From Paragorgia papillata (Eukaryota; Cnidaria; Anthozoa; Scleralcyonacea; Coralliidae), in assembly GCA_035771165.1 (NCBI GenBank), contig JAWNZC010000234.1:558001-622000 (forward strand): 64,000 nucleotides of DNA. The letters are read 5' to 3'. The notes under the pieces are model-generated. The model saw only the letters and a list, made by a program, of their open reading frames with translations, did not search any database and was not told the origin of the DNA. Shown in pieces: positions 1-64,000 of the stretch. How positions within the stretch are numbered: the stretch's first letter is position 1; every line of letters starts with the position of its first letter. A program made the position numbers and the translations under genes.

Positions 1-767
1 GACTTGTTGACGGATTGGGATGACAGATGGAAATACGTCGACGATTCGTCTTTATCAGAAACGCTTTCCAGAAACCAAGATTCAAATTTTCAAACTATTT
101 TAGACGGAATTAATCAGTGGTGTACAAAAAATAATATGTTGTTAAACGCCGTAAATGCAAAGAACTCCTCGTTTGTTTTTGGAAAAATAATCCAAATTTC
201 CCTCCAATGATCGTCGACAATCATCCCATTGAGGTGGTGAAATCTGCAAAACTACTTGGCGTAATTTTTAGTGATAATTTAAAATGGAATGACCATGTGG
301 CTTATATCGTGAAAAAGTCCGCGAAACGCCTTTACATGCTTAGACTCCTCAAACGAGCTCGTGCTGACTCTAAAACATTGATTTCAGTGTTTTCCTCATG
401 TGTAAGACCCATTCTGGAGTACTGCGCCCAAGTATGGCATTATAATATCCCTGAATACCTATCCAATTAAATAGAAAGAATCCAGGTAAGGGCGTTGAAA
501 ATAATCAACCCATCAACGCCATACAACGAATCCTTGTCTGAATTTAACATTCCAACATTATCTTCTAGGCGCGAACTGTTATGTTCGAAATTTTTTAGAA
601 ATAAAGTTCTTCCTCAAACTAGTCCCCTCTCTGACCTAGTAGAATCTATTGACCACTATAGCTATAATTTACGCGTATCGAATAAACTCGTTCCAATTAA
701 ATGTAGAACAAATCGCTACAAAAACTCGTTCATTCCCTCATCTGTTACGCTATATAATAATATTTGA
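1..767 (+). pseudogene. LINE reverse transcriptase, 3' part, broken
   Basis: The 3' third of a non-LTR retrotransposon ORF, cut by the window edge. The reading starts with the RT catalytic box (YVDDSS, near 37-54) and continues through a thumb/C-terminal region of the CR1/L2/Jockey style (SDNLKWNDHV near 270, RPILEYCAQVWH near 408-443, and ALKIINP after 493). The frame changes once near 205, and a single TAA at 468-470 interrupts an otherwise continuous frame (IERIQ follows directly), so the copy is dead. It ends with TGA at 765-767. RT identity is good; the exact clade is not certain. Confidence 0.8.
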
Positions 768-957
768 CTCGTTAAACTCTAGATATATTCTTATTTGTAA
801 ATAATATATTATATTAGGCGCATGAAATATTAGATAAAATCCGTGATATTACTTCCTTGTAAATAATTATATATTTTTTTTAATTAACCCTTTTTGTAAA
901 TGATAGATGTATTTCAACCTTTATGGTTGCAAAGTCTATTTATTTAATAAAAATTCA
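768..957 (+). repeat. LINE 3' untranslated tail
   Basis: AT-rich sequence after the LINE stop, ending near an AATAAAAATTCAATTC stretch at about 940-960. I infer it is the 3' UTR of the LINE upstream. No target duplication could be shown because the 5' end is outside the window. Confidence 0.45.
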
Positions 958-1400
958 ATTCTAGAAAACAGTTCGATACATGTACAAGCTGAGGCAGTAG
1001 TAGAAATTTTGGTTACCGTACTATTCAATTTGAGGAATTTTATTTAGAAAAAATACAAACTTTATTGATCTGTAGACGGGAAATTATGACCTGACAGTGC
1101 ATGTTTATTCATTGCAGTAATTTAAATAAATGTATACTGAATTGTTAAGGCTACGCTTAATGATTTGATGTAATTGATTTCATGAAAAATGTAAATTAAA
1201 ATTGATTAAAAATCACAAATTTAAATATACTACAACTGATTTGAAAGAAATCACGTGAGGATTCCAACTTCAAAATGCTGCCTAGGCGCCTAGCAAACTA
1301 TGCAATACAACTTTCTATTAAATACTATTTTTTATCGGCTATCGCTGTGTATTTTCCCTGGTTTTTCCATAGCATGTGATAAAAACTGTAATAATAAAAG
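958..1400. other. no feature seen
   Basis: AT-rich sequence without a recognisable gene or repeat. It may hold upstream exons or the promoter of the mini-exon gene that follows. Confidence 0.4.
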
Positions 1401-3461
1401 ACAACCGCAAGACATACTTTAAAAACTGTTGTACCAGAACTTGGATCAGTCAATGATTATCAATTGCCAGACCATGCTAATGCATTAGATCTATTTGGTT
1501 ATCGTCCAACAAAAAAACACGTTAATATTTTTATGAGATGTTCAACGATGGGTGGTATGTTCCAAGGCTTTTATAAATGGCGAAACAAAATGTTGACCAT
1601 CTCTCGCGAGAAACTCGCGTGGAAAATACGAGCAAATTCGCGAGCTTTTCGCTATTTTTAAAATACACCTTTCTTTTCCCGAAGACCGTGTTAGAAAATA
1701 TGTGAGTACATAAACTTTTTTCACAATTTTAACGTAAAAAATCTATACACGGCACTTTAAATGCCTAATAAATTACTATTTCTTTTAAAAGAACTTCAAG
1801 AAGATTTTAAGAGAATGGGGGTAATGAATTGCTTATAAACATACTGTAGTAAAATATAAACCAAAATGTGTCGTAAAAGTTAAAAATATAAAAGTGGTTA
1901 CAATTTTCAGAATTATCCTTAAATAGCAGTAATGCCATACTATTTGAGCTTGTGTTAATATAGTAGAAAATTTGTACAACTATTTAAAACTAACTAATTA
2001 ACTAAAACAAGTGGAAACAATATTAAAACATGGTGTTTTTATCCCTTTTTTAAACCACTACACTACAAGGAGGCAAAAACAACTGGTGAGTGTTATTGTA
2101 GTATAAAAATATTTTTCAGCAAAAAGACATATAAGCAAATTTTTTAGATAATTATAAATAATATATAGATATATTTCTCTATACCGTTTTGGTGGAAGTA
2201 ACTCATGTCACTTTCAAAAATGTTCATATGGAAGTTCGGAGTGTATTTTATAACATAGTATTTTTGTGTTTTTATAGAACAAGCAATGGCCACCCTCCGA
2301 AGCACTGAATCGTTTGATTCAGTGCAACTAGATAAACAAGGTACAAATAACAATTGTATACAAATTTAAGAGAAAAAGTTTATAACCTGTCATGTTTTGT
2401 CACTGTAGATTACAGCACATATAATCATCAGATGTATGGGCTGTTTCCCAATAAAATTATATTACATAAGTCGAAAAGTCTCAATGTATATTTATATAGA
2501 GCTATTTACATAAAGTGTAAAAGTATTATTGTTCATAGTCAACCAGCCATATTGTAATATACATTTCATTTTTTTCCCATTGCATGTTACACTAGGAAAA
2601 AAAGAAGAAGAAGAAATTGAGAAAAAAGGTAAAATTTTAGAAGTAGAATATGTGTGATATGTAGTGTGTGTTGGTGCGTATCCTACACATTTGGCAGTAC
2701 ATATTCTTACAATCTTCGAAAATGTCTACATGGGAATTAACACTTTATGACACACTATTTTCTTTTTAACAGAAACAAAACAGCAGCCAAAACACAATCA
2801 AAAACCTGGTAGGGTGTGAATTATTTTCTTTTACAAATGTAATTTTAAAAAAAATAATTATATTATCTTTTTGTTTATCGGATATCTTACTAAAGAGAAA
2901 AAAGAGGGCAAAAAGAAAAGAAAAGGTAAAATTTAGAACAAACACAAATATACAGTATGTTAATTAATTCTTACATTCTATACTTTTAAAAGTGAGTAAA
3001 ATTAATCAATAATTAATGTTTTGCACTTTTGTTTCATATAGGTCTTTGTCACATTTGTCATTAACCTGGCCATAAGGCCTTTGAATGTGAAAACAGTAAG
3101 TTTTTTGCAATATCATCAATATACTGTACTTACTATGAAACATTGCTGACAGTGAATATAGATTATGGAAAATATTTATTTTTTTCTTTTCTAACAGAAT
3201 ATAACAGAGATGCTAAAAGTACGTTTTACATTTTTTTTGGTAAAATACAGATGAGGACAGAAATAATTGTCCCAAACTGCTTGGTATTGCTTAATGGGCA
3301 GCTACTGGCTGCACGACTGTAATTGAATTAAAAAAATTTCAATTTTAGAAAGAAGATGTTGGAGATGCGGAAAAGTGGGCGACCTTAAGAAGGAGTGCGC
3401 CCCAAGCCCACGAAGAGGCCCAAAAAATGTTTTCCATAATTGCCAAGTTATGAAATATTAA
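1401..3461 (+). pseudogene. mini-exon gene for a tandem zinc-knuckle protein, with internal stop
   Basis: Eight exons with AG/GT borders join in one frame, every visible intron in phase 1: 1401-1554, 2278-2340, 2596-2628, 2773-2808, 2896-2925, 3042-3095, 3198-3218, 3349-3461. Order of the product: an unrecognised part (from 1401, includes DLFGYRPTKKHV), a short acidic/polar part, three Lys/Glu-rich mini-exons, then two CCHC-type knuckles. Knuckle 1 (exon 3042-3095) has C-x2-C, PGH and a final C, but a TAA (3062-3064) interrupts it. Knuckle 2 (CWRCGKVGDLKKEC) has Asp where His is usual. Stop TAA 3459-3461, AATAAA at 3524. Family knowledge: such knuckles bind RNA or single-stranded DNA. Upstream exons are probably missing. 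The stop means a pseudogene, a null allele or a sequencing error; the consistent splicing phase argues it was a real gene. Confidence 0.6.
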
Positions 3462-3523
3462 ATTCAGAACTTGGCAATCATGGATTTTTTCTTTCGTTCT
3501 TGTTTTAAAGACTTTAAATCAAC

Positions 3524-3529
3524 AATAAA
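3524..3529 (+). promoter_or_regulatory. polyadenylation signal of the mini-exon gene
   Basis: AATAAA lies 63 bases after the stop codon of the last mini-exon, at a normal distance for a short 3' UTR. Confidence 0.5.
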
Positions 3530-4157
3530 TCTTTACCTTACTGTTACCTTGTGTAGTTGTGTGCAAGTATGAATGATTTCGCAGCTGATGTCCAATATCC
3601 AAAACAATCCAAGCCATAGAGAGAAGTATTTATTGAATATTCCAGTAGTGATGATTTAGACAAGGCGTAAATATACAGAGAAAATGCCATTTTCACCAAA
3701 AATGCTGCGAAAAATAGTCTGCATAGTATACATTATTACGTGCTTCCCCCAAAGCGAAACCAATCTTGAGCCCACAGTTCATGAATTATGAACATGATTA
3801 TGAACAACCTCGTACCCAGGGTCTTGTCTCCGCTGGTTGGATTATGAAACATGCACTGAACAACGGTTCTGCATGTACTTCATACATATAACGTTATAGT
3901 GCAAAACTGCAAATGAATCGAATCGCAAAAATAAATATAAATAACGCCGATCACAGTTGCGCAACCTCACACTAGGCTTACAGTTGTTATTATTGTATTT
4001 GTTATATAAACTTGAAACCTGTTGCCGTATTTTAACTTGACAGCATGAGATACATGAACTGTCAAAAGTCAGTTTCTTTTATCAATAATGATTTACAGAA
4101 CTATTATAAAGTTAAAAAAAATATTTCAAGTTTGTCATTGAATACCTAGTGAGGTTG
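3530..4157. other. no gene; one stray transposon end
   Basis: No coding signal. At about 3806-3833 there is a copy of the terminal motif CAACCTCGTACCCAGGGTC that bounds the element at 4158-5155, so a solitary or decayed end of the same family lies here. Confidence 0.5.
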
Positions 4158-5155
4158 CAACCTCGTACCCAGGGTCTTATCTCCGCTCCCCCGCCCTCGC
4201 CCTCCGCTGCGAAAAGAGCCCCCTAAAAATTGGGGGGTTTTTAATTAACGGTTTCAAAAATACTCAGGGAGGAGTGACAAAGGCACAATTACAAGTTTTC
4301 ACCTTTGTTTATACAAATAATATATTACGTCTGGCGTCGTCAGACTGGCGTCTGATCGCTGTCTGATCGCAAAATATCTGTTAAGATGAAACCAACAAAA
4401 AACAAACGTACTCAGTGTTTATAACAAAACATATCTCGTGCTTTCTTCTTGTGGTGTACGTTGTCAAAGATCATATCGAATCCAAAAGTTAAAGAAACCC
4501 CGACGGCCCGAAGAAGATATAGCAATCGTCTATAAATGCACCGTCGAATACTCGTGTCGACTAGACTTTGAAATTGTCGCAGTGTTGGTGATGTGAAGTA
4601 CCTTAAAATTTGTACAACAAGGCAAATTTTGAACTGCTTTATTCGACCGAAATGTTTTACCGCTAAAGACTTCCTCGCGACGATGCTCTTCCTCGTTTAA
4701 TCCTCGTTTAATCTGCAGGCCATGTGAAAGAGCCAAACCGCTTTCTCTCGCACTAAAATGCATTGACATTTCAGCCTCTGCCCGGATAACCGTGGCGAAA
4801 AGTGCCGAAAGAAGCGATTCGGCAAAGATTGCAACTATACAACATCAAGTCGATTGTCCTTTCACTTGCATTTGTCATCAACAGAAACTTAGGTAAATAC
4901 AGTTCTTGAATCGCGCTTTTCATTCTTTTTATTAAACTTTATAGTTCGCCTAAATGTGATAAATCTAATATCAGATTTTAGAATACGAGTATTAAAACTG
5001 GACTTGTGTTGTAGCATTGATTGTGCAGCTTACTAAAGCTTACCACCCCTCCCTTGATATAAAATTCGTTTAGGCGGCACGTGACCAGCCGCAACCAGGG
5101 TCTTTTCGTAGCGTGGTGGGCGGGGAGCGGAGATAAGACCCTGGGTACGAGGTTG
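4158..5155. mobile_element. non-autonomous DNA transposon, 998 bp, 9-bp target duplication
   Basis: Terminal inverted repeats begin CAACCTCGTACCCAGGGTC at 4158 and end with the complement at 5155, and the match runs about 37 bases (into TTATCTCCGCTC). The 9-mer GTGAGGTTG lies directly outside both ends (4149-4157 and 5156-5164). No transposase is visible inside; the short open frames look random. A 9-bp duplication is typical of Mutator-like elements and 8 bp of P or hAT; the family is left open. Confidence 0.7.
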
Positions 5156-5164
5156 GTGAGGTTG

Positions 5165-6330
5165 GACAAGCTGTGCGGCGATGGTTTTATGATATTACTG
5201 TTACGATTAGAGTTAAAGGTTATGCATACATATTTCATTAATGAAACCAATATTATGTGTGCCACAACATGCTATGACTGGCACGCGCCAGGCGAGGGGA
5301 TTGCGTTCACGTATTTCTAGTTTATGTACATAAAACATAACAAAACACAGCTCTGGCATTGTTTTACTGCACATGGATGGACCAATTTATACATTGGCTG
5401 TCATTTGCATCTCTGTACGTTTGGAAATAACTAAATAAGTCCAACAAATCTATCTAACACGTTTCTTCATGTAAACAATTAATTGCCAATTGTACAGCTA
5501 AGACATAATAATATTCTCTGCAGAAACTCGCAATCTACGTGCGATATCTCACAAATTTTAATACAATTCACTTCTTACCTGGTCATTTACTCCCTTCAAT
5601 AATCTTGACACAACTTGAATATCTTTAGTTTTCTTGTTTCTTCTATATTTTGTAACGATATGCAATTTCCAGGCGGTTTTTCATCATATATCCCACCAAC
5701 AAAACGAAGCACTTGTATCACAAAGACATGCCTCGGCCGCGCGCGACGTCTCAAGAATATCGCTCCAAACAAATTAATAAGACCCAAAGTCCAAAAACAA
5801 AAAAGAAACGAGCTTAAGTTAACACTTTGGCTTTCCGACAAGCACAAAATAAATACCAGATCGGTTAAGACTAAAAAGTTATTTGAAGCTTTAAATTGTT
5901 ATATTTTAGCGCCCGGGCTCGAATTTCCATGGCAATCTTTGTAACGCTGTAATCCTCTTGTATTCCCCTACCACCACCCCCCCCCTATTTAACGTAGGAA
6001 ACCCAAGCGCTACAGAGCTATGAAAAGACGGCGCATATTTTTCAGAATTTAATTCGTCACCAGTCTCCCAAATATGCTGACAATTGAAAAAAAAATATGC
6101 CACGCTCACCTCTGACGATTTTGATACATTTTGTGCCAAGCGTGAAATTATTCAGATTGTAGAATCTGTGTGAACTATTTGCCTGAATGACTCTGTTTCC
6201 AGATTGTTTTTTGTTTGTTTGTTGGTTTTGTTGTTGGTTTTTGTTTTGTTTTTTGTTGTGTTTTTTTTTTTTTTTTTTTTTTTTTTTTGTTTTGTTGTTG
6301 TTTTTTTGGGGTTTTTTTTTTGGGGGGGGG
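5165..6330. other. no supported gene; homopolymer tract at the end
   Basis: Short open frames occur around 5596-5944 but have no domain, splice context or conservation that I can see. From about 6207 to 6330 the sequence is T-rich and then G-rich (a long T-run at 6262-6288, a G-run ending at 6330). The G-run is the insertion site of the Gypsy element. Confidence 0.5.
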
Positions 6331-6471
6331 TGTAGTGTATGACCGAGCAAAAGGAGTGGGGCGAGGGAGATATAGGCATGAGGCGAGAGTGATGGAGAAT
6401 AACAGTTGACCAGAGACACTGAATAAAGAAACTATTAATAATACAGTATAATACCATCGGAGTATATTATA
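6331..6471 (+). repeat. Gypsy 5' LTR
   Basis: Starts TGTAGTGTATGACCGAGC and ends GGAGTATATTATA; the copy at 10886-11024 is nearly identical but 2 bp shorter (ACAGTATAATACC against ACAGTAATACC). It contains AATAAA near 6422, the expected LTR polyadenylation signal. Confidence 0.92.
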
Positions 6472-6490
6472 TTGGCGACGAGGATAATGG
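6472..6490 (+). promoter_or_regulatory. Gypsy primer-binding region
   Basis: TTGGCGACGAGGATAATGG follows the 5' LTR directly, as a tRNA primer-binding site should. The matching tRNA is not identified here. Confidence 0.6.
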
Positions 6491-6497
6491 CTACAGA

Positions 6498-7922
6498 TTG
6501 GACCTTTCTGGTTTATGTCAGTTCGACCCTTACTCCGATCCTACATCAATATCAACACGCTGGAAAGATTGGAGCAAACGCTTTGAGCGATTTGTCGTAG
6601 CCATGAACATAAAAGATGAAACACGCAAACGAGCTCTTCTTCTTTACGCAGCAGGAAGTGAAGTCGAGAAGATTTTCGCTACTTTGGAAAATACAGGGGA
6701 AGAGAAAGATTTTAAGACTGCCATGGAACGACTTAATTTATATTTTACGCCGAAGAAGAACCTGGTGTACGAAATTCATAAATTTCGACAAGCTAAACAA
6801 ATGCCTAGTGAATCAGTGGATCAGTTTACGACTCGATTACGACACCTTGCTTCAACGTGTGATTTTGAAAACACTAACCGAGAGATCACAATTCAACTCA
6901 TCGAGCACTGTTCTTCTTCGCGCCTTCGTCGAAAAGTATTAAGAGAGGATATGAAATTGCAGGACATTCTAACATACGCTCGTAGTCAGGAGGCTACAGA
7001 TAAAGCTGCCTCTCAAGTGGAGAGAGATATGGGTCATTCATCTTCGCATGATTTTGACAACTCAGTCAACGCTCTTCGTCCGCGTAAACCGGATAATTAT
7101 AGCGCCAAAAACAAGCTGAATTCCCAAACACCGACCAAGATCACCTGTTTTCATTGTGGAGATCCATTCCATGCAGGACATATGCGAAATTGCAAAGCCA
7201 AAGGCAAGGTATGTGCGGAATGTGGTAAACTTTATCACTTTGCTGTTGTCTGCCGTAGTAGGAAAAGCAATCCTAGTAATAGTGCAAACGTAAAAACTGT
7301 GGACTGTGACCAGTCCTCCTCTGATGATGATTATACCTTTGGGGTATACTCTTCTCCACCACAGTCAGTGGCCAATATCAGTCAGATTGAAAACCAAAAG
7401 AAAGGGACGGTGATTTCTGTTAAAATTCTGGATGTACCAATAAAATTGCTTGTTGATTCTGGTGCGTCCACCAATATCCTTGACAGTAGCGATTTTGAAA
7501 AGCTCAAGGCACAACACCCTACTCTTACTCTACAGCCATCCAAGATGCGATTATATGCCTACATGCAAGCAAAACCTCTCCCATTATTAGGAACTGTAGA
7601 CACTGTTATTGAAACTAAACACCGTTACATCACAGCAAAATTCTGTGTGTTAGCTGGGAGCCATGGGTCTTTGTTAGGACATGCCACCGCTACAGAGCTG
7701 GGTTTACTACAAATTAATGTCAATGTTGTGACAGCCAATGGACAGGTTAAAGCACCCAACCAGGCGAACGTTCCCAAACCCACTGTTCATGCAACTATTG
7801 ACGATCCTCTGTTATTCGGAGATGAAAACCCCGATTCAGTGACCGCTGCAATCCATTCACCTCACCGTCCAGCGGTTCAGCACATCCTTGACAAATACAG
7901 CGCTGTATTTCAAGGCATTTGA
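6498..7922 (+). pseudogene. Gypsy gag and protease part
   Basis: Gag-type helical region, then two zinc knuckles near 7147-7254 (one with C-x2-C start CFHC, one CAECGKLYHFAVVC), then an aspartic protease with LLVDSGAS near 7447-7470. The only nearby ATG (6487) is one base out of frame with this reading, suggesting a small deletion at the very start. The frame ends at TGA 7920-7922, but the same frame continues past it into pol, so gag and pol were one polyprotein now cut by a nonsense change. Confidence 0.88.
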
Positions 7923-10721
7923 GCTTTACGAAATTATCAAGTTCATCTTCACCCTGTTCCTAATGCTCAATCAGTTGTACAAAAGCCACGCAAGATTCCA
8001 TTTCAGCTTCGTAAGAAAACGGAAGAGAAACTTAAGGAACTTGAAACCCAAGATATTATTGAACGAGTGGAAGCAGGTACACCTACTCCATTTGTTTCAA
8101 ATCTTGTGGTTGCTCCTAAACCCCATCAACCTGGAGAAATACGTGTATGCGTGGATATGCGTCAAGTTAATGATGTGATCGAACGAGAGCGACATGTCAT
8201 TCCCACCATGGAAGATTTATTACAAGATATGTCTGGTGCTGTTAGATTTTCTAAAGTTGATCTTAACTCGGGATTCCATCAACTCATTCTTGACGAAGAA
8301 TCCAGACCGCTTACAACCTTTCATACCCATTGTGGTTTGATGCGATACAAGAGACTTTGTTTTGGAGTTAAGTCAGCTCCTGAGCAGTTCCAGCATGCAA
8401 TTCAACAAGCTATCGAGGGCCTTCCAGGAGTGCGCAACATAGCGGATGATATTATTATCTGGGGTCGTACAGAAGCTGAGCATGATCAATGCTTAGAAGC
8501 CTTGCTGGAACGTCTAGTCACTAAGAATTTGACTTTAAACCAAGCAAAGTGCTCATTTGACAAAGAATCTCTTTGTTTTTATGGATACGAACTATCCAAG
8601 AGTGGTATTTCAATTGATCGAAAGAAAATTGAGGCCATTAGCAATATGCAAGCCCCTAACGATGTGAATCAGCTGCGGAGCTTTCTGGGTTTGGCCAATA
8701 ACTGCGAAAGATTTATTAAGGATCTGGCTACCATCACCGCTCCATTGCGAGAATTGACCATGAAAGGTGCACCCTGGGCCTGGACACAGCGACAGCAAGT
8801 TGCTTTTGAGGCCGCAGTGAAGCAGGAACTTGCCAAAGACTGTACAATGGCATTTTACAATCCCGAGCATAAGTCCTTGGTTACCGTTGATGCCAGTCCT
8901 GTTGGCCTTGGAGCCATACTGTCACAGTTCGACAAGGATGGCAATGAAAGAATTGTTGCCTACGCTAGTCGCACCTTGACCGAAGTGGAACGAAGATATT
9001 CTCAAACTGAGAAGGAGGCTTTAGCTGTGGTTTATGGATGTGAGAAGTTTCACATTTATCTCGTGGGTGCAGAATTTCAACTGGATACAGACCACAAGCC
9101 ATTAGAGGTTATCTACCACCCAAAATCAAAACCACCTGCCCGCATTGAACGTTGGGCTCTGCGTCTTCAGCAGTACCAATTTAAGCTCAAGCATCGTCCT
9201 GGCAAGACGAACCCGGCGGATGTTCTATCTCGTCACCCTTTGGAAGGGAAACCTAAAGAAAACCCTGGTGAAGCCTATATTAACTTTGTAGTAACTAACG
9301 CTGTACCAAAGTCAATGGAAAGATCGGAAATTGAAGAGGAGTCACGGAAGGACAAAGTCATACAAGAAGTCATTGCCGCAGTTAAATCAGGGACGTGGAA
9401 TAAAAACTCCAAAGGTCAGCGCGAACCAGAAATACGAGCTCTGTTTCAACTACGTCATGAGCTAAGTGTCAATGAAAATGGAATCCTTCTGCGAGGACGA
9501 CAGATAGTTATTCCGAAATCTCTCAGGCAACGTACCCTATCCATTGCCCACGAAACCCACCAAGGTATTGTAAAGACAAAGATGTTGCTGCGAACGAAGG
9601 TTTGGTGGCCCGGAATGGACAGACAGGTTGAATCACTTATAGCAGGATGCATCTTCTCCCAAGCAACGAATAACCAACGACCTCCTGAACCACTCAAGAT
9701 GACCAAAATGCCGCAAGCACCATGGGATGTAGTTCATGGAGATTTTTGTGGGCCCTTCCCCACTGGCGAGTATTTGTTGGTCCTCGTCGACGAACATTCG
9801 CGGTTTCCAGAAGTGGCTATCGTACACTCTACTAACACACCAACAACTATTTCTCATCTTCAGAAGATCTTCTCCGTGCATGGATACCCCCGTCAGTTTG
9901 TTAGTCATAACGGCCCGCCATACAACGGACAGGATTTCCACGACTACTTGCAAGAAAATGGCATTCAACATCGCAAAGTGACACCTCTCTGGCCCCAGTC
10001 TAATGGAGAGGTGGAGCGTTTTATGCGTACGTTACAAAGAGCTCTACGTATCGCCCAGGCAGAGGGAAAGAACTGGAAAAACAGTATGTACCAATTCTTG
10101 TTGTCATATCGCACCACTCCTCATGCTACCACAGGCCTGTCCCCGGTAGAGCTTCTCTTTAAGCGACCTGTTCGAAACAAGTTACCGGATTCCTGCGTTG
10201 GTACAACACATTTACAAAGTGGTCCCCTAGCGAGCAAGGAACCTGAAGCACAAGTGAAACGAGTACCTGAGGATTCAAACGCCACAACGTCTTCCAGTGT
10301 AGTCGGAGCGGCCTTAGAACGAGACGAGAAGAAGAAGCAGAAAATGAAAGGTGTCGCAGACAGGACCAATCACGCACAGTCATCACAGTATGAAATTGGG
10401 GACACAGTGCTAGTAAAGCAGGAACGCACAAACAAGCTCTCATTGCCTTATGATATTAAACCATATCGCGTTACAAGTATAAAAGGCTCTATGATCACAG
10501 CCGTAAGACCCGGACATATGATTACCCGGAATTCGTCCCATTTTAAGAAGATAGTAGATCCTCTACAACAGCCAGAACAGAAAGAATCGACGGAAAGAAA
10601 CGACCAGGATTTGCACAGAAAGAAACCTGAAACAAGAGAAGATGGGGAGGAGACCAGAAGATACCCAGTACGAACTAACAGAAAAAACAGACCAGAATAC
10701 TTAGTGGAAAAAGAAAGATAA
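7923..10721 (+). pseudogene. Gypsy pol: RT, RNase H, integrase
   Basis: Same frame as gag, beginning directly after the TGA at 7920-7922. RT has the catalytic box ADDIIIWG near 8440-8463; RNase H has VTVDASPVGLGAIL (from 8882) and the later Glu and Asp positions (KEALAVVYG, DTDHKPLE); integrase follows with an H-H-C zinc region near 9550-9665. Two integrase positions look damaged: the last zinc cysteine is Ser (GCIFSQ, near 9648) and the second catalytic Asp is His (FVSHNGPP, near 9898). The final Glu (NGEVERF) is present. With the upstream stop this copy should be inactive. Ends TAA 10719-10721. Confidence 0.92.
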
Positions 10722-10870
10722 TACAGATTAAATTGACGACATAAACAGTCAGAAAGTAACTGTTGTTAATTTTGGGGTAGTAACTTATCGCGACATAAAC
10801 AGTCGGACAGTATCTGGTTATTACTTAAGTTTAGTTTAAGTTCTTATTACAGTTATGATTTGTATTGTAA

Positions 10871-10885
10871 ATAGAAAAGAAGGGA
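10871..10885 (+). promoter_or_regulatory. Gypsy polypurine tract
   Basis: AATAGAAAAGAAGGGA-like purine run directly before the 3' LTR, the expected plus-strand primer. Confidence 0.75.
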
Positions 10886-11024
10886 TGTAGTGTATGACCG
10901 AGCAAAAGGAGTGGGGCGAGGGAGATATAAGCATGAGGCGAGAGTGATGGAGTATAACAGTTGACCAGAGACACTGAATAAAGAAACTATTAATAATACA
11001 GTAATACCATCGGAGTATATTATA
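10886..11024 (+). repeat. Gypsy 3' LTR
   Basis: Near-identical to the 5' LTR; followed by a G-run that mirrors the one before the 5' LTR. Confidence 0.92.
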
Positions 11025-11077
11025 GGGGGGACATTTTTCCCCAAGCCCGCACGTCTATGCAGATGTACAGTATGTAT

Positions 11078-11180
11078 AAAAAAAAACGAAACCCACTTAA
11101 AAATTAATTATGTGTTCTCTTCAAATCGCTAGGTGATTTGAAAAGAATACATAATTAATTTTAAGCGCGTTTCGTTTTTT
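11078..11180. repeat. hairpin MITE-like inverted repeat
   Basis: Arms of about 48 bases (11078-11127 and 11135-11180) pair with few mismatches; motif AATTAATTATGTGTTCT on the left matches the complement on the right. The loop is about 7 bases. No coding content. Confidence 0.65.
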
Positions 11181-12100
11181 GTGTCACTGCTTCTATTGAA
11201 GCTGTGGCACTATGTCATGAGATGAGGTTCCGATTGGGTGATGAATTTCCGTGTTAACATTTTGGAAGTTATCGGTACTTATGGATCCAATCAGAACACG
11301 AATTGCACTTCGGGATTAGGCGGGCAAGTACGACAATGCTGTGGGTCACGTGGCATTGTTCTGATCCGGGTTTTTTTTTCAATTTTGTGGCCTCGTGTGG
11401 TTCAAGGTACAGTAAAAAGACAAGTTAAGAAAGTAAGTCATGCATTTTAATAAATTTAGAAATCTGATTTGGCAGCGCTTTCGACTACTGTGTAATGCTG
11501 GTGGAAGGGTTTCCTAGTTCTGGAGTAACTAGTGCTCATTGGCGGTTAAGGCCAGAACTGATTGATAGTGGTTTGCAAAGCACGAGTCGCATTCAAACCA
11601 ACTTAAGGCTTATAGCTGAAAATCACCGAGCAGGTAACATAAAACTCTTTCGGGAGGCAAAATTAGTTCATTATTGGAAATCATGAAACTCCTTCGGGAG
11701 GCAGAATTTGTTCTTTGTGTGGGAACCAAAAAATATCTCCTTTGGGACCAAGTTAATTCCATGTTTTGGAACCTTAAAGCTCATTCGGGGGATACAATTG
11801 ATTCGATTTGTGAGAACAGAAAATCTCTTACGATCGAGATTCAAAAGTCGTTCTTTTCGAGATAAACAATACAGAATTTGCTCGGAGAGGAACACTGCTA
11901 ATGGCGCGAGTGCATATTTAGCACTGATAGCAGACCTACATGTTGTTCGTCTACGACGATGACTAAATATGAAACCTCCATTCACCAAGTTGAAGTACAT
12001 TCGAAGGCTTTGTTTAATCAAGTTACGTGTAAAGTTCAAAATAATTGTGTTTATAGTGAGATAAGTATTGATATAGAGTTTGATAAATCGAGTACTGTTA
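11181..12100. other. no supported gene
   Basis: Several short open frames without domains or clear splice borders. A partial direct repeat (motif CTTCGGGAGGCA, near 11650 and 11690) is the only structure I see. Confidence 0.4.
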
Positions 12101-12575
12101 TTAAAGTGTTTATGAAACGAAAATTAAGTTTGTCTTATTTGAAAGTACTTTTAAAATGACAAAGTAACACCTTTTGCAGTTTTTTGTTTCCTTACTTTGT
12201 TTTTAAGATATCACAGTTTGTTTTATAAGCGAAACTAACCAGTGACGTCACGACGTGCATAATGACTTACCGGGAAAGGTTATATATCTTTGCTATTATC
12301 AGACGGAATCACTTCGAAGCAGTTGTGTGTGTGTTCTTCCCTTACAACAACAAAAGTATACATTCTCAACTGATTTCGTTTAATAATAGCAAAGATATAT
12401 AACCTTTCCCAGTAAGTCATTATGCACGTTGTGATGTCACTGGTTAGTTTCACATATAAAACAAACTGAAATATCTCAACAACGAAGCAATGAAACAAAA
12501 AACGGCAAAAGATGTTACTTTGTCATTTTAAAAGTACTTTCAAATAAGACAAAAATCGTTTCATAAACACTTTAA
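12101..12575. mobile_element. palindromic MITE with TTAA ends
   Basis: Left end TTAAAGTGTTTATGAAACGA and its complement at the right end (to 12575). The arms pair over roughly 220 bases around a short centre near 12330-12370, so the element is almost one long hairpin. TTAA at both borders fits a TTAA target duplication (piggyBac or Kolobok type). Related hairpins lie near 20414-20795 and 38797-39050. Confidence 0.75.
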
Positions 12576-12644
12576 GAAAACAGCGACTGGGTATATGCCA
12601 CATTTAGTAGATCAACAATCAGGCAATTTACCAGTTCGTCAAAA

Positions 12645-13317
12645 CTTTATAGTAAGAGATTCAGACATCGTGATCGAGAACCTTCAAGAGTAAATATGAA
12701 AAAAGTAATGTCTTGCTTGGGGAAAAGATCGTTAAACCAAAAGGTTAAGTCTGTTATAAGAAAATCTGTTCCCAAAACATGTTCGTTTGAACAGACGTTT
12801 AACCTTATACTTTTTTACACCCACGGCCAAATATTTGGTAAAGAAACTATTGCTTCTATATACATAACTCGCAAACCATGACTTGTAATTGCTTGAAATA
12901 TTATTAAGGTTTTGAATAAACGTTATTTGAAAATAAAAAGAAGACAACCTTTACATACAATAAACCCTTCCCAGTGTCCCTCTTTTAAAGGCAAAAATAG
13001 GTATTGGGATATGCAAAAACAATTGCCACAAACTTCTTGGTTTGTCAGCAATCGTATATACAAAAGGATTTTTCGTTCTGTGCATCAAGAAGGTTATTAA
13101 CATCCGGTGATATTGAATCAAACCCAGGTCCTCTTGCAACAGAAAATAACACAACAAAAGAAATGTTTGGTTTAGACCCATCTGTGATATTAACAAAAAG
13201 ATTAAGTGAACTTGGATTGAAACCATTTGATGTTGGTGGTGGAGGTGACTGCTTTTTTAAAGCTGTTTCACATCAACTGTTTGATACTCCAGACTATCAC
13301 TTTTCTATTCGATGCTA
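12645..13317 (+). pseudogene. retroelement-type fragment: 2A motif followed by OTU protease start
   Basis: A basic region (12645-12880), a second stretch (12912-13100) and, after one frame change, a frame (13004-13315) holding LLTSGDIESNPGP at 13094-13132. This matches the 2A ribosome-skipping consensus D-x-E-x-NPGP. Ten or more residues later comes an OTU-type cysteine protease start: GGGGDCFFKAVSHQLF, with the catalytic Asp-x-x-Cys neighbourhood. The frame stops at TAG soon after, before the OTU His. Family knowledge: 2A motifs occur at the N-terminus of some non-LTR retrotransposon ORFs and of some marine invertebrate proteins, and OTU domains occur in several mobile elements. I infer a truncated retroelement. 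No RT is visible nearby. Confidence 0.6.
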
Positions 13318-13376
13318 GGTTAATGTTATCATTATTTTTGTTTTATTGAACTTTATGCTCTTGAAATTTATTATTG

Positions 13377-13490
13377 AACTTTTTATAGTTGCTGTACCTG
13401 TTCATCCGTTCATATTATTAATTAAAAAGAGTTAAAACTTTATAGTTACTGTACCTGTTCATATTATTAATTAAAAAAAGTTTAAAACAA
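13377..13490. repeat. two-copy tandem duplication, about 55 bp
   Basis: The block TATAGTTGCTGTACCTGTTC...ATTATTAATTAAAAA occurs twice in a row with small differences (TTGCTG/TTACTG; extra CCGTTCAT in the first copy). Confidence 0.7.
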
Positions 13491-14706
13491 TAATGTAGTA
13501 AAGCCTCGACTCTTTACCTTTTAGTTCACACTTTACTTAACGACTATGTCGAAGCGCAATCATTCCTACTGCAGAGCCCACATCTCTTATGGGTACCGCC
13601 AGAAACAGTAACGCGGGCTATCGGAAGGGGTGGCAGTAATACTCGAACACAAAATAGACCAGACCTTCTGCCACTCCTGCTCACTCCGTGACAGTACAGT
13701 ACCGATTTTCAATATTCATATCTTATCCATTTTTCCAATACCATGCATGGTATTGGGAAAATGCAACGCTAAAAATAGCAAATGATATTCCTATTTTCGA
13801 ATCTCATTCATCTGTTTATGAAGTTACCCAATTTTTTTAAGTTCCTTACGTTCCTCTCTGACGATAGCTTTAAGACGATTTCCGTCAACACATTTTTGCC
13901 AAAAAATGTAGTTATCCGTCGCTCTGTTCTTTCAATGCACAGTTTATGCAAAACCACTCAGATGTATTAGCAGTGACACATGTACACTCTGTGTACATAT
14001 TTTTTATACACACTGTAGATAATAACATACAAAAACAAAAAATAGGTCCGCAATGCGTACATGCGTCTCAGACTGTTGGTCTTGTTCAACGACTCAATGA
14101 TATAATTATACGCGTGCCCACAAGAACATATTAAAAATAATTTAGACATGATGTGTACATGTGCTTACTATAATTTTAAACAACATATAATTATTGCAAT
14201 GAAACAAACTACAGACAAAAGAAGATATAAAGATTATAAACAGGTCCTTTTAGAAAATCATGTAATGTGAAAAAGCTTCCTGCTTAAATATTATTAACTG
14301 ACGGTTAATTTGAGAAAAATATAATTAACATATATATACTTCTTATAAGGTTTTTACAAGAGTTAATGTCTAAAAAAATTGAAGGGGTATGTAGTAATTT
14401 AGTTTTTCATGTTCACATATTATCTGACGAATAGCCTCTAATCAAAATGTTAACACTTTTATTTCAATATTGCAGTGATTTACAGTAGGGTGGAAGATGC
14501 CTAATGTTAGGGCGAACTAAGTTTGAGACCATCAGAAGCTTTATTCAACACACTGATTATAAGCTAGGCAGTAGACACGACTCACAGGGTGCTAACTTAG
14601 CTCCATACTGTCGACTCAGCAAAGCTTAAGTCTGGTTGAACTTCGCTGCTTAAAATTATGTCTTGAGGACAACATGATGTAAATTGAAAATATTTCACCA
14701 AGTTTT
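13491..14706. other. no supported gene
   Basis: AT-rich. A GC-richer island at about 13545-13700 (with CACATCTCTTATGGGTACC) could be a decayed SINE or an exon, but I cannot show either. No domains in the short open frames. Confidence 0.4.
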
Positions 14707-15069
14707 CTATACCCTCAACTGAAGCCATTCTCTTTCGTAACACTGGTGTTGGAGAAAGAGCTTTAAAACGGCATCAATTTGGTATTTATCAGCAAGCTTC
14801 AGCATCGCCAACACATTTTTGGAATTCAAAGGATAATCGAACATTTCATATGGGTATAAAAGCTTTAAGAAATCCGTCATTTCTTCGGGATCTTCATCTT
14901 CTAACTCGATGGTGTGTTGCTTGGCCTCTTTGAAAGCTCCATTCAGCATGGCTTCGAATACTGGCGATTGCATGGATAAGAGTGATCGATGCACATGGAA
15001 TTCTACATCCTGAACAAGCAAAACAATATCGCTATTCTTCCAAGGTTGACGGAACATATTTGTTGTCAT
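14707..15069 (-). CDS. BTB/POZ domain protein
   Basis: A 120-residue frame from ATG at 15069. It is essentially one BTB/POZ domain: SDIVLLVQDVEFHVHRSLLS (strand and the HVHRS turn), SPVFEAMLNGAFKEA, then LLYPYEMFDY and LADKYQIDAVL helices. Family knowledge: BTB domains dimerise and, in MATH-BTB or BTB-only adaptors, recruit substrates to Cullin-3 ubiquitin ligases. No MATH, Kelch or BACK region follows. The last 15 residues (LQHQCYEREWLQLRV) may be genuine or may be intron read-through, since AGG/GTATAG near 14709 could be a donor. Best host-gene candidate in the window. Confidence 0.8.
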   Translation of the reverse strand: MTTNMFRQPWKNSDIVLLVQDVEFHVHRSLLSMQSPVFEAMLNGAFKEAKQHTIELEDEDPEEMTDFLKLLYPYEMFDYPLNSKNVLAMLKLADKYQIDAVLKLFLQHQCYEREWLQLRV

Positions 15070-15177
15070 CTTTGTCTTTTTCTTTCTTGATTGCCAGAGG
15101 TTCTACGTCGACCAAAATGGCAAAATCGTTGCTGTTAATATCGAGTGATCGAACAGCACTGTACTTAACGACGTGAT

Positions 15178-15243
15178 GTTAGCTGCCAATTCGCCAGCTG
15201 CCAAATTCACTGCGAATTGGCAGCTGGCGAATTGGCAGCTAAC
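15178..15243. repeat. 27-bp perfect-arm palindrome
   Basis: GTTAGCTGCCAATTCGCCAG... (15178-15204) is complementary to 15217-15243, with a 12-base loop. Inside each arm AGCTGCCAA and GGCGAATTGGCAGC are themselves partly repeated. It lies just upstream of the BTB start. Confidence 0.8.
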
Positions 15244-15279
15244 TTCATTTCTGCACTTTCGTTTAAGGTGGCTCCACAC

Positions 15280-15895
15280 AGTTTCTTGAAAAATGGAAAA
15301 TACAAGTTTGAGAGTCCAAAACACGTGATTAAACAATTCGAAAAAAGAATAAAACTAAACGTTATGCATCCAAATAAATAGCAACAGTTGTTGCTATGGC
15401 AACAATGACGTTTCAAAATGGCTGCCAATTACCCTTCAAACTAATTTAATTCGAAAAAAACTTTGGTGACCCCCAATTTTCTTTTTCATTAAAAATTTTC
15501 GTGAAGTATGAGTAATCAATAGGCCGATTTAAAATAAATTCTGTAGAACGAATAATTTTTCCGGAAAAATCATGTTTGTTAATTTTTAAAACATTTCGTT
15601 CTACAGAATTTTTTTTAAATCGGTTTGTTGATTACTCATACTTCAAGAAAAGTTTTAATGTAAAAAAAATTGGGGTCACCAAAGTTTTTTTCGAATTAAA
15701 CTAGTTTGAAGAGTAATTGGCAGCCATTTGAAACGTCATTGTTGCCATAACAACAACTGTTGCTATTTATTTGGTAACAGTTTTTGATTGTCAGACTGTT
15801 TAACTATGCATAACATTTAGTTTTATTCTTCTTCCGAATTGTTTAATCACGTGTTTTGGACTCTCAAACTTGTATTTTCCATCTTTCAAGAAACT
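15280..15895. mobile_element. foldback element with ~270-bp arms
   Basis: Starts AGTTTCTTGAAAAATGG and ends with the complement CCATCTTTCAAGAAACT. Arms (to about 15553 and from about 15597) pair around a short centre near TTTTTCCGGAAAAATC. The right arm has an extra ~40 bases near 15775-15815. No coding capacity. A target duplication is not evident. Confidence 0.75.
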
Positions 15896-16109
15896 CCTGG
15901 GCACGCGCCTGAATCGCGGCCTGAATATGCAGGCTATTCCGAGTGTGCCGCGACGTTTCTCGATAACATGACGTCATGTCAGTTTGGTGGATGGGAACAA
16001 GTATTTTCCAAACGAAAATGTCTCAAAGTTTGCGACAATCGGGTTATAAATCCATGCCCTATCTTCACGAATTTTTCGGTTAGGATAGGGTGTGTGTTGG
16101 GGTAAGGCT

Positions 16110-16115
16110 TTCATG
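16110..16115. other. target-site duplication, left (TTCATG)
   Basis: TTCATG directly before the TIR; the same six bases directly follow the right TIR at 25699-25704. Confidence 0.92.
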
Positions 16116-16472
16116 TATGGAATGCCATCAGTGCCAAAATGTGGTTATTTGTTTTTAATACAAACATTTTTTTAAATCACTAACCAACCTTTTAATGAAC
16201 TTTTAATTTGGGTAGAGACATTTCATTTGGGTAGACATTTCATTTGGGTAAACATCTTATTTGGGTAAACATCTTATTTGGGTAGACATTTCATTTGGGT
16301 AGACATTTCATTTGGGTAAACATCTTATTTGGGTAGACATTTCATTTGGGTAGACATTTCATTTGGGTAAACATCTTATTTGGGTAGACATTTCATTTGA
16401 GTAGACATTTCATTTGGGTAGACATTTCATTTTGGACAAGATTCTGTGGCGCTGACTAAAAGGACCGAAGGC
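16116..16472 (+). repeat. left TIR with subterminal 17-bp repeats
   Basis: About 90 bases of unique TIR, then about 13 tandem units of ATTTGGGTAGACATTTC with an alternating variant ATTTGGGTAAACATCTT (16205-16437). Homology to the right TIR runs to CCGAAGGC near 16472. Confidence 0.92.
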
Positions 16473-16499
16473 CCTGTCGAAGGCTTCTCCACGTGTTTA

Positions 16500-19400
16500 A
16501 TGGCGACTGATGTAGAACATTTGGAAATTGTAGAAGAACTAAGAAGACAGATTTTAGAGTGTATATCGCAAATTGAGAGTGAACTGGTCAACAAGAATGT
16601 TGTGGAGTACGTTCACCGAAGACTTGATCAAATTTGGAGGGAAGTGTTCCGATTAATACAGGTAAACGTCGTAGATGAACCTGTTTTGACTTGTATAAGC
16701 CATGCTATTGCCTACCTACAACGCTTTGACGAAATTGAATCGAGCACAGGTTATCAGGCACCCTTACTAAATGATGGAAATTCTGGGCGACCAAAGTTTA
16801 ACATTCCGCCTAATCAACTCGAATACTTTCTTGCCAATGGTTTTACGGGCCCAGCAATAGCTGATATGCTTGGAGTTTCGTTGAGGACAGTACGGAGACG
16901 AATTGCAGAACATGGTCTTTTTAAAGATGTGTTTCGATCTACTATAACGGAGGCAGAACTGGACGATGTTGTTAACAATATCATGGAACAGTTTCCAAAT
17001 ATAGGTTACAGCCGACTGGAAGGGGAACTTCGAAGGAGGAAAATCCTGATACCAAGGGCTAGGTGCCGAGAGACGTTAAGAAGGTTAGATCCAGTTGGAG
17101 TTGTGGTCAGGTTGCGCAGTTTATGTTATAGGAGGAAGTACTCAGTGTATGGCCCTTTAGCTCTTTGGCATGTGGATGGAAACCACAAATTGATAAGGTA
17201 CACTGTACTATACAATAGGCAACTTGCACTAAGAGCAAAGAAGTCACATGACCTCAATTCTCATTACATTCAAACCACAGCAATGTTGACTTGCAAATGA
17301 TAAACAATATCTAATAGTCTCCTTTACACAGCAACATGTAAAGGAGACTATTAGATATTGTTTATTATTTGCAAGTCAACATTGCAATGTTGCTGTCAAT
17401 ATTGCAAGGTTGCTCAGTAAAGAACATCTCGTTTGACTGTAAGACTATTATGGTTATATGACCTCTTAGTGCAAGTCACCTATTATGTATATATTGTTTA
17501 AAACAGCATGTAAACAAGTAACAAACTATTTGATTTAGGAAGACAATTTGTCCTTTCTCTCTCCTCAATCTACCTTGGTTCTACATGGAATGTTTAGTTG
17601 GTGTAAGGGGCTGCTACACCCCCTCCCCCCTCACACACCAAAAGAGTGAAGCTGGATTCCTATTAGAATTTGACACCTGTGCATAATATTTTTGTTACCA
17701 ATTAGCACAAATTATATCAAAGTGTTCAGACATTGGTGTACCATCTCTCTGTGAAATGAACAGCTTTTCTCTACAGTAGGTCATGCCGGCAGTGGTGGAT
17801 TAACTATAGGAGCAACTGGGGTACGTGCCCCAGGGCCCCGAGCTCCTGAGGGCCCCACTCAAATTTAAAACGCAGAAAAAAAACAGACCACAAAAGAAAA
17901 AAAATCATTTAAAAAATTAAAAATCCTGAAATATTTTACAGAATCATTACCGGTATATACTGTAGATAATTAATTACTACTTACAAAAACTAACATTAAC
18001 AATATTAATACTAACAGTTGAAGACACCAAGATGCAAAGTAACTTTCAAATGTTTATTTTGCGGGATTTTCGGAGAGCGAAATCTTATATTAGTAACTGA
18101 TAAGCAATAACTGCACCCAAGCACCGCAGTCCTAGAGACAGGGGGGTGCAACCTGCTAACTTTCAGATGTTTGGGGCCCCACAATCTAAATTTGGCCCAG
18201 GGCCCCAGAGGTCCTTAATCCGCCCCTGCATGCCAGATCCATTCCAAAATCAAAAATGCTCAAGGGCAAATATCCCAAGAGCTTACATCAACATCTTCTA
18301 ATCATCACCAAAAGAGCAACAAAATCTGCCCAAGTAGATTTACATAATTTTGTAGCAGAAAAAATTCAGAGTAAGACAACATTTGACAACCTGATATATT
18401 ATGTTATGCTATGGGTAAATGATTAAAAAAAGGAAATAGCATTTCAGACACTCTATAAATCTAAAATTCCTTGGGGTAGCATGCTTCGTAACCCCCATAG
18501 CCTTGACTTTACACTTCATCCAACCCCCAATTGTTTTACTCTGGCCTCACTGCAGCTCTGAAACATGCATGTTCAAAATAATAAGATTTAACAATTTCAT
18601 TGCCAAACCTGACCTTTCTCTTTTGGGCTATGGGCTCTTAGTTTAGTGTTTCATGAGAATGATCAATTGGTCAAGCCAGAAAACAGTAGTCAATCTCATG
18701 TTTTCCCACCCAAGATTTACAACTGGTCTTAGGCTAATGAAATATCTTATACACATCATAACAGACTACCATGGCAATACATTACTTTTATAGTACTGTA
18801 TTCTGTAGATTATAGCAGTTTAATTGCTTTCATCTAGATGGCGATTGGTCATACATGGTGGTATTGATGGGTATACAAGGATTCCAGTATTTTTGCAATG
18901 TTCAAATAACAATCGGTCTGACACTGTCTTGAGCTTATTTACAAGTGCTGTGAGAGAGTATGGACTCCCATCACGTGTCCGATCTGACAAGGGTGGAGAG
19001 AATGTTGGCATTTCAATGTACATGCTCCAGCATCCCTTGAGAGGCCCAGGCCGGGGGAGTATGATATGTGGTAAAAGTGTGCACAATCAACGCATCGAAC
19101 GACTATGGCGTGATATTTTTACAGGTGTTACTCATGTATATTACCAGTTATTTTACTACATGGAAGATAACAATCTACTAGATCCAGTAAATGAAATTCA
19201 TCTGTATTGCCTTCATTATGTTTATTTACCACGCATAAATAAACACCTACAACTTTGGAAGGAAGGCTGGCTGCAACACAGGATACGAACAGCAGGGAAT
19301 CAAACACCGATGCAATTATATATTAGAGGCCTTCTTTCTAATTCAAATTCTTGTCATAGAACATCAAGAGAACTTCATGATCATATCAGTCAGGTGACTC

Positions 19401-19723
19401 AGAAAATTAATAAAACATACAGTACTTTTGTATTATTAGACTTAACTTAAAAATGTTTTCTATTTTGTACTACGGTACTAACACGTTTGCTTACCGCTAA
19501 TTTGCAGGAAGAGATTGAACATTATGGAATTGACTGGGATGGTCCTGTTGCAGAGCAGTCAGAATTAGATCAAAGTGTTGACGTACCTGAGCTGCCAAAT
19601 ATCATCAGTTATCAAAGCGAGCAAGAATTAAGGCAGTTAATTAATCCCCTTCAGGAAAGTGATTGCTACGGTTTGAATATTTACATGGAAACTCTTCAGT
19701 TTGTGGAAAGAACATTGCAATAA
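16500..19723 (+). CDS. IS3-like DDE transposase/integrase, three exons
   Basis: Exons 16500-17197, 18838-19393 and 19508-19723 join in frame to 489 aa. The ATG at 16500 is preferred because the upstream in-frame start lies inside the TIR. Order: N-terminal helical part; helix-turn-helix near residues 113-138 ([19 protein letters not shown]); an IS3-like HTH_21-style region ([14 protein letters not shown]); then the rve/DDE core with D226 ([10 protein letters not shown]), D283 (VRSDKGGEN) and E320 (NQRIERLW), 36 residues between the last two. HGGIDGYTR spans the first splice junction region, which supports the join. C-terminal acidic tail in exon 3. It would cut and join the element ends. No lesions seen. 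Confidence 0.88.
17280..17385. repeat. near-perfect hairpin in transposase intron 1
   Basis: Left arm 17280-17328 and right arm 17337-17385 match over about 49 bases with a single mismatch (AAATGATAAAC against AAATAATAAAC) and an 8-base loop. No coding role is evident. Confidence 0.8.
17790..18228. mobile_element. hAT-type MITE nested in the transposase intron
   Basis: Left end CAGTGGTGGATTAA, right end TTAATCCGCCCCTG; inner parts GTGCCCCAGGGCCCC and the complement also pair. Flanked by CATGCCGG (17782-17789) and CATGCCAG (18229-18236), an 8-bp duplication with one mismatch, typical of hAT. 439 bp, no coding capacity. Confidence 0.82.
18237..18837. other. rest of transposase intron 1
   Basis: Non-coding; ends with a normal acceptor (TTTCATCTAG) before exon 2 at 18838. 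Confidence 0.6.
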
Positions 19724-20310
19724 AACAATGGAAATATAGTAATAACAGCGTAGACATTGGTTGAAATAACAAACACAATGATTGTTTAATAACTGCAACT
19801 GTCATTTTAAAACAAATGTATAACTACAACTGAAAAATTGTGACGTACAGATTTTCCTTTTATGTTGATATGACAGGTTATTATGAGCCACAAATTGGTG
19901 TACAGACACCTATAGGCAGTTTGAGGCAAACAAAGTAATTACGTTCTCGACGGCATTCACAAATTGTTACACCCTGATCCATGAGCAGAATACTCTGATT
20001 GTCTGCACTCTTTGACTGCCCTGAAACTGCATTCACATGCGGAATCCATGTTAAGTTTTCTGTTCATAATTGTGGTTAGAACTTAGAATGGATACTGAAT
20101 CTGTCTGCACTCACAAATTCACTGGTCAGTATTAGACCCACTTAATCTGTTAATCTAGGTCAGATTAGGGATCCACCAGGTTAGTTCAAGCTACATTCGC
20201 AGCCATGTGCTGATTTAGAACTGACCAGTCACTTTGAATGTGAAGAACGTATCCTGTATTCATTGTGACCACAACTTTCTGTACAAATGTTTGGATGGTA
20301 ATTTAAGTTG
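19724..20310. other. intergenic part of the 9.6-kb transposon
   Basis: Non-coding between the two converging genes. I see no gene or clear repeat in it. Confidence 0.5.
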
Positions 20311-21085
20311 AAGACATGTAGTGTATGAGCCAGACGGTTTGTTGGTACCACTCTAGGGGACAAAGGGTGACATACATTTTTGAAAAGGTCTGTATGCGTA
20401 TTGCGTTAGTAAAATAGAGTAACATCTTTTGGCAGTTTTTCGTTTCCTTGCTTCATTGTCGAGATATTTTAGTTTGTTTGATATGCAAATTAAACATTTT
20501 GACGTCGTAGGTGCATAATGAGCTATCGGAGAAGGTTAGATATCTTTTCTATTATCGAACCAAATTAATTTGAGTGAAGCATGCGGATGTGTTTCGCCCA
20601 CAACACTAACCATTTAGATCTTCAAGTGATTATTATATTTGATAATAGCAAAGATATATAACTTTTTCGATAACTCATTATGCACGTGTGATGTCAAAAT
20701 GTTTAATTTTCATATCAAACCAACTAAAATATCTCAACAACGAAACAGGAAACGAAAAACTGAAAATATGTTATTCTACCATTTTAAGGCCTGCGCTAAA
20801 CGTCGCACAATGGACGAATACTCGATTAAATTCGACGTGCGAATTATATTCGTCTGGGCAATTAAATTCGTCTGAGTCAGACGGATAATGCGATGATAAT
20901 GCGTGTTAGGGTTAGGATCAGAAAACTAGAAAGCCATTTCTTCCTGGAAATGACACATCTGGAAACGCTATCGTCGAAAAATGTAAACTAGGAATGTTGA
21001 TCTACATCACCATGAACATTAGCATTTGTCCCCCCAAGTGGTACCAATCGATCAATTTTGGGATGCTGGCTCATGCACTGATGTA
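20311..21085. mobile_element. nested inverted-repeat elements between the two genes
   Basis: Outer pair: ATGTAGTGTATGAGCCAG...GGTACCACT near 20315-20360 resembles the complement of 21030-21083 (GGTACCAATCGATC, TGGCTCATGCACTG). Inner pair: 20414-20795, a palindromic relative of the TTAA MITE at 12101-12575 (shared TTTTCGTTTCCTTGCTTC and ATAGCAAAGATATATAAC). Diverged, so limits are approximate. Confidence 0.55.
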
Positions 21086-21335
21086 GCTGTTCACATCCCT
21101 GTTTTATGAATTTTTAAAGTTAACAGCAACACTAACACTGGAAATTAGACTTTTCTAACTTGAAAACTAAAGGGTAACCATTATACTGATTATAGTTTTT
21201 TAATTTGCAGGAAAAAGTTGCACAAAGTTTTTTTTTAAAGATACCCAAAGATTATATAACCGTGAAATAATCAACCAAGTGTCGGCTATCTTTGTGAGTC
21301 AGTCTCAGACACCCTTTCTCTAGGACAGTGTTTCA

Positions 21336-24300
21336 TTAAACACAACCATAACCAGGTGCATCAAAAATGTCATCCCTGAAATTTGCCATGAAAATATTTG
21401 GGTCCTCACTTGCATACCTCTCTGTAACAGGTATGGACAGTGTAATAGCACATGTGTTTGCTTTCACACGTTCTCCCCAATGGACAGCATGTAAAAAGAT
21501 GATTTCTCCTTTCATTCCCCCTGTGGGAAGAAACCGTGATCCACTTGTAAACTGTAAAACATCACTAACTTCTAGTGTTTGGGCAATTTCTGATTCCATG
21601 CCTTCTTCTAGAGCCTCCATGTCAATCACCGTTTTTGTAACTGATCCTCGTGCACACTTCTTGAGAAACTGATTAAAGTTAAACATAATGGTTTCTTCTC
21701 GTTCGCGCTTACTGGATCCTTTAGGGGAGAAAGATGGCACAAAGACATTCAATATTTCTTCTGCAGTGGTCTTGCAGCCAATAAGCTCATATACAGCACT
21801 CTCTGGGTATTGCTTCAGTAGATCGAGGACACCAAACAAGGCAAGACCTTCAGCAAAACTAAAAACTTCCTCAGCCACTGAGCTAATCATAATATGTTTA
21901 ACAACACTTTTGACTAACTCTTCCTTCCGTCCAATTGGTATGGAAACATTATTAATTCCCATATCAAAACGCTCATCAAAATTGGCAATTGCTTCATTCC
22001 AAGACTCTTCTGATTGACATGCCAACAGACTTGCTAATTTATTTTTCAGTGCACCATTTTCTTCTGGCAGTTGATCCAGAAGTTCTTTAGGCGTGGGATG
22101 GTACTCTGTGCCCACAAGATAGTGGGCAAGGATTGGACAAAAGAAATGTGGCCCAGTGCCACCATTGAGAAGGCTTAATGCAACAAGTTGGCCCAGTACT
22201 TTGTAATGATGATCTTGCAAAGCCTGCTGGTCATGCATGAAGGTCATGTCGGGAACTGAACCTCTGGTTATACCGGAGTCAACCACTTGTTTGAATACAA
22301 GAGAGAACATTTCTCTGGTTGGCCCACCAGTGTCAGCAGCAGGCTCTCCAATAAACTGCACATTTATCTTTGTGGTCTCAGCTGGGCTTTCTTGCAGTTC
22401 GCTAAGTACCTGTTTCCAAACTTTAGATCTTTGAATGTAAAAATTCAGTTGATTTGAACCCTGAGAATACTTAGCATTATTGAGCTTTAGTGCTTCTTCA
22501 AGAGAATTATGAACAGGTGCTACAGATTCTATATATTGAGGAAGCTCATCATCTGAACTATTGATTTCCTCCTGAAGTCTGGATGCTAACTGCATATCTG
22601 ATAATATCTGATTTTCAACAGTGCTGTTTACTGAAAGAGAAAAACCAAAATCGAAATCACATTGAGAATACAATAACTTTCTAGTGTTACAGAATAATCC
22701 TCACAGAAACAAGGAGAATGTTTTCATGATTTTCTTACAGTGTTAAGCCAACAGAAAACTGTTGACCAATACTGAATTCAATTGTAAATTAAATTAAGGA
22801 GGAAGATTAAAAGGAAAAAATTCAAGGGTATTAACCTACCAGATGATTGCCCTGCCCGGGAAGTTAATAATTGCACTGGGTTAATATAGTAGTAGTTGAG
22901 CAATTATTAATTATATGGGCAAGGGCCTACTTTGTTGGGGATGTGGGCATATAAACAGTAAAGCAGCTTAGTATTGTGATTAGTAATATACACATGAGAT
23001 TAGTAATATCCAAGAGCTACAGGAGATTATACTGTACTTAACATGATGCCATTATGTAATAGATACATGTACTTTGATAAAGCTACTAGTTCAATCAAAA
23101 CACTACCATCCACGATTCCACTGCTATTTCCTTCTCTTGCTTCAGACTCATTGCCATTAATTTGACCAGGGCACACCGATTTATGATTGCTGTACTTTGG
23201 AATTGCAACAATTTGTGAGCAGAATAAACATTCTATCGATTCAGACTCCACAGCCTATAATATAAAGAAAAGTAGTAATAACTTATTAACTGAGAGTGGT
23301 CATAATGGAGAAATATCAGACCAAGGTCTTGCCAGTCCAAGCCTTAAGCTAATAGAGGGAGGTTCGTACATAAAAGACCAAAAGACCAAGAAATTTCCAT
23401 CGAGACTACATTGTAATTACCATTCACTCTAATGTCTCAGTTAATATGGGGCTTTTCAAAATACGCTGGAATTTGCTTTTCCTTACAAAATTATGTAATA
23501 TTTAATTATAACAACTTAAATTATTGGGGATATTTCCTGAGCCCTTCTCAAACTCATTAATAATTCTCATAAACAAAATAATTCCATAAAACATAATTCC
23601 AAAAACAAAAGAAATTAATGTTTAATCAGTGCTTTGAAATTGGAGGAAAAGTACTAGTACTTTGAAATAATTACGTTTCAGAGGTATCTTCGGAGTTTTG
23701 AGTTTGAGAAGTCAGTTCAAATACTCAACATTGGACTTTACTGGGGTTACAAAGCCCTCGTGCATCAAAAAGGCTCACCTTTGGCTCGCCTGTTTTGTAT
23801 TTGAACTATTACTTCAACAACATTGGTAAAGGGAGGGATTGTGTACATATTGCAAAATATAAAATGTTGAACGACTATTTAGAAAAGCTCAAGTGCCCCA
23901 ACTACTTTTGAGATTGATTGTAGGAAAGTTTATTGTTCAACCTGGGCCCTGGAGTGGGGCATTTGTCTCCATTACTCGGACCAGGGCAGGGATCTTTTAT
24001 AGCATTTAAGTTTATTATGTTTCTGTAAAGTGTAAAGATTCCTAGGGGGGGGGGGGGGTATGGGAGCATGCTCCCCTAGAAAATTTTGTAATTTAATTTG
24101 GAAGGCATATTAAAAACGAAGAAAAGCTCAGAAAACTCACTAATAAAATCATATTTTGACTTTCACATGAAGAAAATGTCAATAAAGAACAAATACACCT
24201 GTGATTTTTTGGTCAGTGCAGGCAAATTGCCCACCTGTTGCCTTTGCCAGGGTTTTCTCCTCCACCCCACCATTTTGAGAAGGTGCTGGGTACAAGGTTG

Positions 24301-25325
24301 TAAGGATATCACCTCATTCACCTCTGATGTATAAGGCGTAGCAACAGGCAAGGTGTGTTGTTGACAATGCCTCCTGAAGAAGGATGTAGCTGATATTTGT
24401 AATAGACATACACAAATTGACAAATAATGCATTAAACAAGATAATATGACAGGTACAGTGTTCAGAGTGCCTGTGCCCGTGCATTGGGTATAGGAACTCT
24501 GAACGAGGCGAACGCCATTTACATGTAAACCACTGTGCATTAAAAATATAGAAAGTCACTTCCCAACAGATAAACAAGGGAAATGTTATGAATATGGGTT
24601 ACAAACTATAGTTGTATATCTACCTCTTGTTTCATTATTGTTAAATCCTTTTGCAATGGTCGGATATATCCTTTGGCTTGGGCCAACACTCCTTTCAGAT
24701 ATTCCACAGAGTACCCACCTTTAGGAGTGGGTAAAGATTGTAATATCTTTGCATTGCTTCGCAAAACCTGATAGCCACCACCCTCTCGCAAGCCGGGAAA
24801 TTCACGATTGATACTTGCGTCGAAATTTTCATTTGCTGGAAAGGAAATTTTTTTCTCTCCAAGACCCGACAAGGCAAGCTCGGCTTTCTCAGCGAAAGAC
24901 GGCACGTGCTGCCAGTCAGTGGACGACAGGCAAACAAACACATGACTCCACTGCGGTTTATCTATACCAACTTTGCGACGTTTTCTATCGCTTCCAGTCC
25001 TGGAGTTCAAGTAAGGACTTCTTCCAGTTCTTCCAGTTGAAGGTTGAAAGTTGAAAAGTTGTCGATGTTCCTCGATTGCACTTGGAATTGGATACACCGT
25101 TCGAGGAATTGTTCCAGTGGCTCTTGTCAAACTGGTGCTGTTTTGACTGGTAGTGGAATCTTCCAATCTAACGACGACAGGGGAATTCCTTGAAGATCCA
25201 TTCACTTCGGTTTGTTCGCCGCTATTGGTCCCACTAGTTTCATTGCCATTACCTATTCGTGAAACGGCGGAGAGCAAGCTGCCAGCACACCGTCGTAACA
25301 GCGCTTTTATGTTGTCATCCTCCAT
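21336..25325 (-). CDS. transposon-borne HECT E3 ubiquitin ligase-like protein, three exons
   Basis: Minus-strand exons 25325-24624, 23254-23107 and 22630-21336 join in frame to 714 aa. Residues 1-234: polar, disordered start, then a conserved-looking block (PQWSHVFVCL, GLGEKKISFPANEN, EGGGYQVLR). Residues 243-262: C2HC zinc finger (C-x2-C-x11-H-x3-C), spaced like the UBZ4/Rad18 ubiquitin-binding finger. About 292-310: a helix that could be ubiquitin-interacting. Residues about 330-714: HECT domain with FIGEPAADTGGPTREMF and catalytic Cys677 in ANTCAITLSIP, ending GYGCV. Family knowledge: HECT ligases take ubiquitin onto that cysteine and pass it to substrates. Inside one transposon with the transposase it may protect, localise or modify the transposition complex; that is inference. 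No stops or frameshifts. Confidence 0.87.
23255..24623 (-). other. intron 1 of the HECT gene
   Basis: Bounded by GAG/GTAGAT and TTATAG/GCTG on the minus strand. Contains a G-run at about 24046-24058 with GGGAGCATGCTCCC beside it, a probable MITE remnant, but no exon that I can support. Confidence 0.6.
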
Positions 25326-25360
25326 GACACTTTACCATTTTACCGCCTTGCAAACGCAAA

Positions 25361-25698
25361 GCCTTCGGTCCTTTTGGTCAGCGACACTTAAATACCCAAA
25401 TGAAATGTCTACCCAAATGAAATGTCTACCCAAATGAAATGTCTACCCAAATGAAATGTCTACCCAAATAAAATGTCTACCCAAATGAAATGTCTACCCA
25501 AATAAAATGTCTACCCAAATAAAATGTCTACCCAAATGAAATGTCTACCCAAATGAAATGTCTACCCAAATGAAATGTCTACCCAAATGAAATGTCTCTA
25601 CCCAAATTAAAAGTTCATTAAAAGGTTCGTTAGTGATTTAAAAAAATGTTTGTATTAAAAACAAATTAACCACATTTTGGCACTGATGGCATTCCATA
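25361..25698 (-). repeat. right TIR with subterminal 17-bp repeats
   Basis: Complement of the left TIR: unique terminal part ending GGCATTCCATA at 25698, and about 13 units of ACCCAAATGAAATGTCT (25391-25607). Small differences from the left TIR only. Confidence 0.92.
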
Positions 25699-25704
25699 TT
25701 CATG
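25699..25704. other. target-site duplication, right (TTCATG)
   Basis: Perfect copy of 16110-16115. Confidence 0.92.
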
Positions 25705-26060
25705 AAGTAGCTGGGTTATTTAGGACATGGAATTAATACCGACAATCGATCGTTAATCGTTATTAAATACTGGACCAAGAAGAGGTAGACGACAGATCGG
25801 CTTTCTTTTTTGCTTAAGATAGACTTTTATTACTTCTATTCTTTAAGATCTTTGTGTTTTATAGCCAGATAATATTGTTGATGTGTAATTGTTGTTGCGT
25901 GCGTTTTTTATGGCTTGTGTTTCGATTGACTTCGTCCAATTGTAGCGAACAGACCTGAACTGTACGAGGTATTTAATATTCGATTGAAGTATTTTATTGT
26001 AGAGATATTTTATGGTTGATCTAAAGCTGTGAATTGTTCATCTGTATGTTGCTTTGGATA
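25705..26060. other. no feature seen
   Basis: Unique-looking AT-rich sequence after the transposon; no gene or repeat recognised. Confidence 0.4.
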
Positions 26061-26900
26061 TACTGTATAATGTATAATATGACGTCATATATTATATATA
26101 TAAGTATATTATACACATATCTCATCTATTTGTATATCGAATATAATATGTGACATATTTTATGCCTCATTAGTGTATATGTCAAAATGTAGTAGATGTA
26201 GGTCATATTATTATGTCAAAAATATGATATATTTTATACACCATATATATGTCAAAAATATTTTGTATGCCATATATGTTAAAAATATATGGTATATTTT
26301 ATATCCTGTATACAGTACTGTACATAAAAATATATATTTTAAATATGTGGTATACATAAAAAATTAAAAATATATATAATTGGTATATGTTATATGCCAT
26401 ATACAGTACATACAAAATTATATATTTTATGGGGTATACCGTATACAAAAAAAATAAAGAAATATATGGTATATTTTATGCACCATATTGTATATGTTGA
26501 AAATATATAGTATATTTTATATGGCATAATGTCAAAAATATAAAGTATATTTTATATGCTATATATGTCACAAATATAATTATACGGTATATTTTATATG
26601 CTGTTTATAGTACTCTACATAAAAAATTATATATAATATTTTGCAGTATACATAAAAAAATAGAGAAACATATGGTATATATTATGAACCTATTATATAT
26701 GTTGAAAATATTTAGTATTTTTTATATGCCATACTGTATATGTTAAAAATATATGGTATATTTTATATCCAATATATATAAAAAATATATGGTATATACC
26801 TTATATTGTGTATCTCAGAAATGTGTAATGGTATATTTTATATGCCATATATATGTAAAAAATAAGTGGTATGTTTTAGCCCATACCTCATATGTAATCA
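26061..26900. repeat. degenerate AT-rich minisatellite
   Basis: Repeated but drifting blocks built from GGTATATTTTATATGCC and GTCAAAAATAT, spaced roughly 60-70 bases. Short frames here are composed of Tyr/Ile/Lys and are not genes. Confidence 0.65.
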
Positions 26901-27415
26901 AAATGAATGTTAATAATATATAATTTATAACACAACATACTCTGATAGGAAGTAAAGCTTTTTAAGAGAACGAGAGAAGTAAGTTGCTATTTATTATTTA
27001 ACCGATCTTAGATTGATATTTTTTAAATGGATATTAAAATTTCATGTTACTGTACTATCTAAAATAATTTTTAATAATATATTTCATTGCTACAATTCTT
27101 CAACAAGTATGTTTGTTTTACAAATATGACAACCTGGCTGACTTCTTTGCTGTTATCAATACATTACGAGAAAGGTTATATTAAAGATGCTGTTACACCA
27201 AAAGAGTGAGATACATTGAAATAATGATGATTAATTACAAATTTATATAGGGTGACCAGTCACCCTTTACTCGTATTCTACACTTTAGTGGAGGAAAGTG
27301 GGTTTTTTTTTATATTTCCACGATGTATATATGTTTATCAGGTACACAGCAGCTTGCTCTAAGTTACTGGTGCAGTACAAGTCAGCTTTTAAGCAAGTTC
27401 AAAATGATGAGTTTC
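26901..27415. other. no supported gene
   Basis: AT-rich single-copy-looking sequence before the first pentanucleotide array. No gene is supported. Confidence 0.4.
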
Positions 27416-28770
27416 CAGTGCAGTGCAGTGCAGTGCAGTGCAGTGCAGTGCAGTGCAGTGCAGTGCAGTGCAGTGCAGTGCAGTGCAGTGTAGTGTAGTG
27501 TAGTGTAGTGTAGTGTAGTGTAGTGTAGTGTCAATAGTGTAGTGTCAATAGTGTAGTGCAGTGCAGTGCAGTGCAGTGCAGTGCAGTGCAGTGCAGTGCA
27601 GTGCAGTGCAGTGCAGTGCAGTGCAGTGCAGTGCAGTGTAGTGTAGTGTAGTGTAGTGTAGTGTAGTGTCAATAGTGTAGTGTAGTGTCAATAGTGTAGT
27701 GCAGTGCAGTGCAGTGCAGTGCAGTGCAGTGCAGTGCAGTGCAGTGCAGTGCAGTGCAGTGCAGTGCAGTGCAGTGCAGTGCAGTGTAGTGTAGTGTAGT
27801 GTAGTGTAGCGTAGTGTAGTGTAGTGTCAATAGTGTAGTGTAGTGTCAATAGTGTAGTGCAGTGCAGTGCAGTGCAGTGCAGTGCAGTGCAGTGCAGTGC
27901 AGTGCAGTGCAGTGCAGTGCAGTGCAGTGCAGTGTAGTGTAGTGTAGTGTCAATAGTGTAGTGTAGTGTCAATAGTGTAGTGTAGTGTCAATAGTGTAGT
28001 GCAGTGCAGTGCAGTGCAGTGCAGTGCAGTGCAGTGCAGTGCAGTGCAGTGCAGTGCAGTGCAGTGCAGTGCAGTGCAGTGTAGTGTAGTGTAGTGTCAA
28101 TAGTGTAGTGTAGTGTCAATAGTGTAGTGCAGTGCAGTGCAGTGCAGTGCAGTGCAGTGCAGTGCAGTGCAGTGCAGTGCAGTGCAGTGCAGTGCAGTGC
28201 AGTGCAGTGCAGTGCAGTGCAGTGCAGTGCAGTGCAGTGCAGTGTAGTGTAGTGTAGTGTAGTGTCAATAGTGTAGTGTAGTGTCAATAGTGTAGTGCAG
28301 TGCAGTGCAGTGCAGTGCAGTGCAGTGCAGTGCAGTGCAGTGCAGTGCAGTGCAGTGCAGTGCAGTGCAGTGTAGTGTAGTGTAGTGTCAATAGTGTAGT
28401 GTAGTGTCAATAGTGTAGTGCAGTGCAGTGCAGTGCAGTGCAGTGCAGTGCAGTGCAGTGCAGTGCAGTGCAGTGCAGTGCAGTGCAGTGCAGTGCAGTG
28501 CAGTGCAGTGCAGTGCAGTGCAGTGCAGTGCAGTGCAGTGCAGTGCAGTGCAGTGCAGTGCAGTGCAGTGCAGTGCAGTGCAGTGCAGTGCAGTGCAGTG
28601 CAGTGCAGTGCAGTGCAGTGCAGTGCAGTGCAGTGCAGTGCAGTGCAGTGCAGTGCAGTGCAGTGCAGTGCAGTGCAGTGCAGTGCAGTGCAGTGCAGTG
28701 CAGTGCAGTGTAGTGTAGTGTAGTGTAGTGTAGTGTAGTGTAGTGTAGTGTAGTGTAGTGTAGTGTAGTG
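27416..28770. repeat. pentanucleotide array 1 (CAGTG/TAGTG) with higher-order structure
   Basis: 1.35 kb of 5-bp units. Long CAGTG runs alternate with short TAGTG runs and the spacer TGTCAATAGTGTAGTG, which recurs about every 120-170 bases (near 27530, 27668, 27826, 27950, 28095, 28263, 28387). TCAATAGTG is also the exact 3' junction of the R2-like LINE. Confidence 0.95.
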
Positions 28771-31700
28771 ACAACCGTCAAATCCACGTGATGATCCTAT
28801 CTTGGTCCCAAACCAGTCATCTTCATCACCAGAACTCCGTGATTCGTGTTCTCGCCACTCATCCCATTCTCCTATCAATCCCGTTATAGATTCAACCCAT
28901 CATATACTTCATGCCTCCAATTTTGACTCCTCTCCTTCCACACAACAACCAACATCACCCGATCCTGAGTCGGATCCTGTCCTTTCATCAACTACTTCGC
29001 TTACCACTTTCCTCAATAAATCAATTGACTCCTCTCCTCCCACCATCATTCAGCATCGGACTTCGTCCGCCAATTCTCAACAAACATTGGATTGTCTCAG
29101 TTCTTTGCTTCGTATTAACAAACCTTTTTCATCACCCCGAACTGAACAAGCCTCAAACTCCTTATCGCGTTTCATTCGTGAATGCAATAATATTCTTCCT
29201 TCTGTTCCTCAGCGAGCTCCCAAAACAGTTGGTTTACTTTCTTCACCTATTTCTTCATCAGAAGCCTCTTCCATCTTAACTGTTGTTAACGATTCATCCC
29301 GATCCTCGCCTCCTGCACCAGTCTAGTTCTCCTAGACGTTACCAAAGACCAACAACTGCTGGATCCTTTTCTCCCTGGTCATCTCCACGCCCTCCTCGTC
29401 GTTCACCCAACGTTGCCCAACCAGATGTCGATGACCTAATTAATTCGATAACCCCACTCCGTCATCTTCCTTTACTTCTGATAACGATGGAAATCCTTCG
29501 ACAAATACCTGTTCAACTTCTGAGTCACGATCTTCTCCTGTTAATGATTCTTCTTCTCCTAACATGCATGATGATGATTTCACACAATCTCAAAATTCAC
29601 CATCGTCCATTCCTTCAGAATCACGCTTGAAGAGAATTGCTTTTCGTGAAAAATGGACAACTGTCTTCTCCGGGGACATTCCGTGGTCGGACTTTTGCAC
29701 CCTCTGCGATGAATTTACCGTTGAATCTCGATCTCTCGCTTTAGAAATCGCTGCAGAATCTTCATCTTCTTTTCGTCGCCCAAAACCTCTTCCTCGTCGT
29801 GATCGTCCATCTGGCCGCCGTCCTGCTTTCCGTCATCGACCGCTTTTATCTAATCCCGCCGAAGCACAACGCATTCAAACGTTATATCGTCACTCTAAGA
29901 AAAGAGCTGCTCGGAAAATCCTCTCTCCTAACAGTCCTTTCTACACTGGATCAACAGATAAAGCAGAATCATTCTTTAGAAATACATTTTCCTTTCGTCA
30001 ATGTGACACTACATCCCTTCAAGACAAATTAAAAGACCTCGTTACACCTACCCCGAGCGATGACTTCCTCTTTTCACCTCCTTCTTCTGATGAAATCCGT
30101 CGAAAACTCTTCTCTGCCGCGAATACCTCTCCTCGGCCTGATCGCGTCGAATGTCGTCACTTGAAAAGCATTGACCCATCGTGCTCTATCCTTTCTCTCC
30201 TTTTCCAACACTGTTTCAAGCAACGTGATGTTCCTCCAGCCTGGAAGTCTGCGACTACGCTGCTCATCTATAAGAAAGGCAGCACAGACGATCCTTCTAA
30301 TTTTAGACCCATCGCCTTAATGTCGTGTCTCTACAAGTTAGTTATGGGAGTTATCGCCAAACGACTAACATCATGGGCCATTGATCACGATCTTTTATCC
30401 AAAGAACAGAAGAGTGCTCGTCCCAGTGAAGGTTGTTATGAACACACCTTTCTCCTCCAGTCCATCGTAGGTGATGCCCGACGTAATCGGAAAAATGTTT
30501 TTGTCGCTTGGCTTGATCTTCGCAATGCTTTTGGAAGTATCCCTCATTCTGCTATTACCACCACCCTTTCCCATATTGGAGTACCACAACCACTAATTGA
30601 AATGATCACCAATTCTTATTCTGGAGCCACCACCAAAATACGTACCCCCACCAGTTTGACCTCTGATATACCAGTTTTATCAGGTGTCAAGCAAGGTTGT
30701 CCATTAAGCCCAATCATTTTCAATTTGACCATCGACATCATTTTGCGTGCGATTAAACAAAAACTTCAGACATTGGTCCTGCTAAACTTCATGGTATACC
30801 TGTCTCTGTCTTTGCATATGCTGATGATCTTGTCATAATCTCCAGAAATAAAGATCGACTCCAGAAACTCTTAGATGCTGCTTCTTCGACTGCGACAACC
30901 CTTGGTTTATCCTTCAGACCTGATAAGTTCGCCTGTGTCAGCCTCACCTGTTCCAGATCTAATCATTCTGAATCTTCTTTTGAATATAATGAAATCGTCG
31001 TCCAGAATAATTCCATTCCTCCACTTGATCGTGAACATCCTTACAAATACCTTGGTGTTCCTATTGGCCTAATCCATGACCCAGATAACATTTCTGACTT
31101 GGTTCAAAACCTTTCACGTGATTTGGACAACATTGAGAAATCCCTTTTAGCTCTTTGGCAGAAATTAGACATGATCCGTACCTTTCTTCAACCTTCCTTA
31201 ACATTCGCCCTTCGTGCTGGATACCCTAAAAAAGAACATCTTCGTGAATATCGTTCAACTCTCATTTCCACCATCCGTAGAATATGTTCTCTACCATCTG
31301 GAGCTTCTGCTTCCTACATCTTCGCTCACAAACGCGCTGGTAGTCTTGGCCTCCTTGATCCAATCCTTGAAGCTGATGTTCAAGAAATAATTCATTCGGT
31401 TAAGATTCTATCTTCCTCCGACCCGACTGTAATTCACATTGCTAATGCTGAATTAAACGAAACCGTCCGACATGCCTCCCGATCTAATCCTACTTCTGCT
31501 CTGAAATCCAACTACCTGTCCAGCCTTCCTGATGATCGTTTAAACAACATACATTACCGCATCCAATCGTTGTGGACCCGAGTCCGCAAATCCACTCGTA
31601 ACCTTGGTATTGAAATTAAATTCAATGACAATGGTCTTCCTGTCCTTTCGTCGCAAAACTCCGGTACTGTTATTGCTAAAGAAGCCAGTCGTTTTTTTGC

Positions 31701-32691
31701 ATTTTCATGTCCAAGATCGATTCGCTTCTACACTATTTGCTCTTCCTGATCAAGGGAAAGTTGCTCGGGCGCTTACTACTGACACCTTCGCCAATGGATC
31801 TACTTGGCAATACAATGGCCTCAACATCCGTTTTAGAGACTGGCGTTTTATCCACCGTGCTCGACTCAATTGTCTTCCACTTAATAATGTCAAGAGTCGG
31901 TGGTCTAATGCCAGCCCAAAATGTCGCCGTTGTACTTCGGATGAGACTCTTCCTCATGTCTTGTGTCACTGCCTTCCTAACATGCCTAGTATTCTTCGCA
32001 GACACAACACCATAGTAGACCGTATCACCAACGCCGTTCAACATGGTACCATTAATACCGACAAATAAGTTCGTGCCGCCAACTTACGTTTACGTCCTGA
32101 CATTATTGTTGAAGAGGATAACAAAGTTCTTATAATAGATGTTTGTTGTCCCTTTGATAATAATGCTGAAGCCCTTCATGATGCTCAACAACGAAAAATC
32201 AATAAATATGTAGGGCTGAAGCAATTTTTCATTGGTGAAGGCAAGCAATGTGAGGTATTTGGTTTCGTCGTTGATGCTCTCGGCTCCTGGCATCCTCCAA
32301 ATGAAAATGTTTTACGACACCTTGGAATGTCCAAAAGATACCATTCCTTGTTCAGAAAACTTTGTTGCACGGACGCAATTCAAGGCTCGACAAACATTTA
32401 CCGGGAACATCTTGGCATCACAGAAGATCTCTTAGAAGTAGAAGTTGATCCTGAGTAAACTGTTCGTATATTGACTCGTATTAATATTGTTATGCATGTT
32501 AGAACTTTACTTTTGAACTTCTTTAAACATATTAACCATTTAAATTTTATTACCAATTTTCTTTAAGAATTTACTTATTTCATGTATATAATTATCTATA
32601 TTTGTATGACCATTAATGGCACTTATTGTTATCTCGAAGGACTTAATCAAGACCCATCACCTGTAAATTTTAATTTGTAATAAAAAATCAA
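28771..32691 (+). pseudogene. R2-like LINE copy A, 5'-truncated and mutated
   Basis: Nearly identical to copy B from 43896 onward, so it lacks the 5' UTR and the N-terminal zinc fingers. Lesions: frame break near 29318; about 45 bp deleted near 29446; one base lost near 30761 (before the catalytic box); an extra base near 31693; TAA at 32066-32068. RT, C-terminal zinc knuckle and endonuclease regions are otherwise recognisable. The 3' UTR ends AATAAAAAATCA and passes straight into a TAGTG array. It begins directly after an array, as expected for target-primed insertion with 5' truncation. Confidence 0.9.
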
Positions 32692-32913
32692 TAGTGTAGT
32701 GTAGTGTAGTGTAGTGTAGTGTAGTGTAGTGTAGTGTAGTGTAGTGTAGTGTAGTGTAGTGTAGTGTAGTGTAGTGTAGTGTAGCGTAGCGTAGCGTAGC
32801 GTAGCGTAGCGTAGCGTAGCGTAGCGTAGCGTAGCGTAGCGTAGCGTAGCGTAGCGTAGTGTAGCGTAGCGTAGCGTAGTGTAGTGTAGTGTAGTGTAGT
32901 GTAGTGTAGTGTA
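32692..32913. repeat. pentanucleotide array 2 (TAGTG/TAGCG)
   Basis: TAGTG units, then a block of TAGCG units (about 32780-32878), then TAGTG again. It carries the 3' junction of copy A and the left end of CACTA-like element 1. Confidence 0.95.
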
Positions 32914-33200
32914 CACAGTAAATTTAGGAGAGCAAAAGTTACTCCTGTTTGGGTCAAAAATTACTCTTAACGTCGGGGTAACAGATATTGGAGTAAAACT
33001 TACCCCCGTTTGTGGGGTAGTTGTTACTACAGGGGTAACATTTGAAGGGGTAAGAAGGGGGTAACTCATTTGTAGGGGGTATATATTTATATTGAGGTGA
33101 TAATTACTCTCTACTGAGGGTAAAATTTGCCTTATTCAGGGTATATTGTACCCAAAATTGAGGGGTAAAGCTTGCCAAGGTAAAATTTACCCTCTTCGCT
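32914..33200 (+). repeat. left subterminal repeat region of element 1
   Basis: Many degenerate GGGGTAA and TTACCCC motifs (for example near 32977, 33003, 33035, 33117, 33166). The right side at 42195-42458 mirrors them. Likely transposase-binding sites by analogy with CACTA elements. Confidence 0.65.
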
Positions 33201-33988
33201 GGACGTATCCCTCGATTCAAGATGGCGTAACAATGGCGGATTTCGACGAGTGAAGCTTTTATTTTGTGGATAACGTTTGCTACTTAACGTTCTTCCCAAA
33301 GAAGATATCGTGAACTGATACCCTTTTGGGTAAAGACTTACGGTAGGTAAAATTAACACGTTTATATTTTCATTAAAATCTTCAATTCTGTGTACAATTT
33401 GTCGAGGACTCGAGGAGCGAAGCAGGCGGCAGGCCCCGAACTGATTTGCGCTTCTCGCAGTATGAGTAATAAAGTACTATTTAGTAGATCCCTTTATATC
33501 GAAACGCTCGAACAAGTATTGCAGACAGAATATCTCGCATTCCATTATAAACTATTGATTACAAACCAATATAAACGTACGAACAAAGTTAAACTATTGA
33601 TTAATACATGCAAACCATTATATAAACGTACGAACAAAGTTAACAAATAAACAAACTTTATTTAATGCTATTAATTTCTAAAAATGGATCAATTATAGAA
33701 TACTTGTCCACTTTTGAATGTGCTTTTAGAGACACAAATACAAGTAAGAAATCCACCAAAACTCTGTTAATGTACAGACAGTCAAAGGTTTAAATTGTAT
33801 GTGCTTGTTGTTTGTGATGTGATGAAGTTTATCATGTGATTTTAAAGAACGAGGCAATTTTATATGGTGAATTTTCCCCAACCTAAAACTGATCCTACTA
33901 TTAACGTATGTAATTCATGAAACTGGATGGGTATTCTATGATTGTACCGATTTTATATTTAATATAAGTAAGATGTAAGATTTTATAT
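33201..33988. other. no supported gene
   Basis: Inner flank of element 1, downstream of the minus-strand gene. A duplicated block near 33570-33650 (ATATAAACGTACGAACAAAG, twice) is the only repeat seen. Confidence 0.45.
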
Positions 33989-35281
33989 TTATGTTGATGG
34001 GTATTCATATTTAGGACAAATGTATGCTTTAATTTGTTCTCCAGAACAAGATGGATCAATGAGATGAAGAGCCAAGTAATATTGAAGTTGGGTCAGTTCC
34101 ATCTGTCTGAGAATCAGTGGGATTGAATTGTTTGGAAGAAGGACTTCATAAGCATGGAGGTGGCTATTATATGACATTGTTTCCAGGGGGTGTACAAGCA
34201 ATACTGCATTGTTGACATCTCTCTCTCTGGTATGTATATTTGCTTTACTGCAGCAAAACATGGCCACTCTTCTACAACTTTAATCCACAGTATGCAGTCA
34301 ACTTTGTAGATTGTGCCATGAATAGAAATCCATTTTGATCTGAAATATATATAGTTGGCAGATATGACAGAATTAGTTTGCAGTGACACTATAAAAGATC
34401 AGGATACTAACATTATTTTACTAAATCTCACTTTGTTATACGCGACTCTCTTGTCATCCAGTTTATTTCTTTGTTAAAGCTCAAAGTGTCCAAGGTCACC
34501 AGCATGCACTGTTTTACCTAAAATGTAACATTCCATGTGTAAATAGAGATATGAGGCAACAAGTAGATTATGGTAAAGAAATGCTTAATTGTATACTGGT
34601 TCAATTTGACATTGTACTCCTCAACAGCAGTCTCAATCTGCTTCTACATCCTTGTAGAACAGTAAGTAAGTTTGTCAGAGCTTACAGTAAATTGGTTGAC
34701 ACGGCAGTTAAAATCGAATCAGTATATACTGTAGTTCAATGGTTAGATAATCAGATTAGTATTTAGAACTGACGTGTGTGTATTTGATCTCTTCAGGCAT
34801 CATGTTGAGATTTACTGGTACATTATGAGTTATATTAACCCTTTATAGCCCATTGAAGCGTGCCTTTAGAATTTTACTCTGGCTAATGCCAGACAATTTT
34901 GCTCATAAATGGAGTGATGACTGGGCTATAGAGGGTTAAGGGACTATCTTGGTTAACCCTTTACAGTATAGCCAGAGTGTGCCTTTATAGCCCGAATGTG
35001 CCTTAAGAATTACAGTGGTACTTTTTATGTAGTTATCTATTCAAAATATTATTATTAATTTACACTCTTTTTTCATACCAGGTCCAATCTCTATTCAAGT
35101 CTCCATGAAAGTTGATTCATTGCGTCCTGTTGACTGCAACTGATAACATATCCACTGCTGATGTCGCATTGAAAGTGTGTATGGAAGGTTTGTGTAGTTT
35201 CCAATTATTGTTGCTAACTTCTTAAAGTAGTGATGCTTTGCCTCATACCTCATGCACCATGATCTTACTAAAGGTCCCAAC
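33989..35281 (-). pseudogene. transposase-type gene of element 1, 3' exons, broken
   Basis: Two minus-strand blocks. 35281-35079: LGPLVRSWCMRYEAKHHYFK, NYTNLPYTLSMRHQQWICYQL, then a TGA at about 35096 before the donor. 34339-33989: SKWISIHGTIYKVDCILW, then after a frame change in a GA run near 34220, ETMSYNSHLHAYEVLLP, ending TAA. I recognise this layout (an RxE-KH block followed by an H-F/L-HAY block) from large uncharacterised zinc-finger proteins common in fish and cnidarian genomes. The E-rich block resembles the C-terminal region of CACTA transposases. N-terminal and catalytic parts are absent, so it is a remnant. Confidence 0.55.
34835..34939. mobile_element. 105-bp MITE, TTAA ends
   Basis: TTAACCCTTTATAGCCC at the left and GGGCTATAGAGGGTTAA at the right; lies in the intron between the two minus-strand blocks. 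A partial relative (TTAACCCTTTACAGTATAGCC) starts at about 34953. Confidence 0.65.
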
Positions 35282-35859
35282 CTACATGTAATAGAGTATA
35301 TTAAAAGTAAGTAGCCAGCCATTATTTTGTTATGAGGGAAAAAATCTAATTAAAGGATAAAGTACCACTGTAAAACAACATTTAACCCCCTACATCTTGA
35401 ACAATTATCCCCCTCCCAAAAAATAATTCAGGTTTGATGATACAGTATAAGAATTATGCCACTGCACATAATCGCTGGTATCCATTGACTATCGAATATA
35501 AAAATTATGCCAGGCATCGAGTACTGAATTTCTAGTGGTTTAAAACTGTGAAAATTAACAAATCAATTTTTTAAACCCCATAAAAATATTTCTAATTTCT
35601 GAAAAAGAACTGTTCTCCCCTGTACAAGTAAAGATATATTATCTCCCCTGGACAAGTAAAGATATATTATTTAAATAGCTGTACAGTAGGTTGGAATTGG
35701 TTAATTTATGGATTTGGTACATATAGGCCTGCAACAATTCTTATACTATAGTCTTCTGAGAAAAAAACATGCAACAATTCTAGATTTTCTCCAGCTTTTT
35801 AAAGGATAGCACAGTATAAACAGCTCATGTTCTACTATTATTATGTATAATTATGTACT

Positions 35860-36250
35860 CAGGGGCGCAACTAGGGGGGGGGGGGGGTTGCAACCCCTGC
35901 CCTTTTTAACCCCTGCCCTTTTTGTGAGACCTCTAATACTAGGTTAGACATTAGATAAACAGATAATTAATCGTGTTGTAGCACGCAATACAATTCTCCG
36001 CAATAATGCGAGACCAAAATAAACATTTCCGCAACTGAAAATACGAGAAAAGCGTCCTAAAAATGCAGGAAATGCCGTTTCAGAGACCTAAAATTCAAAA
36101 AATTTCCGGGGAGGCATGCCCCCGGACCCCCCTAGAATCTCTGCTTCCCACACCACTGCCTTCTAGTCCCAAATTGTTTAGAATACTGAACGACTTTGCC
36201 CTTTTTTTGCGTTCAACCCCTGCCCTCGAAATTTTCTAGTTGCGCCCCTG
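35860..36250. mobile_element. hAT-like MITE, 391 bp, 5-bp duplication
   Basis: Perfect 15-bp ends CAGGGGCGCAACTAG / CTAGTTGCGCCCCTG. GTACT lies directly outside both ends (35855-35859 and 36251-36255). Internal AACCCCTGCCCTTTTT is repeated. A 5-bp duplication fits the hAT5 subgroup rather than typical 8-bp hAT. Confidence 0.75.
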
Positions 36251-37220
36251 GTACTTACCTTAGCACGACACTTGGCATGTGTACCATATAGTGCATCTTT
36301 CGTGACTGTCAATTATCACCCTTTTATATAGTTATCCAATTTCGGTGCGCGTAATCTTCAAAGCTTTCGTCATGATATCCAGCCTCCTTTTATTGTATGC
36401 ACCAATCAGAGTGCATGTAAGGTTTTGGGGGCAAATGTGCAACAGCAGTTGTTGACCGTTCTCTTTGTCACTGGAAGCCTTCTGGTACAGACGCGTTGGA
36501 TACTTCTCATCAGAAAGCGTATATCAAAGAGATACTAAGGTAAACGCACCTAACTTGTTATATATTCTTTCCTGCGCACTATATTGTGTGGCGGTTCAAT
36601 CGCCTATTATACACGACAGTGGTCATTGCCAACTAGACGCGCAAGACGAAAAACGATCATTAACAATACTCGCCTTATATTATGTATATTATTATGCGTT
36701 CTTGTTGCTCTATTTAAACTGTTACTATGTACAAACTGAAAGGATAAGAGTAAACTGTTGAAAATGCCATCATGGACATCGTTTCAATTCCTATAAGCCT
36801 TAAGGCATGCGAACACGGAACGCGTGCTTGCCGACATCATGTCTGTTGAGTAGTTTTGTTTTATCATATTTCGGACGTTTGAAAATGCTTGTGGGAGATT
36901 AGATTTGGACAGATTTAGATGAGAGTCAGTACAAGAATCAGTCTGTGTGATTTTTATGTCGATTTACGAATTATTACTATGGACACATGCCTAATGCAGT
37001 ATTAAATGCATCGTAAATTATGTAAATTGCGTATTTGCGTGTGGTATTAAAATGCGTATGGAACAGTAATTCTCCTCGCATTTGTTTAATTCGGTTAGTA
37101 TTTTATCGCCGGACGCCGTTAGTATTTTAATATGGTTTATCTGAGAGCTAATCATAATGATTAATACTGTATTTTTGAATATTATAGCACTACTTGACCT
37201 AATAATCAAAATTATACAGA
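36251..37220. other. divergent promoter region of element 1
   Basis: Lies between the minus-strand gene remnant and the plus-strand gene, with no domain-bearing frame. The missing 5' exons of the minus gene would be expected here but I cannot see them. Confidence 0.4.
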
Positions 37221-37254
37221 ATGGAGAACTTTGTAAAGCAGACACTTTTGTCTA

Positions 37255-40200
37255 ATGGAGTTTCCAACGAAACTTGCTATTCTTGAAGATCAACAGGTAA
37301 CAAAACAATCTATATTGAAAATACCTGTAAAGTCCCGGTTATGAGCCCCCTGTTATAATCCCCGGTTATACTGTAGGCCCACCAATCTGCTAATGTAATT
37401 GCCCACCCGGTTATATTAAGCCCACCAAATACAAGTCATTGTAATTTTGTTTTATTTAATACTATCATTGGTTGGTAAAATAAAGTGAAGACATTTTTCA
37501 TAAAAGTCATTTCCTCTGAATCCCAAACACTTTTTTCCTGCTGGTTATATTAGCCCCCCCACATATATGCCCCCTGTTGGTCTATTATAAGCCCACCAAA
37601 ACCCCTTACGAATGAGTATAAGCCCTGCATGCAAGGCTTTATATAACCAGGTTTTTATGGTTGGTTGCGTCTTACCATGTTTATACCATGTTTATATCAG
37701 GCTATGCAAACATGGTTGTGATGTTGCAACATATTTCTTAGTCTGTGTTTATATAACCTGATGCAAAACTTGAGTGAGTTTGGGTGAACTTGAAATTACT
37801 TATGTAACCCATGTCAAATTATTTATTTATCAATAGGCGAAATGGGGGCAGCTGATATTTTATTTTGACGGTTTGATTAATTTTCTGCCTTGAGACATAG
37901 GTCATAACTCTTAATTTTGTCTCAATAGCTTGTAGATGTTCCTACTATTTTGGAGGTAGACATTCCCATTTTAATTGCTTGTGGGATTAAAGTTGGTCAA
38001 GGGATAAAGGTCAAAACTCTTTGCAAGAATTTGCCTAATCAAAGTCAAAGTGTGAACCTAACTACAAAGACACACCAGGTATAATAAATTTAGACTATAA
38101 TAGGTAGATGTTCTAGCTATCCTTGCGTATTGATTGTGCTTCGCCAAAATTTTTACTGCACTTTGGGACTTATCTCAACCGTTGAATTAAAAAAAAATTG
38201 TTATTCTAAGCCATATGTTGAACTTGAATTGGAGTTGAAATAAACTCTCCAAGTGCTGGAGTTTTGAGTTGGCACGACTTGAAACAGAACGTTGAGGCGG
38301 CCCGCCTTGCGATTGGAGAAATTTCAATGTCCTTTATATCATGAAGTTTGTTGCTGTGCTGGAGTTTTGAGTTGGCACGACTTGAGACAGAACGTTGAGG
38401 CGGCACGCCTTGCGAAGGTGACAAACTTCATTATATAGTATCACTTTAATTTATTGCTTTTCCAATATGTATTTTCATATACATTTATTTTAAAAAAATG
38501 TGTGAGGATATCTCCCAAAGTGCATAAGAATTTATATGCGTAAAATGTCATGAAGATTCACATAGAGAATTGTTATACATAACTAACAAGAATAGTTATA
38601 CAACTACATGTAACGGCGGCTTTGCTGTTGCATGTGTGTGATTGTGAAACTGCCCATATGGATTACAATAGTGAATAGGACATAATCTATATGATATAAT
38701 CACTATCACTATTGTATTTGGAAAAATATATAAATATTAAGTTCCTATATTCTGATAGAAGTCGATTCCTTGAGTTTTATGAGAAGCATATTACAGCATA
38801 AAGTGTTTATGAAACGAAAATTTACCCCAGATCCTTATGTCATGGTTTGAAATATTCAGGCTGTGCACAGTGCCACTGTCTATTAGTTTCCTTGCTTTTA
38901 AAGTTTTTAAATTTGCATACATGTCTCAAACAAACTGTTATTATCTGAAATGGGAAGCAGGGAAACAAAAAAAAGGTGTTCCTTTGTTGTTTTAATTAAG
39001 TGTTCTTTCACATAAGACAAATTAATTTTTGTTTCTTGGGCATTTTAAGATTATTCTGCATAATTTTGTGTTTTGCTAAAGTGACATGCTAGTAGGCCTA
39101 TTCCGTAGACGTAGTGGCATAAAGTGCAATAACTTACAAAGGAAATGAGATAAAACAATGTGATAAAAACTTGAGATAATTTTCTTATCATAAACATTAT
39201 ATTAGCCTTGATCTTGCGTATATAATTTAGGATGAGAATCAGATTCCTTCTACATTTCTGGTGGACGTTGATGAATGTAACTTAATCGATCCTTGTATCT
39301 CAAACGACATAGTATATGCAACACCTAAGCAAGAAAGTTGCAGTCCAACATCTTCGTTACAATCTTCCTCAAGCTCAAAGACTCCCTCGCCATTTGTTTT
39401 CGAAGAGAAAACTAACCGAAATGTTTTCTCAAACTTCAAGCTTTCTGAATTAAAGGTTGGTATGCTGTTGTGGTGAAATAGTGAAGTACACATGTGTAGA
39501 AACTTATACTTATTTGGAGGTCTGTTAGCAAATCAACACTAGTAAGTTGTTTTATCAGGTTGAGCATGACATGTAAACTGAATCTCTAATTTTAACCTTC
39601 CTGTGCAATATTCAATATACAGCCGTCCACAATTATTGGCATAGTGCCATGCAGCTACAATCGACCAAGCGTTGTTAATTTATCTATTTTTTTCTTTTAT
39701 TTAACACTTCTGAAGATGCTGTTTGTGTTCAGCAAGGGCGGACATAAGCAGTGTTTTCACTTAATTTATCTATTTTTTTACTCTCAATCATCCTTTTTAC
39801 ACCCCCTCCTTTTTTTGATCATCGACGGTGAGAATTGCAAATGTCTTTCGCATCTCATTATTGATTTGTTATTGTTATTTTGCTCTGATTGGCTAATTTT
39901 TTCTTATCTCATTATTAATTTGTTATTGTCAATTTTATCTGATTGGCTAATTTTTGATCACATGATTATCTTTCTTATATAAGCTCGTTGTTTGTTTACA
40001 CTCTTCACGTTTCTCTCTGATGAAGGGCCTTCACTCGAAACGTTAGACTCCTACGTTCTCTGTTTCGGTAGTAATAATGTCTAACCTAAACTATATTTTT
40101 CGATTGTTGTTTCAACACTGCCTACGCAGCACGCTACTTTTATTTCACTACTTTTAAATTGATTGCTTCCCTAGTCGCATTACGTTAACACACATATTTC

Positions 40201-41806
40201 TGGATATTTTATAGTTTTTGAAACGACATGTGCAGTTATCCTTCTTCCAACCCTTTTGAAAGGCAGAGGAACAAAGTCCTCGGAAGAGCTTGCAGACTCA
40301 ACAATGGAAGTTCTGAATGTAAGTGTTTTTTAAGAAATATATCTGCATGAAAAAAAATCAACAACATATATCCTGAGGTCGATGTATATAACAGACTTAT
40401 ACCTTGATTGAAGGAGGTTTTATAAAAATCATCGATTATTGGATGTGGGAGATTATTTTCTCTCTCTCTCTTGCTTATTATGGGCAAGGTCCTTGATAAA
40501 TGGGGGTGTTGGTATAATAAATTGGAAGTGAAGCTCACATGTACAGAGATTTGACTTGCTTGACTTGCTAGGCTGGCTACCCGAGCCAGCTTGGTTAACA
40601 GTTTACATGGGCAAATTTCAGCCTGGACAACCAGCACCTTGTTTGACTTGTCACGTGAGATCCCGAGCTGCCCTGGTTCATATAACAGACCATTAGAGGC
40701 TCGCAACGAGTATGCATGAGTGCATGTGTACACCAGTATATCTGAAAAAACTTTAAACTGATATAGACAATATCAAGAAACAACTTCTACTGACGAATCT
40801 CACTAGCATGGTAAAGTAAAATATTTAATGCTGCAACTATAAAAATAGATTTCAGCAACTTTTAAAATTACCATATTAACCAAAATTATGTATTCATGTC
40901 CTCTGTGTTTGCAGTGACTGCTGTAAAAAGCAACAATAATTCAACTTTGGATGGTTGATTTACTTTAATTATATATGGTAGTAAATTCAATACCATTGAC
41001 AAATCAGCCAATAACTTTCCAATGACTTGGAGAGTTGTTGGCCGACGATGTGCGGAAACTGTTTTAGATCACACTTGACTACTAGTCATGTTCAACAGAC
41101 TACCAAATTTGTTTTGCAATTATATCGTTCTCTTCAATATCAAATTTGCTAGTTACATCACCATTTGTAAGCACGTAGCCACTATGCTTATCGAATGTGT
41201 TTAGTCCATCCGTCCATAAAATGTTAGGTTGTACTTTATTTCATGATGCCACGCAAAGTTTCTGTAGAAGAGACTAGGACAAATCAGTAGCAGAAAGACA
41301 TGCTGAAGAACTCAGCTCTTACGATGGGTTTTGATTCATTTTGAAATATATAAAGCGCAGATACATGTACGCCCAAGCGTACTTATTTTTAACTGATAAA
41401 CCTAGTTTTCTAAATATAAAGTGTTTCTCCTTCGAAGATAATCATGAATTTTAGTAATTATCAATATACTATTTAATTTCGTTTAAAGGATGACCTGGAT
41501 GAAGGATCAGAGTTGGTGGAGGCATCAACATTTCCCAGACTGGTTGTTTTAGCAGCGGAGGAATTGTGCAAAATAGATGTGGTATCCCTTTGTGTTGAAG
41601 GAGAGAAGTTGTGCGATGCACCTGCCATGGCATTAGACACCTCGTTGTTATTGTTGCACGCAAGTTATTATGTGTTTAACATTGCCTACCCCGCCAAATG
41701 GAAGGACACGTTTATTTTTATAGACTGTGTGTTGTTGGGTATCAAAGAAGCAGCAGTTAAAAGGATAGGGTTGCAAAAATTTGTATCAGGATTACACAAA
41801 CTTTAA
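37255..41806 (+). CDS. accessory gene of CACTA-like element 1, five exons
   Basis: Exons 37255-37296, 37929-38078, 39231-39459, 40236-40318 and 41489-41806 join in frame (phases 0, 0, 1, 0) to 273 aa. An alternative start at 37221 gives a better N-terminus (MENFVKQTLLSNGVS) but needs one frame change before 37280. Exons 1-2 (ILEDQQ, EVDIPILIACGIKVGQGIKV) look like the second half of a SAM domain. Exon 3 is Ser-rich. Exons 4-5 (ILLPTLLKGRGTKSSEE, FPRLVVLAAEELCKIDVVSL, LLHASYYVFNIAYP, FIFIDCVLLG) have a weak counterpart at 56900-57267 in element 2, including the HYVLDIQY/DCVL part. Function unknown; position matches the second gene of CACTA elements. Confidence 0.6.
37318..37660. repeat. decayed inverted-repeat element in intron 1
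   Basis: CCTGTAAAGTCCCGGTTAT at the left pairs loosely with ATAACCAGGTTTTTATGG at the right; between them AAGCCCACCAAA and GGTTATATTA motifs recur. Confidence 0.45.
38246..38415. repeat. two-copy direct repeat, ~105-bp spacing
   Basis: TGCTGGAGTTTTGAGTTGGC ... CCGCCTTGCGA occurs at about 38256 and 38358 with few changes. It lies in intron 2 of the accessory gene. Confidence 0.7.
38797..39050. mobile_element. diverged relative of the TTAA palindromic MITE
   Basis: Starts AAAGTGTTTATGAAACGAAAA as in 12101-12575, and keeps GTTTCCTTGC and the right-hand ATAAGACAAATT part. No clean ends. Confidence 0.5.
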
Positions 41807-42194
41807 ACTATACGCGTATTATTTAACAATTAAAAAATTAACAAGTAATAATATATGTTGCTTAATAATTACTTGGCGTTTTATTCTATGATGTTGTTTG
41901 CGATTCTGACCATTCCAAAGTTATAATCAAATTGGTTACTATAGAATAGAAGTATATATACGCACGCTGCATGGCGCGAATTTAATCGAGTTTAATCGAG
42001 TTTAAAAAATCGCAAAACGAAATGTAACATAAACATCTCCATAAAGTAACATAATACCGTGTTGATTATTCACTGAACGAAAATTGCCCTGGTCGTTTAG
42101 TGGCATTCTCATGTTCACAACATTATTTAATACCAAACTGAAGGTAATTTGTTTCATTGGTCTGATTATAATAAATAGAGCACAGCTATTTTTT

Positions 42195-42458
42195 ACCCAT
42201 CAAAAATTTACCCTCCACTGAGTGGAAATTTTTCCCCGTACGTAGGAGTAATTTTTACTCCCCTTTAAATTTTACCCCTCATAAGAGGGGGATTCTGAGG
42301 ACAAAACTTTTACCCTTAAATTAGGGGTAAAAATTACCCTTTATCCTTAGGGGTAATTTTTACCCCCTCTAGACTTCTACCCTCATAAGAGGGGGATTCT
42401 GAAGACAAAAGTTTACCCCTAAATTTGGGGTAATTTTTGCTCTCCTAAGTTTACTGTG
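42195..42458 (-). repeat. right subterminal repeat region of element 1
   Basis: Complement of the left region: TTTACCC and GGGGTAATTTTT motifs. A ~104-bp block containing CATAAGAGGGGGATTCTGA is present twice (near 42280 and 42384). Confidence 0.65.
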
Positions 42459-42715
42459 TAGTGTAGTGTCTAAATTTGGGGTAATTTTTGCTCTCCTAAG
42501 TTTACTGTGTAGTGTAGTGTAGTGTAGTGTAGTGTAGTGTAGTGTAGTGTAGTGTAGTGTAGTGTAGTGTAGTGTAGTGTAGTGTAGTGTAGTGTAGTGT
42601 AGTGTAGTGTAGTGTAGTGTAGTGTAGTGTAGTGTAGTGTAGTGTAGTGTAGTGTAGTGTAGTGTAGTGTAGTGTAGTGTAGTGTAGTGTAGTGTAGTGT
42701 AGTGTAGTGTAGTGT
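42459..42715. repeat. pentanucleotide array 3, with duplicated transposon end
   Basis: TAGTG units. At 42470-42509 the last ~40 bases of element 1 reappear, because a 51-bp unit (42419-42469) made of the transposon end plus two array repeats is duplicated as 42470-42520. Pure TAGTG follows to 42715. Confidence 0.92.
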
Positions 42716-43374
42716 GGCCTATCTGTAGTTCGTGATTTTGTTCAAGTATTATTTCTCCGTGTCACGATTATTTGGTGAGCCAAAATTTCACTGTTCGTTT
42801 GGTTTTGGTATTCCTATCCTGTTGTACAAGTTTCACTTCTGTTGGTGTAATCAATTTTGAATTATTTATCATTTCGTGTTTGACCGTTGGAGTTGTTTTG
42901 TCTCACTTGACGTCTCGTAGCAACAGTTATATTTGAATTTTCTCCGTCAATCCTGACTCCGCAGTTTGGTTATTCCTGTGGTTATTCATACCAGTTTTGT
43001 TGTCATCGTCCCATTCTTTTATCGGTTCTATTTTGGTTGATGCTCGTCTTATATATTTCGAATTTTACTCAAGTTTATATCGTGCCGTATAACCTTCAAA
43101 TATTTATCAAGATCGTCTGTCTCCTTCAGATTTCGCTATATATATATTTACCTCGTAATATTCGCTTGGTTTTCATCAAATGTTCTTCTTACTGCTATTT
43201 TGGAATCGCTTAACATTTCTACAACTACTGTCGGATTTTGGTTTATTTTAGTACAATAAATTAGCTTTTGTTGCATTTTTTATTTGATTCTTATTAGACT
43301 TGCATCACGGGTTTTCCCCGTGCGAAGTATCAAATTTCCTATGTTATTTTCTTGAGTATTTTGCTGATTACGTC
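42716..43374 (+). promoter_or_regulatory. 5' untranslated region of R2-like copy B
   Basis: About 660 bases before the preferred ATG. Similar to 63795-64000 in the last copy. R2 elements usually start with a self-cleaving ribozyme; I could not judge a fold by eye. Confidence 0.6.
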
Positions 43375-46300
43375 ATGTCGTCTCCACGAACTATTCAATC
43401 ATTTATTTGTCCTGACTGCAATTTTTCATCGTGTTCACAAGCTGGCCTTTGCATTCATCGTACTAAAACTCACAAAATTACTGACAGCTCTATTAAATCG
43501 GTCTCCGTAGTGAGATCATACCCTGAAGGAAAGAATTTTATTTGCTGTCTTTGCGGAAATACCCTCGTCAATTTTCCAAACTTTAAACGTCATTTTAAAA
43601 ACATTCATCCTGATACTCTTCTTTTGGCATCTGCTCATTGCTCAATATGTGATATGGATTTTTCTAATGCGCAAGCTGTTAGTGTTCATTGCCAACGTTC
43701 ACATGGTATTTCAAAAAATAATCCACATGTTCAATATCCTCAAAGTCCGACTCCAATAATGTCTCAGATTACCGCTGACCATAATGTTACATCTGGTGTT
43801 GCTCCCCGCCATTCAACCAGACCTGTTCGTAAAAAACGTTCTTCCAAACAACGATCTTCGTTCTGTTCAGACCAATCCTTGCCATCCTCTGTCCAACAAC
43901 CGTCAAATCCACTTGTTGATCCTATCTTGGTCCCAAACCAGTCATCTTCATCACCAGAACTCCATGATTCGTGTTCTCGCCACTTATTCCATTCTCCTAT
44001 CAATCCCGTTATAGATTCAACCCATCATATACTTCATGTCTCCAATTTGGTCTCCTCTCCTTCCACACAACAACCAACATCACCCGATCCTGAGTCGGAT
44101 CCTGCCCTTTCATCAACTACTCCGCTTACCACTTTCCTCAATAAATCAATTGAATGCTCTCCTCCCACCATCATTCAGCATCAGACTTCCTCCGCCAATT
44201 CTCAACAAACATTGGATTGTCTCAGTTCTTTGCTTGGTATTAACAAACCTTTTTCATCACCCCGAACTGAACAAGCCTCAAACTCCTTATCGCGTTTCAT
44301 TCGTGAATGCAATAATATTCTTCCTTCTGTTCCTCAACGAGCTCCCAAAACAGTTGGTTTACCTTCTTCGCCTATTTCTTCATCAAAAGTCTCTTTAACT
44401 GTTGTTAACGATTCATCCCGATCCTCGCCTCCTGCACCTAGTCCTTCTCCTAGACGTTACCAAAGACCAACAACTGCTGGATTATTTTCTCCCTGGTCAT
44501 CTCCACACCCTCCTCGTCGTTCACCCAACGTTGCCCAACCAGATGTCGATGACCTAATTAATCCGACTTTACATTCTTCTGCTGAGATACCTACTCCTCC
44601 TTCCTCATCATCGCACCCCACTCCGCCATCTTCCTTTACTTCTGACAACGATGGAAATCCTTCGACAAATACCTGTTCAACTTCTGAGTCGCGATCTTCT
44701 CCTGTTAATGATTCTTCTTCTCCTAACATGCATGATGATGATTTCACACAATCTCAAAATTCACCATCGTCCATTCCTTCAGAATCACGCTTGAAGAGAA
44801 TTGCTTTTCGTGAAAAATGGACAACTGTCTTTTCCGGGGACATTCCGTGGTCGGACTTTTGCACCCTCTGCGATGAATTTGCCGTTGAATCTCGATCTCT
44901 CGCTTTAGAAATCGCTGCAGAATCTTCATCTTCTTTTCGTCGCCCAAAACCTCTTCCTCGTCGTGATAGTCCATCTGGCCGCCGTCCTGCTTTCCGTCAT
45001 CGACCGCTTTTATCTAATCCCGCCGAAGCACAACGCATTCAAACGTTATATCGTCACTCTAAGAAAAGAGCTGCTCGGAAAATCCTCTCTCCTAACAGTC
45101 CTTTCTTCACTGGATCAACAGATAAAGCAGAATCATTCTTTAGAAATACATTTTCCTTTCGTCAATGTGACACTACATCCCTTCAAGACAAATTAAAAGA
45201 CCTCGTTACACCTGCTCCGAGCGACGACTTCCTCTTTTCACCTCCTTCCTCTGATGAAATCCGTCGAAAACTCTTCTCTGCCGCCAATACCTCTCCTGGG
45301 CCTGATCGCGTCGAATATCGTCACTTGAAAAGCATTGACCCATCGTGCTCTATCCTTTCTCTCCTTTTCCAACACTGTTTCAAGCAACGTGATGTTCCTC
45401 CAGCCTGGAAGTCTGCGACTACGGTGCTCATCTATAAGAAAGGCAGCACAGATGATCCTTCTAACTTTAGACCCATCGCCTTAATGTCGTGTCTCTACAA
45501 GTTAGTTATGGGAGTTATCGCCAAACGACTAACATCATGGGCCATTGATCACGATCTTTTATCCAAAGAACAGAAGAGTGCTCGTCCCAGTGAAGGTTGT
45601 TATGAACACACCTTTCTCCTCCAGTCCATCGTAGGTGACGCCCGACGTAATCGGAAAAATGTTTTTGTCGCTTGGCTTGATCTTCGCAATGCTTTTGGAA
45701 GTATCCCTCATTCTGCTATTACCACCACCCTTTCCCATATTGGAGTACCACAACCACTAATTGAAATGATCACCAATTCTTATTCTGCAGCCACAACCAA
45801 AATACGTACCCCCACCAGTTTGACCTCAGATATACCAGTTTTATCAGGTGTCAAGCAAGGTTGTCCGTTAAGCCCAATCATTTTCAATTTAACCATCGAC
45901 ATCATTTTACGAGCGATTAAACAAAAAGCTTCAGACATTGGTCCTGCTAAACTTCATGGTATACCTGTCTCTGTCTTTGCTTATGCTGATGATCTTGTCA
46001 TAATCTCCAGAAATAAAGACCGACTCCAGAAACTCTTAGATGCTGCTTCTTCGACTGCGACAACCCTTGGTTTATCCTTCAGACCTGATAAATGCGCCTC
46101 TATCAGCCTCACCTGTTCCAGATCTAATCATTCTGAATCTTCTTTTGAACTTAATGAATTCATCGTCCAGAATAATTCCATTCCTCCACTTGATCGTGAA
46201 CATCCTTACAGATACCTTGGTGTTCCTATTGGCTTAATCCATGACCCAGATAACATTTCTGACTTGGTTCAAAACCTTTCACGTGATTTGGACAACATTA

Positions 46301-47628
46301 AGAAATCCCTTTTAGCTCCTTGGCAGAAATTAGACATGATCCGTACCTTTCTTCAACCTTCCTTAACATTCGCCCTTCGTGCTGGTTACCCTAAAAAAGA
46401 ACATCTTCGTGAATATCGTTCAACTCTCGTTTCCACCATTCGTAGAATATGTTCTCTACCATCTCGAGCTTCTGCTTCCTACATCTTCGCTCATAAACGC
46501 GCTGGTGGTCTTGGCCTCCTTGATCCAATCCTTGAAGCTGATGTTCAAGCAATAATTCATTCGGTTAAGATTCTATCTTCCTCCGACCCGACTGTAATTC
46601 ACATTGCTAATGCTGAATTAAACGAAACCGTCCGACATGCCTCCCGATCTAATCCTACTTCTGCTCTGAAATCCAACTATCTGTCCAGCCTTCCGGATGA
46701 TCGTTTAAACAACATACATTACCGCATTCAATCGTTGTGTACCCGAGTCCGCAAATCTACTCGTAACCTTGGTATTGAAATTAAATTCAATGACAATGGT
46801 CTTTCTGTCCTTTCATCGCAAAACTCCGGTACTGTTCTTGCTAAAGAAGCCAGTCGTTTCCTGCATTTTCATGTCCAAGATCGATTCGCTTCTACACTAT
46901 TTGCTCTTCCTGATCAAGGGAAAGTTGCTCGGGCGCTTACTACTGACACCTTCGCCAATGGATCTACTTGGCAATACAATGGCCTCAACATCCGTTTTAG
47001 AGACTGGCGTTTTATCCACCGTGCTCAACTCAATTGTCTTCCACTTAATAATGTCAAGAGTCGGTGGTCTAATGCCAGCCCAAAATGTCGCCGTTGTACT
47101 TCGGATGAGACCCTTCCTCATGTCTTGTGTCACTGCCTTCCTAACATGCCTAGTATTCTTCGCAGACACAACACCATAGTAGACCGTATCACCAACGCCG
47201 TTCAACATGGTACGATTACTACCGACAAACAAGTTCGTGCCGCCAACTCTCGTTTACGTCCTGACATTATTGTTGAAGAGGATAACAAAGCACTTATCAT
47301 TGATGTTTGTTGCCCATTTGATAATAATGCTGAAGCCCTTCATGATGCTCAACAACGAAAAATCAATAAATATGAAGGGCTGAAGCAATTTTTCATTGGT
47401 CAAGGCAAGCAATGTGAGGTCTTTGGTTTTGTCGTTGGTGCTCTCGGCTCCTGGCATCCTCCAAATGAAAATGTTTTACGACACCTTGGAATGTCCAAAA
47501 GATACCGTTCCTTGTTCAGAAAACTTTGTTGCACTGACGCAATTCAAGGCTCGACAAACATTTACCGGGAACATCTTGGCATCACAGAAGATGTCTTAGA
47601 AGTAGACGTAGAAGTTGATCCTGAGTAA
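43375..47628 (+). CDS. R2-like LINE protein: zinc fingers, RT, RLE endonuclease
   Basis: About 1417 residues from ATG 43375; the frame is open upstream without another ATG. Order: three C2H2 fingers (from FICPDCNF, C12/C15/H28/H33; FICCLCGN; HCSICDMDF); a long Ser/Pro-rich linker; a basic RRYQRPTTAG patch; RT with FRPIALMSCLYKL, LSGVKQGCPLSP and catalytic FAYADDLVIIS (45975 onward); C-terminal CCHC knuckle (KCRRCTSDETLPHVLCHC, near 47080-47135); then the restriction-like endonuclease with RPDIIVEE and LIIDVCC (about 47257-47310) and KINKYEGLKQF. Family knowledge: this layout is that of R2/NeSL-group LINEs, which nick a specific target and prime reverse transcription there. Here the target appears to be TAGTG repeats. 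No stops. Confidence 0.93.
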   Translation: MSSPRTIQSFICPDCNFSSCSQAGLCIHRTKTHKITDSSIKSVSVVRSYPEGKNFICCLCGNTLVNFPNFKRHFKNIHPDTLLLASAHCSICDMDFSNAQAVSVHCQRSHGISKNNPHVQYPQSPTPIMSQITADHNVTSGVAPRHSTRPVRKKRSSKQRSSFCSDQSLPSSVQQPSNPLVDPILVPNQSSSSPELHDSCSRHLFHSPINPVIDSTHHILHVSNLVSSPSTQQPTSPDPESDPALSSTTPLTTFLNKSIECSPPTIIQHQTSSANSQQTLDCLSSLLGINKPFSSPRTEQASNSLSRFIRECNNILPSVPQRAPKTVGLPSSPISSSKVSLTVVNDSSRSSPPAPSPSPRRYQRPTTAGLFSPWSSPHPPRRSPNVAQPDVDDLINPTLHSSAEIPTPPSSSSHPTPPSSFTSDNDGNPSTNTCSTSESRSSPVNDSSSPNMHDDDFTQSQNSPSSIPSESRLKRIAFREKWTTVFSGDIPWSDFCTLCDEFAVESRSLALEIAAESSSSFRRPKPLPRRDSPSGRRPAFRHRPLLSNPAEAQRIQTLYRHSKKRAARKILSPNSPFFTGSTDKAESFFRNTFSFRQCDTTSLQDKLKDLVTPAPSDDFLFSPPSSDEIRRKLFSAANTSPGPDRVEYRHLKSIDPSCSILSLLFQHCFKQRDVPPAWKSATTVLIYKKGSTDDPSNFRPIALMSCLYKLVMGVIAKRLTSWAIDHDLLSKEQKSARPSEGCYEHTFLLQSIVGDARRNRKNVFVAWLDLRNAFGSIPHSAITTTLSHIGVPQPLIEMITNSYSAATTKIRTPTSLTSDIPVLSGVKQGCPLSPIIFNLTIDIILRAIKQKASDIGPAKLHGIPVSVFAYADDLVIISRNKDRLQKLLDAASSTATTLGLSFRPDKCASISLTCSRSNHSESSFELNEFIVQNNSIPPLDREHPYRYLGVPIGLIHDPDNISDLVQNLSRDLDNIKKSLLAPWQKLDMIRTFLQPSLTFALRAGYPKKEHLREYRSTLVSTIRRICSLPSRASASYIFAHKRAGGLGLLDPILEADVQAIIHSVKILSSSDPTVIHIANAELNETVRHASRSNPTSALKSNYLSSLPDDRLNNIHYRIQSLCTRVRKSTRNLGIEIKFNDNGLSVLSSQNSGTVLAKEASRFLHFHVQDRFASTLFALPDQGKVARALTTDTFANGSTWQYNGLNIRFRDWRFIHRAQLNCLPLNNVKSRWSNASPKCRRCTSDETLPHVLCHCLPNMPSILRRHNTIVDRITNAVQHGTITTDKQVRAANSRLRPDIIVEEDNKALIIDVCCPFDNNAEALHDAQQRKINKYEGLKQFFIGQGKQCEVFGFVVGALGSWHPPNENVLRHLGMSKRYRSLFRKLCCTDAIQGSTNIYREHLGITEDVLEVDVEVDPE

Positions 47629-47857
47629 ACTGTTCACATATTGACTCGTATTAATATTGTTATGTTAGAACTTTACTTTTGAACTTCTTTGAACATACTA
47701 ACCCTTTAAATTTTATTACCAATTTTCTTTAAGAATTTACTTATTTCATGTATATAATTATCTATATTTGTATGACCATTAATGGCACTTATTGTTATCT
47801 CGAAGGACTTAATCAAGACCCATCACCTGTAAATTTTAATTTGTAATAAAAAATCAA
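47629..47857 (+). other. 3' untranslated region of R2-like copy B
   Basis: About 229 bases ending ATTTGTAATAAAAAATCA, then TAGTG. The same 3' UTR is found at 32458-32691, 60215-60443 and, more diverged, 62723-62929. In R2 elements this region is the RNA bound for target-primed reverse transcription. Confidence 0.8.
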
Positions 47858-48253
47858 TAGTGTAGTGTAGTGTAGTGTAGTGTAGTGTAGTGTAGTGTAG
47901 TGTAGTGTAGTGTAGTGTAGTGTAGTGTAGTGTAGTGTAGTGTAGTGTAGTGTAGTGTAGTGTAGTGTAGTGTAGTGTAGTGTAGTGTAGTGTAGTGTAG
48001 TGTAGTGTAGTGTAGTGTAGTGTAGTGTAGTGTAGTGTAGTGTAGTGTAGTGTAGTGTAGTGTAGTGTAGTGTGTAGTGTAGTGTAGTGTAGTGTAGTGT
48101 AGTGTAGTGTAGTGTAGTGTAGTGTAGTGTAGTGTAGTGTAGTGTAGTGTAGTGTAGTGTAGTGTAGTGTAGTGTAGTGTAGTGTAGTGTAGTGTAGTGT
48201 AGTGTAGTGTAGTGTAGTGTAGTGTAGTGTAGTGTAGTGTAGTGTAGTGTATA
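47858..48253. repeat. pentanucleotide array 4 (TAGTG)
   Basis: Almost pure TAGTG, one irregular step (GTGTGTAG at about 48071), ending GTGTATA at the left end of CACTA-like element 2. Confidence 0.95.
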
Positions 48254-48560
48254 CACTAGAAAACTTGACGTGTTGTAGGCGTGTTGTTAGAACACTAATG
48301 AGTGTTGTAACAACACGAAGGCGTGTTGCTGAAATGTTAGACGTGTTGTGCCGTGTTGCAAAAACACGTCGCCAAAACACGCATGACGTGTTGTAAGCTG
48401 AGAACACGTTCTGAAATTGCTTACAACACGGCTGGAACACGGCTTGCTCAAATGAAGCGTGTTGTAAAGCAGCTAATAACACGCCAGCGTGTAAAAAGCC
48501 AGCCATTTTGAACACATTAAGCGTGTACCAACTTCGCTTACCGTGTTGGAGTCATTGGCG
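48254..48560 (+). repeat. left subterminal repeats of element 2
   Basis: At least 15 copies of ACGTGTTG, AACACG and close variants in both orientations between 48268 and 48558. The right side (59440-59755) has the same motifs. Confidence 0.75.
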
Positions 48561-50377
48561 TGTTCCAACGTGAAGTGCTGGTTTCAGTTTTCAGATTAAC
48601 ACAGGTTTCCATGCTTTTTTTTATTTATATAAAGTAAATATAAATCTTGTGCTATATATTTTTAGAAAGCTTTACTAATAATGTCTGACATACGTACAGG
48701 ATATCCTTCAAAGTAACATCAAACATGTATAAAAAGTGAAAACGGACATGGGATCAAGGACGCCATGTTGATCTCACCGACGTTCGAAATTACAGTACGG
48801 GCTTTGGTTTCATTTTAATAACTTTTTCTTGACCAAATTTAAAAATCCTTTGGTGAAAATACAGCTTGAACGATGCTCTAAATCTGTATATAGATCATTT
48901 TTTTGGAGCATAAGAAATAAAAAATTTGGAAGCGAGACGACTTTTGAGCCTTTGATTGTCATAACAAAGATGGCAAATATTTATATCACGAACTTTATCT
49001 TCGAGGTTTTTGAACATTTTTAGGCGCTTAAATGAACCATAATTTTTGTCCCTAACAACATACGTACACTATATGAATATTGAGGAACATGTAACTTATT
49101 TGCAAAGTTATTACATTATAAATATGCGATATTTCAATGTTTATAATCCAAGCCCGACGGTCCTCAGAATTGGCATGATTTGGCAAGGGTTATATGTTGT
49201 TGTATACCTAAAAGCTGATATTTTCAGTACATATATAACTTTTAGCAGCATTTCATTTGGTATATAGTATGACCTCGTTTGGTATTAGTATTTCATACTT
49301 CATATTTAAAAGAAAAAAGCTGTGTTAACCTGCAAAACTATAAACTAGATTTTCTAACATCGCCAAACAACATCGAGTCAGAAGTGCGGTTTCAATGATT
49401 ATTACTTCGTGGAATTTCTGCTGATCGACCGAACAATTTTATACTTATGTGAAAGTGTCCGCAAATTTAATAACAAGAAACGGTGAGTTCACGCTTTGAT
49501 TTTGTATAAATTATTAATTGACATGCATTCATATATAATATAACATTTTTATAATACCTGTAGGTTGTTTAATGGACATAGATCCAGTATAACTTGAATG
49601 AAAATAATCAGATACTTTCTTATAGTGTTGTACTATGTTAGATATATGTGTATTTTATAGGGTAAGAAATGTAAAATTTAAGCCATAGCCTTTACCTGAA
49701 AGTGTACTGTACATTTGCAGCAACAAAAACCTACAGTACTGTATAAACATATAATAAGGCCCAGGGTATCTTAATATTTTTAATGACTATATATAGCAAA
49801 AAAATGACCAAACTGTGGTAATAACAGACTTTCCTTGAAAGCCAGTTGGATATAATTTTACAGTTAATAATGTAACAGTATCTTGAAAGCCTAATTGACA
49901 CATCAATGCTTTGTTGGTATTCATTGAACATGGAGTCATGCATAAGTACAGAAGTGCTGCAGGGTTATTTTATTTACATAATTTACATGTTATGCATACA
50001 GTATAATATACATGCATGCAGAAGTACTGTACATTTACCGGTACATTATAAAAATTATCTTCTTACAGCAAGGTGTATTATTTTACAGATTATTCTCTGT
50101 ATACAGTACTACAGAATCGGTATGCAGAAGTACATGTGCTGGTACATTAATTTTTTAGAAATTACAAGACTTGAGGTATTTACAATTTATTCTGTAGTAA
50201 CCTCTGCAGGCAATGCTGTGTCTTCCCATCCCAGCTGTGCGAGCAATGTTTTGGCATGATCCTATTTATTTCTCTGGCTTGGCCAAATTCTGGGAAGACA
50301 CAGATTTGCCTTCAGAGAAGGTTAAATAATACAGTACATCAGATCATTTTTATTTACATATATGTACTGTAAGTTGG
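48561..50377. other. no supported gene
   Basis: AT-rich inner flank of element 2. GTGTCTTCCCA and TGGGAAGACAC (50219 and 50290) form a small inverted repeat. No coding exon recognised. Confidence 0.45.
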
Positions 50378-52340
50378 TCATTCAGTGTCCATCATTTGAC
50401 CCATATCAATGAACTCTGTGACTGTACTGTTTCTCAATTTTACAAATATTTCCTCATCAATTTCATATGGAAACAAAGGCTGTCCATCATTGACATAGGT
50501 TTTCAAAAGGTATCAAGCAAATGACATTTGTTTTTTCAATTTGATATGCCAAGTACATGTAGGGGCCATTGAACCTGCATGTTAGTGCTTTCTGAACAAT
50601 TAGAAAGAAAGTCTCATTTATGCATACCATGTGTAATATATAACCAAACAAAGGTAGCTCATCTTTATTTGTGGCTAGACAAATAACATTGTCTAATGAG
50701 AAAGTTGTTCCATGTATGTCTAACTGCCTTGCTTGTTAGAAAAATAGGCAACCACCAAATAAATTAACATTGTCAAGCAATATCCAAACACTCTATTCCA
50801 AAATGACTAGTGTGACACTGTATTGTAAATTGTAAATCAAATACATTGTATCAGATTTTTGTTATAATATTTTATAAATCTCATGTTAGCATTCCACCAA
50901 GGGTTCTCAATTAATTTCATCAGGGACAGAGAAAAACATAAGTTTTGAACAAATGCCAGACAGAATAAAATCTCACAATTACCTAGATTGAGCAATGTGC
51001 AAGCTAGGGTGCTAATCACTGCTGAACGCTAAGGCCTAAGGCATCAATATGCATGGGGAAATGCCTAAGGCGTTGATATGCATGGAAATGAAGGTCAGGC
51101 AAAACAAAACAAATTTGTCTGGTGGTCAATCTCATGTGTTTTCAGTCTTACCTTGTTTCGGCTGGAGATTTCTAGTAATTTTGTTCCATCCTGATTTTTT
51201 TGTGGCTGGATTTGGCCTGTGTATTGAGAACTCTTGGAGTATGTTAACATTACATTTATACCATAATTATAACAATAAGAAACAAGTATTGAACCAAGAG
51301 TAAAAGCAGTAACTTAATTTTTCATGATATCTGAATAAGACTCAATTCAGAACATGTATTGTCCTGTACTGTACTGTACTGTACTATATAGTATAGTATA
51401 GTTATTGGAAAATACATGCAGTAGTGTTAATTGTCTATGTACTCACACTGAGAATGGTATTGTCCTGTCATTTGTTAGTTCATCAAATTGGTCCTGTATT
51501 TCTTCAGGGCAGTGGAATGGCCTTTCATCTAGTGTATTTAAATCCCGTAGTTCATGTGTAATTACATGAAGAGATAATTTGTGGAAACACCATGTTTTTT
51601 TATTTATCGCTAAGCTTTTGACCTGCTGACTCAGGCCTTCATCAGAGCAATCATGAAGGCCTGAGTCAACAAGTCGAAAGCTTAGCGATAAATAACGCCT
51701 GAGTCAACAGGTCAAAAGCTTAAAGCAAAAACATGGTGTTTCCACAAATATCTCTTAACAATTAATCACCATGCAAACATTCAAGCATTTAATGTTGTGT
51801 AATTGTTATAAATTTATTAATCTGCAGTCGAATAATTCAACATAAATGGCAAATTTAATTATATTAAACGCTGTTTAATTTGAGACTTGACTTATTTTCT
51901 TTACAGTCGATCTCCAATTGCACATTGTTATTTTCAATTTTCTTTTCAACACCCGCTTGCACTGTATTTAGAATGCCTGATATGAAATCCTGCGTTGTCT
52001 CCATAATCTGCTCAATTGCCATATCAGTAATGTTATGTTTGGCTTTCAGAGACAACAGATATTTCGCTGATTGCCACTTGGGCCTGGCATCACCTTCATT
52101 TTCTCCATGCATATTATCTCCACCTCCTCCTTGGTCCGGCCCATGTTGGTTCTCCTGAAAATTGGCTTGATGTTTTCTTTTTAAATGTCTTCGAAAATAA
52201 TTTTCCTTTTTGTAGCTGCGGTTGCAAAATGCACAAATGACTTTGAAATTTGCCTCCGACATATGAAATTTTAACATACGCTGACAATATTGCCGATCAA
52301 TTTGAGTTTCATATTGGCATATGGAACATACACGGGCCAT
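50378..52340 (-). pseudogene. transposase-type gene of element 2, internally deleted
   Basis: First exon 52340-51905 from ATG: two C2H2-like fingers (VCSICQYET, VICAFCNRSYKKENYF) and a helix AKYLLSLKAKHNITDMAIEQ. A second coding piece ends at 51448 (TLDERPFHCPEEIQDQF); a third is 51216-51152 (PATKKSGWNKITRN). A C-terminal block, 50723-50378, has LDIHGTTFSLDNVICL and, after one frame change near 50500, DGQPLFPYEIDEEIFVKL. The C-terminal block corresponds to the HGTIYKVDCIL block of element 1. The RxE-KH block kept by element 1 is missing here. Layout matches large zinc-finger proteins linked to metazoan transposons. A palindromic insertion sits at 51571-51756. Confidence 0.6.
51571..51756. mobile_element. 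foldback MITE inside the transposase-type gene
   Basis: Left ATAATTTGTGGAAACACCATG pairs with right CATGGTGTTTCCACAAATAT; inner TATCGCTAAGCTTTTGACC and AGGCCTGAGTCAACA blocks also pair or repeat. Confidence 0.7.
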
Positions 52341-53587
52341 TGTCGATGAAGACTCAAGAGTGAAAACAAAATGTTTGAAAAGGCGGGAAAATTCTAGAGC
52401 ACGAAACCAAGCGATTAGATAACATGTGCCAACACCATGAATCCGAATTTTGTTCGTCCATTTTTGATACTTCAAAATCATCCAACTTTTACGCTATGTT
52501 ATAATTGATATTTCGAATATTTATGACGATTCTGTTACTTGTCTAGCTAAGATATTTGCTCATGTTTTCAATGAACTTTTTTTAAGAAGAGGTACATACA
52601 GGTGAATGTTATTGTGGCCTTCCCAGAAAACACTAGGGTCCAAGTGCGTTCGACTTTGACCCGTTTCTTTTTGAGTTTTTGGCGGTGAAACATCCGAAGT
52701 CGAAGCGTCCTCTCTAAAATTATGTCTATGTTTGATGCATTGGTTGGAAAGTTATTTGAAAACGGTTTACAAGACGTTGCAGTAACCATACATGGTAAGT
52801 TAACGTGTTTTTTTTAACATGACAAGTTAGTTTTTGTTAAAAATGTTTGGCTGCTAAAAATATAAGTTATGTACACGAAGAAGCTTCGCTTCACGCTGGT
52901 TTGCTTTTCCCATTCACAGTCGCTGTCAATATAATTATATAATTTAAATCATCAGGATATTTCCAGAGCTTTGGATTAATGCTTAGAAACTAGTTTATCT
53001 TAGACGTTAAAAACCTAAGTTCTTGTGTTTTTTTCAATTCGTACAACTTGTGTCTTCATCCAATCATTCCAATGTTAATCCCGCGAATGGACATGATGTT
53101 CATGCCTTGGTGCAAATTTTTCACGCTGCTTTTGTAAGTAATTTCAATGGTTTATTGGTTTTACATGGTGTCCTCGGTTTCCATATTTAATAGTTTGAAA
53201 AAGCATACCGTAGACTTCCGGAAACAGGCCTAGGTTTATGTTTGTTCAGTTCAAAAGATATTTCTGCCTTTATTCTCGATTGTGGAAGAAATTTAAAAGT
53301 ACTTCCTTTTCCGAATTTTCTATGCATTTATGCCAACTTAATACTAATTTTAACTGGGTTTTTTTTACTACAAACTAGGGGAGCGTAACATACAGTATAT
53401 ATGTATGAGTACTGTTTTAATTCAAGATGATACATTTTCATTCACATGCAGCATCTACAATCTCATGGTTGGGAATAATAAAGAAGCTAATGCAGATGAA
53501 GAGCTCACTGAAGATGAACAACTTGAACGTATCCAATACATGGAAAGCCAGGTCAATGGCAAAAAAACACTTAAATATTTAATATGA

Positions 53588-54396
53588 TTCAGGTAATTGA
53601 TAAAAATTAGTACATAAAATTGAATAGTTGTTAGTTACTTAATACCCTGGCATATGTATTATTTTTCACTTCCCATCCGCACATTAACAATGTGACATAG
53701 TTGAACCCCTCTTATTAACGCATGTCACCCCTCCTATTATTATTAATGCATGGCACCCCTCTTAACCTTAGCGTGCTAATCCCAGAATATTCCTGGAACC
53801 ACACTGAATAGAGTATGTATCTATCCCAGAATTTTCCGGGATTAGCACTACTGTACTAGGGTTACAGTAAGCGGACATTACCCTTAAAGCAACAACCCGC
53901 TTAAGCTCTCTATTATGACAACATCACGTACCTAAGTGGTTGGACACCCCTCTTAAATGGACCTTCTTCTAAAGCAGACACCTAATAGTGGCGTCTGTTT
54001 AACAGGGGTCCTCTAGGTATTTTATCCTTATAAATGCTGTATTTCTCTCACACATGCTTCATCTTACGTAGGCATTACAAGTTTACATTGTGGTTATAAT
54101 GCATTTGTATCAATTATATAATACATGTATCCTTCGGCAAGTTTCTCACCAAACACTTCATTATTCCAAATGCTTTGGCTTTCGAGTTGCTGATGCTTCA
54201 AAGCACTTCATTTAGTTGTTTAATGGGCCAAATGTTTGCCGTCAAGGATCTGAATAAAAACTTCACTGTCTGGTCATTCTACAAATAATTATGCAAAGTG
54301 CAATATTACAATTCCACACTTCGAATGCTTTTCCAGCCCAAAATTATTATATCATCTGATCAGTTTTTTATCATGAGCACTTAAATTATTGTCATA
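53588..54396. other. no supported gene; repeat-like
   Basis: Contains CACCCCTCTTATTAACGCATG-type repeats (53705-53765) and paired CCCAGAATATTCCTGG / CCCAGAATTTTCCGGG blocks, probably decayed MITEs. Confidence 0.45.
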
Positions 54397-54795
54397 TGGC
54401 AATGCATGAGGTGCAGGTCAGGTAAAATCCATTCACATTATTTTAACAAAATTGAGTTCCAGGTCAGGTCAAGGCACACTACTTTAACTTTTCCTGGCCT
54501 AAGTCAGGCTCAGCTACTCAGGTAAAACTTGTTCACAGCATAAAAAACCTGGGCCCACTAGGTCAGGCCTACTGTCTGTAGGTTGGAAGTTTGAACACAG
54601 CTCAGGTAAACATGGTCCCAATGGAGTCCATATAAAGCCACATTCACACTACAGACCTAGGTGTGACATGGGCCCATGACCTGGGCCTCGCCTAGGTCAG
54701 GCAACCCACCTGGAACTCAATTTTGCCAATGTGGACGGGTTTTACATAACCTATACCGTACCTGTAGGCCTGACCTGTGCCTCATTGCCATGAGA
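54397..54795. mobile_element. foldback MITE, AGGTCAGG-rich
   Basis: ATGGCAATGCATGAGGTGCAGG at the left pairs with CTGTGCCTCATTGCCAT at the right; AAAATTGAGTTCCAGGT is also present in both arms. A related fragment lies at 56365-56450. Confidence 0.65.
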
Positions 54796-54986
54796 ATATC
54801 AAGTGCTCATGATAAAAACTGGTCAGATGATACAGTGTATAATAACTTGGAGGGGGAAACATTTGAATCGTGAAATCATATTATATTATTGCGCTTCACA
54901 TATTTGTAGAATGATATGGGATGATGAGGGTTTTATTCAGATTCTTGGCAGCAAACATATAGTCTGTCAAACAACAAAACGAAGCA

Positions 54987-55157
54987 AAGCTTCTGATTAT
55001 GCTGAAGGAACTTGAAAGCCATAGCATTTGCAACAATGCAGTTTTCAGTGGGAAACTTGCCAATGGATACATGATGGCTAATGGATTTAACCGCAATGGT
55101 ACAGAAAGCCAAAAGATCAAGCATTTGTGGGAGAAATACAGCATTTATAGTATTTAA
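54987..55157 (+). CDS. unidentified exon-like frame
   Basis: A 56-residue frame without its own start, reading LKELESHSICNNAVFSGKLA then GYMMANGFNRNG and ending KHLWEKYSIYSI with TAA. Composition looks like real protein. It could be an exon of the accessory gene of element 2, but phase and borders are not settled. No family recognised. Confidence 0.35.
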   Translation, partial: KLLIMLKELESHSICNNAVFSGKLANGYMMANGFNRNGTESQKIKHLWEKYSIYSI

Positions 55158-55356
55158 AAGGATAAAATAGCCAGATCTGGTGCTAGTTCTTCAAACCAGT
55201 CAACATTATTTCCAGGAATAGACAAAGTGTTAAGAACAAGACTGTGGAGCAACCAATGTTTCTGTTCAACTGACCAAAGATAAAACTGCAGGGAAAACTT
55301 GAAGATTCACATTGATATTATGCTTGCATTGATATACTGTATCCAATTATATTCTA

Positions 55357-56090
55357 GTGCACTAGTCAGTGGAAAGCTCTGCACCCCCCTACCCAGGGAA
55401 TGCCATGCGATAGTGGGGAATTATACGTGGATTAGACCATCTTTTACACCACGGTATACAGGGCTTTAGACAATATTAGTTATATGTCAACTATGACCAG
55501 GGACTATGGGTGGGGGCATATATTGGGGATTCCTTTTTTAGGTGAAACGATGGAAGAGTTAGCCTGCGTGCAGACTCATATTATCACTCTCGAATGCTGA
55601 GATTTGGAATCCAATATACACTGTAGAGATTGATATGGAGCTGCATTGATATTATCTTCAGTTTGTCAAGTTTAACATTATACCATGCAGAAGCCATCCA
55701 TGTTTTTTCTGTTCATATTTATTAATTTGGATTAAATATCTAATGTTTGAACCAAATTCCTGGCTCTGGTTCTGCAAGTGTTTTCTCACCACTATTGTGT
55801 TGTGATTGTAGTCAGTGCTATGAGTACCTAATGATGTGTGAGATGTGGTTTCAGGCAAGTTATAGCCTTGACATTCTTGTCAGAAATAAAATAATTCTGT
55901 GAATTATATATACAATTGTTCTGATGACTCTCATTCATGGCCCTGGAGGGTGGGGGCATTTAATGTGTTTAGGTTAGTATGAATGCCACATATAGTGGGG
56001 AATTAGAATGATTTAGGACATGACCTTGGTCCAATGCCCCACTGTTTCCCGGGTAGGGGGTGCAGGGCTTTCCACTGACTGGTGCATAGG
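55357..56090. mobile_element. inverted-repeat element, about 730 bp
   Basis: CACTAGTCAGTGGAAAGC and TGCACCCCCCTACCC at the left pair with GGGTAGGGGGTGCAGGGC and TTTCCACTGACTGGTG at the right. No clear target duplication and no gene inside. Confidence 0.6.
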
Positions 56091-56154
56091 CAAATATGCA
56101 AATATCAATGAGAATATTGGCATTTACAAACTTTTGGTTTAAATACAATATTGA

Positions 56155-56320
56155 TTTTAGGAAATTGTGAGTGTGATTAATAAATACTTTGAGACCAAAC
56201 CAGGACCAGCTGCAAAAAATGCTATCAGGCCTTCTGGCTGGGAATTGAACCCGTGACCCTGGAAATTCAGGTCTCAAAGTATAATTTATATTTATCACAC
56301 TCACAATTTTCTAACATCAC
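56155..56320. repeat. small foldback with tRNA-type B box
   Basis: GAAATTGTGAGTGTGATTA pairs with TATCACACTCACAATTTTC. Between them, on the minus strand, GGGTTCAATTCCC matches the RNA polymerase III B-box consensus, as in tRNA-derived SINEs. No A box could be placed with confidence. Confidence 0.45.
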
Positions 56321-57461
56321 CAACATCGTATTTATGCAAATATCAACCAGTTTTCCATGACTAAGAACTGGCCTGGGTTTCTATAATGTGAATGGGTCAT
56401 GTTTTACAATGGCCTGGTCTAGGTCATTGAAAGTGGCATAAGATGGGTATAACTATTTTTTATTTCTATCAGTATATAAATAATATATGATATATACAGT
56501 ACAACAACTACTACTGAAGGTTGAGCAAGCTCGGGCAAAATTTTATTTCTATGCATGATACAGTGAATATTTTTGGTATACATGTATTTAGTGAGACCAC
56601 ATTCATATGGCCATGGAGAAGCAATTTAAATAATTATCTTAACTATAACTTTCTGACCTCGCTAGGACGCAGAGATTGTTTTACTGACATACACAAACAA
56701 GGCCTCCTTCGATCTGTCCTGACGTATATAATGTACATAGAATAATAATAATTTAAGTTGCTCACCTTTATTTGAAATAGATCTATACTGTTTTACTCAA
56801 ATAAAACGTTGAATATTGATTTCATGATTGAATGGATCAGCTCGTACCTCAGATATAATTGTTGTATTTATTCCTACTGACTATTAACTTATTTTGCAGC
56901 CAGGAAAGAGTATGGAGCCCAGTATTGTAAATGCACCCAGTATAGTGACAACAAAAACTGTGGCAGGGATCGATCAGGCATTTCTGTACGTCGATGCAGT
57001 TCTTGTGTGCGAGTCACAAGTCCAACTGTTGTTGGATTGTTGACGCTATATGGCTGGCAACCCACTACGTGTTGGACATCCAATATGGCAAGAAAACCAA
57101 CAACGTAGCAATGGTTTTAGAGGATTGTGTGCTGATGGAAAGGGGCCAAAATAGCATCCAAAACCTGAAGAAGGGAAAGGGGAAGGCAAAGTCAAGGAAA
57201 ATATCAAGATGCAATAAGTTGCAGACCTTTTACGGACGATTGAAGGCTGCAGGATTAAACATTTAACATCTACATCATTGTTTGCTATAATAAATATATA
57301 TACCTTTGCTCTTTCAGTTTCTCATCAAAGTCGTCATGTTGCTTGTTCACATCTGCTGTGTTCACATATCTTTGGTCTTGTTGGCAGTGTTCTTTTGAAA
57401 CCTTGCAACACGCTTTTTATAAAATCACATGTATACGTCCTGTGCGCTGATTGGCCGAAAG

Positions 57462-57488
57462 CTGTGTTTCTATAACTGTATGTAAACA
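57462..57488 (+). repeat. repeat shared with 59254-59406
   Basis: GTGTTTCTATAACTGTATGT followed by AAACATGG; the same motif occurs in both orientations in the palindrome at 59238-59427. The recombinase gene is therefore flanked by inverted copies. Confidence 0.65.
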
Positions 57489-57544
57489 TGGCAATTTCCC
57501 GCCGTTTGTAAAGTTAAAATGACCGTCCGCAAAAGTTTTTTTAA

Positions 57545-58954
57545 AAACTAAATAAAATATGTCACAATACAAATGAGCCCTGTGGCAGTCAACAAGGAGA
57601 AAAACGAGAACGGTTTGCTAGTCTAGAAACCAACGAATTGGACAATTTATTAGAAGCTGCACAGTCTAAAAGGACGAAATACAACACCGTGTACGCTATA
57701 TCGGTTTACAAAGGTGAGTTTGTTTTGGACTTTGAAGGCTGTCAAGGGTACGAGTTCAGTTTCTTAATTGAAAGTACTTTTCTTTCAGAATGGGCTCTAG
57801 AAAGAAAAATTGAAAAAGAGCTTCATGAGCAAACCGACGAAGAACTTGACAAAAACCTGAGAGTCTTCTATGCAGAAGTCAGAAACAAAGAAGGAGAAGA
57901 CTACGGAAAATCAACACTTTTAAACCTGCGAAGCGGAATTGAACGCCATCTCAATTTCCCCCCTTACAACAGGGGAATAAAGTTTTCTAAAAACCCAGTT
58001 TTCAAGAAGTCGAACATGATGCTCGACGCAAAAATTAGAAATTTAAAGCAACAGGGTAAACAAAACGTAGAGCACAAACCTTGCATAACGACGCCAGATC
58101 TGCATAAGCTAAAAGTCCATCCCGTAATCTCCCCTTCGACTCCTCTTGATCTTTTGAGAAACGTTTGGTTTCACACAACTCTATACTGGTGCCGAAGAGG
58201 GCGAGAAGGCCAACGAAACCTAACAGCTTCCAGTTTTAAGCTTCTTGTGGATGAAAATAATCGACCGTATGCGACCATGACCCACGACGAGTCGTCAAAG
58301 AATCATCCAGGTGGAATTGGCGACACCGAAAGTTTTGAGAAGGAAGGCAGGATGTATAAAGCATCCGACGACCCAAGTGATGGCTTCAACGCTTTACAGT
58401 TGTACATATCTAAGCTCAACCCGATGTGTACAGCATTCTACCAGTTTCCAAAGCGAAAGTGGTCTCCAGACGACTCAATTTGGTACGAAAATCGCCCGCT
58501 TGGCGTAAACAAATTGGCGGTTATGATGAAAGAAATCAGCGAGGAAGCGCGGCTGTCAATGAAATACACCAACCATTGTGTGAGAGCCACCGCAATTACC
58601 CTGTGGTCCAATGCAGGTCTGGAAAATCGGCATATTATGGCTATATCTGGTCATCGAAATGAACAGACATTAAAGAGCTACAACGCTCGTCCTTCCTCAG
58701 CGCAGCTTCAGCAAAGCAGTGATGTCTTGTCTAGATCTCTCGAACCTTCAACTGCCAACCTTCAGCTTCGTATGTCTCAACAACAGGCCCCAATGTTTTC
58801 AGAAGCAACTTCGATGGCTCAGACCAATTCCTTCTACGAGGGATCCAGCTTCACCAACATGTTTTCTGGTTGTTCGATTGCCACCGTAAACGTCTGTGTT
58901 AATAATCCACGCCGTGAAGTTAACGACGACGAACCACTTTCTCTCCGTCGCTGA
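57545..58954 (+). CDS. tyrosine recombinase of Crypton/QRICH1 type, one intron
   Basis: The frame is open from 57545; no in-frame ATG is visible before 57638, and the ATG at 57573 is one base out of frame, so the true start may lie in another exon or be damaged. A 75-bp intron (57714-57788, AAAG/GTGAGT to TTTCAG) keeps the frame and joins VYAISVYK to EWALERKIEK. Family features: RFASLETNELDNLL start; first catalytic Arg likely in YWCRRGREGQ; HxxR in NHCVRATA; His in SGHRNE; Tyr nucleophile in TLKSYNA. The set looks intact. Family knowledge: Crypton recombinases, and the domesticated KCTD1, QRICH1 and ZMYM DUF3504 proteins, share this domain. It may be a separate element nested in CACTA-like element 2, or cargo. 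C-terminal 80 residues are low in structure. Confidence 0.78.
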   Translation, partial: KLNKICHNTNEPCGSQQGEKRERFASLETNELDNLLEAAQSKRTKYNTVYAISVYKGEFVLDFEGCQGYEFSFLIESTFLSEWALERKIEKELHEQTDEELDKNLRVFYAEVRNKEGEDYGKSTLLNLRSGIERHLNFPPYNRGIKFSKNPVFKKSNMMLDAKIRNLKQQGKQNVEHKPCITTPDLHKLKVHPVISPSTPLDLLRNVWFHTTLYWCRRGREGQRNLTASSFKLLVDENNRPYATMTHDESSKNHPGGIGDTESFEKEGRMYKASDDPSDGFNALQLYISKLNPMCTAFYQFPKRKWSPDDSIWYENRPLGVNKLAVMMKEISEEARLSMKYTNHCVRATAITLWSNAGLENRHIMAISGHRNEQTLKSYNARPSSAQLQQSSDVLSRSLEPSTANLQLRMSQQQAPMFSEATSMAQTNSFYEGSSFTNMFSGCSIATVNVCVNNPRREVNDDEPLSLRR

Positions 58955-59237
58955 TCACCACGTTTTTCTTTGTATCATCTCTCCGATTTCAGAAGACTTC
59001 ATTATTTGTCCTTTTTCATTAAATTGTGTTGTATTTCAAGCCGAAAACGTGTGCTTGTTGCGTACGAATAGCTTTTCGTCTATTCAAACCTCATGCTGAG
59101 AGCTCGAGGAATATTTTGTGATCATGTGAACAGCCAATGACGTTTCTTGTGCGAGTAAGGAGAATTTAACTTTTCATGATTTTAATAAACGAATCTTATT
59201 TCAATGTTTTTCTTGTTTTCACTGTGTTATTTTATAA

Positions 59238-59427
59238 AAGAAATAGAAAACATTCTCCGTGTTTACATACAGTTATAGAAACACTCGTGAAAGTTTGGGA
59301 GAACTCGAAATGGCATGGAAACACTCGCCCTGCGGGCTCGTGTTCCCACTTTAATTTCTCGTTCTCCCAAACTTCCACTCGTGTTTCTATAACTGTATGT
59401 AAACACGGAAAACGTTTTCTATTTCTT
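59238..59427. mobile_element. palindromic MITE downstream of the recombinase
   Basis: AAGAAATAGAAAAC...CCGTGTTTACATACAG on the left pairs with the complement on the right; the centre is near GAACACGAGCCCGC. About 190 bp. Confidence 0.75.
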
Positions 59428-59439
59428 AAGTATAACACG

Positions 59440-59762
59440 CCAAACGTGTTGATTTACAACACGACATTTTGTCCCCTATAGTAACACGCCTGTTGGGCAT
59501 GCGTGTTTTAATAACACGGCGCGTGTTATTATAACACGTTAAGATATTAGCTAATGTGTTCTTACAACACGCTAACATTTGGAACACGCTAAACGTGTAG
59601 AACACGCTTTTAGCGTGTTGTTATAGCAACACGCTAGGGATAGTCTATTTATTATAAAAACACGTCTATTTTTAGAACACGCCACCGTGTAGAACACGCT
59701 TTAAGCGTGTTACTATAGGGGACAAAAGTGCGTGTTCTTACAACACGTTCGATTTTCTAGTG
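59440..59762 (-). repeat. right subterminal repeats of element 2
   Basis: Dense AACACG and CGTGTT motifs to the terminal TTTTCTAGTG. GTCCCCTATAGTAACACG (59471) and the complement (59710) form an inner inverted pair. Confidence 0.75.
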
Positions 59763-59919
59763 ATAGTGTAGTGTAGTGTAGTGTAGTGTAGTGTAGTGTA
59801 GTGTAGTGGTGTAGTGTAGTGTAGTGTAGTGTAGTGTAGTGTAGTGTAGTGTAGTGTAGTGTAGTGTAGTGTAGTGTAGTGTAGTGTAGTGTAGTGTAGT
59901 GTAGTGTAGTGTAGTGTAG
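59763..59919. repeat. pentanucleotide array 5 (TAGTG)
   Basis: TAGTG units with one irregular GTGGTG step near 59808; starts with the ATA duplication of element 2. Confidence 0.95.
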
Positions 59920-60443
59920 TGCTGAAGCCCTTCATGATGCTCAACAACGAAAAATCAATAAATATGAAGGGCTGAAGCAATTTTTCATTGGTCAAGGCAA
60001 GCAATGTGAGGTATTTGGTTTCGTCGTTGGTGCTCTCGGCTCGTGGCATCCTCCAAATGAAAATGTTTTACGACACCTTGGAATGTCCAAAAGATACCGT
60101 TCCTTGTTCAGAAAACTTTGCTGCACGGACGCAATTCAAGGCTCGACAAACATTTACCGGGAACATCTTGGCATCACAGAAGATGTCTTAGAAGTAGAAG
60201 TTGATCCTGAGTAAACTGTTCGTATATTGACTCGTATTAATATTGTTATGTTAGAACTTTACTTTTGAACTTCTTTAAACATATTAACCCTTTAAATTTT
60301 ATTACCAATTTCCTTTAAGAATTTACTTATTTCATGTATATAATTATCTATATTTGTATGACCATTAATGGCACTTATTGTTATCTCGAAGGACTTAATC
60401 AAGACCCATCACCTGTAAATTTTAATTTGTAATAAAAAATCAA
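59920..60443 (+). pseudogene. R2-like LINE copy C, short 3' fragment
   Basis: Begins at GCTGAAGCCCTTCATGATGC (47331 in copy B) after the array, runs through the end of the ORF (TAA 60212-60214) and the complete 3' UTR, and ends TCA before TAGTG. Strong 5' truncation. Confidence 0.92.
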
Positions 60444-60601
60444 TAGTGTAGTGTAGTGCAGTGTAGTGCAGTGCAGTGCAGTGCAGTGCAGTGCAGTGCA
60501 GTGCAGTGCAGTGCAGTGCAGTGCAGTGCAGTGCAGTGCAGTGCAGTGCAGTGCAGTGCAGTGCAGTGCAGTGCAGTGCAGTGTAGTCTAGTGTAGTGTA
60601 G
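60444..60601. repeat. pentanucleotide array 6 (CAGTG core)
   Basis: A few TAGTG units next to the 3' junction, then mostly CAGTG, then TAGTG again with one TAGTC. Confidence 0.95.
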
Positions 60602-62929
60602 TTAGTTATGGGAGTTATCGCCAAACGACTAACATCATGGGCCATTGATCACGATCTTTTATCCAAAGAACAGAAGAGTGCTCGTCCCAGTGAAGGTTGC
60701 TATGAACATACCTTTCTCCTCCAGTCCGTCGTAGGTGATGCCCGACGTAATCGGAAAAATGTTTTTGTCGCTTGGCTTGATCTTCGCAATGCTTTTGGAA
60801 GTATCCCTCATTCTGCTATCACCTCTACCCTTTCTCATATTGGAGTACCACAACCACTAATTGAAATGATCACCAATTCTTATTCTGGAGCCACCACCAA
60901 AATACGTACCACCACCAGTTTGACCTCTGATATACCAGTTTTATCAGGTGTCAAGCAAGGTTGTCCGTTAAGCCCAATCATTTTCAATTTGACCATCGAC
61001 ATCATTTTACGTGCGATTAAACAAAAAGCTTCAGACATTGGTCCTGCTAAACTTCATGGTATACCTGTCTCTGTCTTTGCTTATGCTGATGACCTTGTCA
61101 TAATCTCCAGAAATAAAGACCGACTCCAGAAACTCTTAGATGCTGCTTCTTCGACTGCGACAACCCTTGGTTTATCCTTCAGACCTGATAAGTGCGCCTC
61201 TATCAGCCTCACCTGTTCCAGATCTAATCATTCTGAATCTTCTTTTGAACTTAATGAATTCATCGTCCAGAATAATTCCATTCCTCCACTTGATCGTGAA
61301 CATCCTTACAAATACCTTGGTGTTCCTATTGGCTTAATCCATGACCCAGATAGCATTTCTGACTTGGTTCAAAACCTTTCACGTGATTTGGACTACATTG
61401 AGAAATACCTTTTAGCTCCTTGGCAGAAATTAAACATGATCCGTACCTTTCTTCAACCTTCCTTAACATTCGCCCTTCGTGCTGGTTACCCTAAAAAAGA
61501 ACATCTTCGTGAATATCGTTCAACTCACGTTGCCACCATTCGTAGAATATGTTCTCTACCATCTCGAGCTTCTGCTTCCTACATCTTCGCTCATAAACGC
61601 GCTGGTGGTCGTGGCCTCCTTGATCCAATCCTTGAAGCTGACGTTCAAGCAATAATTCATTCGGTTAAGATTCTATCTTCCTCGGACTCGACTGTAATTC
61701 ACATTGCTAATGCTGAATTAAACGAAACCGTCCGACATGCCTCCCGATCTAATCCTACTTCTGCTCTGAAATCCAACTATCTGTCCAGCCTTCCGGATGA
61801 TCGTTTAAACAACATACATTACCGCATTCAATCGTTGTGTACCCGAGTCCGCAAATCTACTCGTAACCTTGGTATTGAAATTAAATTCAATGACAATGGT
61901 CTTTCTGTCCTTTCATCGCAAAACTCCGGTACTGTTCTTGCTAAAGAAGCCAGTCGTTTCCTGCATTTTCATGTCCAAGATCGATTCGCTTCTACTCTAT
62001 TTGCTCTTCCTGATCAAGGAAAAGTTGCTCGTGCGCTTACTACCGACACCTTCGCCAATGGATCTACTTGGCAATACAATGGCCTCAACATCCGTTTTAG
62101 AGACTGGCGTTTTATCCATCGTGCTCGACTCAATTGTCTTCCACTTAATAATGTCAAGAGTCGGTGGTCTAATGCCAGCCCAAAATGTCGCCGTTGTACT
62201 TCAGATGAGACCCTTCTTCATGTCTTGTGTCACTGCCTTCCTAACATGCCTAGTATTCTTCGCAGACACAACACCATAGTAGACCGTATCACCAACGCCG
62301 TTCAACATGGTACCATTACTACTGACAAACAAGTTCATGCTGCTAACTCTCGTTTACGTCCTGACATCATTGTTGAGGAGGGCAATAAAGTTCTGATTAT
62401 TGATGTTTGTTGCCCCTTTGACAATAACGCTGAAGCCCTTCGTGATGCTGAACATCGTAAAATCACTAAATACGAAGGGCTGAAGCAATTTTTCATTGGC
62501 CAAGGAAAGCAATGCGATGTCTTTGGTTTTGTGGTTGGTGCTCTTGGCTCTTGGCATCCGGCAAATGAAAATGTCTTACGGCACCTTGGAATGTCGAAAA
62601 CATATCGTTCCTTGTTCAGGAAACTTTGTTGCACGGACGCAATTCAAGGCTCAACAAACATTTACCGTGAACACCTTGGCTTAACTGAGGACAACTTGGA
62701 AGTAGAAGTTGATCCTGAATAAACTCTTTATATTGACTTTCATTAATTTCGTTATATTAGAAACTTTAATTTTATTTTGAACTTCTCTAAACCTATTAAT
62801 TTATTGTATAAAGTACTTCATGTATATATAATTATCTATATTGTATGACCATTAATGGCACTTCTTGTTATCTCGAAGGACTTAATCAAGACCCATCACC
62901 TGTAAATTTTAAATTGTAATAAAAATCAA
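60602..62929 (+). pseudogene. R2-like LINE copy D, 5'-truncated, open C-terminal half
   Basis: Starts at TTAGTTATGGGAGTTATCGCC (45505 in copy B). From 60608 an uninterrupted frame to 62722 covers the RT palm with YADD, thumb, CCHC knuckle and the RLE endonuclease (RPDIIVEEGNK, LIIDVCC). The first ~1.7 kb is almost identical to copy B, but from about 62330 to the end it differs at many positions, and its 3' UTR is shorter and diverged. It ends AATAAAAATCA before TAGTG. It lacks the N-terminal half and so cannot be autonomous. Confidence 0.9.
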
Positions 62930-63011
62930 TAGTGTAGTGTAGTGTTGTAGTGTAGTGTAGTGGTAGTGGTTGTGGTAGTGGTAGTGGTAGGGGTAGGGGT
63001 AGTGGTAGTGG
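62930..63011. repeat. pentanucleotide array 7, decayed
   Basis: TAGTG units pass into GGTAGTG and GGGTAGGGG steps; more degraded than the others. Confidence 0.85.
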
Positions 63012-63569
63012 TTTATTGATCCTGATATTGACGCTCATTATATGAATATCTCCGGTTTGTGTCGTCTTTGTCATGCTGAAGTCTCATCGTACTTAATCGA
63101 CGCTCACCTTATTGAATGCACTTCTTTGGATGGTAATTTTCTTAGTGACTTCATTGATCAATTTTCTTCAACCTATCTTTGTGATGCTGGGGATGTTGTC
63201 AAAGCTACTAAAACATTTCTGAACTTTCAACTAACTGATTCGACCTGTTTATCTAATGATATATTTAGTGACATTTCAGTATACCGAGTTTTTACTAAGA
63301 ACATTGAGGATCTTATTGTTAGGTTAGTCGATGATGCTTTAGTTTCTTTAAAACTATCGAAACCTCCTAATTTCCCAAACTTTAATCTGCTATATTATAA
63401 GTGAATTATTATTCACTTTCCAAGTCTTTTATATCTTTCTCTGAACTTTGAACTATTAACTTTCAGTCTACAATATTCTATTTTATTGTTATAATCAACT
63501 TCTAAATGACCATTAACGGCATTATTAGTTATCCATTAGGTATGTTCTTTAAATTTGTAATGAAAATCA
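63012..63569 (+). pseudogene. 3' fragment of a different LINE with the same 3' tail
   Basis: A frame open from 63012 to TAA-type stop at 63402-63404 (IDPDIDAHYMNISGLC onward) carries CRLCHAEVSSYLIDAHLIEC, a C-x2-C..H-x4-C finger like the C-terminal fingers of many LINE ORFs, and ends NLLYYK. It is not the R2-like protein. Its 3' UTR however matches the R2-like one (ATGACCATTAACGGCA; TTTGTAATGAAAATCA) and ends in the same TCA/TAGTG junction. It is either a second LINE family or a distant relative using the same target. Confidence 0.65.
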
Positions 63570-63601
63570 ATAGTGTAGTGTAGTGTAGTGTAGTGTAGTG
63601 T
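63570..63601. repeat. pentanucleotide array 8 (TAGTG)
   Basis: Six or seven TAGTG units between the LINE fragment and the next R2-like copy. Confidence 0.92.
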
Positions 63602-64000
63602 CAGGTGTCAAGTACGTGTCTCTTTAGCTCTGTTTATTTCTGCTTCGTTGGTTTTAATAATTGGTCCCCATTATGTAAATTTTTGATTGTTGGTTTGCTA
63701 AGTATTTCGTGAACATTCTGCGTCAAGTTCTGGATCGATTGATTATTTTCCGTGACTATATTTTTGGATTATCTATTTGACCGTTTGGCCTGTGGCGTAT
63801 CTGTAGTTCGTGATTTTGTACAAGTATTGTTTCTTCGTGTCACGATTATTTGGTAAGCCCTAATTTTACAGTTCGTTTGGTTTTGGTATTCCTATCCTGT
63901 TGTACAAGTTTCACTTCTATTGGTGTAATCAAGTTTCACTTCTGTTGGTGTAATCAATTTTGAATTATTTATCATTTCGTGTTTGACCGTTGGATTTGTT
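63602..64000 (+). mobile_element. R2-like LINE copy F, 5' leader, cut by window end
   Basis: From about 63795 it matches the 5' UTR of copy B (GTATCTGTAGTTCGTG); before that are about 190 bases that copy B lacks, so this probably shows the more complete 5' end. A 25-bp tandem duplication (AAGTTTCACTTCT...GGTGTAATC) lies at 63906-63955. The ORF would begin beyond the window. Confidence 0.82.

Follow-up and report, generated by a model that had tools for sequence, protein, structure and literature searches.

An RLE-type LINE of the R2/NeSL/Utopia kind in Paragorgia papillata with apparent sequence-specific insertion into a TAGTG pentanucleotide satellite

The window analysed here, a stretch of 64,000 nt of Paragorgia papillata DNA, consists from position 27416 to its end of a nest of elements with TAGTG-type arrays between them. 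Such a locus raises a question of precedence, namely whether a retrotransposon has repeatedly chosen the repeat as its landing site or whether the repeat has grown out of the retrotransposon. The original prediction, an R2-like LINE targeting a TAGTG satellite, was built on four copies (A to D), all of which proved to be real; two others, the diverged relative E and copy F, had been missed. The nest is made up as follows.

27416..28770, + strand: TAGTG/CAGTG array 5' of copy A, holding 15 TCAATAGTG motifs
28771..32691, + strand: copy A, 5'-truncated, frame broken, matching the B protein in more than one frame
32692..32911, + strand: TAGTG/TAGCG array 3' of copy A
about 32912-42509: X, about 9.6 kb, inverted ends CACAGTAAA(T/C)TTAGGAGAGC, TAGTG array outside both ends
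42510..42714, + strand: TAGTG array 5' of copy B
42716..47857, + strand: copy B, near full length and lacking about 190 nt of 5' UTR
43375..47628, + strand: open frame of copy B, 1417 aa
47858..48249, + strand: TAGTG array 3' of copy B
about 48250-59763: Y, about 11.5 kb, inverted ends CACTAGAAAA, many ACACG motifs, TAGTG array outside
59764..59921, + strand: TAGTG array 5' of copy C
59922..60443, + strand: copy C, strongly 5'-truncated
60444..60604, + strand: TAGTG/CAGTG array separating C from D
60605..62929, + strand: copy D, 5'-truncated, with a 706-aa open frame at 60602-62722
62930..63012, + strand: short, partly degenerate TAGTG array from D to E
63013..63570, + strand: copy E, 3' part of a diverged relative, ending AATCAA|TAGTG, 5' boundary approximate
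63571..63601, + strand: TAGTG array of six units from E to F
63602..64000, + strand: copy F, intact 5' end TCAGGTGTCAAGTACG, continuing beyond the window into locus L116

Every array of at least three units in the window adjoins one of eight elements (A to F, X and Y), so that this part of the window may be viewed as a single satellite locus that insertions have filled. As predicted, a TAGTG-type array stands 5' of A, B, C and D, and F has one too; copies A to F share the + strand; and the 5' truncation points do differ, with A, D and C starting at B coordinates 1181, about 2790 and about 4610. The roughly 190 nt of 5' UTR missing from B are present in copies with intact 5' ends, while the RT part of L116, the continuation of F, is about 64% identical to B at the DNA level. 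Each TCAATAGTG motif of the first array consists of the last four element bases and one unit, and the motifs recur in a higher-order pattern; insertions broken off after some four bases may have left them as scars, and later amplification may have multiplied these.

The rest of the window is no less crowded. X has a 51-base stretch doubled at its right, and an ORF of Y (57545-58954) matches DUF3504, with phage integrase below the cut-off. A DNA transposon-like unit occupies 16110-25706 (inverted ends with 17-bp tandem repeats, an rva_4 integrase core and a HECT-domain frame), and an LTR retrotransposon-like unit lies at 6327-11024, whose repeats, about 145 bp long, are 97% identical and whose two adjacent frames match aspartyl protease, RT, RNase H and integrase. 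We also considered the TAGTG arrays as expanded ends of CACTA-type transposons, a candidate that was rejected because the array left of Y is wrongly oriented for it.

The 3' ends of the copies meet the repeat at a fixed junction, seen at all five 3' ends visible in the window; it had been described as TCA followed by TAGTG, and the true end is ATCAA|TAGTG, with a second A. We searched the genome (618 Mb, 473 contigs) with a 26-base tail pattern containing no array and allowing at most two mismatches, which gave 130 matches (control 0), of which 100 places were listed. From the matches listed, together with short stretches and the window, 96 distinct places were read with a somewhat stricter tail; L010/L011 and L031/L033 among them are probably segmental copies, the latter pair having its outer flank in common. 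Among the matches listed, the first unit after the tail is TAGTG in 93 of the 96 places read, and in the other three it is a one-base variant, TAATG, TAGCG and TATTG occurring once each (L004, L062, L085). In all 96 places, it is the same base of the unit that adjoins the tail. Most loci came from the tail pattern, and part of them from a query that included the first three junction bases, so that this part may be biased. The expectation that genomic 3' junctions fall at TCA/TAGTG is thus borne out, three one-base variants included, and 96 junctions sharing one motif, one orientation and one phase support target-primed insertion into one motif. For comparison, (TAGTG)8 has 14,294 start positions on both strands of the 618 Mb (596 for a backwards-pattern control), and pure (TAGTG)8 amounts to about 71 kb, or about 0.01% of the genome.

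Further downstream, the arrays become less uniform. Over 95 places with 80 bases parsed, TAGTG is found in 93, 89, 84, 80, 74 and 68 places at units 1 to 6, and stays flat at 65-68 of 95 from unit 7 to unit 16; the first unit remains TAGTG even where the array soon turns to CAGTG, TGGTG or CGGTG. This fall followed by a plateau could mean that the RNA brings along some TAGTG units. Some places have little 3' array: in L044 and L080 an intact 5' end of a further copy follows after two units, in L067 a different element after about two, and in L062 the sequence degenerates beyond the third unit.

The 5' side is in keeping with the same phase. Eight distinct intact 5' ends (TCAGGTGTCAAGTACG) are all preceded by TAGTG units, only two such units in L044 and L080, and a ninth, a variant in L119, also has an array in front. 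In seven of the eight the phase is TAGTG|TCAGG, the exception being L019. The 3' junction is therefore fixed at TCAA|TAGTG and the intact 5' junction at TAGTG|TCAGG, in equal phase; since the two ends agree in phase, target sequence can have been duplicated or lost, if at all, only in multiples of 5 bp. Where the 5' side could be read, the majority of copies are flanked by array at both ends. Under a strict rule, an upstream array was scored in 30 of the 38 copies with both 5' side and 3' end visible; among the eight misses, the upstream sequence of window copy D and of L048 is, by eye, array or similar to array, copy D of L056 has no real 5' end, and five truncated copies have no 5' array (L006, two in L009, L035, and L017, which is TG-rich). 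Deletion at the array edge would explain these five. Full-length copies outside arrays, a case raised against the original prediction from the start, are absent among the eight intact 5' ends, but the five truncated copies do stand without a 5' array. The idea that the target is read from the upstream side only, prompted by a higher purity of upstream units, was dropped (at unit 12, upstream 26/30 vs downstream 66/95, p = 0.09).

By far the most probable explanation, in our view, is therefore that an RLE LINE of the R2/NeSL/Utopia kind selects a (TAGTG)n satellite for sequence-specific insertion. Insertion would start from an array present beforehand. Judging from the junctions only, the endonuclease would nick between repeat units on the bottom strand, and the resulting ...CACTA-3'OH end would prime the copying of the RNA 3' end, ...AAUCAA, perhaps with UAGUG units behind it; the top strand would be cut at the position of the bottom-strand nick or a multiple of 5 bp away from it, and such an offset leaves no visible change of phase. 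Incomplete copying would yield the 5'-truncated copies, and nests such as that of the window would arise as new copies land beside older ones. The target is common to diverged relatives, namely E, an E-like copy in L056, and F.

One has to consider, however, that the element itself might supply the arrays: a (UAGUG)n tail would be copied into the genome, expand there and then serve later copies as a landing site. We think this rather unlikely, although it accounts for several observations, as the first units are enriched in TAGTG above the plateau (93 falling to 68 of 95) and in five copies only the 3' side bears an array. What bears most directly on it is where the upstream arrays begin. Traced to their start at 42 places, they begin in other sequence in 20, at an element tail in 17, and run off the locus in five; since L036, scored as "other", is an element tail by eye, the count becomes 19 versus 18 of 37. 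Several of the 19 begin in other simple repeats, the arrays upstream of window copies B and C begin at the ends of X and Y, respectively, and one of the 19 is doubtful (L107, with 17 bp of array only). An array that starts in non-tail sequence cannot be explained by the tail of a still-present copy, and with 19/37 of this sort the array probably came first. Growth from the element's own tail, which the original prediction had itself weighed, is thus contradicted in 19/37 cases (the doubtful one included), whereas in the 18 others, L036 counted, the upstream array is the 3' array of an older copy. A copy on contig C452 also speaks against it: its 5' side reads (CAGTG)n and then TAGTGTAGTG (L101) and its 3' side TAGTG and then (TGGTG)n (L008), and if these two ends, 5.3 kb from one another, belong to a single copy, as their distance suggests, TAGTG is found on both sides of the cut within CAGTG and TGGTG arrays. 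Since units mutate and expand, present flanks differ from those at insertion. Read in this way, the sequences suggest that the array is probably older than the inserted element.

Two other explanations fare worse. The satellite may have been duplicated with the element inside it, rather than receiving separate insertions; tandem nests do exist, and the pairs L010/L011 and L031/L033 look like segmental copies, but the many distinct truncation points and distinct outer flanks, spread over many contigs, make this very improbable. That the element inserts broadly and survives only in the satellite, a harmless place where nests would be expected, is scarcely credible, as survival cannot fix a phase and the tail meets the same unit base in 96/96 places.

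The B protein has three N-terminal zinc-finger motifs at residues 12, 57 and 89 and C-terminal CCHC and PD..D restriction-like endonuclease motifs (all read by eye), as well as a reverse transcriptase matching Pfam RVT_1 (E 2.1e-35). By sequence, its best match in the PDB is R2 (E 2.7e-59), and an AlphaFold2 model of residues 440-1416 (mean pLDDT 83) places R2 structures at ranks 1-7 in a fold comparison. RT, C-terminal CCHC, PD..D endonuclease and a predicted R2-like fold together identify the element as an RLE-type LINE. In an RT-RLE tree of 52 rows (the window protein, 49 of 120 homologues listed, and pieces of two R2 chains), the R2 pieces are split from the 50 other rows with support 100/100 and a branch of 2.35, on two R2 references only. 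The nearest neighbours of the window protein are five sequences at 83-85% identity, with octocoral-named sequences further out (Dendronephthya, Xenia, Paramuricea), which makes a host within or close to the octocorals likely; turtle proteins are nearer than R2, in a tree without rows labelled Utopia, NeSL, R4 or HERO. One turtle genus, Pelodiscus, is listed as a Utopia host in PMC4640811. The label "R2-like" consequently suits the fold and the RLE type of the element but not its place in the tree, where R2 lies far outside; a position outside R2 proper, with NeSL/Utopia as its home, is likelier.

Nematode NeSL elements carry an Ulp1-type protease domain and target the spliced leader; no such protease was found in B, for which Pfam gives RVT_1 only, and the target here is TAGTG, not the spliced leader. 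No insertion at the 28S R2 site was seen among the 96 places read, which are all TAGTG or a one-base variant, though a few copies in 28S genes may exist besides. As for the Myb domain, whose lack assigns a protein to Utopia rather than R2 by a rule given in PMC13188248, Pfam found no match in B at E 0.001, and the model, which begins at residue 440, shows two helices at residues 469-518 that by eye are no Myb; the Myb test is a weak one here. Rfam gave no match on the window (gathering scores) or on 63560-64000 (E up to 5), hence no HDV-type ribozyme was found, and no relatives were found among viral contigs.

The Utopia connection brings in the U2 snRNA gene. According to PMC4640811, the U2 sequence 3' of Utopia insertions begins at nt 39, and this target, GTGTAGTA|TCTG, is close to the TAGTGTAGTG|TAGTG of the present family. 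In the present genome the nt 39 place reads AAGTGTAGTA|TCTG (numbering counted by hand). Upstream of the cut, the array in its observed phase agrees with U2 at 8/10 bases, the other four phases at 0, 1, 2 and 5, and downstream agreement is 3/10; among 5120 pentamer-phase combinations, 20 reach eight matches. The likeness was noticed after the fact, so the 8/10 match is not a test. It is conceivable, though we lean against it, that a Utopia-like ancestor cutting U2 at AAGTGTAGTA|TCTG moved to a satellite with near-equal bases, TAGTGTAGTG|TAGTG, in equal phase, as a stand-in for the branch-site region of U2 snRNA, the U2 genes here now being occupied by another kind of LINE.

U2 genes give 425 matches in the genome, most of those listed lying in one tandem array (C14:16190328-16372312 and on, L122-L142, with units of about 1058 bp; L121 is on C461). 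Gaps in this array are irregular and resemble insertions of roughly 2-6.5 kb, and AAAAC stands ahead of AAGATCAAGTGTAGTA|TCTG in 14 of the 19 disturbed U2 repeats. In these 19 repeats (L121, L122, L124 and L125-L140), we saw by eye no tail of the TAGTG family upstream of U2 nt 39. A tblastn search with the window protein gave nothing in L121-L124 at E 0.001; L141 matched weakly (E 0.014), and in L142 the match was to an RT (25% identity, E 4e-23). Inspection by eye showed an endonuclease-like fragment in L141 and, in L142, frames of RT and AP-endonuclease-like type. A presence of the TAGTG family inside U2 genes was therefore rejected, as the 19 disturbed repeats show other ends and the two followed further inward resemble, by eye, LINEs of the AP-endonuclease type. 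The insertions in the U2 array are perhaps Keno-like LINEs.

With this family, a pentanucleotide satellite joins the fixed landing sites of RLE LINEs, and the family provides ample material in the form of numerous copies and intact 5' ends. Site-specific DNA insertion is a field in which R2-type proteins currently attract interest, and a target that is short and repeated is easy to handle in biochemical work. If the U2 likeness is real, a gene-targeting retrotransposon can switch its target via a few similar bases upstream of the cut.

Simple repeats are familiar ground for such elements: Dong is an RLE LINE inserting into (TAA)n. Togen, in (TG)n, and some HERO families are described as microsatellite-targeting RLE LINEs in PMC4640811. 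By description, Dong, Togen and these HERO families are like the present family in inserting into simple repeats and differ in the repeat. Utopia, of the NeSL clade, is presented in the same source (PMC4640811) as an RLE-type LINE in which one to three zinc fingers at the N terminus are followed by RT and, at the C terminus, by a further zinc finger and the RLE, with a precise 3' boundary, variable 5' ends and, in arthropod families, no target duplication; domain order, precise 3' boundary and variable 5' ends are all found again here, whereas Utopia targets U2 snRNA genes and the present family a satellite. R2 is alike in overall fold and RT-RLE order, and its lineage A also has three N-terminal zinc fingers (PMC13188248), but it targets 28S rDNA and lies far outside in the tree, and Pfam found no Myb in the present protein. 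R2 lineages with changed or lost targets are reported in PMC5035012. The non-site-specific R2-like elements of sponges (PMC13188248) and R2NS (PMC5035012), which these sources describe as having variable flanks or no target specificity, resemble the present family in having R2-like proteins away from 28S; only in the present family is the site fixed. In our searches of PubMed Central, we found no report of TAGTG or a pentanucleotide satellite as a non-LTR target, which agrees with the novelty first claimed for it; since microsatellites and U2 snRNA genes are known targets of related elements, it is the target that is new, whereas the habit is a known one among RLE LINEs.
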